The notes beneath the pieces are model-generated. The model was not told the origin of the DNA, made no database searches, and was given only the letters and a program-made list of their open reading frames with translations. Source: Meghimatium bilineatum (taxonomy: Eukaryota > Mollusca > Gastropoda > Stylommatophora > Philomycidae). From it: DNA of 64,000 nucleotides. How positions within the stretch are numbered: position 1 is the stretch's first letter; every line of letters starts with the position of its first letter. The translations under genes and the position numbers were made by a program. The stretch covers positions 7,672,010 through 7,736,009 of the forward strand of contig CM067310.1 in assembly GCA_034231615.1 (NCBI GenBank), in the 5' to 3' direction. Positions 1 through 64,000 of this stretch are shown piece after piece.

Positions 1-905
1 TTTCCATCACCATATTTTACTATCAAATGTAGTACCCCATGTCATGGTTCATCATAATCATTGTGATAAGTAATATCTACATGTTTTAGTTGTTATATTA
101 TTAGAATCATTTAGAATGTTCGTTTATTCATTGAAAAACAACATGTATCAGAGGCTCCACGTGTCAGCATGTGTATGTAGTCGCATACTCCATGTGTAAG
201 TCCGGCTAGGCCTAGTCTTGAATGAACGATGATGTATGCGATTTCTTAACGCTTTATTAATTTCTTTAGTCTATATTATGTTAGTTTGGATATGAAATAA
301 CATCTATACAACAGGAATAGGTACCGGTATATAAGAGGATTTTATCAATGTTGCCATACATTTTTCTATTAGTGCTGTCAAGAAATTATATTTGCGATTT
401 TTTAAATGGCATTTAAAGTTTTTCCCCCAATTTTCAACTTCACAACTGTCATATCACACATACATCCCAAAAAAAACTTATTATATGCATTATTCACTCC
501 TTTATTTACATGTACTAAAATCATTTTGATATCTTTACAAACAAAAAGTTATCACTCACCAAAAAATTATGCACATTGCAAAAAACTTCAGGCCTAGGGG
601 AAATTGTGTAATTTTACTTAAGAATCCTAAAGTTTAAACTCACTTCTAGAACATTTTTCCCCTTGCTAAGTTTTCTTAACTCTGCCCTAAACTAGATTAC
701 CTCTTGCCACATTACGCCTCTAAACTAAAGCTGATGACCTGTTGCTAACTTTTGGCTCCCCTACCTCAGACGCACTAAAGAATTATCCTCTGTTTTTCTC
801 TAAACTCCCACTTCATCTTTTCTCTTACTTGACCATTGTTCTCTGAAAAGCAAAGCCTCCACAGGGAATCTTTGATCTGATTCACTGATCCCACATCCAC
901 CGTAA
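1..905. other. No recognisable gene or repeat
   Basis: AT-rich sequence with only short chance open frames. I searched it for the missing first coding exon of CTNNBL1 (a short start-methionine exon followed by a donor) and did not find a convincing one. Confidence 0.5.
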
Positions 906-907
906 AG

Positions 908-1108
908 ATAAAGGTAGGTCCCATGGCATCTACCGTCGGGGATGAAGATAACTCTTCATGTACTAAGCTGTAGCAACTATTTGGTGGGGTGGCCAGTTCC
1001 CTTCCTTGCTGTTTTTTTTACCTTTCCTAACTCATGCGTCAGGTACTCATTTACAGCTGAGTCGACTGGAAGAGTGGTTGTGTCAAGTGAGAAATCCCAA
1101 CCCGGATT
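908..1108 (-). repeat. SINE-A copy, 5'-truncated
   Basis: Reverse-oriented copy of the tRNA-headed SINE seen in full at 54307-54590. It shares the blocks around CCGTCGGGGATGAAGATAAC and CAGCTGAGTCGACTGGA, but the tRNA-like head is missing at its right end. The family has no coding function. Confidence 0.7.
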
Positions 1109-1789
1109 TACACCATAGTTCATCCACCATAGTTCTTGGATATCTTTATGCAATAATGAGGCATTAGTCTTTAGAGGGATCATACCATATTTCACACTCA
1201 TGTGAGCCGTATTACATAATTCCCTACCAATTCACACAGTAACAGTAAAGCTAAGCCCTATTGTTTACATACATCGGCAGTCAACTCATTAAAACACTTC
1301 AGGTATCAAACTGCCAGCATGTTTGTAACTGAGGTAACAAAAATTGGTAGCATATCCTATCTAGGACGTAGCTATCAACCCAGCATTTGTTGGCTGTGGT
1401 GATTTTCTAGGCAATATAAATACGTTCAGTAGGTTGCCATTGCTTTCTGAACGGTCCGGATGCACAATTGCCTGTGGATCGAACTCGGTACCTTTGCCGT
1501 AAGGTAACGAAAAGGGGGCATAAATATCAATATATTCAGATTTGGTATCGCCATTACTGGTACACCCTAGCAACAGTTATACGCTAAACATTTTATTATT
1601 TGCATCCACTAGTTTGTCAGTGTTTTTTAAAATTTTTATGATGTATAACTGCATACAGTTGAAATTGAATCAGGTACCTTGGCTGTTTGAGATGTGCTCA
1701 CTACCTCTCAGTCACAGGGCAGGGCAAAAATATGAATAAAATGTTTAATTCCAATGTCATCCATGAGTTTCCAGCATCCAAAAGGGAAA

Positions 1790-2031
1790 CAAGAATAGTA
1801 AAACTTGTCATGTAGGTCATAGAGGCAACTAAGGAGATTTTGGAATGAAATTGGTTGTCCCATCCCATATAGTGTCAAAGTGACCCAGAAGCCATTCTAA
1901 AGTCAATGTGTCAGGATGAAAGGCTAAGGTATCACAGCTTTACTGTAAACAATAGCACAACGCATTCTGTTCTCTGTACTACATCATGCTAATCTTCAGG
2001 AGTTTGAGAACAAGCGGAGCAGATGAAGAAG
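1790..2031 (+). repeat. SINE-B copy
   Basis: Diverged copy of a ~275-bp interspersed repeat also found at 7505, 19318, 20322 and 27399. Shared landmarks are a GGCGACTAAGGAGG-like block, CCCATATAG, a block ending GTTCTCTGGACTACATCCTG, and the 3' end AGGAGTTTGAGAACGAACGC followed by a GAA-rich tail. The tail and dispersed copies point to LINE-driven retroposition. Confidence 0.7.
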
Positions 2032-2477
2032 TAACACTGCCACCTGCCATGTAAGTCATGACAGGCGACTAAGAAAATTGACCATGGGGTTAACTATCTC
2101 ACCCCATGATCTCAACTGTAATGAAGATTTCTTGAAGACCCATGGGAGGGAGACTGGTGGAAGGGAATAATCCCTTTTTATTTAAAGCATTCCTCGAGAT
2201 TGCAAGAAATCCACTTAGGAGTAGAAAGTTGGTCCAGCTCGTGACCTTGCCCCCTGCGACCACATTGAGTCCAGTCACCTGGGACTTGCAGAAGATCTGG
2301 TAAACATCCCTATCAAAAAAGAATGCCAGATAAACACCAAATCTGGAGCTGAAAGTAAAACTCTCCTGTTTGGCATCACGAACAAGAGTTGAGAAATGTG
2401 TACTCTTTGGGGTTCTCTTATATAGTAAACATTTAGTTTAAAATACCCTCCCCCAGTCCCCCCAGGCCTGCCAAAGA

Positions 2478-2622
2478 CTGATGTGTTGGGCCATTGGCGC
2501 AAATAAAACAGCAACACAACGCATTTCCATTCTCTGGACTATATTCAACTGGAAATCTTGTAGGACCATTGTCATGCTACAAGAGAAATCCAGCGGGAGT
2601 TTGAGAATGAACGCTGAAGAAG
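2478..2622 (+). repeat. SINE-B short variant
   Basis: A ~145-bp variant of SINE-B with a different middle (CATTGGCGCAAATAAAAC) but the same 3' end, GGGAGTTTGAGAATGAACGC plus GAAGAAGAAG. Sister copies are at 4346-4502, 29740-29882 and 39195-39318. Confidence 0.7.
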
Positions 2623-2667
2623 AAGAGTCCCCCCCAGGAAATCAGAACATGACTTTTAGTACTAGGA

Positions 2668-3165
2668 ATTTAGCCAAAAGGGCAGGTAAAATCCCCACTT
2701 GATGATTTGTCACCAGAAAGGTCATTCATTTTCTCATGTAAAATAGAAAAAAAATCATAAGGCAGCAAACAAGATTCTTGATTAGAAACTGGCTTCACAG
2801 CACATGGGACATTCCCATAAGTGCTCCTCTCCGCTCCAGCAGCCATCCCAGTGTATGTAGACTCAGAGTTCAGGTGTTGATTGTGTGATCTTCGGGACTT
2901 TTCAAAAAATTTACTTTCCCTTCCGTCACCTCTAGATACTCCCATTTCTAACATTCTCTGTACGTGTACGTTCTCAGCCTCATTGACATCATCTTCATCT
3001 TGAAATGAATTTATTACTGCCTTCATTAAGTCTGCTTTATCTCTTCTCAGCAATGTGCTGTCTATCGCCGCATTGCCTGCCAATAAGTCGGCTCTCTCGT
3101 TTCCTCTGACCCCAGCATGACCAGGGCAGTATATCCATGTAATGCTCTGGACAAGATTTAAAATC
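2668..3165 (-). pseudogene. LINE fragment: end of RNase H domain and C-terminal tail
   Basis: Minus-strand translation reads WIYCPGHAGVRGNERAD, the end of a retrotransposon RNase H domain with its last acidic catalytic residue, followed by a ~130-residue tail. Related pieces lie at 45640-46015 (+), 47925-48310 (-) and 40100-40780 (-). It is truncated at both ends and not a functional gene. Confidence 0.75.
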
Positions 3166-3375
3166 TAAAAGGTCAAATCCGATGGCACCTATTCACCTCA
3201 CAACTTGAGTCAACACAATTAGTATTACATTTGAAGCAACCTTGTTCATTTCCTCATGAAAAAAACTCACAAATATTTTGGCGGAGTTTTTTTAAAGAAA
3301 GATAACCCCCACTCCACACTAAAAATGTGTGTCTATGACCTGTATCAACAATTTTATTTTTTGTTTTTTTAATAG

Positions 3376-3555
3376 CCAGAGAAACCTACTTTTGAGTCCA
3401 GAAGCAAGAAACCAAGGGATGAAAACGATGATGATCACAGAAAAAAGAAAAGACGGACAGACTCTGAAATTGTCCACAATTCCTATATAGACAACAAACA
3501 GATAACAGAAGAGGAAAGGGATAGAATCAAACAGATGATAGAATCAGAGCCAGAT
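3376..3555 (+). CDS. CTNNBL1: CTNNBL1 exon v1 (basic N-terminal region)
   Basis: Residues 1-60 of the visible protein. Acceptor TTTTTAATAG and donor GTAAGT bound 180 nt, phase 0 at both ends. It contains KKPRDENDDD and RKKKRR, matching the NLS-like region of CTNNBL1. The region is less conserved than the rest but correctly placed, and the reading frame runs directly into v2. Confidence 0.9.
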
Positions 3556-6500
3556 GTAAGTTCTGTCTTCTGTTTATTCATTTCTTCTTCTACGTTCAGT
3601 ATCTGTGGTCATGCTATACCGTCAGGCCTGTCGTCAAGACGAAGTCCACTGTCTTCTCCAGGTGAGAGCGCTGCCCCATAGCTTTTGCCTCAAGACTGTA
3701 TCCTCTGGCCAGGTCTGCTGTCTCTGCTCTTTGTATGTTGGGCAGTCCTGAAGTATGTGTTCTGGGGTCTGGGTTCCGGATCCACATGGACATTCATCTG
3801 TGTATGAGATCCTTAATCGGTAAAGGTGACCCAACAGTCTGCAGTTTATTTACTAAATAAATCATAACAAAAGGTCAGAGGATTTCTGTCAAGGTGGAGA
3901 CTGCAGCATTAACAAAGAGAAGAAGAGATAACATCTATGATAATGTATTATTGTTGCTGATTACTAGTATACCACTGTGAAACGTGATGGCCTAGTTGAT
4001 AGAGATTCTTGCTTACTATAACCTGGCTACAGCTTCCCAGGTTCAAAGCCATGTCTGGACACAAATAATCTGGGTCTTGATTTCTCGCCTGACACAACCG
4101 TTTCTCCAGTCGACCCAGCTGTAAATGGATACCTCACACATGAGTTAGGTAAGGTAAAGACAGTAGACAGCAAGGAAGGGAACTGGCTACCCCACCTAAT
4201 CGTTGCTGTGGCTCATTACATTAATAGTTGTCTTCATCCCCGACGGCAGGTTGCTGCCATGGGACATTCCTTTACTTTACTGATTAATATAACTAATAAG
4301 TAAGCAAAAAATACCAAATATAAAGTCAATGAAATATGAGAAATTCTGCAGAAGACGGATGTGTCAGACCATTGGCGCAAATAAAACGGCGACAACGCAT
4401 TTCCATTTTCTGGACTATATCCTGCTGGAAATCTAGTTGGACCATTGTCCTGCTACAAGAGAGATCCAGTGGGAGTTTGAGAATGAACACTGAAGAAGAA
4501 GACATGAGAAATAACACAAATGAACAAGGCACATACATTCTTTTGTTATTTGTTATTTCTCATTACTATTACTTTACAAGTGGTATTTTTGCTTACTTAT
4601 TAGTTATATTAGTAATCAGTGACAATAATACATAATGTGTTGCATTTTTTCTTGAAATAAATGTCAATATAATAAAATAGAAAAAAGCTTTCGGCCAATC
4701 TCTTTGACTTCTAACATCAGTAAATTTGCAGAGCGAATGCTGAACAGCAGATTATACTGGTGGCTGGAAGCTTCAGCGTCCCTCAACAACTCTTCTAGCA
4801 GGTTTCCTAAGAGGACCAAGGACTGAAGACCAACTCTTTTTTTTTTTCACCCAGAATGTGAAGGACAATTTTCAGCACAGGAAGAGTACAGTTGCCGTCT
4901 TTGTAGACCTAATGCAAGCATATGACAAGGTGTGGAGAAAGGGACTATTGCTAAAAATGCAAAACATGGGCATTTATGGGGAAATGTACAAATGGATTAA
5001 GAACTATATAAGTGACAGAACCAAACAAACTGCGGTAAACAAAAATTATCATCCAAACGCACGCTTGAGGGAGAGCTACCTCTCAGCTGCACCATATTCT
5101 TAATCTTCATAAATGATCTACCTGACTTGCTTAACACCTGCAAGGCCATGTTGCAGATGATCTTGTTATATGGACAAGTGGATCAGACTTCCACCTGGCT
5201 GCAGAGAGACTTAGAAAAACCCTTCTCACAATATCAATATTCTGCAACTTCTGGAAGCTGAAGGTAAACACCAGTAAAACCACATATACCATATTTACAC
5301 TTGGTAACAAACAAAAAAAGAAGAAACTTAAAGTCACTCTTGCGGAGCTCAAATAAATTGTGAAGAAAACCCAACATACCTAGGTGTTCAGCTGGGCTGG
5401 AGGCTAACCTTCAACAACTTTATTAGCATCGCAGAAAAAGCGTTTAGGAGGTTGAACTTGCTAAAGCGTCTTGCCAGTACATCCTGGGGAACCGACAAGA
5501 CAACATTTAGGCATGCATACATAGGATATGTCAAATCCATATTTGACTAATCTCCCCTTGCAGGACACATCATCAAAAAACTCTTGCACATACGTGGACA
5601 AAGCCAGGCTCTCCACTTCATGTGGGGTGGCGTGAGATCAACACCAATGGTGGCATGTGAACCGATGCAAAAATAGAGCCACTAGACATTAGAAGAGAAA
5701 AGGCAGCTATAAAAACTGTCGAAACATAAAAACGACCCCCACAAAACCATTCTGACAAAAAAGTACCGGTAGTCTACAAATAGACATGCAAAACAAGAAA
5801 TAAAGTAAAAATGCCCAGTACAGCTGGCAGAATAAATAAACAAGAAATAAAGTAAAAATGCCCAGTACAGCTGGCAGAATAAATAAACAAGAAATAAAGT
5901 AAAAATGCCCAGTACAGCTGGCAGAATAAATAAACAAGAAATAAAGTAAAAATGCCCAGTACAGCTGGCAGAATAAATAAACAAGAAATAAAGTAAAAAT
6001 GCCCAGTACAGCTGGCAGAATAAATAAACAAGAAATAAAGTAAAAATGCCCAGTACAGCTGGCAGAATAAATAAACAAGAAATAAAGTAAAAATCCCCAG
6101 TACAGCTGGCAGAATAAATAAACAAGAAATAAAGTAAAAATGCCCAGTACAGCTGGCAGAATAAATAAACAAGAAATAAAGTAAAAATGCCCAGTACAGC
6201 TGGCAGAATAAATAAACAAGAAACATCATCTGCCTGAAGATAGAGAGAATTCTGAAAGTATATCATATACCCCCACATATGCATTTCTCATACTGCCCCA
6301 AATAAGCACTACACTAGTTGACAGGTCCGTAACCAAGGCAACAAACCAAAACACCCTTAAATCCATTACAATAGAGACTACCGATTCCTACCCCAAGGAC
6401 TGGATCCAAGGTTACACAGATAGGTCAGCCTTTAGTCACCATCAATTCAGGATATGGCTCTCATAGTTCTCCCTGACAAAATATTAATAGAGTTATCTGC

Positions 6501-9500
6501 TGCTTGTGGAGAGTTCTGCAGCAACTATGATGCAGCTGTGAAAATAATAACAGAAACACTCTCATACATCACCAACAAATACAAAAATGTTCCAACACGT
6601 CCAAAAAAAACCCTTGTAATATTCATGGACTATCCAACAGCAGAGAAAACCATAAGCAACATACTTCAAGCTACAAAGATACTTACATCCTATGATATCA
6701 ATACTACACAATAGTGGATACCAGACCACACAGGTAGGCCTATCAGCGGGAATGAAAGTGCTGATAAACTGGCAAAAAAAAACCGGGAGCAAGCATGCAC
6801 CAACCAGGAATCTCTACCAACCTTAGAACAGATAAACACATCAGAAATAACTTTAAACAACAAAGGATGCACTGCTGGGCCACTGGCTCAAAAGGAAGAG
6901 TACAGAAATGTTCCAACCAAATCCACATGACAGCATAAATATACTAACACACAGCAAAGATCAAACCACAATATTTAGGCTACGAACAGCACATTTACAA
7001 CTTAACAAACACATATAAAGGTTTACCGCAGACCATTCTGCAATCATTGCAACAGACAAGAGGAGGAAACAGTAAAACATCACCTTATTGAATGCCCTTC
7101 ACTACAAGACCTACGAAAACAACTGTTACCACCAAACTCCTCCATCACTAATACCCTTTATACAGACACAACACAGTTGAAGAGGACATGCACCTACCAC
7201 CACTAGACACAGGGAAGATAGAGTGAAAGCTTGCAACCCCAGGTATTGGATAAGTAGGTAAGAAAATACACGTTAAGAAGACAGTTTGTTATATTGAGAA
7301 AATTCTTCTTCTTCTTCTTTCGTTCGCTAATAATGTCTATTATCTGCAGTTTTGTATATTGAGAAAATCAAGCTTTCTTACTTATCCATTCCACGGGGTT
7401 GCTAGCTTTCACTCTTTCATTCTTGTGCCTAGTGGTGGTAGGTGACAAAAGCATTAAATAACACTGACATTGGGAAAACAAAATAGATGATATTAGTATT
7501 CTCGCCCGTGTGTTGCGAGGGCTCAAAAGGGGAGCAAAGAATAGTAACACTGTTTACCTTCCATGCATGTCGTAACAGGCGACTAAGGAGGTTATGGGAT
7601 TGAGTTGGATGTCCCATCCCATATAGGGTCAGTGACCCAAAGCCATGCTGAAGTCGGATGTATCAGGCCGAATGGCGCAGATATCGCAGCAATGCTGTAA
7701 ACCATGACACAGCGCATTCTGTTCTCTGGACTACATCCTGCTAATCTGCAGGAGTTTGAGCACGAACGCAGAAGAAGAAGTATTCCTAAGTCTACAGTTA
7801 CTTTCAGAGATAGTCTAAAATGATACTTTCTTCACAGGCTGAAGCCATGGATGAAATAGGATTCAAGAAATTGCTTTTACATTTTGAAAAACAAGTGTAC
7901 AGAAACCAAGAAATGAGAATTAAGTACCCAGATTTGCCAGAAAAGTAAGGTTTTAATTTTGTATATTGTTAGTTATTTTGTAGAAATAACATCCTTACTG
8001 CACATCAAATCAACTGTCTATAAGTGCTCAGATCTCCTCACGATATCCTTACTGTACATCAAACCATCTGTCTATAAGTACTCGGATCTCCTCAAGATAT
8101 CCTTACTGCACATCAAACCATCTGTCTATAAGTACTCAGATCTCCTCAAGATATCCTTACTGTACATCAAACCATCTGTCTATAAGTACTCGGATCTCCT
8201 CAAGATATCCTTACTGCACATCAAACCATCTGTCTATAAGTACTCGGATCTCCTCAAGATATCCTTACTGCACATCAAACCATCTGTCTATAAGTACTCA
8301 GATCTCCTCAAGATATCCTTACTGTACATCAAACCATCTGTCTATAAGTACTCAGATCTCCTCAAGATATCCTTACTGTACATCAAACCATCTGTCTATA
8401 AGTACTCGGATCTCCTCAAGATATCCTTACTGCACATCAAACCATCTGTCTATAAGTACTCAGATCTCCTCAAGATATCCTTACTGTACATCAAACCATC
8501 TGTCTATAAGTACTCGGATCTCCTCAAGATATCCTTACTGCACATCAAACCATCTGTCTATAAGTACTCGGATCTCCTCAAGATATCCTTACTGCACATC
8601 AAACCATCTGTCTATAAGTACTCAGATCTCCTCAAGATATCCTTACTGTACATCAAACCATCTGTCTATAAGTACTCAGATCTCCTCAAGATATCCTTAC
8701 TGTACATCAAACCATCTGTCTATAAGTACTCGGATCTCCTCAAGATATCCTTACTGCACATCAAACCATCTGTCTATAAGTACTCAGATCTCCTCAAGAT
8801 ATCCTTACTGCACATCAAACCATCTGTCTATAAGTACTCGGATCTCCTCAAGATATCCTTACTGCACATCAAACCATCTGTCTATAAGTACTCGGATCTC
8901 CTCAAGATATCCTTACTGCACATCAAACCATCTGTCTATAAGTGCTCAGATCTCCTCAAGATATCCTTACTGCACATCAAACCATCTGTCTATAAGTGCT
9001 CAGATCTCCTCAAGATATCCTTACTGCACATCAAACCATCTGTCTATAAGTACTCAGATCTCCTCACGATATCCTTACTGTACATCAAACCATCTGTCTA
9101 TAAGTACTCGGATCTCCTCAAGATATCCTTACTGCACATCAAACCATCTGTCTATAAGTACTCAGATCTCCTCAAGATATCCTTACTGTACATCAAACCA
9201 TCTGTCTATAAGTACTCGGATCTCCTCAAGATATCCTTACTGCACATCAAACCATCTGTCTATAAGTACTCGGATCTCCTCAAGATATCCTTACTGCACA
9301 TCAAACCATCTGTCTATAAGTGCTCAGATCTCCTCAAGATATCCTTACTGCACATCAAACCATCTGTCTATAAGTGCTCAGATCTCCTCAAGATATCCTT
9401 ACTGCACATCAAACCATCTGTCTATAAGTACTCGGATCTCCTCAAGATATCCTTACTGTACATCAAGCCGTCTGTCTAGAAGTGCTCAGATCTCCTCAAG

Positions 9501-12500
9501 ATATCCATCAGTGTGTAGCGACTGACCACACTTACTCTGTGTTATTTTACCAGTCTGCTCTGGTTACCTGCAATTGTTTAGTCATGCCCCTCACAACATG
9601 ATGTTTCTGTAGTTTGCTCAGGGTTGCAGTTTCACAAGTATTTTTGTATATTCTTTTTTATATTGTATTTAATTGTAAAACTTAAAAATGGGTCAAAAAG
9701 TTATGGGAATCGACTTCATTGTACTCAGATTTTCCTATATGTACTCCACAGATGTCAAGCATCTTCTCTCTTGATCTTCCCCATACCCTTGTTGCTCTTC
9801 AACTTGCCTGTTATTACAATGTGTTCATCTTTCCTTATCTCATGATTTGTCCAAAAAATATGGACTGTCTGTTTCTGATGCAGATAAGCGTTTCTCTATC
9901 TGAATTACATTATTTCAAGATATCTTCATTACGCTTTTATCTGTCCATGGTTTTCTTAACATTCTTCTATAAAATCACATCTCTACTGTTTCAATATAAT
10001 CTTTCACGGTTCTGCTGAGTGTCCAAGATTCACTTCCATACGTCCGAGTTGTTCTGTATAGCTTATAAGTACTTTCTCATCTCACTTGACAAAGATGTAT
10101 CACAGACGGACTTCATATATTTCACTCGCAGCAATCTGTCTTGTTTCACATAATCCTAAGATTTTGACGTTCATTCTCAATATTTTCCAGTTTGACAACT
10201 TGCATGAGTGTTCTTACATTCCATGTTCTAATAACTATAGGCTTATTTTTATGTGTTGACTAGAGTGTCAGATGACAGTCTGGATGCACCTGTAGCACCT
10301 GCTGCTCCCTACTGAATGAGTCAGTTCTTTAACTCCCCTTTGACATTATTTAGAATAATAGAATTATTGTGTGTGCACATAATATTTGCTTTGCATTAAT
10401 AAATTCTTGAGACTAACGGGAATTGAACCAATCCGTTCAACAGCACCAAATCGCCTAGCAACTATCGAACACACGTTCTTCAGTACTTGACTAATCGCAT
10501 CTCCAAAAAAAGATGCAATTTCATCAAGCCATTCAAACCGTGCACACAAAGTCATCAGAACGGACAGATCGAGACAAGGACTATTACAGCAACAACAAAC
10601 ATCACATACAGGTTTTGAAATATCCTAAGTAACAACAAACATATAACATAATATCCGTATTTAGTTATACAAGGGCCGATAGGTCTTCTTGTAAACATGG
10701 ATAACATATATAGACAATACAATTTTGCTTCGAATAATTGTTTATACAAGTAAATTTAAGTAGGAAGCCAGAGGACAATTTATAAAAATTCTTGAGACTA
10801 ACGGGAATTAAATCAGTCCGTTCAACTGCACCAAATCGCATAGCAACTATTGAACACGCGTTCTTCAATACTTGACTAACCGCATCTCCAAAAAAAGATG
10901 AGATTTCATCAAGCCATTCAAACCATGCACACAAAGTCACCAGAACGGACCAATCGAGACAAGGACTATTACAACAACAACAAACATCCCATACAGGTTA
11001 ATACAGGTTAATAGTTTGCATTAATACTCACAGTATTTCAACCTCAGAATATTTTTTTCTTTTCATCCGTGATATAATTATTAATTGTTTTTTGCATGTC
11101 ATCCTAGATTTATGGAGACAGAGATTGAGCTGAATGAGGTTATTCATGAGATGCATGTGATGGCCACTGTACCAGAACATTACCAAATTCTTGTGGATCT
11201 CCGCAGTGTCCAGTCATTGCTGCAGTTGATTAGTCATGATAATACAGGTTATTGTCCACATTTTTTGTTTGTGTCTTTTCTATGACAGTATCTGCCAGTA
11301 TTCTTTCTGTGTGTGTGTGTTCATTCTCACACTTGGTTGGTTGGTTGGTTGCTGATCCAGCGGTCCATGGGCTCATGCCCTTTGACCCATAGATATTTTG
11401 TATTGGCATTATATTGCTGGGGAGTCTGTGGATTTTCGTCCCACCCTTGGCCAGAGCCAGAGAACAATTAACACACCACCAGGAAGGTAGGTTTCAACCT
11501 ATGAACTGCTCTGAGCCACTGCAGCCAAGATAGGGTTCACTGTGCTCATTCCCCGCCACCAATTGACTACTGGTTATGCCGAACTTCTCTATTGCTCCAG
11601 GCATGCAACCAAATGTTCAAGTCAAAAGGATTGTCACGTCCTGAGTCAGTGTGCCTCTATGATGGGCCTCAGCCATAAGAAAAACAGTGCTGTCAGTTTC
11701 CTCCTCCTCACTGCTGTGCAGCAAATCTCTGGCTCCCTCCCAACCACAGAGGGTGCATACATAAACAAAAATGAAAACAACATGGCATAAAATACATTGT
11801 AACAAAAAAAGAAAGTATGAGAGGCATAATTGTATAGATGACATGCCATGAAGCTTCTATAATAGATAACCTCAATATAACGGCATGTCATCTACTTAGG
11901 TTTTTCTGTTGCATGGGTGGTTTGTCTAATGGGCCATTGGTGAGACCCACAGACGCAAACCATGTGTAATTCTTACACTTCCTCCAGATCTTTTTTATAG
12001 CAGGACAAAGGTCTTACAAGATTTTCAGCGGATGTAGTCCAGAGAATGTAAATGCATTATGTCACTGTTTTATTTGCAGTAATTTCCAGACAGTAATTTC
12101 CAGACAGTAATTTCAAACTTGAGTGTTGGTACTAAGTCTTTCAGTGTTTTTACCACTTCCACTGAAAGGCATATTGATATTATAGTCAGCCTGCTGTACA
12201 GACAGCGTACACTGTATGGACACCTGAGGGTAAAAGAAAACGAGAAAGGTGTAAAGCAACCCTAAAAAACACCATACTTAAAGAAGGGAAAATAATAGGC
12301 TGCAAGATCATACAAAAACTAAAATTGCAGGCAACGGGCCACAACACATGGAGAATCAAAACCTCTGCTCCCCATCGAGGCCAGCACCTTGTAGTGGTGA
12401 TGGGGCTTAGTTCAGCCATCAGGGGCTGGAAAATAAGACTGGTTGGGCAGGACCATAGTCCGGCCCAAGTAAGCAGAGTGCTGAAGACGGAGGCAACCAG

Positions 12501-15500
12501 CCAAAAGGCGCACAGATAATCAGGATGCCACGCACAAAACACAATGGAAACATGTCTGCATCTATAAACAGTTATGGTGCCTGCTCTGTGGCGGACGTTC
12601 AGGCAGGGACGGTGCCGGGCCCTATACCTCGAAAGGTCCCAACCTTAGTTAAGCTCTATGGGACACTGTATGAACTACAAAAGACAGTGAGTTTTATTCA
12701 GGAGACAGAATTACAGATATAGACATGTTTCACGTGAACGAAAGAAGAAGAAGAAAAAACCTCTGCTCTATGTGCCACCAGCAGCACGAAAGGAACAAAT
12801 TAACTAACTAACTAACTGACCTGCTGATCATCATGGTCATGGATGCTTGATCTATTGTCACTGTTTTGCTTCTTTATCGTTGCGTACGCCCACATCTACC
12901 AGTGTATGTGGACATCTCTACAGAAGGATGTTCACTTTTCCTAACAGATAGTATGATAGCCATTTGTGTCTTTGCAGATGGTCAAGAAGTAGGCCAATGT
13001 AAATTGCTGAGACACAATAGTCCCCACGTTTCACACATAACTGCTTGTTGGGTAGATTTTAACAGATAGCAAAGACCGTCAAATAGGGAGGTAAAAAAAA
13101 AAACCATGGTATATGAAAGGTGTTTGTATACGAAACATAGAATGTGTTTCAGTCCAGTTTCTGTCAATGAGAAAAATACACTGAAATGTGCATGAGGTTG
13201 AGAATGAATGCAGAAGAAGAATCTTTCCTCTGTTTTCTCCATTCCGTTCATCATCATTAAGCTTCATCTCCGGAAACAAAAGTTGGTTGCAAGGGACCTC
13301 CAACATCCTCTGTCTTTTGCCCTGGTGATGCACTCTGATAGACTACTATGCTCATTTCATGTTTCATTCCCATTTGTATCTCTGCCCATCAACTCTACCT
13401 TCAAGTAAGGTCTTTAACAAGGTGTCTTTTATTAATATGTCCAAAATATTGTATTTGTTTCTATTTCCTTTAATAATAATTTTTTTATACACAATCTTGT
13501 CAGAACCTCTGTGTTTATTTTCTTCTCTTTCATGAAATTTCTCCTACTTCTTCTATAGACCCTCATCTCAAATTAGTCAATGCTATCTTGTGTTTGTTTT
13601 TTCATTGTTCATTTTTCAGACTCCATATTTTAATGTGACATTTTACGGTTCTCAGTTTTGGGTTGTTTGTGAATTGTTTGAATGTTAGCAGTTTAAAAAT
13701 GGTGTCACGGCAATCTGTCACAGAACTCACACGATTTTGAAACTTATTACTTCCCTCATGAGTAAGGGAGGGTAAAGACAGCAAGGAAGGGAACTGGCCA
13801 CCCCACCTAATAGCTGCTGCAGCTTAGTACATGATGAGTTATCTTCATCGTAGGTTCCTGCCGGTAGGACCTACCTTTACCATACTCCCCTCATACACTC
13901 GTTGGATTGATAAGAATACATTACCGGAGATCTACAATCATCCGATGGATTTCTAGAAGTTTCACCTATTCACTGATAAAAACATATAAAGAACACTGCT
14001 CCTCTTTTGTGCGCTCCACTTTTGTGCATAGGAGTGACCATATCTGCCATTATTTCATCACATTGTTCATCTGCTCCAAGATGGCATGTGCAGGAGGACA
14101 TCCTTGACAACAATATGGACAGGTTACAGGACAATGCTGTGGTTTAAAAAATATAATATCAAACTTTTTAATCTAAGTGCCTTTGTATATTTACTAGCAT
14201 CAAATCTGCTTCATTATTCTAGTAATTCTTATTCTCTTGTAGATTTGTAAATAAAGTTTGTGATTTCAGATATATCAATTGCCGTGATTGATTTGATACA
14301 AGAACTGACAGACCCAGACATTTTAAATGAAAATGAGGATACTGTGGGTGTATTGGTGGATGCCTTGGTTAGTAGTATTTTATGTGTTAGTGGATGCCTT
14401 GGTAGTGTGTATTGGTGGGTGTTTTGGTTAGTGTGTGTGTTGATGATTGCTGTGTTAAGTAGTGTTTTGTTTTGTGTGTGTTGATGGTTGCTGTTAAGTA
14501 GTGTTTTGTGTGTGTTGATGATTGCTGTGTTAAGTAGTGTTTGTGTGTGTTGATGATTGCTGTGTTAAGTAGTGTTTGTGTGTGTTGATGATTGCTGTGT
14601 TAAGTAGTGTTTGTGTGTGAGGAGGATTGCTGTGTTAAGTAGTGTTTTGTTTTGTGTGTGTTGATGGTTGCTGTTAAGTAGTGTTTTGTGTGTGAGGAGG
14701 ATTGCTGTGTTAAGTAGTGTTTTGTGTGTGTTGATGATTGCTGTTAAGTAGTGTTTTGTGTGTGAGGAGGATTGCTGTGTTAAGTAGTGTTTTGTGTGTG
14801 TTGATGATTGCTGTTGAGTAGTGTTTTGTGTGTGTTGAGGATTACTGTGTTAAGTAGTGTTTTGTGTGTGTTGAGGATTACTGTGTTAAGTAGTGTTTTG
14901 TTTTGTGTGTGTTGATGATTGCTGTTAAGTAGTGTTTTGTGTGTGTTGAGGATTACTGTGTTAAGTAGTGTTTTGTTTTGTGTGTGTTGAGGATTACTGT
15001 GTTAAGTAGTGTTTTGTTTTGTGTGTGTTGATGATTGCTGTTAAGTAGTGTTTTGTGTGTGTTGAGGATTACTGTGTTAAGTAGTGTTTTGTTTTGTGTG
15101 TGTTGATGATTGCTGTTACGTAGTGTTTTGTGTGTGAGGAGGATTGCTGTGTTAAGTAGTGTTTTGTGTGTGAGGAAGATTGTTGTGTTAAGTAGTGTTT
15201 TGTGTGTGAGGAAGATTGTTGTGTTAAGTAGTGTTTTGTTTTGTGTGTGAGGAAGATTGTTGTGTTAAGTAGTGTTTTGTGTGTGAGGAAGATTGTTGTG
15301 TTAAGTAGTGTTTTGTTTTGTGTGTGTTGATGATTGCTGTGTTAAGTAGTGTTTTGTGTGTGAGGAAGATTGTTGTGTTAAGTAGTGTTTTGTTTTGTGT
15401 GTGTTGATGATTGCTGTGTTAAGTAGTGTTTTGTTTTGTGTGTGAGGAGGATTGCTGTGTTAAGTAGTGTTTTGTTTTGTGTGTTGATGATTGCTGTTAA

Positions 15501-18500
15501 GTAGTGTTTTATGTGTGAGGAGGATTGCTGTGTTAAGTAGTGTTTTGTGTGCGAGGAAGATTGCTGTGTTAAGTAGTATTTTGTGTGTGAGGAGGATTGC
15601 TGTGTTAAGTAGTGTTTTGTTTTGTGTGTGTTGATGATTGCTGTTAAGTAGTGTTTTATGTGTGAGGAGGATTGCTGTGTTAAGTAGTGTTTTGTGTGCG
15701 AGGAAGATTGCTGTGTTAAGTAGTGTTTTGTGTGCGATGAAGATTGCTGTGTTAAGTAGTGTTTTGTTTTGTGTGTGTTGATGATTGCTGTGTTAAGTAG
15801 TGTTTTGTTTTGTGTGTTGATGATTGCTGTTAAGTAGTGTTTTATGTGTGAGGAGGATTGCTGTGTTAAGTAGTGTTTTGTGTGCGAGGAAGATTGCTGT
15901 GTTAAGTAGTGTTTTGTGTGCGAGGAAGATTGCTGTGTTAAGTAGTGTTTTGTGTGCGAGGAAGATTGCTGTGTTAAGTAGTGTTTTGTTTTGTGTGTGT
16001 TGATGATTGCTGTTAAGTAGTGTTTTATGTGTGAGGAGGATTGCTGTGTTAAGTAGTGTTTTGTGTGCGAGGAAGATTGCTGTGTTAAGTAGTGTTTTGT
16101 GTGCGAGGAAGATTGCTGTGTTAAGTAGTGTTTTGTGTGCGAGGAAGATTGCTGTGTTAAGTAGTGTTTTGTGTGCGAGGAAGATTGCTGTGTTAAGTAG
16201 TGTTTTGTTTTGTGTGTGTTGATGATTGCTGTGTTAAGTAGTGTTTTGTGTGTGAGGAGGATTGCTGTGTTAAGTAGTGTTTTGTGTGCGAGGAAGATTG
16301 CTGTGTTAAGTAGTGTTTTGTGTGCGATGAAGATTGCTGTGTTAAGTAGTGTTTTGTGTGCGAGGAAGATTGCTGTGTTAAGTAGTGTTTTGTGTGCGAG
16401 GAAGATTGCTGTGTTAAGTAGTGTTTTGTGTGCGAGGAAGATTGCTGTGTTAAGTAGTGTTTTGTGTGCGAGGAAGATTGCTGTGTTAAGTAGTGTTTTG
16501 TGTGCGAGGAAGATTGCTGTGTTAAGTAGTGTTTTGTGTGCGAGGAAGATTGCTGTGTTAAGTAGTGTTTTGTGTGCGAGGAAGATTGCTGTGTTAAGTA
16601 GTGTTTTGTTTTGTGTGTGTTGATGATTGCTGTTAAGTAGTGTTTTATGTGTGAGGAGGATTGCTGTGTTAAGTAGTGTTTTGTGTGCGAGGAAGATTGC
16701 TGTGTTAAGTAGTGTTTTGTGTGCGATGAAGATTGCTGTGTTAAGTAGTGTTTTGTGTGCGAGGAAGATTGCTGTGTTAAGTAGTGTTTTGTGTGCGAGG
16801 AAGATTGCTGTGTTAAGTAGTGTTTTGTGTGCGAGGAAGATTGCTGTGTTAAGTAGTGTTTTGTGTGCGAGGAAGATTGCTGTGTTAAGTAGTGTTTTGT
16901 GTGCGAGGAAGATTGCTGTGTTAAGTAGTGTTTTGTTTTGTGTGTGTTGATGATTGCTGTGTTAAGTAGTGTTTTGTTTTGTGTGTTGATAATTGCTGTT
17001 AAGTAGTGTTTTATGTGTGAGGAGGATTGCTGTGTTAAGTAGTGTTTTGTGTGCGAGGAAGATTGCTGTGTTAAGTAGTGTTTTGTGTGCGAGGAAGATT
17101 GCTGTGTTAAGTAGTGTTTTGTGTGCGAGGAAGATTGCTGTGTTAAGTAGTGTTTTGTTTTGTGTGTGTTGATGATTGCTGTTAAGTAGTGTTTTATGTG
17201 TGAGGAGGATTGCTGTGTTAAGTAGTGTTTTGTGTGCGAGGAAGATTGCTGTGTTAAGTAGTGTTTTGTGTGCGAGGAAGATTGCTGTGTTAAGTAGTGT
17301 TTTGTGTGCGAGGAAGATTGCTGTGTTAAGTAGTGTTTTGTGTGCGAGGAAGATTGCTGTGTTAAGTAGTGTTTTGTGTGCGAGGAAGATTGCTGTGTTA
17401 AGTAGTGTTTTGTGTGCGAGGAAGATTGCTGTGTTAAGTAGTGTTTTGTTTTGTGTGTGTTGATGATTGCTGTGTTAAGTAGTGTTTTGTGTGTGTTGAT
17501 TGTAATTTGTTGATGATGACAATGTTTAGTACCAGAGTATATGAATACTTGCAGCTGGATGGCCAGGTGGTAGCTGTTTTGGTAAACAATCTTGACAGAC
17601 TTGATGAAAATGTGAAGGAAGAATTTGAAGGAGTGCATAATAGCATGGGTGAGTTTCTTTGTAAGCCTAAATAGTTGAGTTTAATATGCGCTATTCGGTG
17701 CAAATGGACAAATGGTTTCACATTGTTCTTGCGTGATGTTCTCGGTTAGCAGATAACCAAGATCCTAAAAGTACCTCCTGTTGATGCACCCTGGAAATAA
17801 ATATACAATGGCTCGTGTGGTGTTTTTGACTGACACTTTTAGGGATTGATCTTAAGCTGTAGAGGGTACAGATGGAATGAGAGTACAAAGAGACAAGCAG
17901 TCTCGAACACCTCTCAGCCGAGACAGCTTGCGGCACTGTCGCCACAGTGGGATGCAAGGCATTCTGACTCAGATAGCTGAAATGCAGGGGCATTGGAATG
18001 GCCGCCAATGTGACATTCGGTCCACGTTGCCATTAAACTTGCAATAAAAAAAGGAATAACTGAATAACTTGCCAGACTTTGAATAATCTTGTAACCAAAT
18101 TTTTTTATTGGGGCTTCTTTTATTGATTACAGGGAACCTAGCAACTGGGCTTTTGTGTGGCTTGTACACTCGACATCGGCTATATTATACAGTGTAAACT
18201 GTTGTCAAATGCACTCCATGTGAGCATACTTACGGTTGAGCAAACAAAAACTAAAATGTGTTATGTGAAGTAATTCTATGATTTAGATTGATTATCGATT
18301 GTGATGGTAGATACCAGTATATACTTTTATATATGTCTAGATATTTGTATGTATATGTGCTTACATTTATAGTTATCTCTGATTATCAAATAGAATGTAT
18401 ACATGGTTGTTTAGTTCGTGATTGTATTTGGATGTGTATATATTTTTGTTATCTATCTTATACTGTCAAATGCTATTCTTCTTTACACATTTCTATGTTT

Positions 18501-21500
18501 CCTGTATTTATTTGTAGCCCCCCCCCCCCTCTCCTGCGTGCACTATCTTTCTATATCCTTTCCCATTGTATCTCCCGTCGCCCACTTAAACCGTCCCACC
18601 CCTACGTTCTTGGCAATGCTATTTGGTGTCCCCCTTTCTTTAGTTTTGCATCTTTCATCTTTTAGTATTTCATAATTTAAACATATTGAACGCATCAATA
18701 TGCACTTATTAAAATTGTGTTGCGCTGGATCTGTTGTTACTGGGTGATGATTTCCTGGTGAAAGAAATCCGTCTCCCAGCCAATATTTTAAATATTCGTT
18801 ATGGTTTTGTGTTCATAATTGTTTTTGTTGTCTAGATAAAGGTCCCAATTGGACCGACACGTTGACAATTGTATTTGTTCTTTGTTTTATTGTTAATTTC
18901 TATATTTTATTATTTTATATTGACAGTTTTCTTCAGTAACCTTCCTACCTTATTTTTATTTCCTCTATTTGTCTGGTTACTGCTGCACTTCCATTTTGTC
19001 GGACATCCTCCGATATTTGCGTTATTTTTATTTTTATTGCTTGTCAACCAACAACATTGTACTCTGTGCAAACACATAGGTACTAAGTTATCCCCAACAG
19101 ATGTTGAAAGACGTGCATTCTGATGATTCACTTGGTTAAACATGATTTTTGTCATGCCCCATAGCTGTACGAGCAAGGTCAATATTATCAAGTATTTCTG
19201 TGTTTGTGGTGTTCCAGTGGCACATTGTTTACGCATGTTGACCCATTAGTGTTTGGTTTAATTTCCTGTTGAAGGGGAGTTTAAACACAAATCTAAAAAA
19301 CTAAACACAAATAGCTGAAGTCCACCTTTGTGTTGCTGGGAAACGAAAGGGAAACAGTGAATAGTAATCCTGTGACTGCCATGCATGGCATAAGAGGTGA
19401 CTAGGAACATTTTAGGTTTGGGGGTTGGCTGGCTTTCCCATCACATAGGTCAAACTGACCCAAATGTCATACTGAAGTTTTATATGTCAAGGCCAAAGGC
19501 ACAGATATTTCAGCTAAGCTGTAAACATCTCAACACATTCTGTTCTCCGGACCACATCCTGCTAGCCAACAGGAGTTTGAGAATGAACATAGAAAAAGAC
19601 TCTGAATTTACCAAATCTCATCAAACAGGTACCAGAACAAATCTATGAATGTAAAGGTGATTGGCATGACACTGTCCACATTACTCTTCTTAGAGCCTGT
19701 TCCATCTCTGCACACCTCAGCATTACTAATAAACTGTCATATCTTGTATTATTTTAAACCAATAAAATACAGTTTTGTATTTGATTCTCTCCAGCAATAA
19801 TTGAAAACTTATCAGATTTCAAGCCAGAGATGTGTGCCGATGCTGCTCAGCAAGGATTGCTGCCGTGGTTGCTAAAAAGAATCAGGGTAATACTTTATTT
19901 TAGATTTGTTTTGTTAACATTTACTACGCTAAATTTTAGATTTGTTTTGTTAACATTTACTACGCTAAATTTTAGTTTTGTTTTGTTAACATTTACTGTG
20001 CTAAATTTTAGATTTTTGTGTGTTAACCTTTACTACGCTAAATTTTAGATTTGTTTTGTTAACTTTTACTATGCTAAATACAAATTACATAACTTATACT
20101 CTGCATGCCAGATTGTTTTTTGACTAGTGCAATGACGATGAAAAAAATGCAACCTTTAAACCGTATTGAAAAAATTAGAGAAATGCTTTTTGTCCAACTG
20201 ATTTCTTGAAGAATATCTATACTTAGAAATTCTTATTTCTAATACTATTTCATAACCAAACTAACGTGCTCATAATATCGCCTGTGAAAATAAATAAGAT
20301 AATTAGATGTCAGTTACCTTTGTTGCCCGTGTGTTGCCGGGGCCCGAAAGGGGAGCAAAGAATAGCAACACTGTTTACCTTCCATGCATGTCGTAAGAGG
20401 CGACTAAGGAGGTTATGGGATGGAGTTGGCTGTCCTATCCCATATAGGGTCAGTGGCCCAAAGCCTTGTTGAAGTCGGATGTGTCAGGCAGAAAGGCGCA
20501 GATATCGCAGCAATGCTGTAAACCATGACACAACGCATTCCGTTCTCCTCACTACATCCTGCTGATCTGCAGGAGTTTGAGAACGAACGCAGAAGAAGAC
20601 CAAGATACATGGTAAGAACTTGCACAAAACAGAGCTACATTGCACTCTACAATAAAATAAGGTGAAGAATCCTGTGAAAACGGAGAAACGCAGCAGCTCA
20701 ACAGTAGGGAGGAGCTAGAAATTCACGGGTAGACCAAAAACCATCTAATGTAGTCATCCCATGCCTGAACTGTGCAAGGACATTTTCTGCCGGAAAAGTA
20801 AAGCTTGATAGTGGTCTCATTAACCATCTATGAATTTGTTAGTGGTCTCATTAACCATCTATGAATTTGTTAGTGGTCTCATTAACCATCTATGAATTTG
20901 TTAGTGGTCTCATTAACCATCTATGAATTTGTTAGTGGTCTCATTAACCATCTATGAATTTGTTAGTGGTCTCATTAACCATCTATGAATTTGTTAGTGG
21001 TCTCATTAACCATCTATGAATTTGTTAGTGGTCTCATTAACCATCTATGAATTTGTTAGTGGTCTCATTAGCCATCTACGAATTCATAATCAATGACATA
21101 ACTCTAGCTGAATGTCAAAAGTGGATGTAACAAATGGTCATCATCGTCATCTGATGGACGAACAACAACATTGCTGTGATAAAATATTGTTTCTGAATTA
21201 TTTTTTATTTCTTTTCAGATGAAGCGGCCATTTGACCAGAACAAGCTGTACTGCAGTGAGATTCTAGCTATTCTACTTCAAGATACAGAGGGTGAGACAA
21301 CGTGCACATTTGTGAAATTTGGGTATTTATTCACAATCTACCAGCAAAAGCATGAAATTTATTTGTTATATCCCTTTGTAGTGTATTATAGTGAATAGTG
21401 GATAGATAGTGTATTAGAGACACTCGGAAATATAACAGCAGAAGAGGCAAATAGAAAGGTAAAAGACCGAACACTCGCTCTCCCCTCAACACCGAAAGGC

Positions 21501-24500
21501 ACATGAAGAAGAAGTAGATATCCCTTTGTCTCCTAAGTGGTGGTTTTCAAAAGGTCAAGGTTAGAGTTCGAGAATGCGAATATGAAAGAAAATAGATAAA
21601 AAAAGTTTTAGCAAAAAGGAGAAGCAGCACTGAAATGCAAGGACATGATGGTTCGAACCTCATCGTCATCGCGCCGTCTTCACTTCGAATGTTGCCTGCA
21701 ACAAACCTCCAACATCTTCTGTCTCTTGACTGGATTGTACACTCTGCTAGACTGTAACCTGTTCATCTTGTGATGTTTCCTCTCCTATTTTAAATATTTT
21801 CCACTGACAAAATCCTACATAAGTTTTGTAAGATGTAGAGAGGGGACTATCTCACCAGGATTGTACGAGGCCATTTTTTCATTTTAGAAATCCATATTGG
21901 AATATGACTCCAACAGGAGAACGTGCAACAGAGAAATTTGTTGACTAATGAATCTGCCTTGCAAGCCCTTCGGAACTAAACAACGTTCTACCTAAACGCC
22001 TTAATCACTCCTATCTTGGACTCATACCTATACAGATGGCTTGGCTTACAAATACAACTGAGAATGAAGGATGGGGCCCTCAGACTAAGAAAATGGGAAA
22101 GATGTTACTGGCCAAGACTACAGGCAAGTTCTCAACCAATTAAAGGCAAAAATGGAAACTCAAGAAAACAAGAAATGGTTTTTCAAAGATCACATGTACA
22201 GGACAGTTGTATTATTTCAGATGAACTATCCGACATAACAGTATTGAAGTTTCACATGGACACTGAAGTAATAACTAGGATAATGTACTATTGTTACTGA
22301 TTTAACTAATAACTTACAAATAATAAAGCTAATGTTAAAAAAAGAAATAACAGAAAAACAAAGGGACAATAACTTTTTCTATGTTATGGTCCAACTGGGA
22401 CCTTTATATCAAGAAACAAATAAATAAACATGAAAAATACAAATAAAGAGAGATGGTGTCACCACCTCCATCTTGCTATATTAGAAACGACAACAAATAG
22501 AGAAAGATATGCATCATGTTTAGTGACTGGCAATATCGATGCGAGCCAGGACGTACACACTATTGATATATAAAAAACAGCCGAAGGCAGTTCTAGTTCA
22601 GCTGCATAATAATTTCCAGGTCATTCCGAAATTAGGGAAAGGGATAGCAGTTCAGTTAGCCAAAACTGGAGGTCAATATCAGCAACCACAGATTAACGAT
22701 TTAGTATCTTTTCCAGGAGTTAAGTCCATCATCAAAAGCTCCATAAACATGGCATGGAACAGTATTGAAGTGTTAAATTTTGTTGGAGTGAATGTGATTT
22801 GTTAGAATAATAGTGTCGATTTGTTGACATAGAGTTATCTGTACTTCATACTGTCATAGAATACTCATGAAAATTTTCTTTGCAGAAAACCGACAGTTGC
22901 TGGGTGAATCTGATGGAATAGATATCTTGTTACAGCAGTTGGCAGTAAGTGCTCATTACTTTTAGCTGTTTTACTCATCTGCCGAACAGTTGACATGGGT
23001 TATCTTGTTACAACAGTTGGTAGTAAGTGCTTATTACTTTTAATAATATTTTTATTTTTATAAAAATATTTATATTCTCGCTGACATAGATCCCCTGCAA
23101 GTCAATGTTGACCCTTGGGGGGTCCATATATACCACTTTGGGAACCTATGATCTAAAGTATGCTTATTAGTGACCAATCACCAGTAAAGACCTACCAACA
23201 GAATTCAAATAAGCCCAGTGGGTCATGTTTTCAACTATTGCCGAGCTTTTCCCGGCAAACAAAATGCATGGGAATAAGCAAAAAACTTATTTGAATTCTG
23301 TTTTATTTTTGGTAGCTCTTCTATTGATGAAAGCCGTGGCTTAATGTTCCATTCATTAGAAATGGACGAATGACCTTTGACCAATACCATTATGTGGTGT
23401 ATGCATGTGCCTGTGAGCTGGGTATACAAGTATAAAATAAAACTCAAATTTGAAAATGTCTCTACATGGGTTTTCTTAGAATAATTAATTGGTAAAGAGC
23501 AGATGACATAATGTTTTTCTGTAGTTTTTGTTTTGTGTACGCAAATTGTACAATGCAAATTATTAAAGAAAAGTTACGTTTATTAATATAAAAAACTTCA
23601 TTGAATAAGTTGACGTACGAAACAAAACTAATACTCATTGCAGTCAATAGAAAGAATATAAAAAAATACATTTAATAAGTTCAAGCATTAAGCAAAACTA
23701 ATTATAACACTGCGAATAGTAAAAATGATCACATTGTTTACACTAGTAGGAGAACTGACACAGAAAGCAATGACGTATACATATTAAGAGTATCCATGCT
23801 GTTTTATATATGTTCATGTCACTAATCATAGCACAGCATTACTGAAACCTGTCAAGACAATTTTAAGGTTGGGTTTCATTTTAGGATCACATACAGTGAG
23901 CTGCTGTTTTGTGTGTTGTGTCTGCATTGATTCCACTTATTTCTTTCATCTTTTAGGTCTTCAAAAAAAAATAAAAATCTGATCTGGCACAAAGGATTGT
24001 GTCCTGCATTGATTCCACTTATTTCTCCCATCTTGTAGGTTTTCAAGAAACATGATCCTGGCATAAAATTATTGTGTCCTGCATTAATTCCACTTATTTC
24101 TTCTATTCTTTAGGTCTTCAAAAAACATGATCCTAGCACAAAGAATTGTGTCCTGTATTGATTCCACTTATTTATTCCATTCTGTAGGTCTTCAAAAAAC
24201 ATGATCCTAGCACAAAGAATTGTGTCCTGTATTGATTCCACTTATTTATTCCATTCTGTAGGTCTTCAAAAAACGTGATCCTAGCACAAAGAATTGTGTC
24301 CTGCATTGATTCCACTTATTTATTCCATTCTGTAGGTCTTCAAAAAACATGATCCTAGCACAAAGAATTCTGTCCTGCATTGATTCCACTTATTTCTCCC
24401 ATTCTGTAGGTCTTCAAAAAACATGATACTGGCACAAAGGATTGTGTCCTGCATTGATTCCACTTATTTCTTCCATCTTGTAGGTCTTCAAGAAACATGA

Positions 24501-27500
24501 TCCTGGCACAAAGGATGAGATGGAACTCATGGAAAATCTGTTCAATTGTTTGTGTTCGGCTTTGGCATTTGGGTCTAACAGAGCACGATTCCTGCGAGGA
24601 GAAGGTCTTCAGTTGATGAATCTTATGCTGAGGTAATGTGGTCTTGAAGTTTGTCATCGAATTGTAACAGTAATTTCTATAGCACATATTGTTTTAGGGG
24701 GTTTCGGATATATAGGCCCCACAGTTCTGGGTATTTGTATTTGAAGGTGAGCTGTGTAACTTAATTCATCACTGCTCTTTCCCTTTGCCAACTTAGCAAG
24801 TTCGTATGTAAAATAATCTTATCTGTCAGCCTGGAGGATTTTTCCTTACATTGCACAATTTTCATTCAGGTAACCTAGTTGATAGTGAGGTTGCTTACTA
24901 TCACCAGGTTACGGCGTGCAGGTTTGAAACCACATCCGGGAACCAATAAATCCAGGTCGTGTTTGTTTTCTGACACAACCATTCCTCCAGTAAAACCAGC
25001 CGTAAATGGGTACCAGGCACATGAGTTAGGGAAGGTAAACACAGTAAGGAAGAGAACTTAATAGAGAACGTAATAGTTGATGCAGCTATAGTACATGAAG
25101 AGTGATCTTCATCCCCTACAGCAGATTGATGTCATGTGACAAACCTTTTCCTAACCCTTACATAAAACTTTCCTTACTGCATGTTTTCCTGTGAAGGAGT
25201 ACAGGGAGGCGTTCTATGGGCTGTGAAAATAAAGGCCGCTTTGCCAGAGCAAAAGCCGCGACATGTAAAGAAAGAATTTCGATTGTACATCTGAAAAGAA
25301 AAAGTCCTGTCCCAACCGTGAACCTGGAACCTCAAGGGCCTGAGAACAATATTCTAATCACATGGTCATTCCTTCCACTCTTACATGATTGATATAAAAA
25401 ATTTTTTGAATTTGGTGTGACTACAGTAGTATCGGTATACTAATAAGTAAGGACAGAGAGCACAGAATATTCAAATTTTACAGGCTCACTAGGGTTCAGA
25501 TTACATGCAAAATATTATAACTAACTATTCACATAACTAATCAAAGCGAAGTTCCAACCAAAAGGCCTTTGTCAAGAAAAACACCCAAGCCAGAGGATAA
25601 ACAATAAAACTATTGATAATATTACAAATAAATTAGATGGATAGACATTTAATAATGGAAAGAACTAACATCTAACTAATACTATTTAAATGACTAGGTA
25701 TTTTTTTTTTAACGTTACAGAGAAAAGAAGCTATCCCGAAACAGCGCAATCAAGGTACTCAACCATGCAATGACTGGAGCAGAAGGGCAAGATAACTGTC
25801 AAAAATTTGTAGAGATCTTGGGTTTGCGCAGTCTTTTCCCTTTGTTTATGAAAACTCCAAAACAGTCGAGAGCAGGCCCTACAGCGGATGAACTTGAAGG
25901 TATGTGTTTGATATTTGATTGTTCTTGAAAGTGTGTGTTTGATATTTGATTGTTCTTGAAAGTGTGTGTTTGATATTTGATTGTTCTTGAAAGTATGTGT
26001 TTGATATTTGATTGTTCTTGAAAGTATGTGTTTGATATTTGATTGTTCTTGAAAGTATGTGTTTGATATTTGATTGTTCTTGAAAGTGTGTGTTTGATAT
26101 TTGATTGTTCTTGAAAGTATGTATTTGATATTTGATTGTTCTTGAAAGTATGTGTTTGATATTTGATTGTTCTTGAAAGTGTGTGTTTGATATTTGATTG
26201 TTCTTGAAAGTATGTGTATGATATTTGATTGTTCTTGAAAGTATGTATTTGATATTTGATTGTTCTTGAAAGTATGTATTTGATATTTGATTGTTCTTGA
26301 AAGTGTGTGTTTGATATTTGATTGTTCTTGAAAGTGTGTGTTTGATATTTGATTGTTCTTGAAAGTATGTATTTGATATTTGATTGTTCTTGAAAGTATG
26401 TATTTGATATTTGATTGTTCTTGAAAGTATGTGTTTGATATTTGATTGTTCTTGAAAGTGTGTGTTTGATATTTGATTGTTCTTGAAAGTGTGTGTTTGA
26501 TATTTGATTGTTCTTGAAAGTGTGTGTTTGATATTTGATTGTTCTTGAAAGTATGTATTTGGTATTTGATGTTCTTGAAAGTGTGTGTTTGATATTTGAT
26601 TGTTCTTGAAAGTATGTATTTGGTATTTGATTGTTCTTGAAAGTATGTATTTGATGTATATGGGAGTTTGAGAATGGTTGCAGAAATAGAAGAAAATGTA
26701 TGTCATTAACAATGATGTTACTGTTGCATGGTGAGTAAAATAGTTTGGTTACCTTATGAGAATGAACCCACACCAAATACCAATAAAATATGCTACCAGT
26801 ACAATGGTTTGGTTACCTTATGAGAATGAACCCACACCAAATACCAATAAAATATGCTACCAGTACAATGGTTTGGTTACTTTATGAGTGAACCCAAACC
26901 AAATACAAATAAGAGCATATGACAAAAGAATATCCAGATATATGGCCAAGGATAGACCAATAAAATGGTGGAAAACATTGTATACATAACATTGAAATAG
27001 CCTTGAAATAACATGTACGCAACGCAACCAAGGTGACACATCATGCCTTGACTGAGATTCCCACTCCTATGGTTAATAGCAAGTGTGGATACGATCAACC
27101 ATCATTCACCCGGGGGACAGACAATAGACAGGGGTGAGTCTGATGAACAGTAAACCTTTAGACAGACATGCACATCTTCTTTAGTCCCCCTTCCCTAGAC
27201 AGCTAGCATAATATTGACATTGTATTCATTATTTTCCTGGAAATGAATGTATTTTGTTATTTTCTGTTCAATTAGAGCACATCTGTTCTATCTTGGCGTC
27301 CATGTTGAGGAACTGCCAAGGAACACCACGACAGAGACTACTCTTAAAGTTTACAGAAAATGATCATGAAAAGGTAGGTAAATAAGAATTGCAATGCCCG
27401 AGTGGTGCCAGAGCTCAAAGGGGAAGGAAATAATAGCGACACTTTTACCTGTCAAGTATGTTATAAGAAGTAACGGAGGAAGTTTTGGGGCGGGTTGGCC

Positions 27501-29504
27501 ATCACATTATACTGTCAAATTGACACAGAAGTCATCTGAAGTCTGATGTGTCAGGTCACAAGGTGCAGATAAACTATAAACCATGATGTGACACATTCCG
27601 TTCTCCTGACTATATCGTGCTAACCTGCAGATGTTTGAGAATGAACGCAGAAGATGAGGAAGAAGAAATGTCCATGATTGTCATCACACTATTTCATGCT
27701 GAAAACAACAGCCACTCTGGCAATATATAAACATCATTATTTTAATGTACACTCTGTATATGTAATTCAATTACCTTCATACATGCGAGTTTTCAAAATA
27801 TTCTTATATGGTAGGGTCTACTGTTGGGTTCAAAGGGTGGTTGTTGTTCGTCCATCACAAGTGATGATGACCATTTGTTACATCCACTTTTATAAATTCA
27901 ATTTTAGTTATGTCCTTGATTATGAGTTCGTAGATGACTAATGAGCCCTATTCGAGCTTTAAATGTCCTTGGACAGTTCAGACATGGAATGACGACTGTA
28001 GACGGATCTTGGTCTATCTGTGACTTTCTAGCTGCTCTCCGCTGTTGAGCTGCTGCATTTCTCTTCCTTTCACAAGATGATGCGCTCTTTTTTATTTTAG
28101 AACGCCATGTAGATCTATTTTGTGCAAGTTCTTCCCATGTATCGTGGTCTATTTCAAAGGCTTTCAGTGAGTTCTTTAACGAGTCCTTGTATCGCTTCCT
28201 TTGGCCACCTTGAGATCGTATACCCTTCTCTAGCTCACCATAGATCTTTGGCATACGCACCAGATGACCTGCCCAACGAATCTATGTCTGCATCAGGATC
28301 GTTTCAATGCTTGGGATACCAGCTCTATCAAGGACAGTGGTATCTGGAATCTTGTCTTGCCATCTGATGTTCATAACTTTTCTGAGACAATTTGTATGAC
28401 AATGATTGAGTTTTTTCACATGACGTCTATACACAGTCCATGTTTCACTAGCATATAGCAGCACTGGAAGTACCACTGCTCTGTAAACTTTGGGTTGCTA
28501 AGTTCTGTATTACTGCCCAAATTTAGTGTCAAGTTCTATATCACTGCCCTAATTTAGTGTCAAGTTCTATATCACTGCCATAATTTAGTGTCAAGTTCTA
28601 TTTCACTGCCCTAATTTTGAAATGTTGGAAGTAAGGAGTTAACCATAGGCACGCTGTGTTTACAATTATGCAATTTCTCGACTGCCGAGAAATTTTGTTG
28701 TTACCAATATTTAAATAATATTTGCACATATAAATAAAGAATTAAATTCTGCATATATTGGTGTAATTTTTGTTTGTATGTCTGTGATACGAGATGTGTG
28801 AGAAAGTGCTAAAGACAGATTTAGACCTATCTAGATCTGCTGAGAATGAATGCTTAAGAAAAAGAAGACAAGTGTTATTGTTATTAAACGAACATCTTAA
28901 TATGCTGGATAGACACATAAGTGCTCAGTGTTCTTCAAACAGATGTCTGATCTAATGTCGGCATATGTTTTGAAGATCTCATTTTCAAGTTTTCAACAAA
29001 GTGTTTTCTGCAACGCTTTACAAGATCAACCTACCATATTTTTGATCGATCTAAAGCTGTTGAATATTATATATTTTACATAGTGAGAACCTTGTGGTCT
29101 ATTTTAATTAAACAAATTGAAGTACTTACCTCTTAAGATTTCCACATTGAATTCAGAATAAATAATGATTTCACTGAATATACGATGATAGAAAAGTATA
29201 ATAAACTCGATTCACTGTCATGTCTTCTGCCGCAAAGCCGATGCTTAAAGATTGCTCGGATTTCCATTCCATAATCAAACACTATCATCTATCGCCATTT
29301 TGACAATAGAAACAGGAAGTTAGATAAATATTCTCTTCTCAATGTTGCTAAATCATTCTGTCAAAAAGTTACCGATCTTTTTTCATTTGGTTTCGGGTTT
29401 AGCGAACCGGACGGTGGATTTCACCTTCCGAAATCAAGACATGACACAATTCCGGCGTAATGCACAGCCCTAATTGTAAACACAGCGTGCTAATGGTTAA
29501 TACT

Positions 29505-29538
<34 letters not shown>

Positions 29539-32500
29539 ATTTATTTATTTTGTTTCTCACTATTTACATACCACAATGTACACAGTTTTACTGTAATTTC
29601 CCGCTCATTCTATGATTGTAATATTTCAGGTGGAAAGACTGTTAGAGTTACATTTCAAGTACCTGGACAAAGTCAGACATTGTGATGACCAGATTGAGCG
29701 GGAGAAAATGGTAATCAAAACATTTGAATGTGTTTCTGCAGGCGACGGATATGTCTGGCCATTGCCACAAATGAAACAAAGATACAAAACATTTTCATTC
29801 TCTGAACTACCTGCCGAAAATTTAGTAGGACCATGGTCCTGTTACAAGTGAGATCCAGCAGGAGTTTGAGAATGAATGCTTAAGAAAAAGAAGACAAGTG
29901 TTATTGTTATTAAACCAACATCTTAATATGCTGGATAGACACATAAGTGCTCAGTGTTCTTCAAACAGATGTCTGATCTAATGTCGGCATATGTTTTGAA
30001 AATCTCATTTTCAAGTTTTCAACAAAGTGTTTTCTGCAACGCTTTACAAGAGCAGACAAAACACAATAGATAGATAGATTCTAGTTTATTTTAATATTCA
30101 GTATTTTGACCAAATAAACTCCTTCCCCTTCAAGCCATACATTATAGAGAAATGGGTACCACACCATTTTACATATTATGTACCTTCTTATGTTTCATGC
30201 TGTGTGTCGATGGTTACCTTGTTTTTCCACAGTCTTCTATTTTGTGTGCTGTCAATCATTTCCGATACCGATGTTCTTCCTTGCCACAATGATAGGCTGT
30301 CAAGCATCTTCTCTCTTGGTCTTCCCCTACCCCTCTTGTGCTTCAACTTGCCTGTTGTTACAATGTGTTCCATCTTTCCTCTTCTCATGATGTTTGTCCA
30401 AATAATGTGGACTGTCTCTGATGCGTATAAGAGCTCTCTTTTTGAGTTAACCTCTTTCATGATATATTCTTCTTGTCCGAATATTTGAATATGTTGATAT
30501 TGAGCTAATGACATAGAATTTTGAAATGTTTGATGGGTCAAATAATTAATATTTACGTTACCTGAAGCAATTTTATAATCCCAGAGTTATTTCAAGAGAA
30601 AATTTTTTATTTATTATAATGCTAGGCAGAATTTTTCTATATTTTCAAAATATTTGACACATTCATCTGTGAAAAATTTTGAATTAATCAAGTATTTACC
30701 CGCAACCTCAATCAGAACTTGCTAATTTTTATGCCTATATATCTAATGCCTATATATCTAATGCCTATATATCTAATGCCTATATATCTAATGCCTATAT
30801 ATCTAATGCCTATATATCTAATGCCTATATATCTAATGCCTATATATCTAATTCCTATATTGGAATAACAAGGTATCCTGGATGAGCTATTATTAGTAAT
30901 GCTATTGCTACGATTGCTGTATTACTGAAGTATCAAAGTGGTTATAATGCTGTCAAAGTTGGTTACCAAGAGTATGTTGTTGTTGTATCAATCCCCAGGA
31001 ATTATGAGCAATTAACTCTTAATTCCTATGTGCAATCGGGTGGTTTCCCAGCTTTTGTTCCATACCCAGAAGACTACAGCTCTCAGCCATTTACAATGAT
31101 GTGTGAAGAAGTCTCCTACCCAGAGGGGATAAATTCTAGGAATAATGTGGCTTTTCTACCTTTCCGCAAGATGCAGAATTGGAGTCATGAGTTTCATCTC
31201 ACCTGCCAAGAATTTCTTCATGTCAGATGCCCATAGCAACCCATTCTGGACCATGGTCACTGGGTATGAGTGAAGCAGCCAATTATGCATGTCTATCATC
31301 CATGAGAACGCTCCAATTATGCAGGACTATCATGTTTGCCTGATTCTGGGCTCTCCCAGGGAATAGTCACATCTGGCACAACACAAAGTTGCTTGTCACC
31401 CCACCCCTGACTCTGATGTTATGGGACCTGTTCATATCCGGGGCACCATTTTCATATTGGCAATTAGAATCATGTTCAGGATTGGAGTGATGTGCATTTC
31501 GCGTAAACTGAATGTTACATTACAAAGGGAAATATTATTGTACAGGTGAAATACTGTGCTGTTTTCACAAGAGGAAAGCCTCGCTATATTGGCATGTTAT
31601 CTACTGAGTTTAATACTGCATAATGGTCAGTCTGATAGTGAAACCTTTAGACCTTCCATGCGTGCCAAGGGTATAAAACAAATGTAATAATTATCAAACT
31701 TGGTCAGCAAAGTGTCCATGTTGTACAGCTGTAAATTGCTACTGGAATATGCAAACATTATTATATACATTTATTAACTGTTTATGTTCGGACTTCCTGA
31801 ACAGCGACTGAAACACAGCGGTGATGACCTGGATGATGATATCGAGGATGAGTTTTATCTCAGGAGGTTAGACTCGGGACTCTTCACTCTACAGCTGATT
31901 GACTACATCATGTTGGAGTCTTGTGCAAGTGGTGCATCATCAGTAAGTCTTCCCATTGAGTAAACAGTCTTCCCATTGAGTAAACAGTCTTCCCATTGAG
32001 TAAACAGTCTTCCCATTGAGTAAACAAAGTCTTCCCATTGAGTAAACAGTCTTCCCATTGAGTAAACAAAGTCTTCCCATTGAATAAACAGTCATCCCAT
32101 TGAATAAACAAAGTCTTCCCATTGAATAAACAAAGTCTTCCCATTGAATAAACAGTCATCCCATTGAATAAACAAAGTCTTCCCATTGAATAAACAAAGT
32201 CTTCCCATTGAATAAACAAAGTCTTCCCATTGAGTAAACAGTCTTCCCATTGAGTAAACAAAGTCTTCCCATTGAATAAACAGTCATCCCATTGAATTAA
32301 CATCTTCCAGATGTGATCACATGCATGTATGAATTGGGTATCCGTCCTCTGTCCTGAAGAGTTATCTTCATCCTGATGGCAGATTGCTTTACCGTTACCT
32401 CTTTGCCCTGATGGCCATTTGTTAAATGGAAGTAATTCTGTCTTCTTTTCACTTTATCCCAAAGTGCCTTGCAATTTCGGGTGTAGAAGTCTTCCCTGAA

Positions 32501-35500
32501 GATAGCCATTTTGTGTGCTTCATGCATGTTTGTTTGTGTGGCTTCTTTTATTTGTATAATCTATCTTTTGTATGGTCGGCCTCTGACTTTGTATCCATTA
32601 TCTTTGTATAGTGTTGGTTTTTGGGGAATGCTGACAGTAGTCTGGTGGCATGTGCAAAGGATTTAAATTGTTTGTCTTCTGTTATAATTTAGAACAGGTA
32701 TTGTGTTAGTAAAAAAAAAAAACAAAGCCTGTGGAAATGATGAAATCTCCGGTGAAATGCTAAAAGCAGCAGATGACAACTCCTTGGGCCACTACTTGCT
32801 ATAATGAATGCTGTATAGCAGACAGAATCCCCTCCAAAAGACTGGAAAGATGGTGTAATCTTCAAACTACCAAAAAAAGGTGACCTGTCAGATTGCAACA
32901 ACTGGCGTGGAATTACTTTACTATCAACCCCAGTAAAACCTTTTTGTAGCATCTTAATGGAAAGAATGAAAATTGCTGTTGATCAAAGACTTAGAGAAGA
33001 ACAAGCCGGCTTTAGACCTAACCGTCTAAATAAGTAAGACCATCCAGGAACTAAAGCTGCAGGCAGCGGACCGCATCATATGGAGAACCAAATCCTCTGC
33101 CCCATGTGTCGCTTGCAGCACGAAAGGAACAAACTAACTAAACTAACTTATTGTGTTAGTCTCTTGATGTTTACAAACCTCATCATCATCATCAAGTGCC
33201 GTCTCCGCAACGAAGGTTGGCTGCAACGTATCTCCAACATCTCCTGTCTCTTGTCTTGTTGGTGCACTCTGCTAGACTGTAACCTGTCCATCGTGTAATG
33301 TTACTCTCCCACTTGTATCTCTGCCTACCTCTTGCTCGCTTCCCTTTGACTTTACCCTCAAGTAAAGTCTTCAATAGGGTGTCATGTCTTTTAATGTGTC
33401 CAAAGTACTTTATTTGCCTGATCTTTATTTCTCTTAGTAGTTCTTCATATTAAGTGTCTTTAGCACCTCTTTATTTGTTTTCTTCTCTTTCCATGATGTT
33501 CTCCCTATTCTTCTATATACCCACATCTCAAAGGCATCAATTTTGTCTTCTAATTGTTTATTTAGTGTCCATGTTACAAACCTAAACAGTTACAATTCTA
33601 AAAGTTCTGTAAAGTTGAAATGGGAGACATCCACCATCAATGGGTAGAGTTACTGACACAATCTCTGAGAGATTATCTTTATATTTGTATCCAGACATGT
33701 GGGTGTTGAGGATAATGAACATATCGACATGTCAATATGTTGTCATTGAAGGGCATGATTACAGTGTCAATAAGTACATGGGGGATCGATCGGATATAGT
33801 TAATGGGTTGAGGAACAACATCAGCTCAGAAAAATGTGAAATGTTGAGCATGGTCGCTCTCAATACTGGTGATTATTGGTGTAAAGATTGTAACATCCTG
33901 TACAGTGAAACATAAATAAATGAAGAGTGATAAACCAACATCGAACAGGAATCGGAACATCTATAGGCTTGTCAAGTGTGCACTGCTGATAACCTGCGCT
34001 CATAACTCATGCTGCCATTTCTGATTCTATCTCATTGTTGAATCAAGAATTCTACGATGTTAAGTGAAAGTTTTAAAATTAATGTTTGAATTATTTCAAG
34101 ATTTTACTAAATAAATCAAGTATTTGATTTCATCTGCTCATTATCATGTATTCCCAGATTCGAGCTAGAGTTATGCAGATTCTTAACATGCGAGGTGGCT
34201 CAGTTAAGGTTATCAGAGGAGTCATGCGAGGTTTGTAATATTTGGTATTCATTGAAGTTTATCTGGTACTCTTGTTGGACAGTGTATGTAATGTTGGAGT
34301 TATGTACAGTTTGTATGTAATGTTGAAGTTATGTACAGTTTGTATGTAATGTTGAAGTTATGTACAGTTTGTATGTAATGTTGAAGTTATGTACAGTTTG
34401 TATGTAATGTTGAAGTTATGTACAGTTTGTATGTAATGTTGAAGTTATGTACAGTTTGTATGTAATGTTGAAGTTATGTGCAGTTTGTATGTAATGTTGA
34501 AGTTATGTGCAGTTTGTATGTAATGTTGAAGTTATGTACAGTTTGTATGTAATGTTGAAGTTATGTACAGTTTGTATGTAATGTTGAAGTTATGTACAGT
34601 TTGTATGTAATGTTGAAGTTATGTACAGTTTGTATGTAATGTTGAAGTTATGTACAGTTTGTATGTAATGTTGAAGTTATGTACAGTTTGTATGTAATGT
34701 TGAAGTTATGTGCAGTTTGTATGTAATGTTGAAGTTATGTACAGTTTGTATGTAATGTTGAAGTTATGTACAGTTTGTATGTAATGTTGAAGTTATGTAC
34801 AGTTTGTATGTAATTTTGGAGTTATGTACAGTTTGTATGTAATGTTGAAGTTATGTACAGTTTGTATGTAATGGAGTTATGTACAGTTTGTATGTAATGG
34901 AGTTATGTACAGTTTGTATGTAATGGAGTTATGTACAGTTTGTATGTAATGTTGAAGTTATGTACAGCTTGTATGTAATTTTGGATGTAATGTTGAAGTT
35001 ATGTACAGCTTGTATGTAATTTTGGAGTTATGTACAGTTTGTATGTAATGTTGAAGTTATGTACAGTTTGTATGTAATGTTGAAGTTATGTACAGTTTGT
35101 ATGTAATGTTGAAGTTATGTGCAGTTTGTATGTAATGTTGAAGTTATGTTATGTGCAGTTTGTATGTAATGTTGAAGTTATGTACAGTTTGTATGTAATG
35201 TTGAAGTTATGTACAGTTTGTATGTAATGTTGAAGTTATGTACAGTTTGTATGTAATGTTGAAGTTATGTACAGTTTGTATGTAATGTTGAAGTTATGTA
35301 CAGTTTGTATGTAATGTTGAAGTTATGTACAGTTTGTATGTAATGTTGAAGTTATGTACAGTTTGTATGTAATTTTGGAGTTATGTACAGTTTGTATGTA
35401 ATGTTGAAGTTATGTACAGTTTGTATGTAATGGAGTTATGTACAGTTTGTATGTAATGGAGTTATGTACAGTTTGTATGTAATGGAGTTATGTACAGTTT

Positions 35501-37512
35501 GTATGTAATGTTGAAGTTATGTACAGCTTGTATGTAATTTTGGATGTAATGTTGAAGTTATGTACAGCTTGTATGTAATTTTGGAGTTATGTACAGTTTG
35601 TATGTAATGTTGAAGTTATGTACAGTTTGTATGTAATGTTGAAGTTATGTACAGTTTGTATGTAATGTTGAAGTTATGTGCAGTTTGTATGTAATGTTGA
35701 AGTTATGTTATGTGCAGTTTGTATGTAATGTTGAAGTTATGTACAGTTTGTATGTAATGTTGAAGTTATGTACAGTTTGTATGTAATGTTGAAGTTATGT
35801 ACAGTTTGTATGTAATGTTGAAGTTATGTACAGTTTGTATGTAATGTTGAAGTTATGTACAGTTTGTATGTAATGTTGAAGTTATGTACAGTTTGTATGT
35901 AATGTTGAAGTTATGTACAGTTTGTATGTAATGTTGAAGTTATGTACAGTTTGTATGTAATGTTGAAGTTATGTACAGTTTGTATGTAATGTTGAAGTTA
36001 TGTACAGTTTGTATGTAATGTTGAAGTTTGATTTTTGAATATTGAAGAGGTACACTTAGTATGATGTGTTTTGTTTACAATGAATTTACTTTGCTGCAGT
36101 GACTTGCTCTAGCTTAAATTCTAATGTGTATATTTTATTTTCTATTAGTAATAATGCTGCCTGCCAGGCATGTCATAACAGTCAATTAAGGAGGTTGGCT
36201 ACTGAATTGAAAGACGTTAGTGCCATTGCATCATAAAGGGCTCAGAATTCATAGAGGATTGACAAATTCCTGCATAGGATAGGTTTGATCACTGACATTG
36301 GATGTGCTGAGCCAATGGTACAAATAATAGACTGAAAAGACATCGGAGATTGACCATTCTATTTGGATTATCCCCATATGTACTCTGTCCATCTCAATGA
36401 AGCGCTGCTTGCTGAGAGTACTGCTCCTCAAACAGCTAACACATACGCCATAGCTTCAAGCAATAATCCCCTGAGATATCAGAAAAAAATCCACTTTATT
36501 AACAAGACGATGTGAACCAGAATAAAAACTGTGACATCTGGAGCACAAAGCGAATGGCATAACAACTACACCAGGGAGATCCCCGTTCCATCAACCACAT
36601 TGTCCTGGGCTTGCACAAACTATGACAAATATAAATAACCAAAATATCAGAGGATGTCCGACAAAATGGAAAGTGCCGCAGTAACCAGACAAATAAGAGA
36701 TAAATATGAAGTTAATTATAAAGGTTACTGAATATAGCCTAACTATCAATATAAATCAGAAATAACAATTAAAAAAAAGAACAAAGACAATTTTCAATGT
36801 GTCTGTCCTATTGACAAAGGTCCCAATAGGACAGACACGTTGAAAATTGCTTTGTTCTTTGTTTTATTGTTATTTCTGATTTATTTATATTGATAGTTAG
36901 GCTATATTCAGTAACCTTTATAATTAACTTCGTATTTATAAACTCTGACAATGTCTTCACTAGAACAAATGTCAGAGATACATCAATATGACACTGAAAG
37001 TACTCTACAACCTGGCACAGGATATATCAATATGACACTGAAAGTACTCTACAACCTGGCACAGGAAATGCTTCAGAGATATATCAATATGACACTGAAA
37101 GTACTCTACAACCTGGCACAGGAAATGCTTCAGAGATATATCAATATGAAACTGAAAGTACTCTACAACCTGGCACAGAGGATGCGTCAGAGATATATCA
37201 ATATGACACTGAAAGTACTCTACAAACTCATACTCTTTCTGGATTCTGTATTTCAATGTCATGATTAAGATATGCAAGCTAGAAACATGGTAGGTTTTTT
37301 TTCCTTCTAAAACTACTTGTAGAATGTGAACATTTCCCATGATTAAGAAATTCAGGACATTTATGTGATACTATGATTTAAAATGGTAGTTTTAGAAAGT
37401 GTTGTTGTGGTCTACTTTTGCAGAATACGCTGGCAATATTGGAGATGCCAAGGACAGAGCATCAAAAGAAGCGGAGAAGGACAGAATTCTAGCGCTGGTA
37501 GACAAGTTTTGA
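3376..37512 (+). CDS. CTNNBL1: CTNNBL1 gene, beta-catenin-like protein 1 (15 visible exons, spliced)
   Basis: Joining 15 exons (listed separately as v1-v15) gives a continuous 1650-nt frame: 549 residues and a TGA stop. The order and sequence follow animal CTNNBL1 throughout (the human protein has 563 residues as I recall). There is a basic N-terminus resembling a nuclear localisation signal, then armadillo-type helices, an acidic stretch and the conserved C-terminal tail. The known role is in the nucleus: it is an ARM-repeat protein of the CDC5L/Prp19 spliceosome complex that binds NLS-bearing partners such as CDC5L and PRP31. All junctions are GT-AG and phase-compatible. A short first coding exon is missing, either upstream of the window or not recognised. 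No obvious AATAAA follows the stop within ~180 bp. Introns are loaded with tandem arrays and retroelements. Confidence 0.96.
3590..3840 (-). pseudogene. LINE 3' fragment with cysteine/histidine tail
   Basis: The minus-strand peptide contains CPCGSGTQTPEHILQDCP, the Cx1C...H...C zinc-binding tail common after RNase H in I-clade-like LINE ORF2 proteins. It starts inside the CTNNBL1 intron just after the v1 donor and lacks all upstream domains. A similar piece is at 56050-56340. Confidence 0.65.
3985..4280 (+). repeat. SINE-A copy with tRNA-like head
   Basis: The head has an A-box-like TGGCCTAGTTGATAG and a B-box-like GGTTCAAAGCC, as expected for an internal RNA polymerase III promoter derived from a tRNA. 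The body ends CCATGGGACATTCCTTTACT. This is one of the most complete copies in the window. Confidence 0.75.
4346..4502 (+). repeat. SINE-B short variant
   Basis: Same short variant as at 2478-2622, including the CATTGGCGCAAATAAAACGG block and a GAAGAAGAAGA tail. Confidence 0.65.
4680..7250 (+). pseudogene. Degenerate LINE ORF2: reverse transcriptase to RNase H and tail
   Basis: Frameshifted plus-strand translation shows RT motifs (RPISLTSNISKFAERML near 4690; FVDLMQAYDKVWRKG near 4895; an ADDL-like remnant near 5150), then an RNase H remnant (IQGYTDRSAF near 6410; WIPDHTGRPISGNESADKLA near 6715) and a C-terminal RLRTAH-type tail near 6980. Many stops and frameshifts make it inactive. Between RT and RNase H it is interrupted by a 47-bp tandem array. 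Confidence 0.8.
5794..6223. repeat. 47-bp tandem array inside a LINE (9 copies)
   Basis: Unit starts CAAGAAATAAAGTAAAAATG and ends GCAGAATAAATAAA. Copies start at 5794, 5841, 5888 and so on to 6170, then a partial unit. One copy has a single base change (ATCCCC at ~6094). Because 47 is not a multiple of three and the unit lacks stops on the minus strand, all three minus frames stay open. These are artefacts, not genes. Confidence 0.95.
7505..7783 (+). repeat. SINE-B copy, near full length
   Basis: Begins around TGTTGCGAGGGCTCAAAAGG and runs through the GGCGACTAAGGAGGTTATGG and CATCCCATATAGGGTC blocks to AGGAGTTTGAGCACGAACGC plus GAAGAAGAAG. Closely similar to 20322-20599. It ends ~55 bp before the v2 acceptor. 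Confidence 0.8.
7838..7944 (+). CDS. CTNNBL1: CTNNBL1 exon v2
   Basis: Visible residues 61-96. Acceptor TTTCTTCACAG, donor GTAAGG, 107 nt, starts phase 0 and ends two bases into a lysine codon. The peptide contains LLLHFEKQVYRNQEMRIKYP, matching the conserved start of the folded CTNNBL1 domain. Confidence 0.96.
7974..9510. repeat. 54-bp minisatellite (~28 units) after exon v2
   Basis: Unit begins AAGATATCCTTACTGCACAT and ends ACTCGGATCTCCTC. It starts ~30 bp after the v2 donor. Units differ at a few fixed sites (CTGCAC/CTGTAC; TACTCA/TACTCGG/TGCTCA), which reveals a six-unit higher-order repeat. The 506-residue open frame across it repeats an 18-residue peptide and is explained by 54 being a multiple of three. 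Confidence 0.97.
9740..10250 (-). pseudogene. LINE 3' fragment (post-RT region)
   Basis: Plus-strand text contains reverse-oriented blocks shared with 30190-30545 and 46725-47270 (CAAGCATCTTCTCTCTTG, CTTCAACTTGCCTGTT), which encode the basic GRGRPRE-like and MWFYRRM-like segments of LINE C-termini. Here they are broken by many stops. Confidence 0.6.
10400..10612 (-). repeat. tRNA-like interspersed repeat, copy 1 of a direct pair
   Basis: On the minus strand it holds GGTTCAATTCCCGTTAGTCT, a good B-box and acceptor-stem-like end. Almost the same ~210 bp occurs at 10787-10998 in the same orientation. A short further copy of the end is at ~62195-62225. Most likely a SINE or tRNA-derived repeat, not a functional tRNA, since no complete cloverleaf is evident. 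Confidence 0.5.
10787..10998 (-). repeat. tRNA-like interspersed repeat, copy 2
   Basis: Second copy of the repeat at 10400-10612, about 387 bp downstream and a few percent diverged. It has the same tRNA-like 3' motif on the minus strand. Confidence 0.5.
11108..11247 (+). CDS. CTNNBL1: CTNNBL1 exon v3
   Basis: Visible residues 96-142. Acceptor GTCATCCTAG; donor GTTATT, a non-consensus GT; 140 nt. The first base completes the split lysine codon from v2 and the last base opens an aspartate codon. Contains FMETEIELNEVIHEMHVMAT and LLQLISHDNT, close to the vertebrate protein. Confidence 0.96.
11325..11420 (+). repeat. SINE-D fragment with TTGG run
   Basis: A (TTGG)n stretch followed by CTGATCCAGCGGTCCATGGG and CATGCCCTTTGACCCA. 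The same block recurs reversed at ~49304-49360 and forward at 58010-58070, so it is a short dispersed repeat. Confidence 0.6.
12371..12757 (+). mobile_element. SINE-C insertion with target-site duplication
   Basis: Flanked by direct repeats AACCTCTGCTC (12360-12370 and ~12758-12768) that split an older repeat also seen intact at 33036-33150. It starts CCCATCGAGGCCAGCACCTT and ends in a GAAGAAGAAGAA tail, so it inserted by target-primed reverse transcription. A second copy at 52570-52925 has ~127 bp more in the middle. Confidence 0.8.
13249..13650 (-). pseudogene. LINE 3' fragment ending in ATG/CAT tail
   Basis: Reverse-oriented 3' end of the LINE family at 38261-38964: after the CATCATCATT tail come degraded versions of the C-terminal blocks (ARGRQRY- and RTRDRCWRY-like). 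It has many stops. Confidence 0.6.
13745..13890 (+). repeat. SINE-A 3' fragment
   Basis: Matches the distal half of SINE-A (GGAAGGGAACTGGCCACCCC, then CTTCATCGTAGGTTCCTGCC). The tRNA-like head is absent. Confidence 0.65.
14270..14367 (+). CDS. CTNNBL1: CTNNBL1 exon v4
   Basis: Visible residues 143-175. Acceptor TTTGTGATTTCAG, donor GTTAGT, 98 nt, ends phase 0. Contains ISIAVIDLIQELTDPDIL and VGVLVDAL, matching an ARM helix pair. The frame stays open across the donor into the following array until a TGA at 14482. Confidence 0.96.
14368..17510. repeat. ~3.1-kb array of ~36-bp units after exon v4
   Basis: The consensus unit is GAAGATTGCTGTGTTAAGTA followed by GTGTTTTGTGTGCGAG, with 30-40-bp variants (GTGTTGATGATT types). 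It starts directly at the v4 donor. The first ~80 bp contain altered copies of the exon end (GTGGATGCCTTG) and donor. The array ends ~45 bp before exon v5, so it fills almost the whole intron. Open frames on both strands are repeat artefacts. Confidence 0.97.
17555..17648 (+). CDS. CTNNBL1: CTNNBL1 exon v5
   Basis: Visible residues 176-206. Acceptor ATACTTGCAG, donor GTGAGT, 94 nt. Encodes LDGQVVAVLVNNLDRLDENV, matching the conserved VDGQVVALL-type ARM segment, and ends one base into an alanine codon completed by v6. Confidence 0.96.
17720..17950 (+). repeat. Dispersed repeat E fragment
   Basis: Contains GGTTAGCAGATAACCAAGAT followed by a GATGCACCCTGG block, shared with 56390-56700 and with the ~1.1-kb insertion at 59405-60530. 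Type unknown; the insertion copy has a GAA tail and a target-site duplication, which suggests a retroposon. Confidence 0.6.
18836..19060 (+). repeat. Stem-loop repeat family copy
   Basis: Contains GATAAAGGTCCCAATTGGAC followed by GACACGTTGACAATTG, then a stretch ending GTCGGACATCCTCCG. Both parts recur at 36640-36943, where they form a long hairpin, and in pieces at 22385 and 39320. It is non-coding. Confidence 0.55.
19318..19600 (+). repeat. SINE-B copy
   Basis: Diverged but near full-length SINE-B (GCATGGCATAAGAGGTGACT, CCCATCACATAGGTC, ACCACATCCTGCTAGCC, then GGAGTTTGAGAATGAAC). Confidence 0.7.
19795..19886 (+). CDS. CTNNBL1: CTNNBL1 exon v6
   Basis: Visible residues 207-237. Acceptor GATTCTCTCCAG, donor GTAATA, 92 nt, ends phase 0. 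Encodes FKPEMCADAAQQGLLPWLLK, matching the highly conserved RPEMCTEGAQQGLLQWLLK-type segment. Confidence 0.97.
19887..20085. repeat. 36-bp array (~5 units) starting at the v6 donor
   Basis: Unit ATTTTAGATTTGTTTTGTTA then ACATTTACTACGCTAA. The first intron bases (GTAATACTTTATTTTAG) resemble the unit, so the array appears to begin at the donor itself. Confidence 0.85.
20322..20599 (+). repeat. SINE-B copy, near full length
   Basis: Starts GTGTTGCCGGGGCCCGAAAG and ends AGGAGTTTGAGAACGAACGC plus AGAAGAAG. It is the best preserved of the family in this window and useful as a reference copy. Confidence 0.8.
20670..21175 (+). pseudogene. LINE C-terminal zinc-finger end with internal array
   Basis: Forward copy of the LINE tail seen reversed at 27835-28490 and 37595-37945. 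It covers the AAQQ...R-A-KSQ region, a C2H2 finger start (PCLNCARTFSA), then nine copies of a 31-bp unit (GTGGTCTCATTAACCATCTA...), then the 3' end with GGACGAACAACAACA. The array (~20815-21080) arose from the bases coding the LISHL part of the finger. Confidence 0.75.
21219..21291 (+). CDS. CTNNBL1: CTNNBL1 exon v7
   Basis: Visible residues 238-261. Acceptor TTTCTTTTCAG, donor GTGAGA, 73 nt. Encodes PFDQNKLYCSEILAILLQD, nearly identical to vertebrate CTNNBL1. The last G opens a glutamate codon completed by v8. The exon begins ATG AAG, but this methionine is internal. Confidence 0.97.
21655..21800 (-). pseudogene. LINE 3' end fragment
   Basis: Reverse copy of the GAT-tailed LINE 3' end (GCCTGCAACAAACCTCCAAC, CACTCTGCTAGACTGTAACC), matching 33185-33590 and 38261-38964. 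Confidence 0.65.
21801..22885. other. Intron, mostly unassigned
   Basis: I recognise only a hairpin-element end near 22280-22350 (TAATGTACTATTGTTACTGA, related to the end at 3942) and a stem-loop repeat trace near 22385-22410 (CAACTGGGACCTTTATATC). The rest shows nothing I can support. Confidence 0.4.
22886..22944 (+). CDS. CTNNBL1: CTNNBL1 exon v8
   Basis: Visible residues 262-281. Acceptor TTTTCTTTGCAG, donor GTAAGT, 59 nt, ends phase 0. Encodes NRQLLGESDGIDILLQQLA, matching the ENRELLGELDGIDVLLQQL-type segment. Confidence 0.97.
23001..23042 (+). repeat. Duplicated 3' end of exon v8 with its donor
   Basis: 42 bp with three differences from 22923-22964, 78 bp downstream. It repeats the last 22 exon bases, the GTAAGT donor and the next 20 intron bases. 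Use of the second donor would add 78 nt containing an in-frame TAG at 22963, so it is not expected to make a normal protein. Confidence 0.9.
23100..23900. other. Intron without recognised features
   Basis: AT-rich intron with short chance open frames. I see no exon or known repeat here. Confidence 0.4.
23917..24483 (+). repeat. 74-bp array of duplicated 3' splice sites before exon v9
   Basis: Each unit holds ~40 bp of intron end (TTGATTCCACTTATTT... TTCTGTAG) plus ~30-33 bp copied from the start of exon v9 (GTCTTCAAAAAACATGATCC...). Decoy exon starts lie at 23957, 24039, 24114, 24188, 24262, 24336 and 24410; the true one is 24484. The last six spacings are 75 then 74 bp each. Confidence 0.97.
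24484..24632 (+). CDS. CTNNBL1: CTNNBL1 exon v9
   Basis: Visible residues 282-331. Acceptor CATCTTGTAG, donor GTAATG, 149 nt, ends two bases into an arginine codon. Encodes VFKKHDPGTKDEMELMENLF and FLRGEGLQLMNLML, as in the conserved central ARM region. This is the only one of eight similar copies that carries the rest of the exon and a donor. Confidence 0.97.
24868..25150 (+). repeat. SINE-A copy, full length
   Basis: Head AACCTAGTTGATAGTGAGGT with B-box-like GGTTTGAAACC, body through CATGAGTTAGGGAAGGTAAA, end GTCATGTGACAAACCTTTTC. Same orientation as the gene. Confidence 0.75.
25721..25899 (+). CDS. CTNNBL1: CTNNBL1 exon v10
   Basis: Visible residues 331-390. Acceptor TAACGTTACAG, donor GTATGT, 179 nt. 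Contains REKKLSRNSAIKVLNHAM and CQKFVEILGLRSLFPLFMK, strongly conserved. Ends one base into a glutamate codon. Confidence 0.97.
25900..26655 (+). repeat. 31-bp array (~24 units) starting at the v10 donor
   Basis: Unit TATGTGTTTGATATTTGATT then GTTCTTGAAAG. The real junction is CTTGAAG/GTATGTG; each unit ends CTTGAAA/GTATGTG or GTGTGTG, so it copies the exon end and donor. Open minus frames of 325 and 277 residues are artefacts of the stop-free unit. Confidence 0.96.
26735..27130 (+). pseudogene. LINE 3' fragment with local 66-bp-type tandem copies
   Basis: Degraded copy of the end of the LINE at 50224-51438 (TGGTTTGGTTACCTTATGAG against TGGTTCGGTCACCTTATGAG; CAACCATCATTCACC near the end). 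The first part is present almost three times in tandem (26750-26890). Inactive. Confidence 0.75.
27276..27373 (+). CDS. CTNNBL1: CTNNBL1 exon v11
   Basis: Visible residues 391-423. Acceptor TGTTCAATTAG, donor GTAGGT, 98 nt, ends phase 0. Encodes HICSILASMLRNCQGTPRQR and KFTENDHEK, matching the SILASLLRNLRG...KFTEND segment. Confidence 0.97.
27399..27668 (+). repeat. SINE-B copy
   Basis: Diverged near-full-length copy beginning CCGAGTGGTGCCAGAGCTCA and ending GATGTTTGAGAATGAACGCA plus GAAGATGAGGAAGAAG. It begins 25 bp after the v11 donor. Confidence 0.7.
27835..28490 (-). pseudogene. LINE C-terminal region with C2H2 zinc finger
   Basis: The minus strand reads YASETWTVYRRHVKKLN, then LGHLVRM-like remnants, GGQRKRYKDSLKNSLKAF, and ends in a C2H2 finger (CLNCPRTFKARIGLISHLRT). 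This is the usual C-terminus of one LINE ORF2 family. It is 5'-truncated with one frameshift between the halves. Relatives at 20670, 37595 and 61390. Confidence 0.8.
28495..28620. repeat. 31-bp tandem repeat (4 units)
   Basis: Unit AAGTTCTATATCACTGCCCT then AATTTAGTGTC, four slightly different copies. Confidence 0.9.
28842..29025 (+). repeat. Direct repeat, copy 1, upstream of exon v12
   Basis: A 184-bp segment starting GAGAATGAATGCTTAAGAAA, nearly identical to 29868-30051 (offset 1026 bp). In the downstream copy it continues a SINE-B variant tail; here the SINE part is missing. The two copies bracket exon v12. Confidence 0.9.
29502..29537. repeat. TA dinucleotide microsatellite
   Basis: An uninterrupted run of TA dinucleotides ~35 bp long, ~95 bp upstream of exon v12. 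Confidence 0.95.
29630..29710 (+). CDS. CTNNBL1: CTNNBL1 exon v12
   Basis: Visible residues 424-450. Acceptor TAATATTTCAG, donor GTAATC, 81 nt, phase 0 at both ends. Encodes VERLLELHFKYLDKV, matching VDRLMELHFKYL. Skipping it would keep the frame. Confidence 0.96.
29735..29882 (+). repeat. SINE-B short variant directly after exon v12
   Basis: Contains GGCCATTGCCACAAATGAAA and AGGAGTTTGAGAATGAATGC, the short-variant landmarks. It starts ~25 bp into the intron. Confidence 0.65.
29868..30051 (+). repeat. Direct repeat, copy 2, downstream of exon v12
   Basis: Partner of 28842-29025. Only a few differences were seen (for example AAACGAAC against AAACCAAC), so the duplication is recent. Confidence 0.9.
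30190..30545 (-). pseudogene. LINE 3' fragment
   Basis: The minus strand reads ELLYASETVHIIWTNIMRRG and KHKRGRGRPREKMLDSLSLW, the post-RT basic region of LINE ORF2. Truncated 5' and slightly rearranged. Confidence 0.7.
30725..30860. repeat. 15-bp tandem repeat (8 units)
   Basis: Unit TGCCTATATATCTAA, eight nearly perfect copies. Confidence 0.95.
30861..31804. other. Intron without recognised features
   Basis: No exon, LINE motif or repeat recognised. The short open frame near 31030-31236 has no similarity that I know and no splice context. Confidence 0.4.
31805..31942 (+). CDS. CTNNBL1: CTNNBL1 exon v13 (acidic region)
   Basis: Visible residues 451-496. Acceptor TTCCTGAACAG, donor GTAAGT, 138 nt, phase 0 at both ends. 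Contains DDLDDDIEDEFYLRRLDSGL, matching the acidic DTEEEFYLRRLDAGL region of CTNNBL1. Confidence 0.96.
31943..32305 (+). repeat. 20-24-bp array starting at the v13 donor
   Basis: Unit GTCTTCCCATTGAGTAAACA with an AA-extended form, ~16 copies. The first copy overlaps the donor (TCA/GTAAGTCTTCCC), so the array begins at the splice site. Retention of this intron would stop at a TAA within the first unit. Confidence 0.95.
32335..32400 (+). repeat. SINE-A 3' fragment
   Basis: Short match to the SINE-A end (GAAGAGTTATCTTCATCCTG ATGGCAGATTGCT). Confidence 0.45.
32715..33035 (+). pseudogene. LINE fragment: start of reverse transcriptase domain
   Basis: The peptide includes NDEISGEMLKAADD and FKLPKKGDLSDCNNWRGITL, then EEQAGFRPNR, the N-terminal RT motifs. 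Cut off before the catalytic aspartates. Confidence 0.8.
33036..33150 (+). repeat. Short dispersed repeat (target of SINE-C elsewhere)
   Basis: GCTGCAGGCAGCGGACCGCA ... CAGCACGAAAGGAACAAACT. The same sequence at 12296-12800 is split by SINE-C, so this copy shows the uninterrupted state. It may encode a LINE C-terminal CPMCRLQHERNKL finger-like end. Confidence 0.6.
33180..33590 (-). pseudogene. LINE 3' end with GAT tail
   Basis: The minus strand reads LLEGKVKGKRARGRQRYKWE ... RTRDRRCWRYVAANLRCGDGT-like, then TGATGATGATGA. Same family and same 3' end as 38261-38964. Confidence 0.8.
34158..34230 (+). CDS. CTNNBL1: CTNNBL1 exon v14
   Basis: Visible residues 497-520. Acceptor TGTATTCCCAG, donor GTTTGT, which is weak, 73 nt. 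Encodes IRARVMQILNMRGGSVKVIR, matching VHQILNMRGSSIKIVR. The last G opens a glutamate codon. Confidence 0.96.
34280..36028 (+). repeat. 29-bp array (~60 units) after exon v14
   Basis: Unit GTTATGTACAGTTTGTATGT then AATGTTGAA. Starts ~50 bp after the donor. Each unit carries CA/GTTTGTATG, like the real donor AG/GTTTGTAAT. A 559-bp block (with GTAATGGAGTT and GTTATGTTATGTGCAG variants) is repeated once inside the array (around 34801-35359 and 35360-35918). Confidence 0.96.
36640..36943. mobile_element. Long palindromic element
   Basis: Arms 36701-~36815 and ~36826-36943 are reverse complements over ~115 bp with few differences (TAACTATCAATATAAAT; AGGACAGACACGTTGAAAAT). The centre holds CAAAGGTCCCAATAGG. 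The left flank (GTCCGACAAAATGG ... GCAGTAACCAG) recurs at 19000 and 39345. No coding capacity; probably a hairpin MITE or foldback element. Confidence 0.85.
36950..37232. repeat. 57-bp tandem repeat (~5 units) before exon v15
   Basis: Unit AGATATATCAATATGACACT ... ACCTGGCACAGGAAATGCTT; the second unit is shortened. 57 is a multiple of three, which explains the 105-residue open frame. It ends ~190 bp before the last exon. Confidence 0.92.
37424..37512 (+). CDS. CTNNBL1: CTNNBL1 exon v15, terminal
   Basis: Visible residues 521-549 and TGA. Acceptor CTACTTTTGCAG. Encodes EYAGNIGD then ASKEAEKDRILALVDKF, aligned to the EYAENIGDG...RILGLLENF end of the human protein. Confidence 0.96.
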
Positions 37513-37594
37513 GATGACACAATCCTGATATATTCATGTCATAATTTCTAATGTCAAATACAGGTTTCATTTTTATAGACAAGAGTTATATTGT

Positions 37595-37945
37595 TTATAT
37601 TTGTTGTTTGTCCATCACTAGTGATGATGACCCTTTGTTACGTCCACTTTATGAAATTAAGTTCGAGTTATGTCCTTGTTAATGAGCTAGTAGATGGTCA
37701 ATAAGCCCTAAGCTGGCTGCAAATGTTGACCAGGAAATATCCTTCCCATTGCAAATATCCTTAGAAAGTTTGGGTGTGGGATGACCACTATAGATGGTTT
37801 TTGGTTTTACCTGCGACTTTCTAGCAACTCTCCACTGTTGAGCTGCTGCATTTCTCTTTTCACAAGATGTTGCACCTATTTTTAACTGTAAACAGGATGT
37901 AGCTCTATTTTGTCCCATTTCTTATCGGAACTCATTTGAAACCAG
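37595..37945 (-). pseudogene. LINE C-terminal fragment
   Basis: Second reversed copy of the zinc-finger LINE tail (compare 27835-28490): CKRNAAAQQWRVARKSQVKP-like, with the finger degraded. Starts ~80 bp after the CTNNBL1 stop. Confidence 0.7.
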
Positions 37946-38026
37946 TTTCAAGTTCTTCCCATTTCTTATTGGAACTCATTTTAAACCAGTTTCAAGACGA
38001 ATTGAGACGATGTACCTTACCTACCT

Positions 38027-39160
38027 CATCATCATCAAGTGCCATCTCTGCATCACAGATTGGCTGAAAATTATCTCTAACATCCTCTGTGTGTAGTCTT
38101 GCCTTGGTGGTGCACTTAGATAGACTATCCTGCTATCTTATGATGTTTCTCTCCCACTTGTATTTCTAACTATCTTTTGCTCCTTCCCTTGAGTAGGTTT
38201 TAAACATGGTGTCATTTCTTTTAATATCTCCAAAATATTGTATTTAGTTGATTTTATCCTGATTTTATATGGACTGGATATAAACATTCAAAAAACAAAA
38301 ACCATGATAATCAGCAAAGACACAGAAGAACAGGAGGTAAACATAAACATACAGGGAGAGAAACTACAACAAGTAAAACAGTATCAATATCTTGGACACA
38401 TAGACACAAATGATGGCAGATGTGAAACAGAAGTTAAAAGGAGAATAGAAATGGCTAAAAGTACCTTCAATGGCATGAGGAAATTATTAATATCTAAACA
38501 AATTACAAACAAGTTAAAAATGAGAATTATAAAATGCTACATCTATTCCATATTAATGTATGGCTCAGAAACATGGACACCAAATAAACAATTAGAAGAC
38601 AAAATTGATGCCTTTGAGATGTGGGTATATAGAAGAATAGGAAGAACATCATGGAAAGATAAGAAAACAAATAAAGAGGTACTAAAGACACTTAATATGA
38701 AGAAAGAACTACTAAGAGAAATAAAGATCAGGCAAATAAAATACTTTGGACACATTAAAAGACATGACACCCTATTGAAGACCTTACTTGACGGTAAAGT
38801 CAAAGGGAAGCGAGCAAGAGGTAGGCAGAGATACACGTGGGAGAGTAACAACACACGATGGACAGGTTACAGTCTAGCAGAGTGCACCACCAAGACAAGA
38901 GACAGGATATGTTGGAGATACGTTGCAGCCAACCTTCGTTGCGGAGACGGCACTTGATGATGATGATTTTATCCTAATCTCTTTGTTGTCTTCTCTATCC
39001 ATGAAGTTCATCCTATCCTTCTACATATCTATATATCAAAGACATCAATCCATGTACTAGCTGTTTTTTCATTATCCATGTTTCTGAGCCATACATTAGG
39101 ATAGATGTAGCACTTTATAATTCCTATTTTTAATTTCTTTGTGATTTTAGATGTTAGTAC
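38027..39160 (-). mobile_element. Reversed LINE 3' end interrupted by a nested LINE
   Basis: An old minus-strand LINE 3' copy (tail CATCATCATC at 38027) runs to 38260 and resumes at 38976. The gap is a younger plus-strand insertion at 38261-38964. The outer copy is full of stops. Confidence 0.8.
38261..38964 (+). mobile_element. 5'-truncated LINE insertion with target-site duplication
   Basis: Flanked by GATTTTATCCT at 38250-38260 and 38965-38975. Its long open frame (from 38238) covers the end of RT and the connection region (QYQYLGHIDT, YGSETWTPNKQLE, ARGRQRYTWE) to CGDGT-stop and a TGATGATGAT tail. The intact frame implies recent insertion. Same family as the element it landed in. Confidence 0.85.
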
Positions 39161-39194
39161 CAATGAAGTAGATGTGTCTTGTCATTGAATAAAA

Positions 39195-39318
39195 TGGCGA
39201 GACAGCACTTTTTTCCCGTTCTCTGGAGTACATCGTGCTGGAAATCTAGAAGACCATTGTCCTATTTCAAGAGAGATCCTCCAGTAGGAATTTGATAATG
39301 AATGTTTCAAAAAAGAAG
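39195..39318 (+). repeat. SINE-B short variant
   Basis: GACAGCACTTTTTTCCCGTT ... GAGAGATCCTCCAGTAGGAA, then GAATGTTTCAAAAAAGAAG. Diverged. Confidence 0.5.
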
Positions 39319-40099
39319 TATAAATAACCAAATGGTCAGAGGGTGTCCGACAAAGTGGATGGTGCCGCAGTAACCTAATAAACAAATAGTCAAGCAAAAT
39401 GAATTAAACAGGTTACTAAAACACCTACCGTGCCTATTAATAAAAATATATAAAAAAGTATATATAAAAAAACATACAATAAAACTAAACAGGACAATTC
39501 TCCACGAACCTTTTTCAAGAGACAAACAACAGAAAACAACACAATAAAAAACAAAATAGATGACTTTAGATTTCATCAAGCCCCGTCTCCATAACGCAGG
39601 GATGGCAACGCATCTAGTAAAAGAGATATTTTTGGTCGGTCTACCATGCAGAATTTCTTCCTCATTGTCCAAAATACTAGGCCCATCTAACAAGGAATTT
39701 AATGTCACTTTCCACGTTATATGTGGTGCACAAATCACATACATCATTCACATTTCCATCATTATGGCTGTGTCATCAGTGTACACACAAAGAGGAAGCG
39801 TGAATTGAACTACATAAAGGTCACAGTTTTAAATTAATCCTGGGCAGACTCCAAATATAATATGGATTCTAGCAAAACAAGTAAAAAAAGCGACACCTGA
39901 TGACTATTGGTCAAATGGTTTTAACAATCAAAAGCGTACTTATCCACCGTTACCAAGGGTGCATTCAAAATTTTATACATCAACAATGCAGTCTTCAAAT
40001 TGTATAAAATTGATCTCTCGTGAGTGATCCTTGAAACTTGTATGTGTCATAACAACTGTGTGCAATTTCTGAATGAATTTGACAGCCCCAAGTTATTTC
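39319..40099. other. Repeat debris, mostly unassigned
   Basis: 39330-39400 carries the GTGTCCGACAAAGTGGATGG block of the palindromic element family. 39540-39760 may be a LINE C-terminal remnant on the minus strand, but I cannot support it well. Confidence 0.4.
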
Positions 40100-40780
40100 A
40101 AGTAAGAAGAGTGACCCACTCAGTTCTGATCATATAATTTTCTATCTTGAGATACATACGTTGAGTCTGATAGAATCACTGAGTCTGTTGGTGGTTGCGT
40201 CGCCAGTCAAGTGAGAGCTGCTGTCACTGCTTCTATTTTCATTCTCATACTCGATGTTGTAGTGGGGTGCGCAGCTGACTTCTCAGCAAATTTCTTGCCA
40301 TTTTGGTAGGCCAGGAAATCCCAACCACACCTGTTTGTTTCTTGCGTTATTGAGCCGTCGGTGTAAATTATTGTATTGTGCGGCTTCGAGTGCTGCAGTA
40401 TGAGTTCTTGGATCATTCCCTCTGTTCTGTTGGCAGCCCAGTCGCGGCACTCTCTTCCCATCTGTATCACAACTGTTGTCAATAACTTTCTCTCTTTGCC
40501 AAATGTTACCCATTCACAACCTCTTCTTCCAGCTCATAAAGTCTAAGTAGCGTATCTTCTACTTCCATCAAAGACCTTCCTCTCTTGATACACCTTCCTT
40601 TTGTGTTGTTTAGAGATTAGTGTAAGAGGTGATGATCATTATTGGCGATCTTGAAATATTCTTTAACCTGAAGTATTTTATGTCTTGCTTTGATGCTTGG
40701 TAGATCTAGGAGAAACCTCATGGCAGTGATATCTTGTGCATCCTAGGAGAGCACTCATACCTTCGTTCAAAACAAACACC
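40100..40780 (-). pseudogene. LINE fragment: RT-RNase H linker and RNase H domain start
   Basis: The minus strand reads MRFLLDLPSIKARHKI near 40720, then YTDGSITQETNRCGWDFLA near 40350 (first RNase H aspartate), MRMKIEAVTAAL (glutamate) and SVILSDST (second aspartate) near 40170. Three of the four RNase H acidic residues are visible. Frameshifts divide it. Confidence 0.8.
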
Positions 40781-41350
40781 CACAAACAACATTTACATTT
40801 ATATTTCTTGTGTGCTGCTAATTTGGAACAACATACTTTCCTGGACGAGCTATTTCTAGCAACAATTATTGCTATATTCTTGATTTATCATAGCAGTCTC
40901 GATGATCGGTGAAATTTGTCACCAAGGTTCTATAGTGATATATCTATGATCGAAATTACTCAGTAGAGTGTTATACATGATTCCACAGCGTTATTATTAA
41001 GTATTCCCTACCTCTGCCTATACACGGGTTTTAACATTTCTCACATTTGGAACATTAAAAGTCATGTCTTCAGCTTATAAACGGAAACATACGGTAAGTC
41101 ATGCCATCACAACAAATAAGTAAACATTGTCTAAATACTAGTCATGATGTAATCAAATGAACACATTAGTTTTATCAACATTTCAGCCAAAATATCATTT
41201 TTTTGTCTACATACTATATTCCAAAGTTACCCAATGAAAATTCTAGGTTCTGTCAATATCAGGCATGAAAAAAATTAAGCCAAAACCGGCCCTACAGAAC
41301 TAATTATTCTGGCCAACCAGGCTGATCTTAAATGACTATGTGCAATGGCT
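40781..41350. other. Intergenic, nothing recognised
   Basis: No coding or repeat signal that I can support. Confidence 0.4.
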
Positions 41351-41357
41351 GATGATG

Positions 41358-41895
41358 CTTATACAAACACATCAGATGGCTGAATGACCATATTCTCAGA
41401 GGTCGTAACAAACACATCAGATGGCTGAATGACCATATTCTCGGAGGTTGTAACACACATCAGATGGCTGAGCGACCATAATCTCAGAGGTCGTAACAAA
41501 CACATCAGATGGCTGAATGACCATATTCTCAGAGGTCGTAACAGACACATCAGATGGCTGAATGACCATATTCTCAGAGGTTGTAACAGACACATCAGAT
41601 GGCTGAGCGACCATATTCTCAGAGGTCGTAACAGACACATCAGATGGCTGAATGACCATATTCTCAGAGGTTGTAACAGACACATCAGATGGCTGAACGG
41701 CGATATTCTCAGAGGTCGTAACAAACACATCAGATGGCTGAGCGACCATATTCTCAGAGGTCGTAACAGACACATCAGATGGCTGAATGACCATATTCTC
41801 AGAGGTCGTAACAAACACATCAGATGGCTGAATTACCATATTCTCAGAGGTCGTAACAAACACATCAGATGGCTGAGCGACCATATTCTCAGAGA
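41358..41895. repeat. 45-bp minisatellite (~12 units)
   Basis: Unit ACACATCAGATGGCTGAATG, ACCATATTCTCAGAGGTCGT, AACAA. Variation is mainly at GAATGACC/GAGCGACC and AACAAA/AACAGA. Several frames on both strands stay open because 45 is a multiple of three. Confidence 0.96.
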
Positions 41896-42339
41896 TTGTG
41901 GTGGCTGGATTACCAGAGTCACAACCTCCAATATTTTTTAATGGTTAAAAGTTCTGATATAACCAAATTGGACTGAATGTATTGTCTATGGTTGAAAGAA
42001 GCGTACCTCACCATAAGAGGTTTAGATGGACTGGCAAGCTGAGCATTTATGGGAATGGTGCTGTGATGCTGGTTCACTATCAAGACAAGTATATGCACTG
42101 AACTAGGCTCTATTAGGGTCAAAGGCTAATGGAGTAAACCACAAACAAACAGGTGGAAGACAAATGGGAAACCATCAAATTTACCATCCCTAGAGTATCA
42201 TGTTTCAAAGTCATGTATCTAGGCACCATCAGACGGCCAGTTCTCCAATGAGCAGGATAGCACAGGTGAAATCAGTATTTGAAAAGATGAGAAATATTAT
42301 ATGCAATGGAGTAATACCAATGAATATGTGAGTTTGAGT

Positions 42340-43050
42340 GCAACTGAGATGTGGTTTTTTAGAAGAATGATGAAAATTCCACGGACAGCCAAGAAAACTA
42401 ACGTAGAAGTTATCAGAGATGCTGGCGTAAAAATACAAATTATCAATCAATCACTAAACCCATAACCCTTCAGGGTTTTAGGGGTACCACATTGGATGCC
42501 TCAGCACACATAGTCCTCCAGCGAATTCTATCCTCAGCGATGAGGATGAGTGTGGAAATATCTTGCCCTGTCCATTCCTTGATGTTGTCTGTCCATGTCT
42601 TTATTTGTCCTCTGCTTCTTCCACCCTTGACAGTTCCCTGCAGTATTGTTTTTGACAAGGAATCGTGCCTGCATACATGTCCGAACCATGCTAGTTTTCG
42701 TCGTTTTTCTTTATTCTCTGTGTGTGATTATCCATTGTAGTATTTCAGTGGGCAAAAGGTTTAGCTAGTGGTGAAATAGCTAAATAATGATAATGTGCAC
42801 ATACAAATTATAGCAAAAATTTAAAACAATCAAGATTTTGAGGGCATGTGATGAAAAAAGCATACCTTGAATATTTAGTAACCACTGGAAAGATCAAGGG
42901 GAGAAGCGACAGAGGAAGACAAAGACAGAAATTTCTGGATGGGTGTTGTTACTGTGGCACAACAAGATGTCACCAAATTAACATATTAACAATATATGAG
43001 ACAGAGTTGTGGAGAAACATGATCGTCTGTGCCAGTTGGCATGGCACTTG
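42340..43050 (+). mobile_element. LINE 3' fragment split by a reversed LINE end
   Basis: The plus strand reads EMWFFRRMMKIP and KTNVEVIRDAGVK before 42446, then resumes near 42790 with GHVMKKAYLEYLVTTGKIKG-like sequence. Between them (about 42455-42720) lies a minus-strand LINE end (GTVKGGRSRGQIKTWTDNIK, IRWRTMCAEAS). Nested insertion; the duplication is not clear. Confidence 0.65.
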
Positions 43051-43431
43051 ATTGATTGGTATACACTGGGTGATACCAAAGTTCACTTAACGCTAGAGAT
43101 ATGACTAAAAAAAAAAGCTTTTGACCCCACACCACATGAAATTAACTCATTCAGGACCACACTGGTTGGTATACATCTTGTCTTATTTATGTTCCAGTCA
43201 TCAAATGAACAAACACAGTGTTTAAACTCTTGGGTGAAGAAAATATGATATATCAAGTCTCATCTACACTCCAAGTTAAAATAGTATAACAATAGTTGAT
43301 GAATAAATACATCGCTAATTCATTTTTATATGCAGTGAACTAAACTAAATAACAAATCTATTTTAAATACATAACATCAACGGAATAATAACAACATGCA
43401 TACTTGACCTCGATAGTGATGTTCGTTAGAC

Positions 43432-43600
43432 AGGCCTGTGTGCAGTGCCACTAAATTAGGCCACTCTGATTTTTGCCATGATTTTTATTTGGTCATTTAT
43501 TTATACTTTGCTATTTAAATTTTCGTTATCTAATGAAAAGCGTAATATTCGGAGTGGCCTAAGATAATTATGCGGCACACAGACCTGTGTAACGAAGGTC
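43432..43600. mobile_element. Short inverted-repeat element (MITE-like)
   Basis: Imperfect ~38-bp terminal inverted repeats: ACAGGCCTGTGTGCAGTGCC on the left, and on the right the reverse complement of GCGGCACACAGACCTGTGT. Both arms also contain TAGGCCACTC. Internal ~85 bp is non-coding. Superfamily not determined. Confidence 0.65.
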
Positions 43601-43679
43601 ATACCTCAATCCTCACAGAATGCAGACAATTTATTTGTTACTTTCCTTTAGTGACCTCAAGCGGTTTCCCAGTATGGAT

Positions 43680-45345
43680 ATCATGTTCTATCACTTCTCT
43701 GTCTCCTTTCACATGTATTTGGCTGTGTTTGTATGTTCTCTGTGTGTCTCCTTTTACATGTATTTGGCTGTGTTTGTATGTTCTCTGTGTGTCTCCTTTT
43801 ACATGTATTTGGCTGTGTTTGTATGTTCTCTGTGTGTCTCCTTTTACATGTATTTGGCTGTGTTTGTATGTTCTCTGTGTGTCTCCTTTTACATGTATTT
43901 GGCTGTGTTTGTATGTTCTCTGTGTGTCTCCTTTTACATGTATTTGGCTGTGTTTGTATGTTCTCTGTGTGTCTCCTTTTACATGTATTTGGCTGTGTTT
44001 GTATGTTCTCTGTGTGTCTCCTTTTACATGTATTTGGCTGTGTTTGTATGTTCTCTGTGTGTCTCCTTTTACATGTATTTGGCTGTGTTTGTATGTTCTC
44101 TGTATGTCTCCTTTTACATGTATTTGGCTGTGTTTTATGTTCTCCGTATGTCTCCTTTTACATGTATTTGGCTGTGTTTGTATGTTCTCCGTGTGCCTCC
44201 TTTCACATGTATTTGGCTGTGTTTGTATGTTCTCTGTGTGTCTCCTTTTACATGTATTTGGCTGTGTTTGTATGTTCTCCGTGTGTCTCCTTTTACATGT
44301 ATTTGGCTGTGTTTGTATGTTCTCTGTGTGTCTCCTTTTACATGTATTTGGCTGTGTTTGTATGTTCTCTGTGTGTCTCCTTTTACATGTATTTGGCTGT
44401 GTTTGTATGTTCTCTGTGTGTCTCCTTTTACATGTATTTGGCTGTGTTTGTATGTTCTCCGTGTGCCTCCTTTTACATGTATTTGGCTGTGTTTGTATGT
44501 TCTCCGTGTGTCTCCTTTTACATGTATTTGACTGTGTTTGTATGTTCTCTGTGTGTCTCCTTTTACATGTATTTGGCTGTGTTTGTATGTTCTCTGTTTG
44601 TCTCTTTTTACATGTATTTGGCTGTGTTTGTATGTTCTCTGTGTGCCTCCTTTCACATGTATTTGGCTGTGTTTGTATGTTCTCTGTGTGTCTCCTTTTA
44701 CATGTATTTGGCTGTGTTTGTATGTTCTCCGTGTGCCTCCTTTTACATGTATTTGGCTGTGTTTGTATGTTCTCTGTGTGTCTCCTTTTACATGTATTTG
44801 GCTGTGTTTGTATGTTCTCTGTGTGTCTCCTTTTACATGTATTTGGCTGTGTTTGTATGTTCTCTGTGTCTCTTTTTACATGTATTTGGCTGTGTTTGTA
44901 TGTTCTCTGTGTGCCTCCTTTCACATGTATTTGGCTGTGTTTGTATGTTCTCTGTGTGCCTCCTTTCACATGTATTTGGCTGTTTGTATGTTCTCTGTGT
45001 GTCTCCTTTTACATGTATTTGGCTGTTTGTATGTTCTCCGTGTGTCTCCTTTTACATGTATTTGGCTGTGTTTGTATGTTCTCCGTGTGTCTCCTTTTAC
45101 ATGTATTTGGCTGTGTTTGTATGTTCTCCGTATGTCTCCTTTTACATGTATTTGGCTGTGTTTGTATGTTCTCCATGTGCCTCCTTTCACATGTATTTGG
45201 CTGTGTTTGTATGTTCTCCGTATGTCTCCTTTCACATGTATTTGGCTGTGTTTGTATGTTCTCCGTATGTCTCCTTTTACATGTATTTGGCTGTGTTTGT
45301 ATGTTCTCCATGTGCCTCCTTTCACATGTATTTGGCTGTGTTTTG
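43680..45345. repeat. 45-bp minisatellite (~37 units)
   Basis: Unit TGTGTTTGTATGTTCTCTGT, GTGTCTCCTTTTACATGTAT, TTGGC, with local variants CCGTGTG, CCGTATG and CATGTGCC. The left third is almost homogeneous, the right third variable. Several overlapping frames of 120-620 residues on both strands come from the stop-free unit; I do not call them genes. Confidence 0.97.
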
Positions 45346-45639
45346 GATATTCTTTGTTCGTATTGTTTCACCTCTGACCTAGTTTCAACCCTTCCGGGTT
45401 ATCTCCATACTACATTTAGCTCTGCCATGTGAACGTCAAAAGTGTTGTTCTTGCTTGTCATTTTTTGTTATGTATGTAGTCTTGATAAAAGCCTTCTGAT
45501 CGAAACCTCGATTTGTGAGTGTTATTATGTGTGCTTCTAGTTATTAGCAAAACTTCATTACCCTGTTCCAAGCTTTACCTGTTGGGTTTTAGTTTTGCTG
45601 CAGTGAGTACATATTATTTATCTTCCCATTTTGGCTTGT

Positions 45640-46015
45640 TTAGAATATGGATAAACTGCCCCGGTCATGGGGGAGTCAGAGGCAACGAAAGAGCAGGCTC
45701 ATTAGAGGGCAATACTGTAGGTGATGGCACAGTATTGAAGAGAGATAGGACCAACTTTATAAGGGTAGTCATTGATTTACTACAGAGTGAAGACGATGCC
45801 GGAGGTGATAATGTGAACATACAAAGAATGACAGATATAGAGATAACCAGGGGTTCGGGGAGAAAGTGTCCTATCTGGAAAGATAAGAAGATCACATAAT
45901 CAACATCTGGCTGGGACTTTGAGTCTGCATACTCTTGGATGGTTTCTAGAACGGAGACCGGAGCTACGAATATTATATGAATGTCCCTTGAGTCATGATG
46001 ATGGTTTCTAATCAA
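45640..46015 (+). pseudogene. LINE fragment: RNase H end and tail
   Basis: Reads IWINCPGHGGVRGNERAGSL, the same RNase H end as 2668-3165, but with D changed to G after NERA, so the last catalytic acid is lost. Followed by the same acidic tail. Confidence 0.75.
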
Positions 46016-46309
46016 GAATCAAAATGCAAAGTTGTCAGATAATTCCTTCTGATATGATTCTTTTTTTTTTGTAATATGCATTTCTTGTTTGTTTGTGTCC
46101 AAATGTTAGACGTTTTAGTCAAAATATTGTCTGTTTCCATTTATGTTGATGTTGTTAATGTGTTATGTATTATGTTGCAATATTCCTTACTTATCTCGTT
46201 CCCCCCCCCCCCCCCCTTAATGTTGTGTTGCACCAACCCTCATATCTCTAGTGAGTTGAGTTGTTCTCTAGCACTGAGGGTTAATCCCTGCTGATATCAC
46301 TAGTGGGTA

Positions 46310-46715
46310 ATCATCATCAGGTGCCATCTCTGCATCGAAGACTGGCTCCAAGACCTCCAGCGTCTCTTGTCTTGGTGGTGCACTCTGCTAGACTTTAACC
46401 TCCTAATCTCATGATGTTCTCCCCCCCCACTTGCATCTCTGCTTACTCCTTGCTTGCATCCCCTCAACTCTAACCTCAAGTAAGGTCTTCAACAACTTGT
46501 CATGTTTTTTAATATGTCCAAAGTATTTAATTTGTTTGATTTTTATTTCCTTTAATAGTTCTATTTTTCAGACTAAGTTTTGTTAGAACCTCTTTGTTTG
46601 TTTTCTTCTTCCATGAGATTCTCTCTATTCCTATCCACATCTCAAAGGTATAAATCCTGTCTTCTAGGTGTTTGTTGATTATCCATGTTTCTGAGCCATA
46701 CAATAAAAATAAAGC
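46310..46715 (-). pseudogene. LINE 3' end fragment
   Basis: The minus strand reads LLYGSETWIINKHLEDRIYT and ends at the CATCATCAGG tail; same family as 38261-38964. A poly-C run (46201-46217) lies just upstream. Confidence 0.7.
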
Positions 46716-46724
46716 GTTATCATC

Positions 46725-47270
46725 ATCATCAGGTGCCATGCCGGCTGGCGTAGGCGGTCATGACTCTCCACAGTATTATGTATCAAAGTCGTTGTTGTTT
46801 CCTTGCCGTGCCAGGTTGTCAAACTGTCGAATATTTTCTCACGTTATCGCCCTCTGTCTCTGTTGCCTTCAATTTGGCCTGTTGTGACTATGTTCTCTAA
46901 GCCTGCCTGTCTCATGAAGTGGCCAAAAACAGAAGATTGCCTTTTTCTTATATTGTTGATTACGGTCAGTTTTGCATTTGACTCTTTCAACACCTCTACA
47001 TTAGTTTTTCTGGCAATCCATGGTATTCTCAGCATTCTTCTGTAGAACCACATCTCTGTTGGCTCTAATTTCACACTTTTCAGTTTGTTTATTGTCCAAG
47101 ACTCTCACCCATATGTTAGTATAGGGGTTATATAGCACTGCAGAACTCTCTTTCTCACCTCTAATGACAAAATCATATTACACAGTATATTTTTTATTTT
47201 TCTGAATGTTGTTTTTGCCTGTCCTATTCTGCATCTTATTTCTGTTGAACTTCTTCCATCTGCTGTAATC
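46725..47270 (-). pseudogene. LINE 3' end fragment, second family
   Basis: The minus strand reads EMWFYRRMLRIPWIARKTN and GHFMRQAGLENIVTTGQIEG then GNRDRGR, ending in a GATGATGATAAC tail. Placed back to back with the previous fragment in the same orientation. Confidence 0.75.
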
Positions 47271-47718
47271 AATGTAAAAATGCATGTAGCATTTTATAAT
47301 TCTCATTTTTAGTTTGATTTTTATTTGTTTATATTTAAATATTTTTCTTACGTCATTGAAAACAGAAATGGGAAGTAACAGTATGCTTTCTACTTTGAGG
47401 GAGGATTAAGGACAAGTAACATAATATGAAATCAGAAATTGGCATTTGATAACATCAATGAAATAAAACAATATTAACAGAAATATACTTTATGTAAATA
47501 TGTTTTTAAAGAACTACTAATGTGTACATACACATTTGTACATACATGTGTGTGTACATACATATGTTAATTTTATCATAGAAGGAACCATTTGTCTGAG
47601 TATATGTTATCAACAAGATAAAGTACAGTGGAATCCTTTTATAGTGATTACATTTATAACAAAATTTCCCATTTAACAATACTTTTCAAAATCTTTAATT
47701 AGCTTGATTTTCAATTAG

Positions 47719-47883
47719 GAACCAGCATCAATGCAAAAGGGGAATTCCCAGAAAAGCTCTGCATTTTTGCAAAAGGGGAATTCCCATAAAAGCTCTGTTT
47801 GGATTTCGCAAAAGGGGAATACCCATAAAAGCTCTGCTTGCCATTTCATCAGTCTTCTAAAAGTATATAAGAGCAGTGTCCAG
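47719..47883 (+). CDS. Possible exon of an unnamed plus-strand gene
   Basis: Acceptor TTTTCAATTAG and a strong donor GTAAGT enclose 165 nt open in phase 0 (EPASMQKGNSQKSSAF ... KVYKSSVQ). It contains three copies of a ~40-bp repeat encoding QKGNS(Q/H)KSS. No family recognised. It could be a chance frame in a short tandem repeat. Confidence 0.3.
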
Positions 47884-47924
47884 GTAAGTTGTTTATTGTG
47901 GGTTCTTCTGGTCGTTCCAGTGAA

Positions 47925-48310
47925 GACACTCTCTCCCCTGGTCACTCACATTTTTAATCATTCTCTGAACATGTACATTGTCTTTTTCATTATCCACTTC
48001 ATCCTTTTGTAGCATCTCCATGACTGCTCTAATTATTTCATCCTGGTTTCTTCTCATCTCACTTTGCTATCCACTAAAACTTTACCCATCAACATGTTAG
48101 CTCTTTCATTGCCCTTGTCTCCCGAGTTACCAGGACAGTAGATCCATGTGATGCTCTGCATGTTGTTGAGTAGAATGTCCCACTCTTTTCTTATCATGCA
48201 TTTTGCTACCTTACTCAGCACACTCTGGGAGCCTATTCTTATCATGCATTTTGCTACCTTACTCAGCACACTCTGGGAGCCATAGAATCTAATGTAGGAA
48301 ATCTCCAATT
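47925..48310 (-). pseudogene. LINE fragment: RNase H end
   Basis: The minus strand reads EWDILLNNMQSITWIYCPGN then GNERANMLMG; the usual final D of NERAD is N here. A 60-bp-spaced duplication of VLSKVAKCMIR (48187 and 48236) lies inside it. Confidence 0.7.
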
Positions 48311-48344
48311 AATTTACTAATTAATGTATATAATAATAATAACA

Positions 48345-48610
48345 AGACCCATAATCCTTCATGGTCAGAGGGGTGCCACACTGAAAACAACACAAAAAAA
48401 CAGCTCTCTAAACATCTCTATCCTGAACCATTCAGAGGAGTATAGAATAAAAATGCCCAAGCCTTTCCTTGATGTTATAAATTCATGATTTTCTTTCCCC
48501 TCTTCTCCTTCTACCTCGCCTGTTCCTTACAAAATAATTTTAGAAAGTGAGTCGTGTCTCATTACATGTCCAATCAAACATGTTTACGCCATTTAACCAC
48601 TGCCAAAAAT
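48345..48610 (-). pseudogene. LINE 3' end fragment
   Basis: Reversed and diverged copy of the LINE end nested at 42455-42720 (CATAATCCTTCATGGTCAGA, GTGCCACACTG). Confidence 0.55.
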
Positions 48611-49247
48611 GGTTCTTGATAATCTGCAAGTTTGTTTATTTGCTGCCGGACAAATATATATGTGTGTTAACTGTGTATACAAAATTTGTATTATTATATA
48701 CATTTGTTTCGGTTCAGACCAATTTGTTATAAATGGACTCCACTGTATTTACATATGAACACTTTATGAACTAGATGAGTAGTGATCTGGTACTCTGGAA
48801 TGAGAATATGAACAATAATAAATGATATATATCGACAGACTTTAGAAATCTATTTCTTTGTCATCTTCTGCAGGTCATCACACTGCAGCCCTAAAAGTTT
48901 CAATATTTCAATTCTTGTTGTGTCTATGTTGCGTTGTGTTTTTTTTTTCTGTCCGTGATGTGTCTTATGTTTTCTGTGTGTTGTATCTATGTTTTTTCTG
49001 TCTGTTTTTTGTGTGTTGTGTCTATTTTTTTCTGTCTATATTTTCTGTGTGTTGTGTCTATGTTTTTTCTGTCTATGTTTTCTGCCTGTGTTGTGTTTGT
49101 TTTCTTCAAAAAAAATAATTTCATCACAATGTAGAGGTTGTCCCTGTTTATGTTACATTTTATGTGTAAATAATTTTTTTGTATACATTGTCACTCATCT
49201 TGGCTGACTTGACTTTGGACTGGCTAACAATACAAAGTACAGTGGAA

Positions 49248-49496
49248 TCTCTTTATAACAACTTGGTTTAGACATGAAATATGTAAATTCCCAGCAATAT
49301 AATGCCTGGGTCAAAGGCCATGAGCACTGGACCGCTGGATCAGCAACCAACCAACCATGAAATATGTATGCAATAGCAGAAATTCAATATATACAGTACA
49401 AACAATAACGGATAAATATAATTGGGGATTTTGAAAAGTGTTGTTATATCAGGAATTTTGTTATAAAAAGATGCGCTATAGAGGGATTGCACTGTA
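49248..49496. mobile_element. pogo-like MITE with internal SINE-D insertion
   Basis: Ends TACAGTGGAATCTCTTTATA and ...GGGATTGCACTGTA, TA at both sides. Inside, a ~70-bp SINE-D piece is flanked by CATGAAATATGTA on both sides, a 13-bp target-site duplication. Confidence 0.7.
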
Positions 49497-49879
49497 TATG
49501 ATAAGTGAAAAGTAAGGATAAGCCAAGATGAGTGATCATTCCTGTATGCTGTCAATAATGAATTTTGTCTGATTGCCTCTTTTTCTTCTGCCCTTGACTG
49601 TTCCTTGCAAAATAGTTTTAGAAAGTGAGAAAGTGGACCATTCAGAAAGTAATGGCAAACTACTAAAATATTTATATTACTTATACTATCACTACAGCCA
49701 AAAATGCTGGGTCAATGGCTATGCCCTGAATAGAATTAGCTACCAATGCTCTTACATAACAGATTTTTAACAAAATGATATTTTAAAAAATTGGATCAGC
49801 CAAGATGAATGACACAGAACGGTTTTTTTAAATGTCAGGTCATATACACACTGAAATACAGCCTTTTCTCCGCTCACAG

Positions 49880-49931
49880 GTTTATCTTACTAAATTTATC
49901 TGGTGCATGTGGAACAAAATCATACCTGCCA
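49880..49931 (+). CDS. Possible exon of an unnamed plus-strand gene
   Basis: Acceptor TTTCTCCGCTCACAG, then G + FILLNLSGACGTKSYLP, donor GTAAAA. The 28 bp spanning the exon end and donor are duplicated once directly after it (second donor at 49960), as at CTNNBL1 exon v8. No family recognised; only 52 nt, so chance cannot be excluded. Confidence 0.3.
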
Positions 49932-50223
49932 GTAAAATGTGTCAAAATCATACCTGCCAGTAAAATGTGTCAAAATCTGGCATGTATGAGTTTCTGTGGA
50001 ATGCATTACCATTTCATGTTTGGAGGAAAAAAAATGTGTACTCTTAATATGATTGTACCATTATTTTCTGTCACTATTCTACCACACATTATAAACACAT
50101 CTGCTAATTCTAATGTTAATCCATCATGAACTGTGCCTAGCTGCTGGCAACTATAACAAAAAATAAATATACAATTATGTTCTTTATTATTATTATTATT
50201 AACCATAGTTGAGCCCCTCTTAG

Positions 50224-51438
50224 TTTGGCTTCAGAAGGGGAGCAAGCTGTACAGACGCACTTTTCACACTGAGACAACTGAGTGAAAAAGCAATTGAATA
50301 CAATCAAGATGTAAACACAGTATTTGTAGACCAGGAAAAGGCATTCGACAGAGTAGATGGAAACATTCTATGGGAAAACTTAGAAATGTATAACATCAGA
50401 GGACAACTGTTAGATAACATAAAAGTGATATATCAAAAATGCCAAACCTCCGTGAGAACAACAGATGGAATGACTGAACCTTTTGAAACAAGATCTGGAG
50501 TAAGACAAGGATGCGTACTTTCACCCCTACTTTTCAACATATACATGGACAGAATAATAAAAGAAGCTCATATCAACAAAGAGGAAAACATTGCAAATAA
50601 ACCTGATGAAGAACTTAATAATGAAATCAATGAACTATTATTTGCTGATGATCAAAGTTTAATATACAAAGATGAGGAAACTTTGCAAAAGCACATCAAT
50701 GCATTGCTGTTAGCATGTCAGAAGTACAACATGAAAATTAATGTACAGAAAACAGAAGTTATGAAAATTAGCAAGTCTTCAACACCAATGAATATAACAA
50801 TAGATAACACCAAAGTGAAACAAGCCAAAGAATTTAAGTATCTAGGCAGCATTTTTTCCGAAGATGGAAGACTAGACAAAGAAATAGAAACAAGGTGCCA
50901 GAAAGCAAACACAGTGACTTACCAACTTTCAACATTATTTCTTCATCCAAAGATCAAGATGGAAATTAAAAAACAAATAATATCTACAATTTTTATACCA
51001 ACACTGTGCTACCAATGTCAAACATGTTCTTTAACAGCTTCGCAGCAAAGAAAAATTGTCACATGTGAAATGAAGTGTCAGAGGAAAGCTGCAATGGTTA
51101 CCAAACTAGATAAAATAGAAATTAGAAAAAGAGTTGGTATAATATCATGTATCGAACATATTGAGAGACAGCAAGTAAAATGGTTCGGTCACCTTATGAG
51201 AATGAAGCCAGACCAAATACCAATAAGAGCATATAATACAAGAATATCCGGGTGTAAAGCCAAAGGTAGACCAAGAAAACGGTTGATAGAAAACATTAAG
51301 ATAACCTTGAACAAACATGGACTAAATGCAACCTCGGCGACACATCTGGCCTTGAAACGACAGCTTAAGATACCACCCCTACGCTTAACGGCAAGTGTGA
51401 ATGCAATCAACAATCATTCACCTGGGGAAAGACAATAG
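50224..51438 (+). mobile_element. LINE ORF2, reverse transcriptase to C-terminus, 5'-truncated
   Basis: 404 open codons and a stop. Opens FGFRRGASCTDALFTLRQL (RT motif), then VFVDQEKAFDRVDG (first catalytic aspartate), GVRQGCVLSPLLFNIYMD, and LLFADDQSLIY (catalytic FADD). The connection region has FKYLGSIFSEDGRLDKEI and KWFGHLMRM. The N-terminal endonuclease and early RT motifs are missing, so it cannot transpose by itself, but the frame is intact, which suggests a recent insertion. An ATT-rich tract flanks both ends. Confidence 0.9.
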
Positions 51439-51689
51439 ACAATTATTATTAATATTAAGTGCATTAATTCACATTAGTAGTTAGGCGCGGGATAATGGTA
51501 TTTTATCCCTGTTTGTCTAAAAGGAAGTAATACTTAGTGTTTCAGTGCTTTCTAAATAGAATATGTGATTTCTTTTCTGAATGTGATAGATTAGAACACT
51601 GTTTAACCATTCAGAGACAACATTGTGATTGGTCTAGTAAACTGACAGAATAGAATTAAAACACTCGTAGAAAACATGGAGAGTTCTCA

Positions 51690-52010
51690 GAAGACAACAA
51701 TCAATATCAAACATAAATCATTGTCAAACATGGACACTAACAACAACAGCCCAAAGAAAACGTGTTACAACAGAAATGACTTGCCTGTGTAGAATTCTCA
51801 GAGTAATAATAAAAGACAGAATCGGAAATAAAAACACCAGAAGACTAACAAACACAATGCCAGTCCTGAATTACATCAGAAGACAACAGATTAAGACTTC
51901 CAGACTTACCATCAGACAGTTTCCCTTAAAAAGTTTTGCTATACAGACACGATGGATACACAACTAGGGGCATACCATACAAAACATAAGATTACAGAAA
52001 TAAAAAGAAT
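51690..52010 (+). pseudogene. LINE post-RT fragment
   Basis: Reads TLTTTAQRKRVTTEMTCLCR, ILRVIIKDRIGNKNTRR, then VLNYIRRQQIK, the connection region after RT. Truncated both ways. Confidence 0.65.
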
Positions 52011-52321
52011 GAGTGAAAAAAAATATATATGAAGCACACAAAAAAGTCTTGTCTCTAGACAACTCTTCTAACCCTGACCAAGGCATAAAGGGGTGTAAAG
52101 TGAAAAGAAAGAAAGATTCACATTATTTACAACCGCAATTCTGTGCCCTACACAGAAAACATAGGAAATTATGTCATTTGCACTTTACCACTAATGCATT
52201 GTACAGAAACCTGTGCACGCCAGAATGAGACGTATTTTACAGGCTGGTATTATTTTGTTCCTCATGAACTATTTATCTTTCTGTTCTTGGGAATGATCAA
52301 TCAGTTGTGTTTGAAAAATGA

Positions 52322-52486
52322 CTTCCTTTGCCTGAACATCTACTGGTAGCAGCCTTGAAGATTGACTTCATGTACAAAGGATTGAGTATAGAGAATCTTG
52401 AGAGGATTTTTGTGTTGTTTCGAAAGTGGCACCCCTATGACCCTGAAGACCACATGACCCTGAGTTTTAATGAGGATGATGTCTGA
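52322..52486 (+). CDS. Coding-like segment ending in a stop, unnamed
   Basis: Open frame LPLPEHLLVAALKIDFMYKG continuing through ERIFVLFRKWHPYDPEDHMT to a TGA at 52484. The composition looks like a real globular protein. No good acceptor precedes the first codons in this frame (stop at 52319), though AG at 52348-49 could serve. It could be a terminal exon or a retroposed gene end. I do not recognise the family. Confidence 0.35.
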   Translation, partial: LPLPEHLLVAALKIDFMYKGLSIENLERIFVLFRKWHPYDPEDHMTLSFNEDDV

Positions 52487-52569
52487 GAGTTCTATGGTTT
52501 AGTATTTCTGTTTATTAAATTCTGCTTTTATCACCATCTTAGATTCATGATATGAAATGACATATTCAA

Positions 52570-52925
52570 AATGTTATTCAAAACACAATGGAAACATGTC
52601 TGTATTTATAAATAGTTATGGTGCCTGCCCTGTGGCGGACGTTCAGGCAGGGACGGTGCCGGGCCCTATACCTCGAAAGGGCCCAACCTCAGTTACTGGA
52701 AGTCCTTCTCAATTGCCCAGAGGAGCCAGGAGGCAAGGGAATAGAGCTACTGGCCAAACAAACAACCAATAAACACTGAGGCAGACATATTGGCCAGAGG
52801 AAACAACACTGGAATCAAAGCTCTATGGGACACTGTATGAACTACAAAAGACCATGAGTTTCATTAAGGAGACAGAATTACAGATATAGACATGTTTCAA
52901 GTGAACAAAAGAAGAAGAAGAAGAA
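52570..52925 (+). repeat. SINE-C longer copy
   Basis: Shares AACACAATGGAAACATGTCT and GGCGGACGTTCAGGCAGGGA with 12371-12757 and the same GAA tail, but keeps ~127 bp absent there. Its frame reads ACPVADVQAGTVPGPIPRKG, conserved with the other copy, so it may descend from a LINE ORF. Confidence 0.7.
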
Positions 52926-52969
52926 AATATTTTACTGACCGACTTCTTCCATGCCAAGAAATCATAATT

Positions 52970-53120
52970 TGTATTTATATATAGCACTAATTCTAAAATA
53001 TGAATGCGAGTCATGGACAATAAATAAACATGATTGTAGAAAATATGCAACAGAGATGTTCTGTAGAAGAATACTAAGAGTATCATGGACAGTTAGAGAA
53101 ACAACCAAGGAGGAAATGGG
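52970..53120 (+). pseudogene. LINE post-RT fragment
   Basis: Reads LILKYECESWTINKHDCRKY and EMFCRRILRVSWTVRETTKE; short and truncated. Confidence 0.65.
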
Positions 53121-53502
53121 GAGTTGTGAAGATCATCGATGCAAGTGGGCTAAATTTCTATTTGTTTCATCTCTATCTTTTGTTTGTGCACTTTCAGACT
53201 TCCAGATTTATTCCATCTAGCCATTATTATTTGAACATGTACATCATCATTTCTTACTTATTGTGGATTATTTTGTGTTCTTGATAAAGGCATTTTGGTC
53301 AAAACATCGATTTGTATGTTATATGTTATTAGTGATAATCAAAACTTCACTACCCTGTTCCAAGTTTTTGTCTCTTAAGATTACAGTTTTGCTGCAGTGT
53401 TCTCTCTGGACGTATCGATTTTCACGAGAGGTAAGTCCAGTGATATTCTCAGTTGATTTGAGCTTTTCAACGGTCACTTTGCTAATACTCTGTGTCCCCT
53501 AG

Positions 53503-53564
53503 TCAATGAAAATCACAGCTCTGTCAACTTTGACCAGTCCACAAATCTGGAGGACTTGCCTAAG
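53503..53564 (+). CDS. Probable exon of an unnamed plus-strand gene
   Basis: Acceptor TCTGTGTCCCCTAG and donor GTGAGG bound 62 nt reading NENHSSVNFDQSTNLEDLPK after two bases of a split codon. Good splice sites on both sides and an open frame make it the best of the unnamed internal exons. Confidence 0.45.
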
Positions 53565-54179
53565 GTGAGGGGGAGTTTCTAAAAATTGGTCCTTCAAATT
53601 TCAAAATTTTACTCTTTGGCCCCTCTTTCAAATCCTCATCGCACTCAGTGGGGCTACATTGCCCACAGAGAGAATCATTGCATCAGGCAAAGAGTTGACA
53701 TGCCGCTGGAAGACGCAGGGTGAATTGTGAAGGAGATGGATGCTTTCTGATTGGCTGTGATTGATATAAGCTTGTGAATATAATAAAATATGATAACGTA
53801 ACTCGATGGAGTTAACTGTACATGGATTTGAACTCTTGTACATTTGGTGTAGATCCACAGTACATTGGAGCACAGCACAGTACACACTACAGTAAAATCT
53901 CGTTATAGCACATACATTTATTTTAAAACGTATTTTCTCTGTATATTATATAATTACTTACATCAAATACATATACTTTGAAGATACTAATGTAGATCAG
54001 TTCTTAATGTGAGCCACAATGTTCTGCTCGAGTGCCACAAATAAAAAGAGGGACATTGGAGTGGGGGGGATATGAACTCATCTAGGGGCCACAAGATGGT
54101 GGTTATATGAAAATATTTAAATTATATTTAATATTGAATAAGTCATAAGCCGAATAAATCTGCACGGCAGGCAATATGA

Positions 54180-54900
54180 TAAAATGACGATAAACAGTAT
54201 GTTTATACAGACTCTGTGCTATCAATATCAAACAGGCCCCTTGACAAATACACGAGAGAGAAAAAATCACATAATGTGAAGTGAGATGTTTGAGGAAAGC
54301 TATAAAGTAAAGGTATGTCCCATGGCAGCAACCTGCCGTCGGGGATGAAGATAACTCTTCATGTACTAAGCCGCAGCAACTATTAGGTGGGGTGGCCAAC
54401 TCCCTTCCTTGCTGTCTTTACCTCCCGTAACTCATGTGTCAGGTATTCATTTACAGCTGAGTCAACTGGAGGAGTGGTCGTGTCAAGCGAGAAATGACAA
54501 CCCAAGTTTTTTTTGTTTTTTTGGCTGGACTTTTCGAACCTGGCACGCTGTAATCCAGTAATAGAAAGCAAGCTCACTATCAACTAAACTAGGAAAGCTA
54601 TAAATATCACCAGAAGGATAAATTAAGATATCAGGAAAGAAATAAAGTCCATCTCACATCATATGCCTACTAGAGAGACAGCAAACCAGCTAGTTTGACC
54701 ACATCATAAGAATAAACAAATACAACCAGCCCTTCATGCATACAACAATAGAAAAATGGGTAACAAGGCACGAGGAAGACCAAGAACTAGATGGGCACAG
54801 GTAATCAAAGAAACCTTAAAGAACAAGGGCTGATCAAGGCCAATGATAGACAACTTCAACACCCTCCCCCTTTCTGCCCTCCCGTGACACTTAAATGGCA
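54180..54900 (+). mobile_element. LINE 3' fragment split by a SINE-A insertion
   Basis: Matches the LINE at 50224-51438 (CTGTGCTATCAATATCAAAC; GGAAGACCAAGAACTAGATG) with many stops. Interrupted at 54307-54590. Confidence 0.75.
54307..54590 (-). mobile_element. SINE-A, complete, with 14-bp target-site duplication
   Basis: Flanked by AGGAAAGCTATAAA at 54293-54306 and 54591-54604. On the minus strand the head reads AGTTTAGTTGATAGTGAGCT and CCAGGTTCGAAAAG (A- and B-box-like), the body runs to GCCATGGGACATACC and the 3' end is TTTACT. Defines the family borders. Confidence 0.9.
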
Positions 54901-54919
54901 CAAGTGGAAATGACAATTG

Positions 54920-54966
54920 ACAGATGACATTGACAGATGACATTGACAGATGACATTGACAGATGC
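54920..54966. repeat. 14-bp tandem repeat
   Basis: GACAGATGACATTG repeated three to four times at the end of the LINE fragment. Confidence 0.9.
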
Positions 54967-55080
54967 CATGAAGAAAGTGACATGCTATTTTTAAGGGGCC
55001 GCAGAAGAGCATTTATCTGAAAAGTTGGGAGAGGCGGCAAATTAATGTAGAGTCACTAATATAGATTATAATACTGATGA

Positions 55081-55690
55081 CGATGTCATTTATGCTGTTG
55101 GTTGTAATGTCATTTATGCTGTTGGTTGTAATGTCATTTATGCTGTTGGTTGTAATGCCATTTATGCTGTTGGTTGTAATGTCATTTATGCTGTTGGTTG
55201 TAATGTCATTTATGCTGTTGGTTGTAATGTCATTTATATTGTTGGTTGTAATGATGTCATTTATGCTGTTGGTTGTAATGATGTCATTTATGCTGTTGGT
55301 TGTAATGTCATTTATGCTGTTGGTTGTAATGTCATTTATGTTGTTGGTTGTAATGATGTCATTTATGCTGTTGGTTGTAATGATGTCATTTATGCTGCTG
55401 GTTGTAATGATGTCATTTATGCTGCTGGTTGTAATGATGTCATTTATGCTGCTGGTTGTAATGATGTCATTTATGCTGTTGGTTGTAATGATGTCATTTA
55501 TGCTGTTGGTTGTAATGATGTCATTTATGCTGTTGGTTGTAATGATGTCATTTATGCTGTTGGTTGTAATGATGTCATTTATGCTGTTGGTTGTAATGAT
55601 GTCATTTATGCTGTTGGTTGTAATGATGTCATTTATGCTGTTGGTTGTAATGATGTCATTTATGCTGTTGGTTGTAATGATGATATCAAC
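55081..55690. repeat. 24/27-bp minisatellite (~24 units)
   Basis: Unit ATGTCATTTATGCTGTTGGT TGTA, with or without an extra ATG; the left half is mainly 24-bp units, the right half 27-bp. All units are multiples of three, so both strands stay open over >200 codons (repeating MSFMLLVV and ITTNSIND). Not called as genes. Confidence 0.95.
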
Positions 55691-55739
55691 ACCAAATATT
55701 TTAAAAGTAAAATGCATCCAACCTGTAAATAATAAAAAG

Positions 55740-56030
55740 AGACAATATAACAAAGCTTGTGGTACCCGTGTGGACAGTCGCTAGAAAACACAGAACATAT
55801 TTAACAATGCTTGTGGTACCCCTGTGGACAGTGGCTAGAGAACAAAGAAAAAAAATTAACAATTTGTCTACGGTTTTCCTGCTATGCCGAACACGATAGT
55901 AAATTCATATTAAAATGTAGATTTGAGCGGCTTTTCGGCATAGTGGGTTTCCAAAATGTAGATATTAACGGCTCGGTGGACATAGAGAGTTAACAAAGCC
56001 TGTGGTATGGCTTTGCCTCAGGGCTGGTGA
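55740..56030. repeat. ~65-bp duplicated segment and flank
   Basis: AACAAAGCTTGTGGTACCCG ... GTGGACAGTCGCTAGA occurs at ~55750, again at ~55802, and partly at ~55993 (AACAAAGCCTGTGGTA). Between the last two, ATGCCGAACACG and CGGCATAG form a weak inverted pair. Confidence 0.6.
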
Positions 56031-56049
56031 TCACAGTACAGTTCAGTGA

Positions 56050-56340
56050 TGAAATCTATATCAGCGTTTGACTTCAGCCGATGGAGTAAGCAGAAGGTTA
56101 TGCACAGAGAGATTTGTTTTAGATCGTACATTTCCACAATTCGGTTTGCAAAGATGCTCCTTTGGGCCAGATTGTTGTTGTGTGAACGGAAAATTTGGGA
56201 CAGGCTTGTTATATGTGTTCTGGTGTCTATCTTGCTGCTCCACAGATGCAGATGTAGTCATTGACATCAATGTCAAGTGTATCTTTAGATGGCAGTGTCC
56301 ATTTTGTCAAAATTTTGATGTGTCCATTCCTGTTTAGTTT
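56050..56340 (-). pseudogene. LINE C-terminal tail fragment
   Basis: The minus strand reads LPSKDTLDIDVNDYICICGA, then frameshifted remnants resembling the CPCGSGTQTPEHI tail at 3590-3840. Confidence 0.55.
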
Positions 56341-56389
56341 GTTAATATTGTCTTGCGCAGTTCTATAGTTTATATTTAGTTCTATCCAC

Positions 56390-56700
56390 AGGGTGCAAAG
56401 GGCATTGAATTGCTGTCATGTGGATCCAGGGTTAGCAGATAACCATGATCCTAAAACATCCTCCTCGTGGTGCACCCTGGCAACAAGAAATACAGCTGCT
56501 CTTCCTGTATTCCTGCTAACACTTTTCGGCTTGTGTCTGTGGATGTTGTAGATGGAATGAGAATTGCTTGCAGAGAGACAGGAAATATCTCTGAAACCTC
56601 TACACCATCACATCCAACATCACATCCAACATCACATCCAACATCACATCCAACATCACTGTTGGCACATTACACAGGCACGCAAAGGCATCCGTGCATT
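56390..56700 (+). repeat. Dispersed repeat E fragment
   Basis: GGTTAGCAGATAACCATGAT, GGTGCACCCTGGCAACAAG and AATACAGCTGCTC, as at 59405-60530. Ends in five copies of a 12-bp unit CATCCAACATCA (56610-56660). Confidence 0.7.
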
Positions 56701-56730
56701 CTGTCTCGGCACGCTTAAAAAGCAGAAACA

Positions 56731-56905
56731 TTGGAGGGTTGACCAATGTCAATGTCCTTAACAAACGGTGATCTTATGAGTACACTTTAGAGGGACAACC
56801 AATGTCAATGTCCCTAACATACGATGATCTTATGAGTACACTGTGGAGGGACGACCAATGTCAATGTCCCTAACAAATGGTGATCTTATGAGTACACTTT
56901 CAATC
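56731..56905. repeat. ~58-bp tandem repeat (3 units)
   Basis: Unit ACCAATGTCAATGTCCCTAA ... GATCTTATGAGTACACTTT, three copies. Confidence 0.85.
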
Positions 56906-57059
56906 TGAAAAAGGAAACGCGCTAGAGGGCAGAGTAGTGTGATAATCAATCCAGTGGCAAGAAACTGCAATAGTTCAGAATGAGACAGACTGGCGGAAGT
57001 GTTGTCCATGCTCAAAAACACACAGAAGCCCTACCACAATTGACTCCATTAAAAGTAGG

Positions 57060-57540
57060 AGTCATGACTCAAGTATCGGATAAGCCAACTTGAACATGCA
57101 CTCCTAGGTAGGAAAAAAGCTTTGAATACAGCTCCCCATTGCACACAGGACAAGCATTGAACAAATGTTGGGGAGTGCATTGTTCAAATGTCTGGCCGAA
57201 ACAGTGTTGAGACTCAAACTCTGGACACTGCGGGCAACATAGAGGGGGGGAGGGGAGGAGGCGCACGTCTTTAACAATACCGCAAACTATGCTCAAGGCG
57301 ACTGTCGGCCGCTGTATTTTGCCTATGCAATTGGATAATATACGCAATGGCGAAGAGTCACAATACACAGACCACGCCTGGCTAGATTGGAAGGACATCT
57401 CAAGTGGACGAGGGAGTGTGTGAGAAATGCACAGGTCAAATCCCAGACCCCTGACGTGTTTGGCAAAGCAGCGTCTAGTCTAGGAAGGTCTATGAACCAT
57501 GAGTCTAATTCGACCATCGCCGTTACCCAACATGGCTCAT
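57060..57540 (-). pseudogene. LINE-like cysteine/histidine tail fragment
   Basis: The minus strand reads CCPQCPEFESQHCFGQTFEQ and CTPQHLFNACPVC, the CxxC...H...C pattern of LINE C-termini. Upstream domains not seen. Family uncertain. Confidence 0.5.
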
Positions 57541-57699
57541 ACGGAGGAAATTAGGGACCTAGGAACACAAAGGGTGGTAATGGAATGGTTTCCTACACAA
57601 GGAACAACTCACTGGCTGCAAAGCGCCTCGTTAGAGGAAAGACAAGCAATAAGTGACACAAGCAAATTATCAGCTTGTCTCGTGACATTTACCCCCTCT

Positions 57700-58168
57700 G
57701 AGTAGAAGCCTCTTTCAATAGACATTAAATGGGTACCAAAAATGTGGCATGCAGCTTCAGATGTTACTTATGAGATATTTTAACTTTTTTATCACACGTT
57801 TAGTGCCGTTCCCCATGTCCATTAAAAAAAATGCCCAAGCAAAGTAATTTTTGCAGAATATGTGGATAACTAGAGCAAATTCCCACTAACAAAATTAATT
57901 TGTTACTATACTTGGAAAACAAACACTAGAAACTAAATTGAAAAACTACATCAAATGTGTACACAGAAGTTAAAGAAAACATACTTCTGTTCCATTCTAA
58001 CATTCTATGGTTGGTTGGTAGCTGATCCTACTTTTCATGGGCTCATGCCCTTTGACCCAATGCCACTGTGATTCAACATCTATAAAAATAATTAAATGCC
58101 CAAATCTTGTCGTTTAATCTATTTGAACTATAAACATGAATGATAACAAATATCTCTTTGGATAACAG
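57700..58168. other. Intergenic or intronic, one SINE-D trace
   Basis: SINE-D block at 58010-58070 (GCTGATCCTACTTTTCATGG, CATGCCCTTTGACCCAATG). Nothing else supported. Confidence 0.5.
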
Positions 58169-58318
58169 ATTGAGACACTGATGAATCAGGAATTCACAAA
58201 AATGAAACAAATTCTCAGTGAAAGGAACAGAAGCAAAATCCTCAGTCTAGGAATAGAATTTGCCCATTTCTTGTACAGAATAAGTAACGGTATAAATGGA
58301 TTTTATTTCAAATGTTAA
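58169..58318 (+). CDS. Probable terminal exon of an unnamed plus-strand gene
   Basis: Acceptor CTTTGGATAACAG, then 49 open codons and TAA at 58316: ETLMNQEFTKMKQILSERNR, then SKILSLGIEFAHFLYRISNG. Hydrophilic helix followed by a hydrophobic one. Lies tail-to-tail with AMFR; its end overlaps the proposed AMFR poly(A) signal on the other strand. I do not recognise the protein. Confidence 0.45.
   Translation: METLMNQEFTKMKQILSERNRSKILSLGIEFAHFLYRISNGINGFYFKC
58302..58307 (-). promoter_or_regulatory. Candidate AMFR poly(A) signal
   Basis: TTTATT on the plus strand, AATAAA on the minus strand, 56 bp after the AMFR stop codon. It implies a very short 3' UTR. Confidence 0.4.
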
Positions 58319-58362
58319 AGGTATTATGAGCCATAACATAATACATAAAATAAGGTATTCTC

Positions 58363-58591
58363 TTATGAACTGCTGTTCCGGTCTAGACGTCTCTGTGTGG
58401 CTTCAAGTAGCACTGCCCGTCTTCTAACTCGCACATCCTCTTCAGAATGAGTATTTTCATGACTGGAAGATTTGTGTTTATGGTAATCGTTCGGATTCTC
58501 CTGTGCCGTTGATGAATCATCAAGATCCGAGTCTGTGTAAGATGAAGACATCTCAGCAGACAGTTGTCTGTCCTGGTTGGCTTGGTAGGCT
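58363..58591 (-). CDS. AMFR: AMFR terminal coding exon
   Basis: On the minus strand, acceptor TTTTTTCTCAG, one base completing an arginine codon, then AYQANQDRQLSAEMSSSYTD and a Ser/Asp-rich stretch, ending VRVRRRAVLLEATQRRLDRN and SSS-stop. The final basic helix (RRRxxLxEAxQRRL) corresponds to the RRRMLAAAAERRLQ end of vertebrate AMFR. The acidic Ser-rich linker is poorly conserved, as expected. Confidence 0.82.
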
Positions 58592-61500
58592 CTGAGAAAA
58601 AAAGCAATACAAATTTGATATGTGGTTTATTTTAGCGTTCATTCTCAAACTCCTGGTGATCTTTAATGTAGAAAGATAATAATGTCCTACTTCATATCCA
58701 TAATGTGTACTTACCCTGCAAAACTGAAATCTAACAGGCGAAACTTGGAACAGGTTAATGACATTTTCTAGGTTAGGTTAGGTATGTTGATTATCCTCTT
58801 CGCACACTGAACATCTCAATAGGTTCTCATATCTCCGCTTCAGTAAATCTCTCAGGGTATAACGACTGATGGTTCTGGCTCTTTGTTAGTTCATAAATTT
58901 TTTTAATCACTGGAAACACACATAACGCACACAAATCAACATTTGAACCAAAAGACCTTTATCAAGAAGACACAACAAGGAAAGGACAAACCATTTTTTG
59001 TTAAGAATGTGCTCTTGATACAGACCTTTTGGTAAAAACGTTGCTTTGTTTGTGTTTCCAGTGATTAACAATACATCATTACCATACTCCAAGTTTCAAC
59101 TACCTCACATACAGAGAACATCATATTTCTCTACCTTCATGAATGGGCACTTCATGTACAAAACTTCACCAAATCTGCCCATCTACATGACTGGGCACTT
59201 CATGTACAAAACTTCACCAAATCTGCCCATCTACATGACTGGGCACTTCATGTACAAAACTTCACCAAATCTGCCCATCTACATGACTGGGCACTTCATG
59301 TACAAAACTTCACCAAATCTGCCCATCTACATGACTGGGCACTTCATGTACAAAACTTCACCAAATCTGCCCATCTACATGACTGGGCACTTCATGTACA
59401 AAACAGGGGTGCAAAGGGAACCTCACTGTTCTCTGTGGATCTAGGGTTAGCAGATAACCAAGATCCCAAAAGTATCTCCTTGTGGTGCATTCTAGAAACA
59501 GAAATACAGCTGCTCGTGCTGAATCTAGCAAAACCTTTTGAGGAGGATTGTGTCAGTGAATGTGGAGGCAGCTGATGGAAAGAGAATTGAGTGCAAAAGA
59601 GACAGTCAATATCTCTGACACCAACACATGTCAACACACAGTGGCCCACACACAATCAGTCCGGTCTGAGCACTGGAGGGGTGGCCAATGCAATTGGCAT
59701 GAAAAGGTAGATGCATGGCGAGAGATGAAAAAATAACATATTGAGTACAATGAGGGCAGCACACCACCAAAGAGCAGCGCCTAGTGCAAATAGAAAGGAA
59801 AAATGTTCCAAGGAAATCAGAACTACAACCTCTGTCAGCTCGAGACAAGCTTCTAGTTGCTGGTGCTTCTCATGGGCAAAGACTCAATCTTGAGCTCCCG
59901 GTAAAGAAAGCAGCCTTAGCTCATCTCTGCTGTTGAGCTTTCCTATACCAGAAACATGCTCGTGGAAAGAAAGTGTTATGTACACGATAGGCTCAGGCAC
60001 AAACGGGACAAGGTCGTTCAGCCCGAGAACAAGCTTGTGGTGAGATTCAGACTTGGACAAGGTGTTCACAATGTCAGTGAATGACACCTCGGCTAAGAAG
60101 GCGAAAGAGCCATGATCAAACTCTTCTGTCAAGTTCTTCCTGAACTCAAACCAGGCTCGTGGATGAGAAAAGGTTCAGTACACAATGGGCATAGGCACAA
60201 AATGTCTAATTACATGAGACACGTTCACTGGCTGCGGAACGCCTTCTGCAAGATAGATGTTAACGAAAATCGTCTCGGCGAAGAGTCATTACACACCCAC
60301 TACCTGTTGACAGATAGGCAGGATGTCACAGGCTATGGAACTACTTGCATTAAAAGCATAAATGAAAACGGATATGCTGGGCCTCGAATGTCTGGGCCAC
60401 AGTGTGAGCCAACTGAGGTGCAAATAACAGTTCTACTGTGGAACTAGCAATACAATGTACTTCACGCTTCCCTGCGGAAATCACACGATTTATTCGCGGT
60501 GGTTATCAGAGGACGAACGCAGAAGAAGAATGTACAAAACTCACCAAATCTGCCCACCTTCATGACTGGACACTTCATGTGTACAGCTCGACACATATAC
60601 AGTTAAATCCTGTTATAACATCTTGATCCAGACTGACCAAATATTTATATAATAACACAAATTTGTTATATACAGTAAAAACAGTAAACAATAAATTTAA
60701 TCGGGGATTCTGTAAACTGTTGTTCAAATAGGGAAATGTGTTAAAGGATACTCTTTAGAGGGATTCCACTGTATTCTGATAAAATCTATGGTCTTCTTCT
60801 TTTGTGTTCGACTTCAAACTTCTCCAGAATAGCAGGATGTAATCCGGATAACGGAATGCTTTACTTCATGATTTACAGCTTAGCTGCGACATCTGTTATT
60901 TTGGACTGATCTGTTATTTACAACTGACTTCAAACATGGCTTCTGGATCATTTTGACCCTCTATGGGATGGCCAACTCTACACCTAAACTCCAATAGTCG
61001 CCTCTTATGACATGTATGCTTGGTAACAGTGTCATTATTCTTTGCACCCTGTTTCAGGTTTCGATACCACACATGCCAGATTTATGATGATATGAAGATT
61101 AACTCTATGGTTACATGAAATGTGTTTGACCGCTGCTTTTTAATTTTGAAACCTTTAGCTGCTAAATTCTTTCCCCAATGACTTTCACCTCTGTGCTGAA
61201 TCCTAGTCCTACAAAAATAAGTGATCTTTCACAGTACTAGCTTTCTATTGTCAATAGAAAATATGATGATGATGATGTTACTCCTTCGAAGATGAGCATG
61301 GCATGAAAAACAATAAATGCGATGGAAAAAAAAAATTAATTAAAATTGGTAATTAACTAAAATGGTTTGTGAGTTCGAAGATGCCCGAAGAGTCCAATTC
61401 AAGCACAGAAAGTTCTATTGCAGTGCATGCAGGAGTGCTGAAGGTTCGGTATAAAAGAATTTTGGGATTTGTCCTTCCACTTCTTGCGCGTGTGGATTGC

Positions 61501-62654
61501 CCGCAGTGTTTTTTCTTTTTCAAATTTCATGATGCTAGCAGTGATCTGGGTGTGCCAGGCTGAGTGATCAAGTGCTGTAGTCTCCCAGGAGCTAGGATCG
61601 ATGCTGCAGTGCTTGAGAGAGCATTTTAGGTGATCCTTGAATCGCTTTTTCTGCCCTCCACTTGAACGTTTACCTTCGTACAGCTCCCCATAGAATAATC
61701 TCTTTGGAAGGCGCTTGTCTGAAAATATATATCCGCACAGAGGAGATAGTTGATCCATACAGGAGCTCGGTGATCTCAGAGTGAAATAATTTTTAACAAG
61801 GAGGGAATAGATTATCAAAAATGAGTTAACTCGTCTACAGCAGCTAAAGGGTTAAAAATACCAAGAAGCTTCCAGATATCGTAGAAGAATTTTACCTTCT
61901 TGCCTGTTCCAACAGAGCTTGCTTGCGTTTTTCTAGCATGCTCATGCGTTCTGAAGCAGACTTGGAGAATCGGCTGCCTGCAATGACATTTGGTGTCACT
62001 GAATCCCTAGGGAAGAATGAACAAAATTTGTATGTTTTGATTAACCCTTTTGACACTTAAAAATATATGTTGTTGAAATGAGAAATAATTGCTGTATAGG
62101 ATGATGATGTACACCATAGAAGTAACAAAAACCTCCTTTTTCCTATACGTAAGTAGTAGTAGGTACCTCCTGTACATAAGTAGCAGTAGAAGTTCTGGAG
62201 ACTAACAGGAATTGAAGCAGTCCATTCTTCTTCTTCTTTATCGTTCTTCAGTTAGGTATCAGGTTACAGCACCAATAGCTTCAGTCAGTTATCAGGTTAC
62301 AGCACCAATAGCTTCAATGAATTGTGTGATTCGCTTCAGGTCATTCATGGAACCCCTCAAGTCTGGAAGCAGTGCTGTCTTAGTAGGCCATATTTTCTCC
62401 CTCTCTTCTTGGTAGAGTTGACAGGCATAAAGATTGTGTTCTGCTGTGTCTTATGTTTCAGTTATGTTTACTATTGCTACACAGTGGAACTACCTGCTTC
62501 CTTTCTCAAGCGATATATCGTATACTCACTGAGGTTCATGTAGGTCACCTGATGGCTCAGCTCCAACGTGAAGGTCATGTTCTAGGTTCGGAAGTGACCA
62601 AACACCAGACTGAGAACTGTCCACACTTGATCCAAAAGAAGGACTGGGCGAGAT
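58363..62654 (-). CDS. AMFR: AMFR/gp78 gene, 3' part (three exons)
   Basis: AMFR (gp78) is an ER membrane RING-type E3 ubiquitin ligase of ER-associated degradation that recruits p97/VCP. The three exons (62654-62530, 62006-61896, 58591-58363) join in phase to a 154-codon C-terminal part: a Ser/Pro-rich linker, then the p97-interacting helix GSRFSKSASERMSMLEKRKQ..., then a terminal basic helix. Human gp78 has GSRFSKSADERQRMLVQRKD at the same place. The membrane segments, RING, CUE and E2-binding regions are beyond the right edge. The 3.3-kb last intron holds an array, a 1.1-kb insertion, a MITE and LINE debris. Confidence 0.85.
58930..59075. repeat. Inverted repeat of the stem-loop motif family
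   Basis: AACCAAAAGACCTTTATCAA (58948) and, ~60 bp later, the inverse CTTGATACAGACCTTTTGG. Single copies of the same motif occur at 25545, 45485 and 53283. Confidence 0.6.
59135..59404. repeat. 48-bp tandem array (~6 units), interrupted
   Basis: Unit ACTTCATGTACAAAACTTCA, CCAAATCTGCCCATCTACAT, GACTGGGC. A further unit continues at 60531-60585 after the inserted element. Confidence 0.93.
59405..60530 (+). mobile_element. ~1.1-kb repeat E insertion within the array
   Basis: Flanked by ATGTACAAAAC at 59394-59404 and 60530-60540. Begins AGGGGTGCAAAGGGAACCTC and ends GACGAACGCAGAAGAAGAA, a GAA tail like SINE-B and SINE-C. No recognisable ORF; fragments of the same family are at 17720 and 56390. 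Confidence 0.75.
60598..60773. mobile_element. pogo-like MITE
   Basis: Ends TACAGTTAAATCCTGTTATA and reverse complement TACAGTGGAATCCCTCTAAA, ~176 bp, TA at both sides. Related to those at 49248 and 63015. Confidence 0.7.
60790..61060 (-). repeat. SINE-B copy, reversed
   Basis: Reverse-oriented: AGCAGGATGTAATCCGGATA, ATCATTTTGACCCTCTATGG, AGTCGCCTCTTATGACATGT, then TTTGCACCCTG. Confidence 0.7.
61390..61840 (-). pseudogene. LINE C-terminal fragment with zinc finger
   Basis: The minus strand reads LFYGELYEGKRSSGGQKKRF, KDHLKCSLKHCSIDPSSWE and CMHCNRTFCARIGL, the same protein end as 27835-28490 but clearly diverged, so another lineage. Lies in the last AMFR intron. Confidence 0.8.
61896..62006 (-). 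CDS. AMFR: AMFR exon with p97/VCP-interacting helix
   Basis: Acceptor ATTCTTCCCTAG, donor GTAAAA, 111 nt. One base completes a glutamine codon, then DSVTPNVIAG and SRFSKSASERMSMLEKRKQA plus LLEQAR. The conserved arginine, the SKSA-ER core and the LLxQAR end match the gp78 VIM region. Confidence 0.88.
62190..62320. repeat. tRNA-like repeat trace and 28-bp duplication
   Basis: GGAGACTAACAGGAATTGAA matches the end of the repeat at 10400. Just after it, AGTTATCAGGTTACAGCACC AATAGCTTCA occurs twice in tandem. Confidence 0.5.
62530..62654 (-). CDS. AMFR: AMFR exon, Ser/Pro-rich linker
   Basis: Acceptor TTTTTTGTGCCACAG, donor GTGAGT, 125 nt, phase 0 start, ends two bases into the glutamine codon completed by the next exon. 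Reads ISPSPSFGSSVDSSQSGVWS, then LPNLEHDLHVGAEPSG. The sequence is not conserved by itself; the assignment rests on phase, orientation and distance to the next exon. Confidence 0.7.
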
Positions 62655-63014
62655 CTGTGGCACAAAAAACCAAAAAACAACCCGTTTTGAAGAATGCATG
62701 GTAATATTCACATCATAAAGTTAATTGAAGAGGCGATGGACACCGCCAAATAAATATGCTATCTGCTTAAATACTTCAACAGATAATCAACCACAGAACA
62801 GACAACATTAAGTACTGGTCTGGTCACAATTATTCCTATCCTCATTTATATCACTGAAGATAGAAACTCTTAGAGGAAAAATCATAATGCTGAAAATGGG
62901 ATTTGAACCAGGCCTACTCAGAAGGTACATACTCATTAGAAGACTATATATTGTTGCATTCAATCCAACACTCATACGATTCAAATAGTTATGGGTTTTA
63001 TGGATAATGGATGG

Positions 63015-63192
63015 TACAGTAAAATCCCGTTATAACAACTTGGTCCGGACCAACAAAATATGTATGTAATAACAGAGATTCGCTGTATACAGTAACAATA
63101 ATATAGAATAAATATAATTGGGGTTTATGAAAAGTGTTTATATATAGGGAAATATGTTATAAAAGAATGTGCTTAACAGGGATCCCACTGTA
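63015..63192. mobile_element. pogo-like MITE, complete
   Basis: TACAGTAAAATCCCGTTATA at the left, reverse complement TACAGTGGGATCCCTGTTAA at the right, 178 bp including TA on both sides. Internal sequence is non-coding. Confidence 0.75.
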
Positions 63193-63496
63193 ATAACTTC
63201 CATTTTAGTGTCAGAGACATGGTGACTCCATGTAACCCATATATCATTACCAAAACGCCAGAGAAGATTCAACAATCAGTTCCCAGAGATATTATTCTGG
63301 TGTGATGTTATGCTCTGATATATATATTCTGCGCACACTTTTATTCTTCAATGGAGCACACAATATCATGCAATTTCCTTTCATGCCCGTCACCAGGTTG
63401 CTACACAGACTGTTTATATTTTAAAAAAAAGATATTTAAAAATTAAAATTGTTTCTTTACTCATTTTCTTCTACTTATTATTATGGGGGGGGGGGG

Positions 63497-63665
63497 TCCG
63501 TAGCACAGTGGTTAGCATACTGGCTTTGTATATGAGTGGTCATGGGTTAATTCTCCCAGTTGAGGAGGAAATGTTTTTCCAACCGCAACAGCTCCGAGGT
63601 TGACCAAGTCTGAATAAGATACAGAATCAGTCAGAGAAGTAAAGACTGCGAGGGAGAGGAGATGG
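63497..63665 (+). repeat. tRNA-headed SINE, third family
   Basis: After a poly-G run (63484-63496): CCGTAGCACAGTGGTTAGCA (A-box-like TAGCACAGTGG), then GGGTTAATTCTCCC as a weak B-box. The 3' part GGGAGAGGAGATGGCTACCA resembles the SINE-A body, so the two families may share a tail. Confidence 0.65.
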
Positions 63666-63689
63666 CTACCACCCTTATATAGCAGAGCC

Positions 63690-63895
63690 GCTGAAATATG
63701 AGATCGCACACCGAATATCTCACATCGCTACAGCAGTTAAATGTGACATCGCTAACATCTCACACCCGTACGGTAGTTAAGTGAAACTGCTAACACCTCA
63801 CATCAGCAAAATGTGAGATTGCTAAATCTCCCATCCTCATAGCAGCTAAATATGAGATCGCTAACATCTCACACCGACACAGCAGCTAAATGTTT
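63690..63895. repeat. Degenerate ~45-bp tandem repeat
   Basis: Four to five diverged units of the type GCAGCTAAATATGAGATCGC TAACATCTCACACC. Confidence 0.75.
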
Positions 63896-63928
63896 AAACT
63901 TTGCCTTTTCTACTGATTACTATTTTAG

Positions 63929-64000
63929 GAGTCGTGTTCAAATAAAACCTTCCCTGCTGCACACAAGGACCATGCAGATGTCATCACTGAGGCAATAAGT
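63929..64000. CDS. Possible exon at the window edge, strand uncertain
   Basis: On the plus strand, acceptor ATTACTATTTTAG and 24 open codons (ESCSNKTFPAAHKDHADVIT...). On the minus strand, 64000-63949 is also open and ends AAG/GTTTTA in the phase needed to join the AMFR exon at 62654. I cannot decide between them. Confidence 0.25.

What the first reader, a model, noticed from the sequence alone, without database searches (positions are those of the whole stretch)
7838..37423. Minisatellites in one gene are anchored to exon-intron junctions
Arrays begin at or within ~50 bp of the donors of v2, v4, v6, v10, v13 and v14; the v8 junction is duplicated once and the v9 acceptor seven times. Unit lengths differ (54, ~36, 36, 31, 20-24, 29, 74 bp), so the arrays arose independently, yet they share the position. 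This suggests a process that duplicates sequence at splice junctions, or a selective filter that tolerates arrays only next to intact sites. I know of no described mechanism giving this pattern.
Basis: partly seen in the sequence, partly recalled or inferred. Interest (0 to 1): 0.85.

Follow-up and report, generated by a model that had tools for sequence, protein, structure and literature searches.

The report
Repeat arrays seeded at splice junctions
In this mollusc gene, and two to three times more often than expected in a sample of other genes of the same genome, short tandem DNA repeats lie right beside the points where coding pieces are spliced together, a pattern already described in amphioxus as 'mirages' and probably tolerated because duplications there leave the gene readable.

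Summary
The gene is CTNNBL1 (Pfam CTNNBL, E=5e-176) of a mollusc. Of 15 intronic arrays, 6 start within 64 bp of a 5' splice site (6 against 1.75 expected at 100 bp, p=0.001); the v9 acceptor is copied seven times and the v8 donor once. Exon sequence lies in the unit at v4, v8, v9 and v10; at v2 and v14 this is only suggestive, at v6 and v13 it was not found.

Arrays of three or fewer copies pile up as much as long ones, so the excess lies in seeding, not growth. Dilution by interspersed repeats explains part. Breakpoints look random relative to the splice site.

It is not undescribed: these are the 'mirages' of lancelet genes (PMC3087553, PMC3902484). What appears new is the mollusc occurrence and a quantified junction excess on both intron ends.

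The parts
7838..7944 (+). CTNNBL1 exon v2
   Evidence: GT-AG, frame continuous
7991..9506 (+). 54-bp array, 28 copies, starts 46 bp after the v2 donor; unit resembles the exon v2 end only weakly (rank p=0.06)
14270..14367 (+). CTNNBL1 exon v4
14368..17554 (+). intron 4, nearly all minisatellite (14432-17495, 36-bp unit, 83 copies); first degenerate copies repeat the v4 exon|intron junction
   Evidence: score 37 against shuffle maximum 31; rank p=0.009
19897..20079 (+). 36/73-bp array starting 10 bp after the v6 donor; no exon sequence detected in the unit
22923..23044 (+). v8 exon end plus donor, duplicated once (second copy at donor +56)
   Evidence: score 69, shuffle maximum 23
23925..24513 (+). 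74-bp units carrying the v9 acceptor and the first ~30 bp of exon v9; seven upstream acceptor copies (TRF array 23973-24513)
   Evidence: (score 83, shuffle maximum 26)
24484..24632 (+). CTNNBL1 exon v9
25721..25899 (+). CTNNBL1 exon v10
25893..26655 (+). 31-bp array, 25 copies, unit = last 7 bp of exon v10 + donor + intron; 24 copies carry a donor-like site that is weaker than the real one
   Evidence: (score 49, shuffle maximum 31)
31945..32308 (+). 22/42/64-bp array starting 2 bp after the v13 donor; no exon sequence in the unit
34283..36028 (+). 29-bp array, 60 copies, starts 52 bp after the v14 donor; unit weakly resembles the v14 junction (rank p=0.06)
3377..37511 (+). CTNNBL1 gene, exons v1-v15 (further 5' exon(s) not placed)

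Best explanation
These are mirage-type minisatellites. In this genome short tandem duplications of some tens of bases arise often. One that straddles a splice junction (part exon, part intron) does no harm, because the exon-proximal original stays intact and the extra copies fall inside the intron; one within coding sequence is removed by selection. Tolerated two-copy seeds then expand and are homogenised like any minisatellite, and each has its own unit because each is an independent event with its own breakpoints. Shown: junction-derived units, random breakpoints relative to the splice site, the same excess for arrays of three or fewer copies, an excess near both intron ends in other genes. 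Inferred: that splicing uses the exon-proximal site, that seeds form by slippage or template switching, and that the seeding rate (or retention) is about two times higher in the roughly 100 bp next to exons than in deeper intron.
For: Exon-carrying units at v4, v8, v9, v10 and in the sample at L029, L041, L061, L070/L149, L094, L104, L109, for example a 73-bp unit of 63 exon + 10 intron bases in four copies (L149) and a near-perfect 60-bp two-copy case (L104). 30 arrays near against 9.68 expected over 98 donors and 97 acceptors; 27 against 8.93 without overlapping loci, 26 against 7.68 without loci whose match holds a stop. Arrays of three or fewer copies 16 against 4.65 and median copies near 2.85, far 3.05. 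Spanning arrays 7 against 2.9-4.8 expected from uniform seeding; exonic share of the unit uniform, KS p=0.41, n=11. Mirages in lancelet behave alike: both boundaries, unit length differing by locus, splicing reported regular (passages).
Against: Most near arrays (28 of 38 junction-array pairs) show no exon sequence. Arrays of one gene are not independent, so Poisson P values are optimistic. Splice sites in the sample were chosen by a weight matrix, not by transcripts.
Confidence: 0.7

Rival explanations
1. Substrate age: sequence next to exons is older and freer of transposon insertions, so it has had more time to gather arrays; there is no junction-specific seeding.
For: Interspersed-repeat fraction is 0.22 within 100 bp and 0.42-0.45 beyond 200 bp, and array density is lower in repeats (0.49/kb) than in other far sequence (0.69-0.71/kb). 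The excess fades over the same 100-150 bp.
Against: Near density is 1.82/kb, 2.6 times that of far non-repeat sequence; with class-specific densities 19 against 6.8-6.9, P=1e-4.
Confidence: 0.3
2. Growth until blocked: arrays start anywhere in an intron and spread until selection stops them at the exon, so edges pile up there.
For: In CTNNBL1 several of the largest arrays abut exons (28, 83, 25 and 60 copies), and intron 4 is nearly filled by one array.
Against: In the sample arrays of three or fewer copies show the same excess and near arrays are not larger (median copies 2.85 against 3.05, p=0.58). It does not explain exon sequence inside units.
Confidence: 0.1
3. Splice-site-directed duplication: a process tied to the splice signal itself (spliceosome, RNA-templated repair, or selection for extra U1 or acceptor sites) makes or keeps the copies.
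For: Copies of strong sites persist: eight acceptors at v9, donor-like sites in 24 copies at v10. Excess at both intron ends.
Against: Breakpoints are not at the splice site; the v10 copies all carry a weaker site than the original; v6 and v13 units hold no exon sequence.
Confidence: 0.08
4. Chance in one minisatellite-rich gene.
For: Tandem repeats are abundant: 9634 of 32487 intron bases here; the gene does not differ clearly from others (p=0.10).
Against: Permutation p=0.001 at 100 bp and an independent sample of other genes.
Confidence: 0.04

Closest known systems
'Mirages' of lancelet (cephalochordate) genes: Adh3, globins BflGb6 and BflGb9, troponin C, PGBD5
   Same: Minisatellite-like tandem duplications of exon-intron boundaries, at 5' and 3' boundaries, unit length differing by locus, splice signals in many copies (passages of PMC3087553 section 16, and PMC3902484 section 17).
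   Different: Here in a mollusc, in many introns of one gene and in a sample of other genes, with a measured excess of arrays near both intron ends; in lancelet length instability, somatic instability and regular splicing are reported, none of which could be tested here.
Intron creation by internal tandem duplication of AG/GT sites (Rogers 1989; Gao and Lynch 2009; Zhuo et al. 2007)
   Same: Tandem duplication of sequence holding splice signals.
   Different: Those models make new introns from duplicated exon sequence; here copies lie inside existing introns and no new intron is shown. Known only from the citing text of PMC3087553; the papers themselves were not read.
Ordinary intronic minisatellites (VNTRs)
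   Same: Head-to-tail units of 10-100 bp with expansion and homogenisation.
   Different: No junction-derived unit is expected; the position next to splice sites is the distinguishing feature.

Membership tests
Mirage (boundary-spanning minisatellite) | Tandem repeat whose unit spans an exon-intron boundary | tested here: met
   v8, v9, v10 and, with a more diverged unit, v4; L029, L041, L061, L070/L149, L094, L104, L109 in other genes. Not met at v6 and v13; undecided at v2 and v14.
Mirage (boundary-spanning minisatellite) | Both 5' and 3' boundaries can be duplicated | tested here: met
   Donors v4, v8, v10; acceptors v9, L041, L109
Mirage (boundary-spanning minisatellite) | Unit length differs from locus to locus (independent origins) | tested here: met
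   Periods 29-74 bp in CTNNBL1; 39-73 bp among spanning donor arrays of the sample
Mirage (boundary-spanning minisatellite) | Normal splicing is kept | not testable with these tools
   No transcripts available; the CTNNBL1 frame is continuous when the exon-proximal sites are used
Mirage (boundary-spanning minisatellite) | Length polymorphism, including somatic instability | not testable with these tools
   One assembly only
Mirage (boundary-spanning minisatellite) | All cases seen in print are cephalochordate | tested here: not met
   50 matches to the molluscan-type haemocyanin domain PF14830 in two clusters; 25 chromosome-size contigs, 1.61 Gb. Taxon is not part of the definition.
Directed duplication at splice sites | Breakpoints fixed at the splice site | tested here: not met
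   Exonic share of the unit spread over 0.17-0.98, KS p=0.41, n=11, some values read by eye
Intron gain by tandem duplication | A duplicated copy is used as a new exon or intron border | not testable with these tools
   No transcripts

The most novel reading that the evidence does not exclude
Tandem duplication is seeded preferentially within about 100 bp of exons in animals as distant as lancelets and molluscs, through something exon-proximal (for example co-transcriptional R-loops or nucleosome-bounded replication errors), making junction minisatellites a general and continuous supply of spare splice sites and of raw material for new introns.
Probability: 0.2. Interest if true: 0.75.

Novelty: new member of a known kind. 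Interest (0 to 1): 0.45.

Why it matters
If the excess survives full repeat masking, it shows that minisatellites are born non-randomly at splice junctions, gives a measurable rate for the long-discussed route from junction duplication to new introns and alternative splice sites, and supplies a mollusc model in which fresh two-copy cases (such as L104) can be followed. If it does not, it still shows that mirages are not a lancelet peculiarity.

Tried and rejected
A first count of the sample did not turn minus-strand loci round; it mixed donors and acceptors and was replaced. The impression from this gene that donors are favoured did not hold: 17 of 98 donors against 13 of 97 acceptors, p=0.55. 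Strand composition of units gave nothing beyond what the flanking splice signals supply. L081 passes the rank test, but its alignment is mostly AT-rich intron, so I do not count it as exon-derived. v10 fails the exon-only rank test because only 7 exon bases are in the unit; TRF and carry that case. Contigs C32 and C27 were looked at as possible mitochondrial genomes and are not recognisably so. Rfam found nothing in the window. The earthworm metallothionein paper PMC12783039 (passages) has intronic minisatellites but none described at junctions. One further gene family (PF00176) did not complete and not asked again.

Paper searches on the point (held library only): apart from the two lancelet papers the listings showed no paper whose title or abstract start describes boundary-spanning minisatellites; only PMC3087553, PMC3902484 and PMC12783039 were opened, as passages. 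The original Adh paper (PMC117041) is not held.

Full report
What the gene is. Fifteen exons v1-v15 lie on the + strand between 3377 and 37511; the joined frame has no stop and all 14 introns are GT-AG. The window is G000:C13:7672010-7736009 in a 1.61-Gb assembly with 25 contigs of 25-136 Mb and 7 small ones. A molluscan-type haemocyanin domain gives 50 matches in two clusters, so the animal is a mollusc; the species was not identified.

Observation. TRF finds 15 arrays of period 9 or more in the 14 introns, 9634 of 32487 intron bases. Six begin within 64 bp of a donor (v2 +46, v4 +64, v6 +10, v10 -7, v13 +2, v14 +52) and one ends 30 bp inside exon v9 from the acceptor side. Random re-placement of each array in its own intron gives 1.15 expected at 65 bp (p=5e-5, threshold chosen afterwards), 1.75 at 100 bp (p=0.001) and 0.89 at 50 bp against 4 observed (p=0.005); acceptors alone do not stand out in this gene. 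Eight arrays are far from any junction.

Do the units derive from the junction? A 50-base junction segment was aligned to its own intron against 50 shuffles: v4 37 (maximum 31), v8 69 (23), v9 acceptor 83 (26), v10 49 (31) and v13 36 (26, intron part only) exceed every shuffle; v2, v6 and v14 do not. A second test ranks the match of each array unit to its own junction against those of other exons: v4 and v9 p=0.009, v2 and v14 p=0.06, v6 and v13 none; v10 fails it because only 7 exon bases are in the unit. So four junctions (v4, v8, v9, v10) are clearly copied, two are undecided, two are not.

Genome sample. Exons were found with the myosin head and kinesin profiles (60 loci, two near-identical copies dropped), splice sites chosen by weight matrix after turning minus-strand loci (58 donors, 57 acceptors). 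Arrays with near edge under 100 bp: donors 13 against 3.08 (P=2e-5), acceptors 6 against 3.0 (P=0.08). With the 100-bp test fixed beforehand (note), the top 40 stop-free dynein AAA_6 exons gave donors 4 against 1.6 (P=0.08) and acceptors 7 against 2.0 (P=0.0045). Together 30 against 9.68 (P=1e-7). Leaving out overlapping loci (27 against 8.93) or loci whose match holds an in-frame stop (26 against 7.68) changes little, nor do stricter TRF scores (14 against 4.18 at score 200 or more). Arrays of one gene are not independent, so these P values are optimistic.

Which process? Growth until blocked by the exon would favour long arrays near exons; instead arrays of three or fewer copies show the same excess (16 against 4.65) and copy number near and far is alike. 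Repeats were detected only against 322 kb of sequence, so this rival is reduced, not removed. Breakpoints are not tied to the splice site: among 11 junction-carrying units the exonic share runs from 0.17 to 0.98 with mean 0.47 (KS against uniform p=0.41; some values read by eye), and spanning arrays number 7 against 2.9-4.8 expected from uniform seeding. One search prints examples: a 73-bp unit of 63 exon and 10 intron bases in four copies (L149), a 47-bp unit at L061 with a short direct repeat shared by exon and donor, and a nearly perfect two-copy 60-bp duplication (L104).

Reading. Spanning arrays are what random small duplications plus a harmless-position filter would give: the exon-proximal original stays, copies fall in the intron. 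On top of that there is a roughly two-fold excess in the first 100 bp of intron (23 against 9.7), about equal at both ends (17 of 98 donors, 13 of 97 acceptors, p=0.55), whose cause (seeding or sequence age) is open. CTNNBL1 is at the high end but not clearly different from other genes (8 of 28 against 30 of 195 junctions, p=0.10; donors alone 6 of 14 against 17 of 98, p=0.04).

Known? Yes in kind. Minisatellite-like duplications of exon-intron boundaries are called mirages in amphioxus Adh3 and globin genes (PMC3087553, passages) and are reported there also for troponin C and PGBD5 (PMC3902484, one passage); both boundaries take part, unit length varies by locus and splicing is said to be regular. 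Ten searches of the held library listed no other animal group with them; that library lacks most subscription papers. I therefore file this as a new member of a known kind, found in a mollusc, with the first count against distance that I could find.

Noticed in passing
window 14368-17554: Intron 4 of CTNNBL1 is almost wholly one 36-bp minisatellite (14432-17495), leaving about 60 bp at each end.
   Followed up: partly
window 50386-51438: Reverse-transcriptase open frame (Pfam RVT_1, E=1.1e-19) of a non-LTR-like element; a second, related-looking frame at 38238-38957 has no Pfam match.
   Followed up: partly
window 20805-21084: A 31-bp array in intron 6 whose unit looks, by eye, like part of a dispersed repeat that also occurs near 27880 and 37640; some arrays thus arise inside transposons.
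   Followed up: no
window 43700-45343: A 45-bp array of 37 copies outside the gene keeps long open frames on both strands, a trap for gene prediction.
   Followed up: no
L063/L064 and L067/L068 (G000:C21 near 50.19 and 50.31 Mb): Kinesin exons occur in two near-identical copies about 120 kb apart: a recent duplication or an assembly duplicate.
   Followed up: no
G000:C15:48.69-49.24 Mb and C22:44.15-44.27 Mb: Clusters of molluscan-type haemocyanin domains.
   Followed up: no
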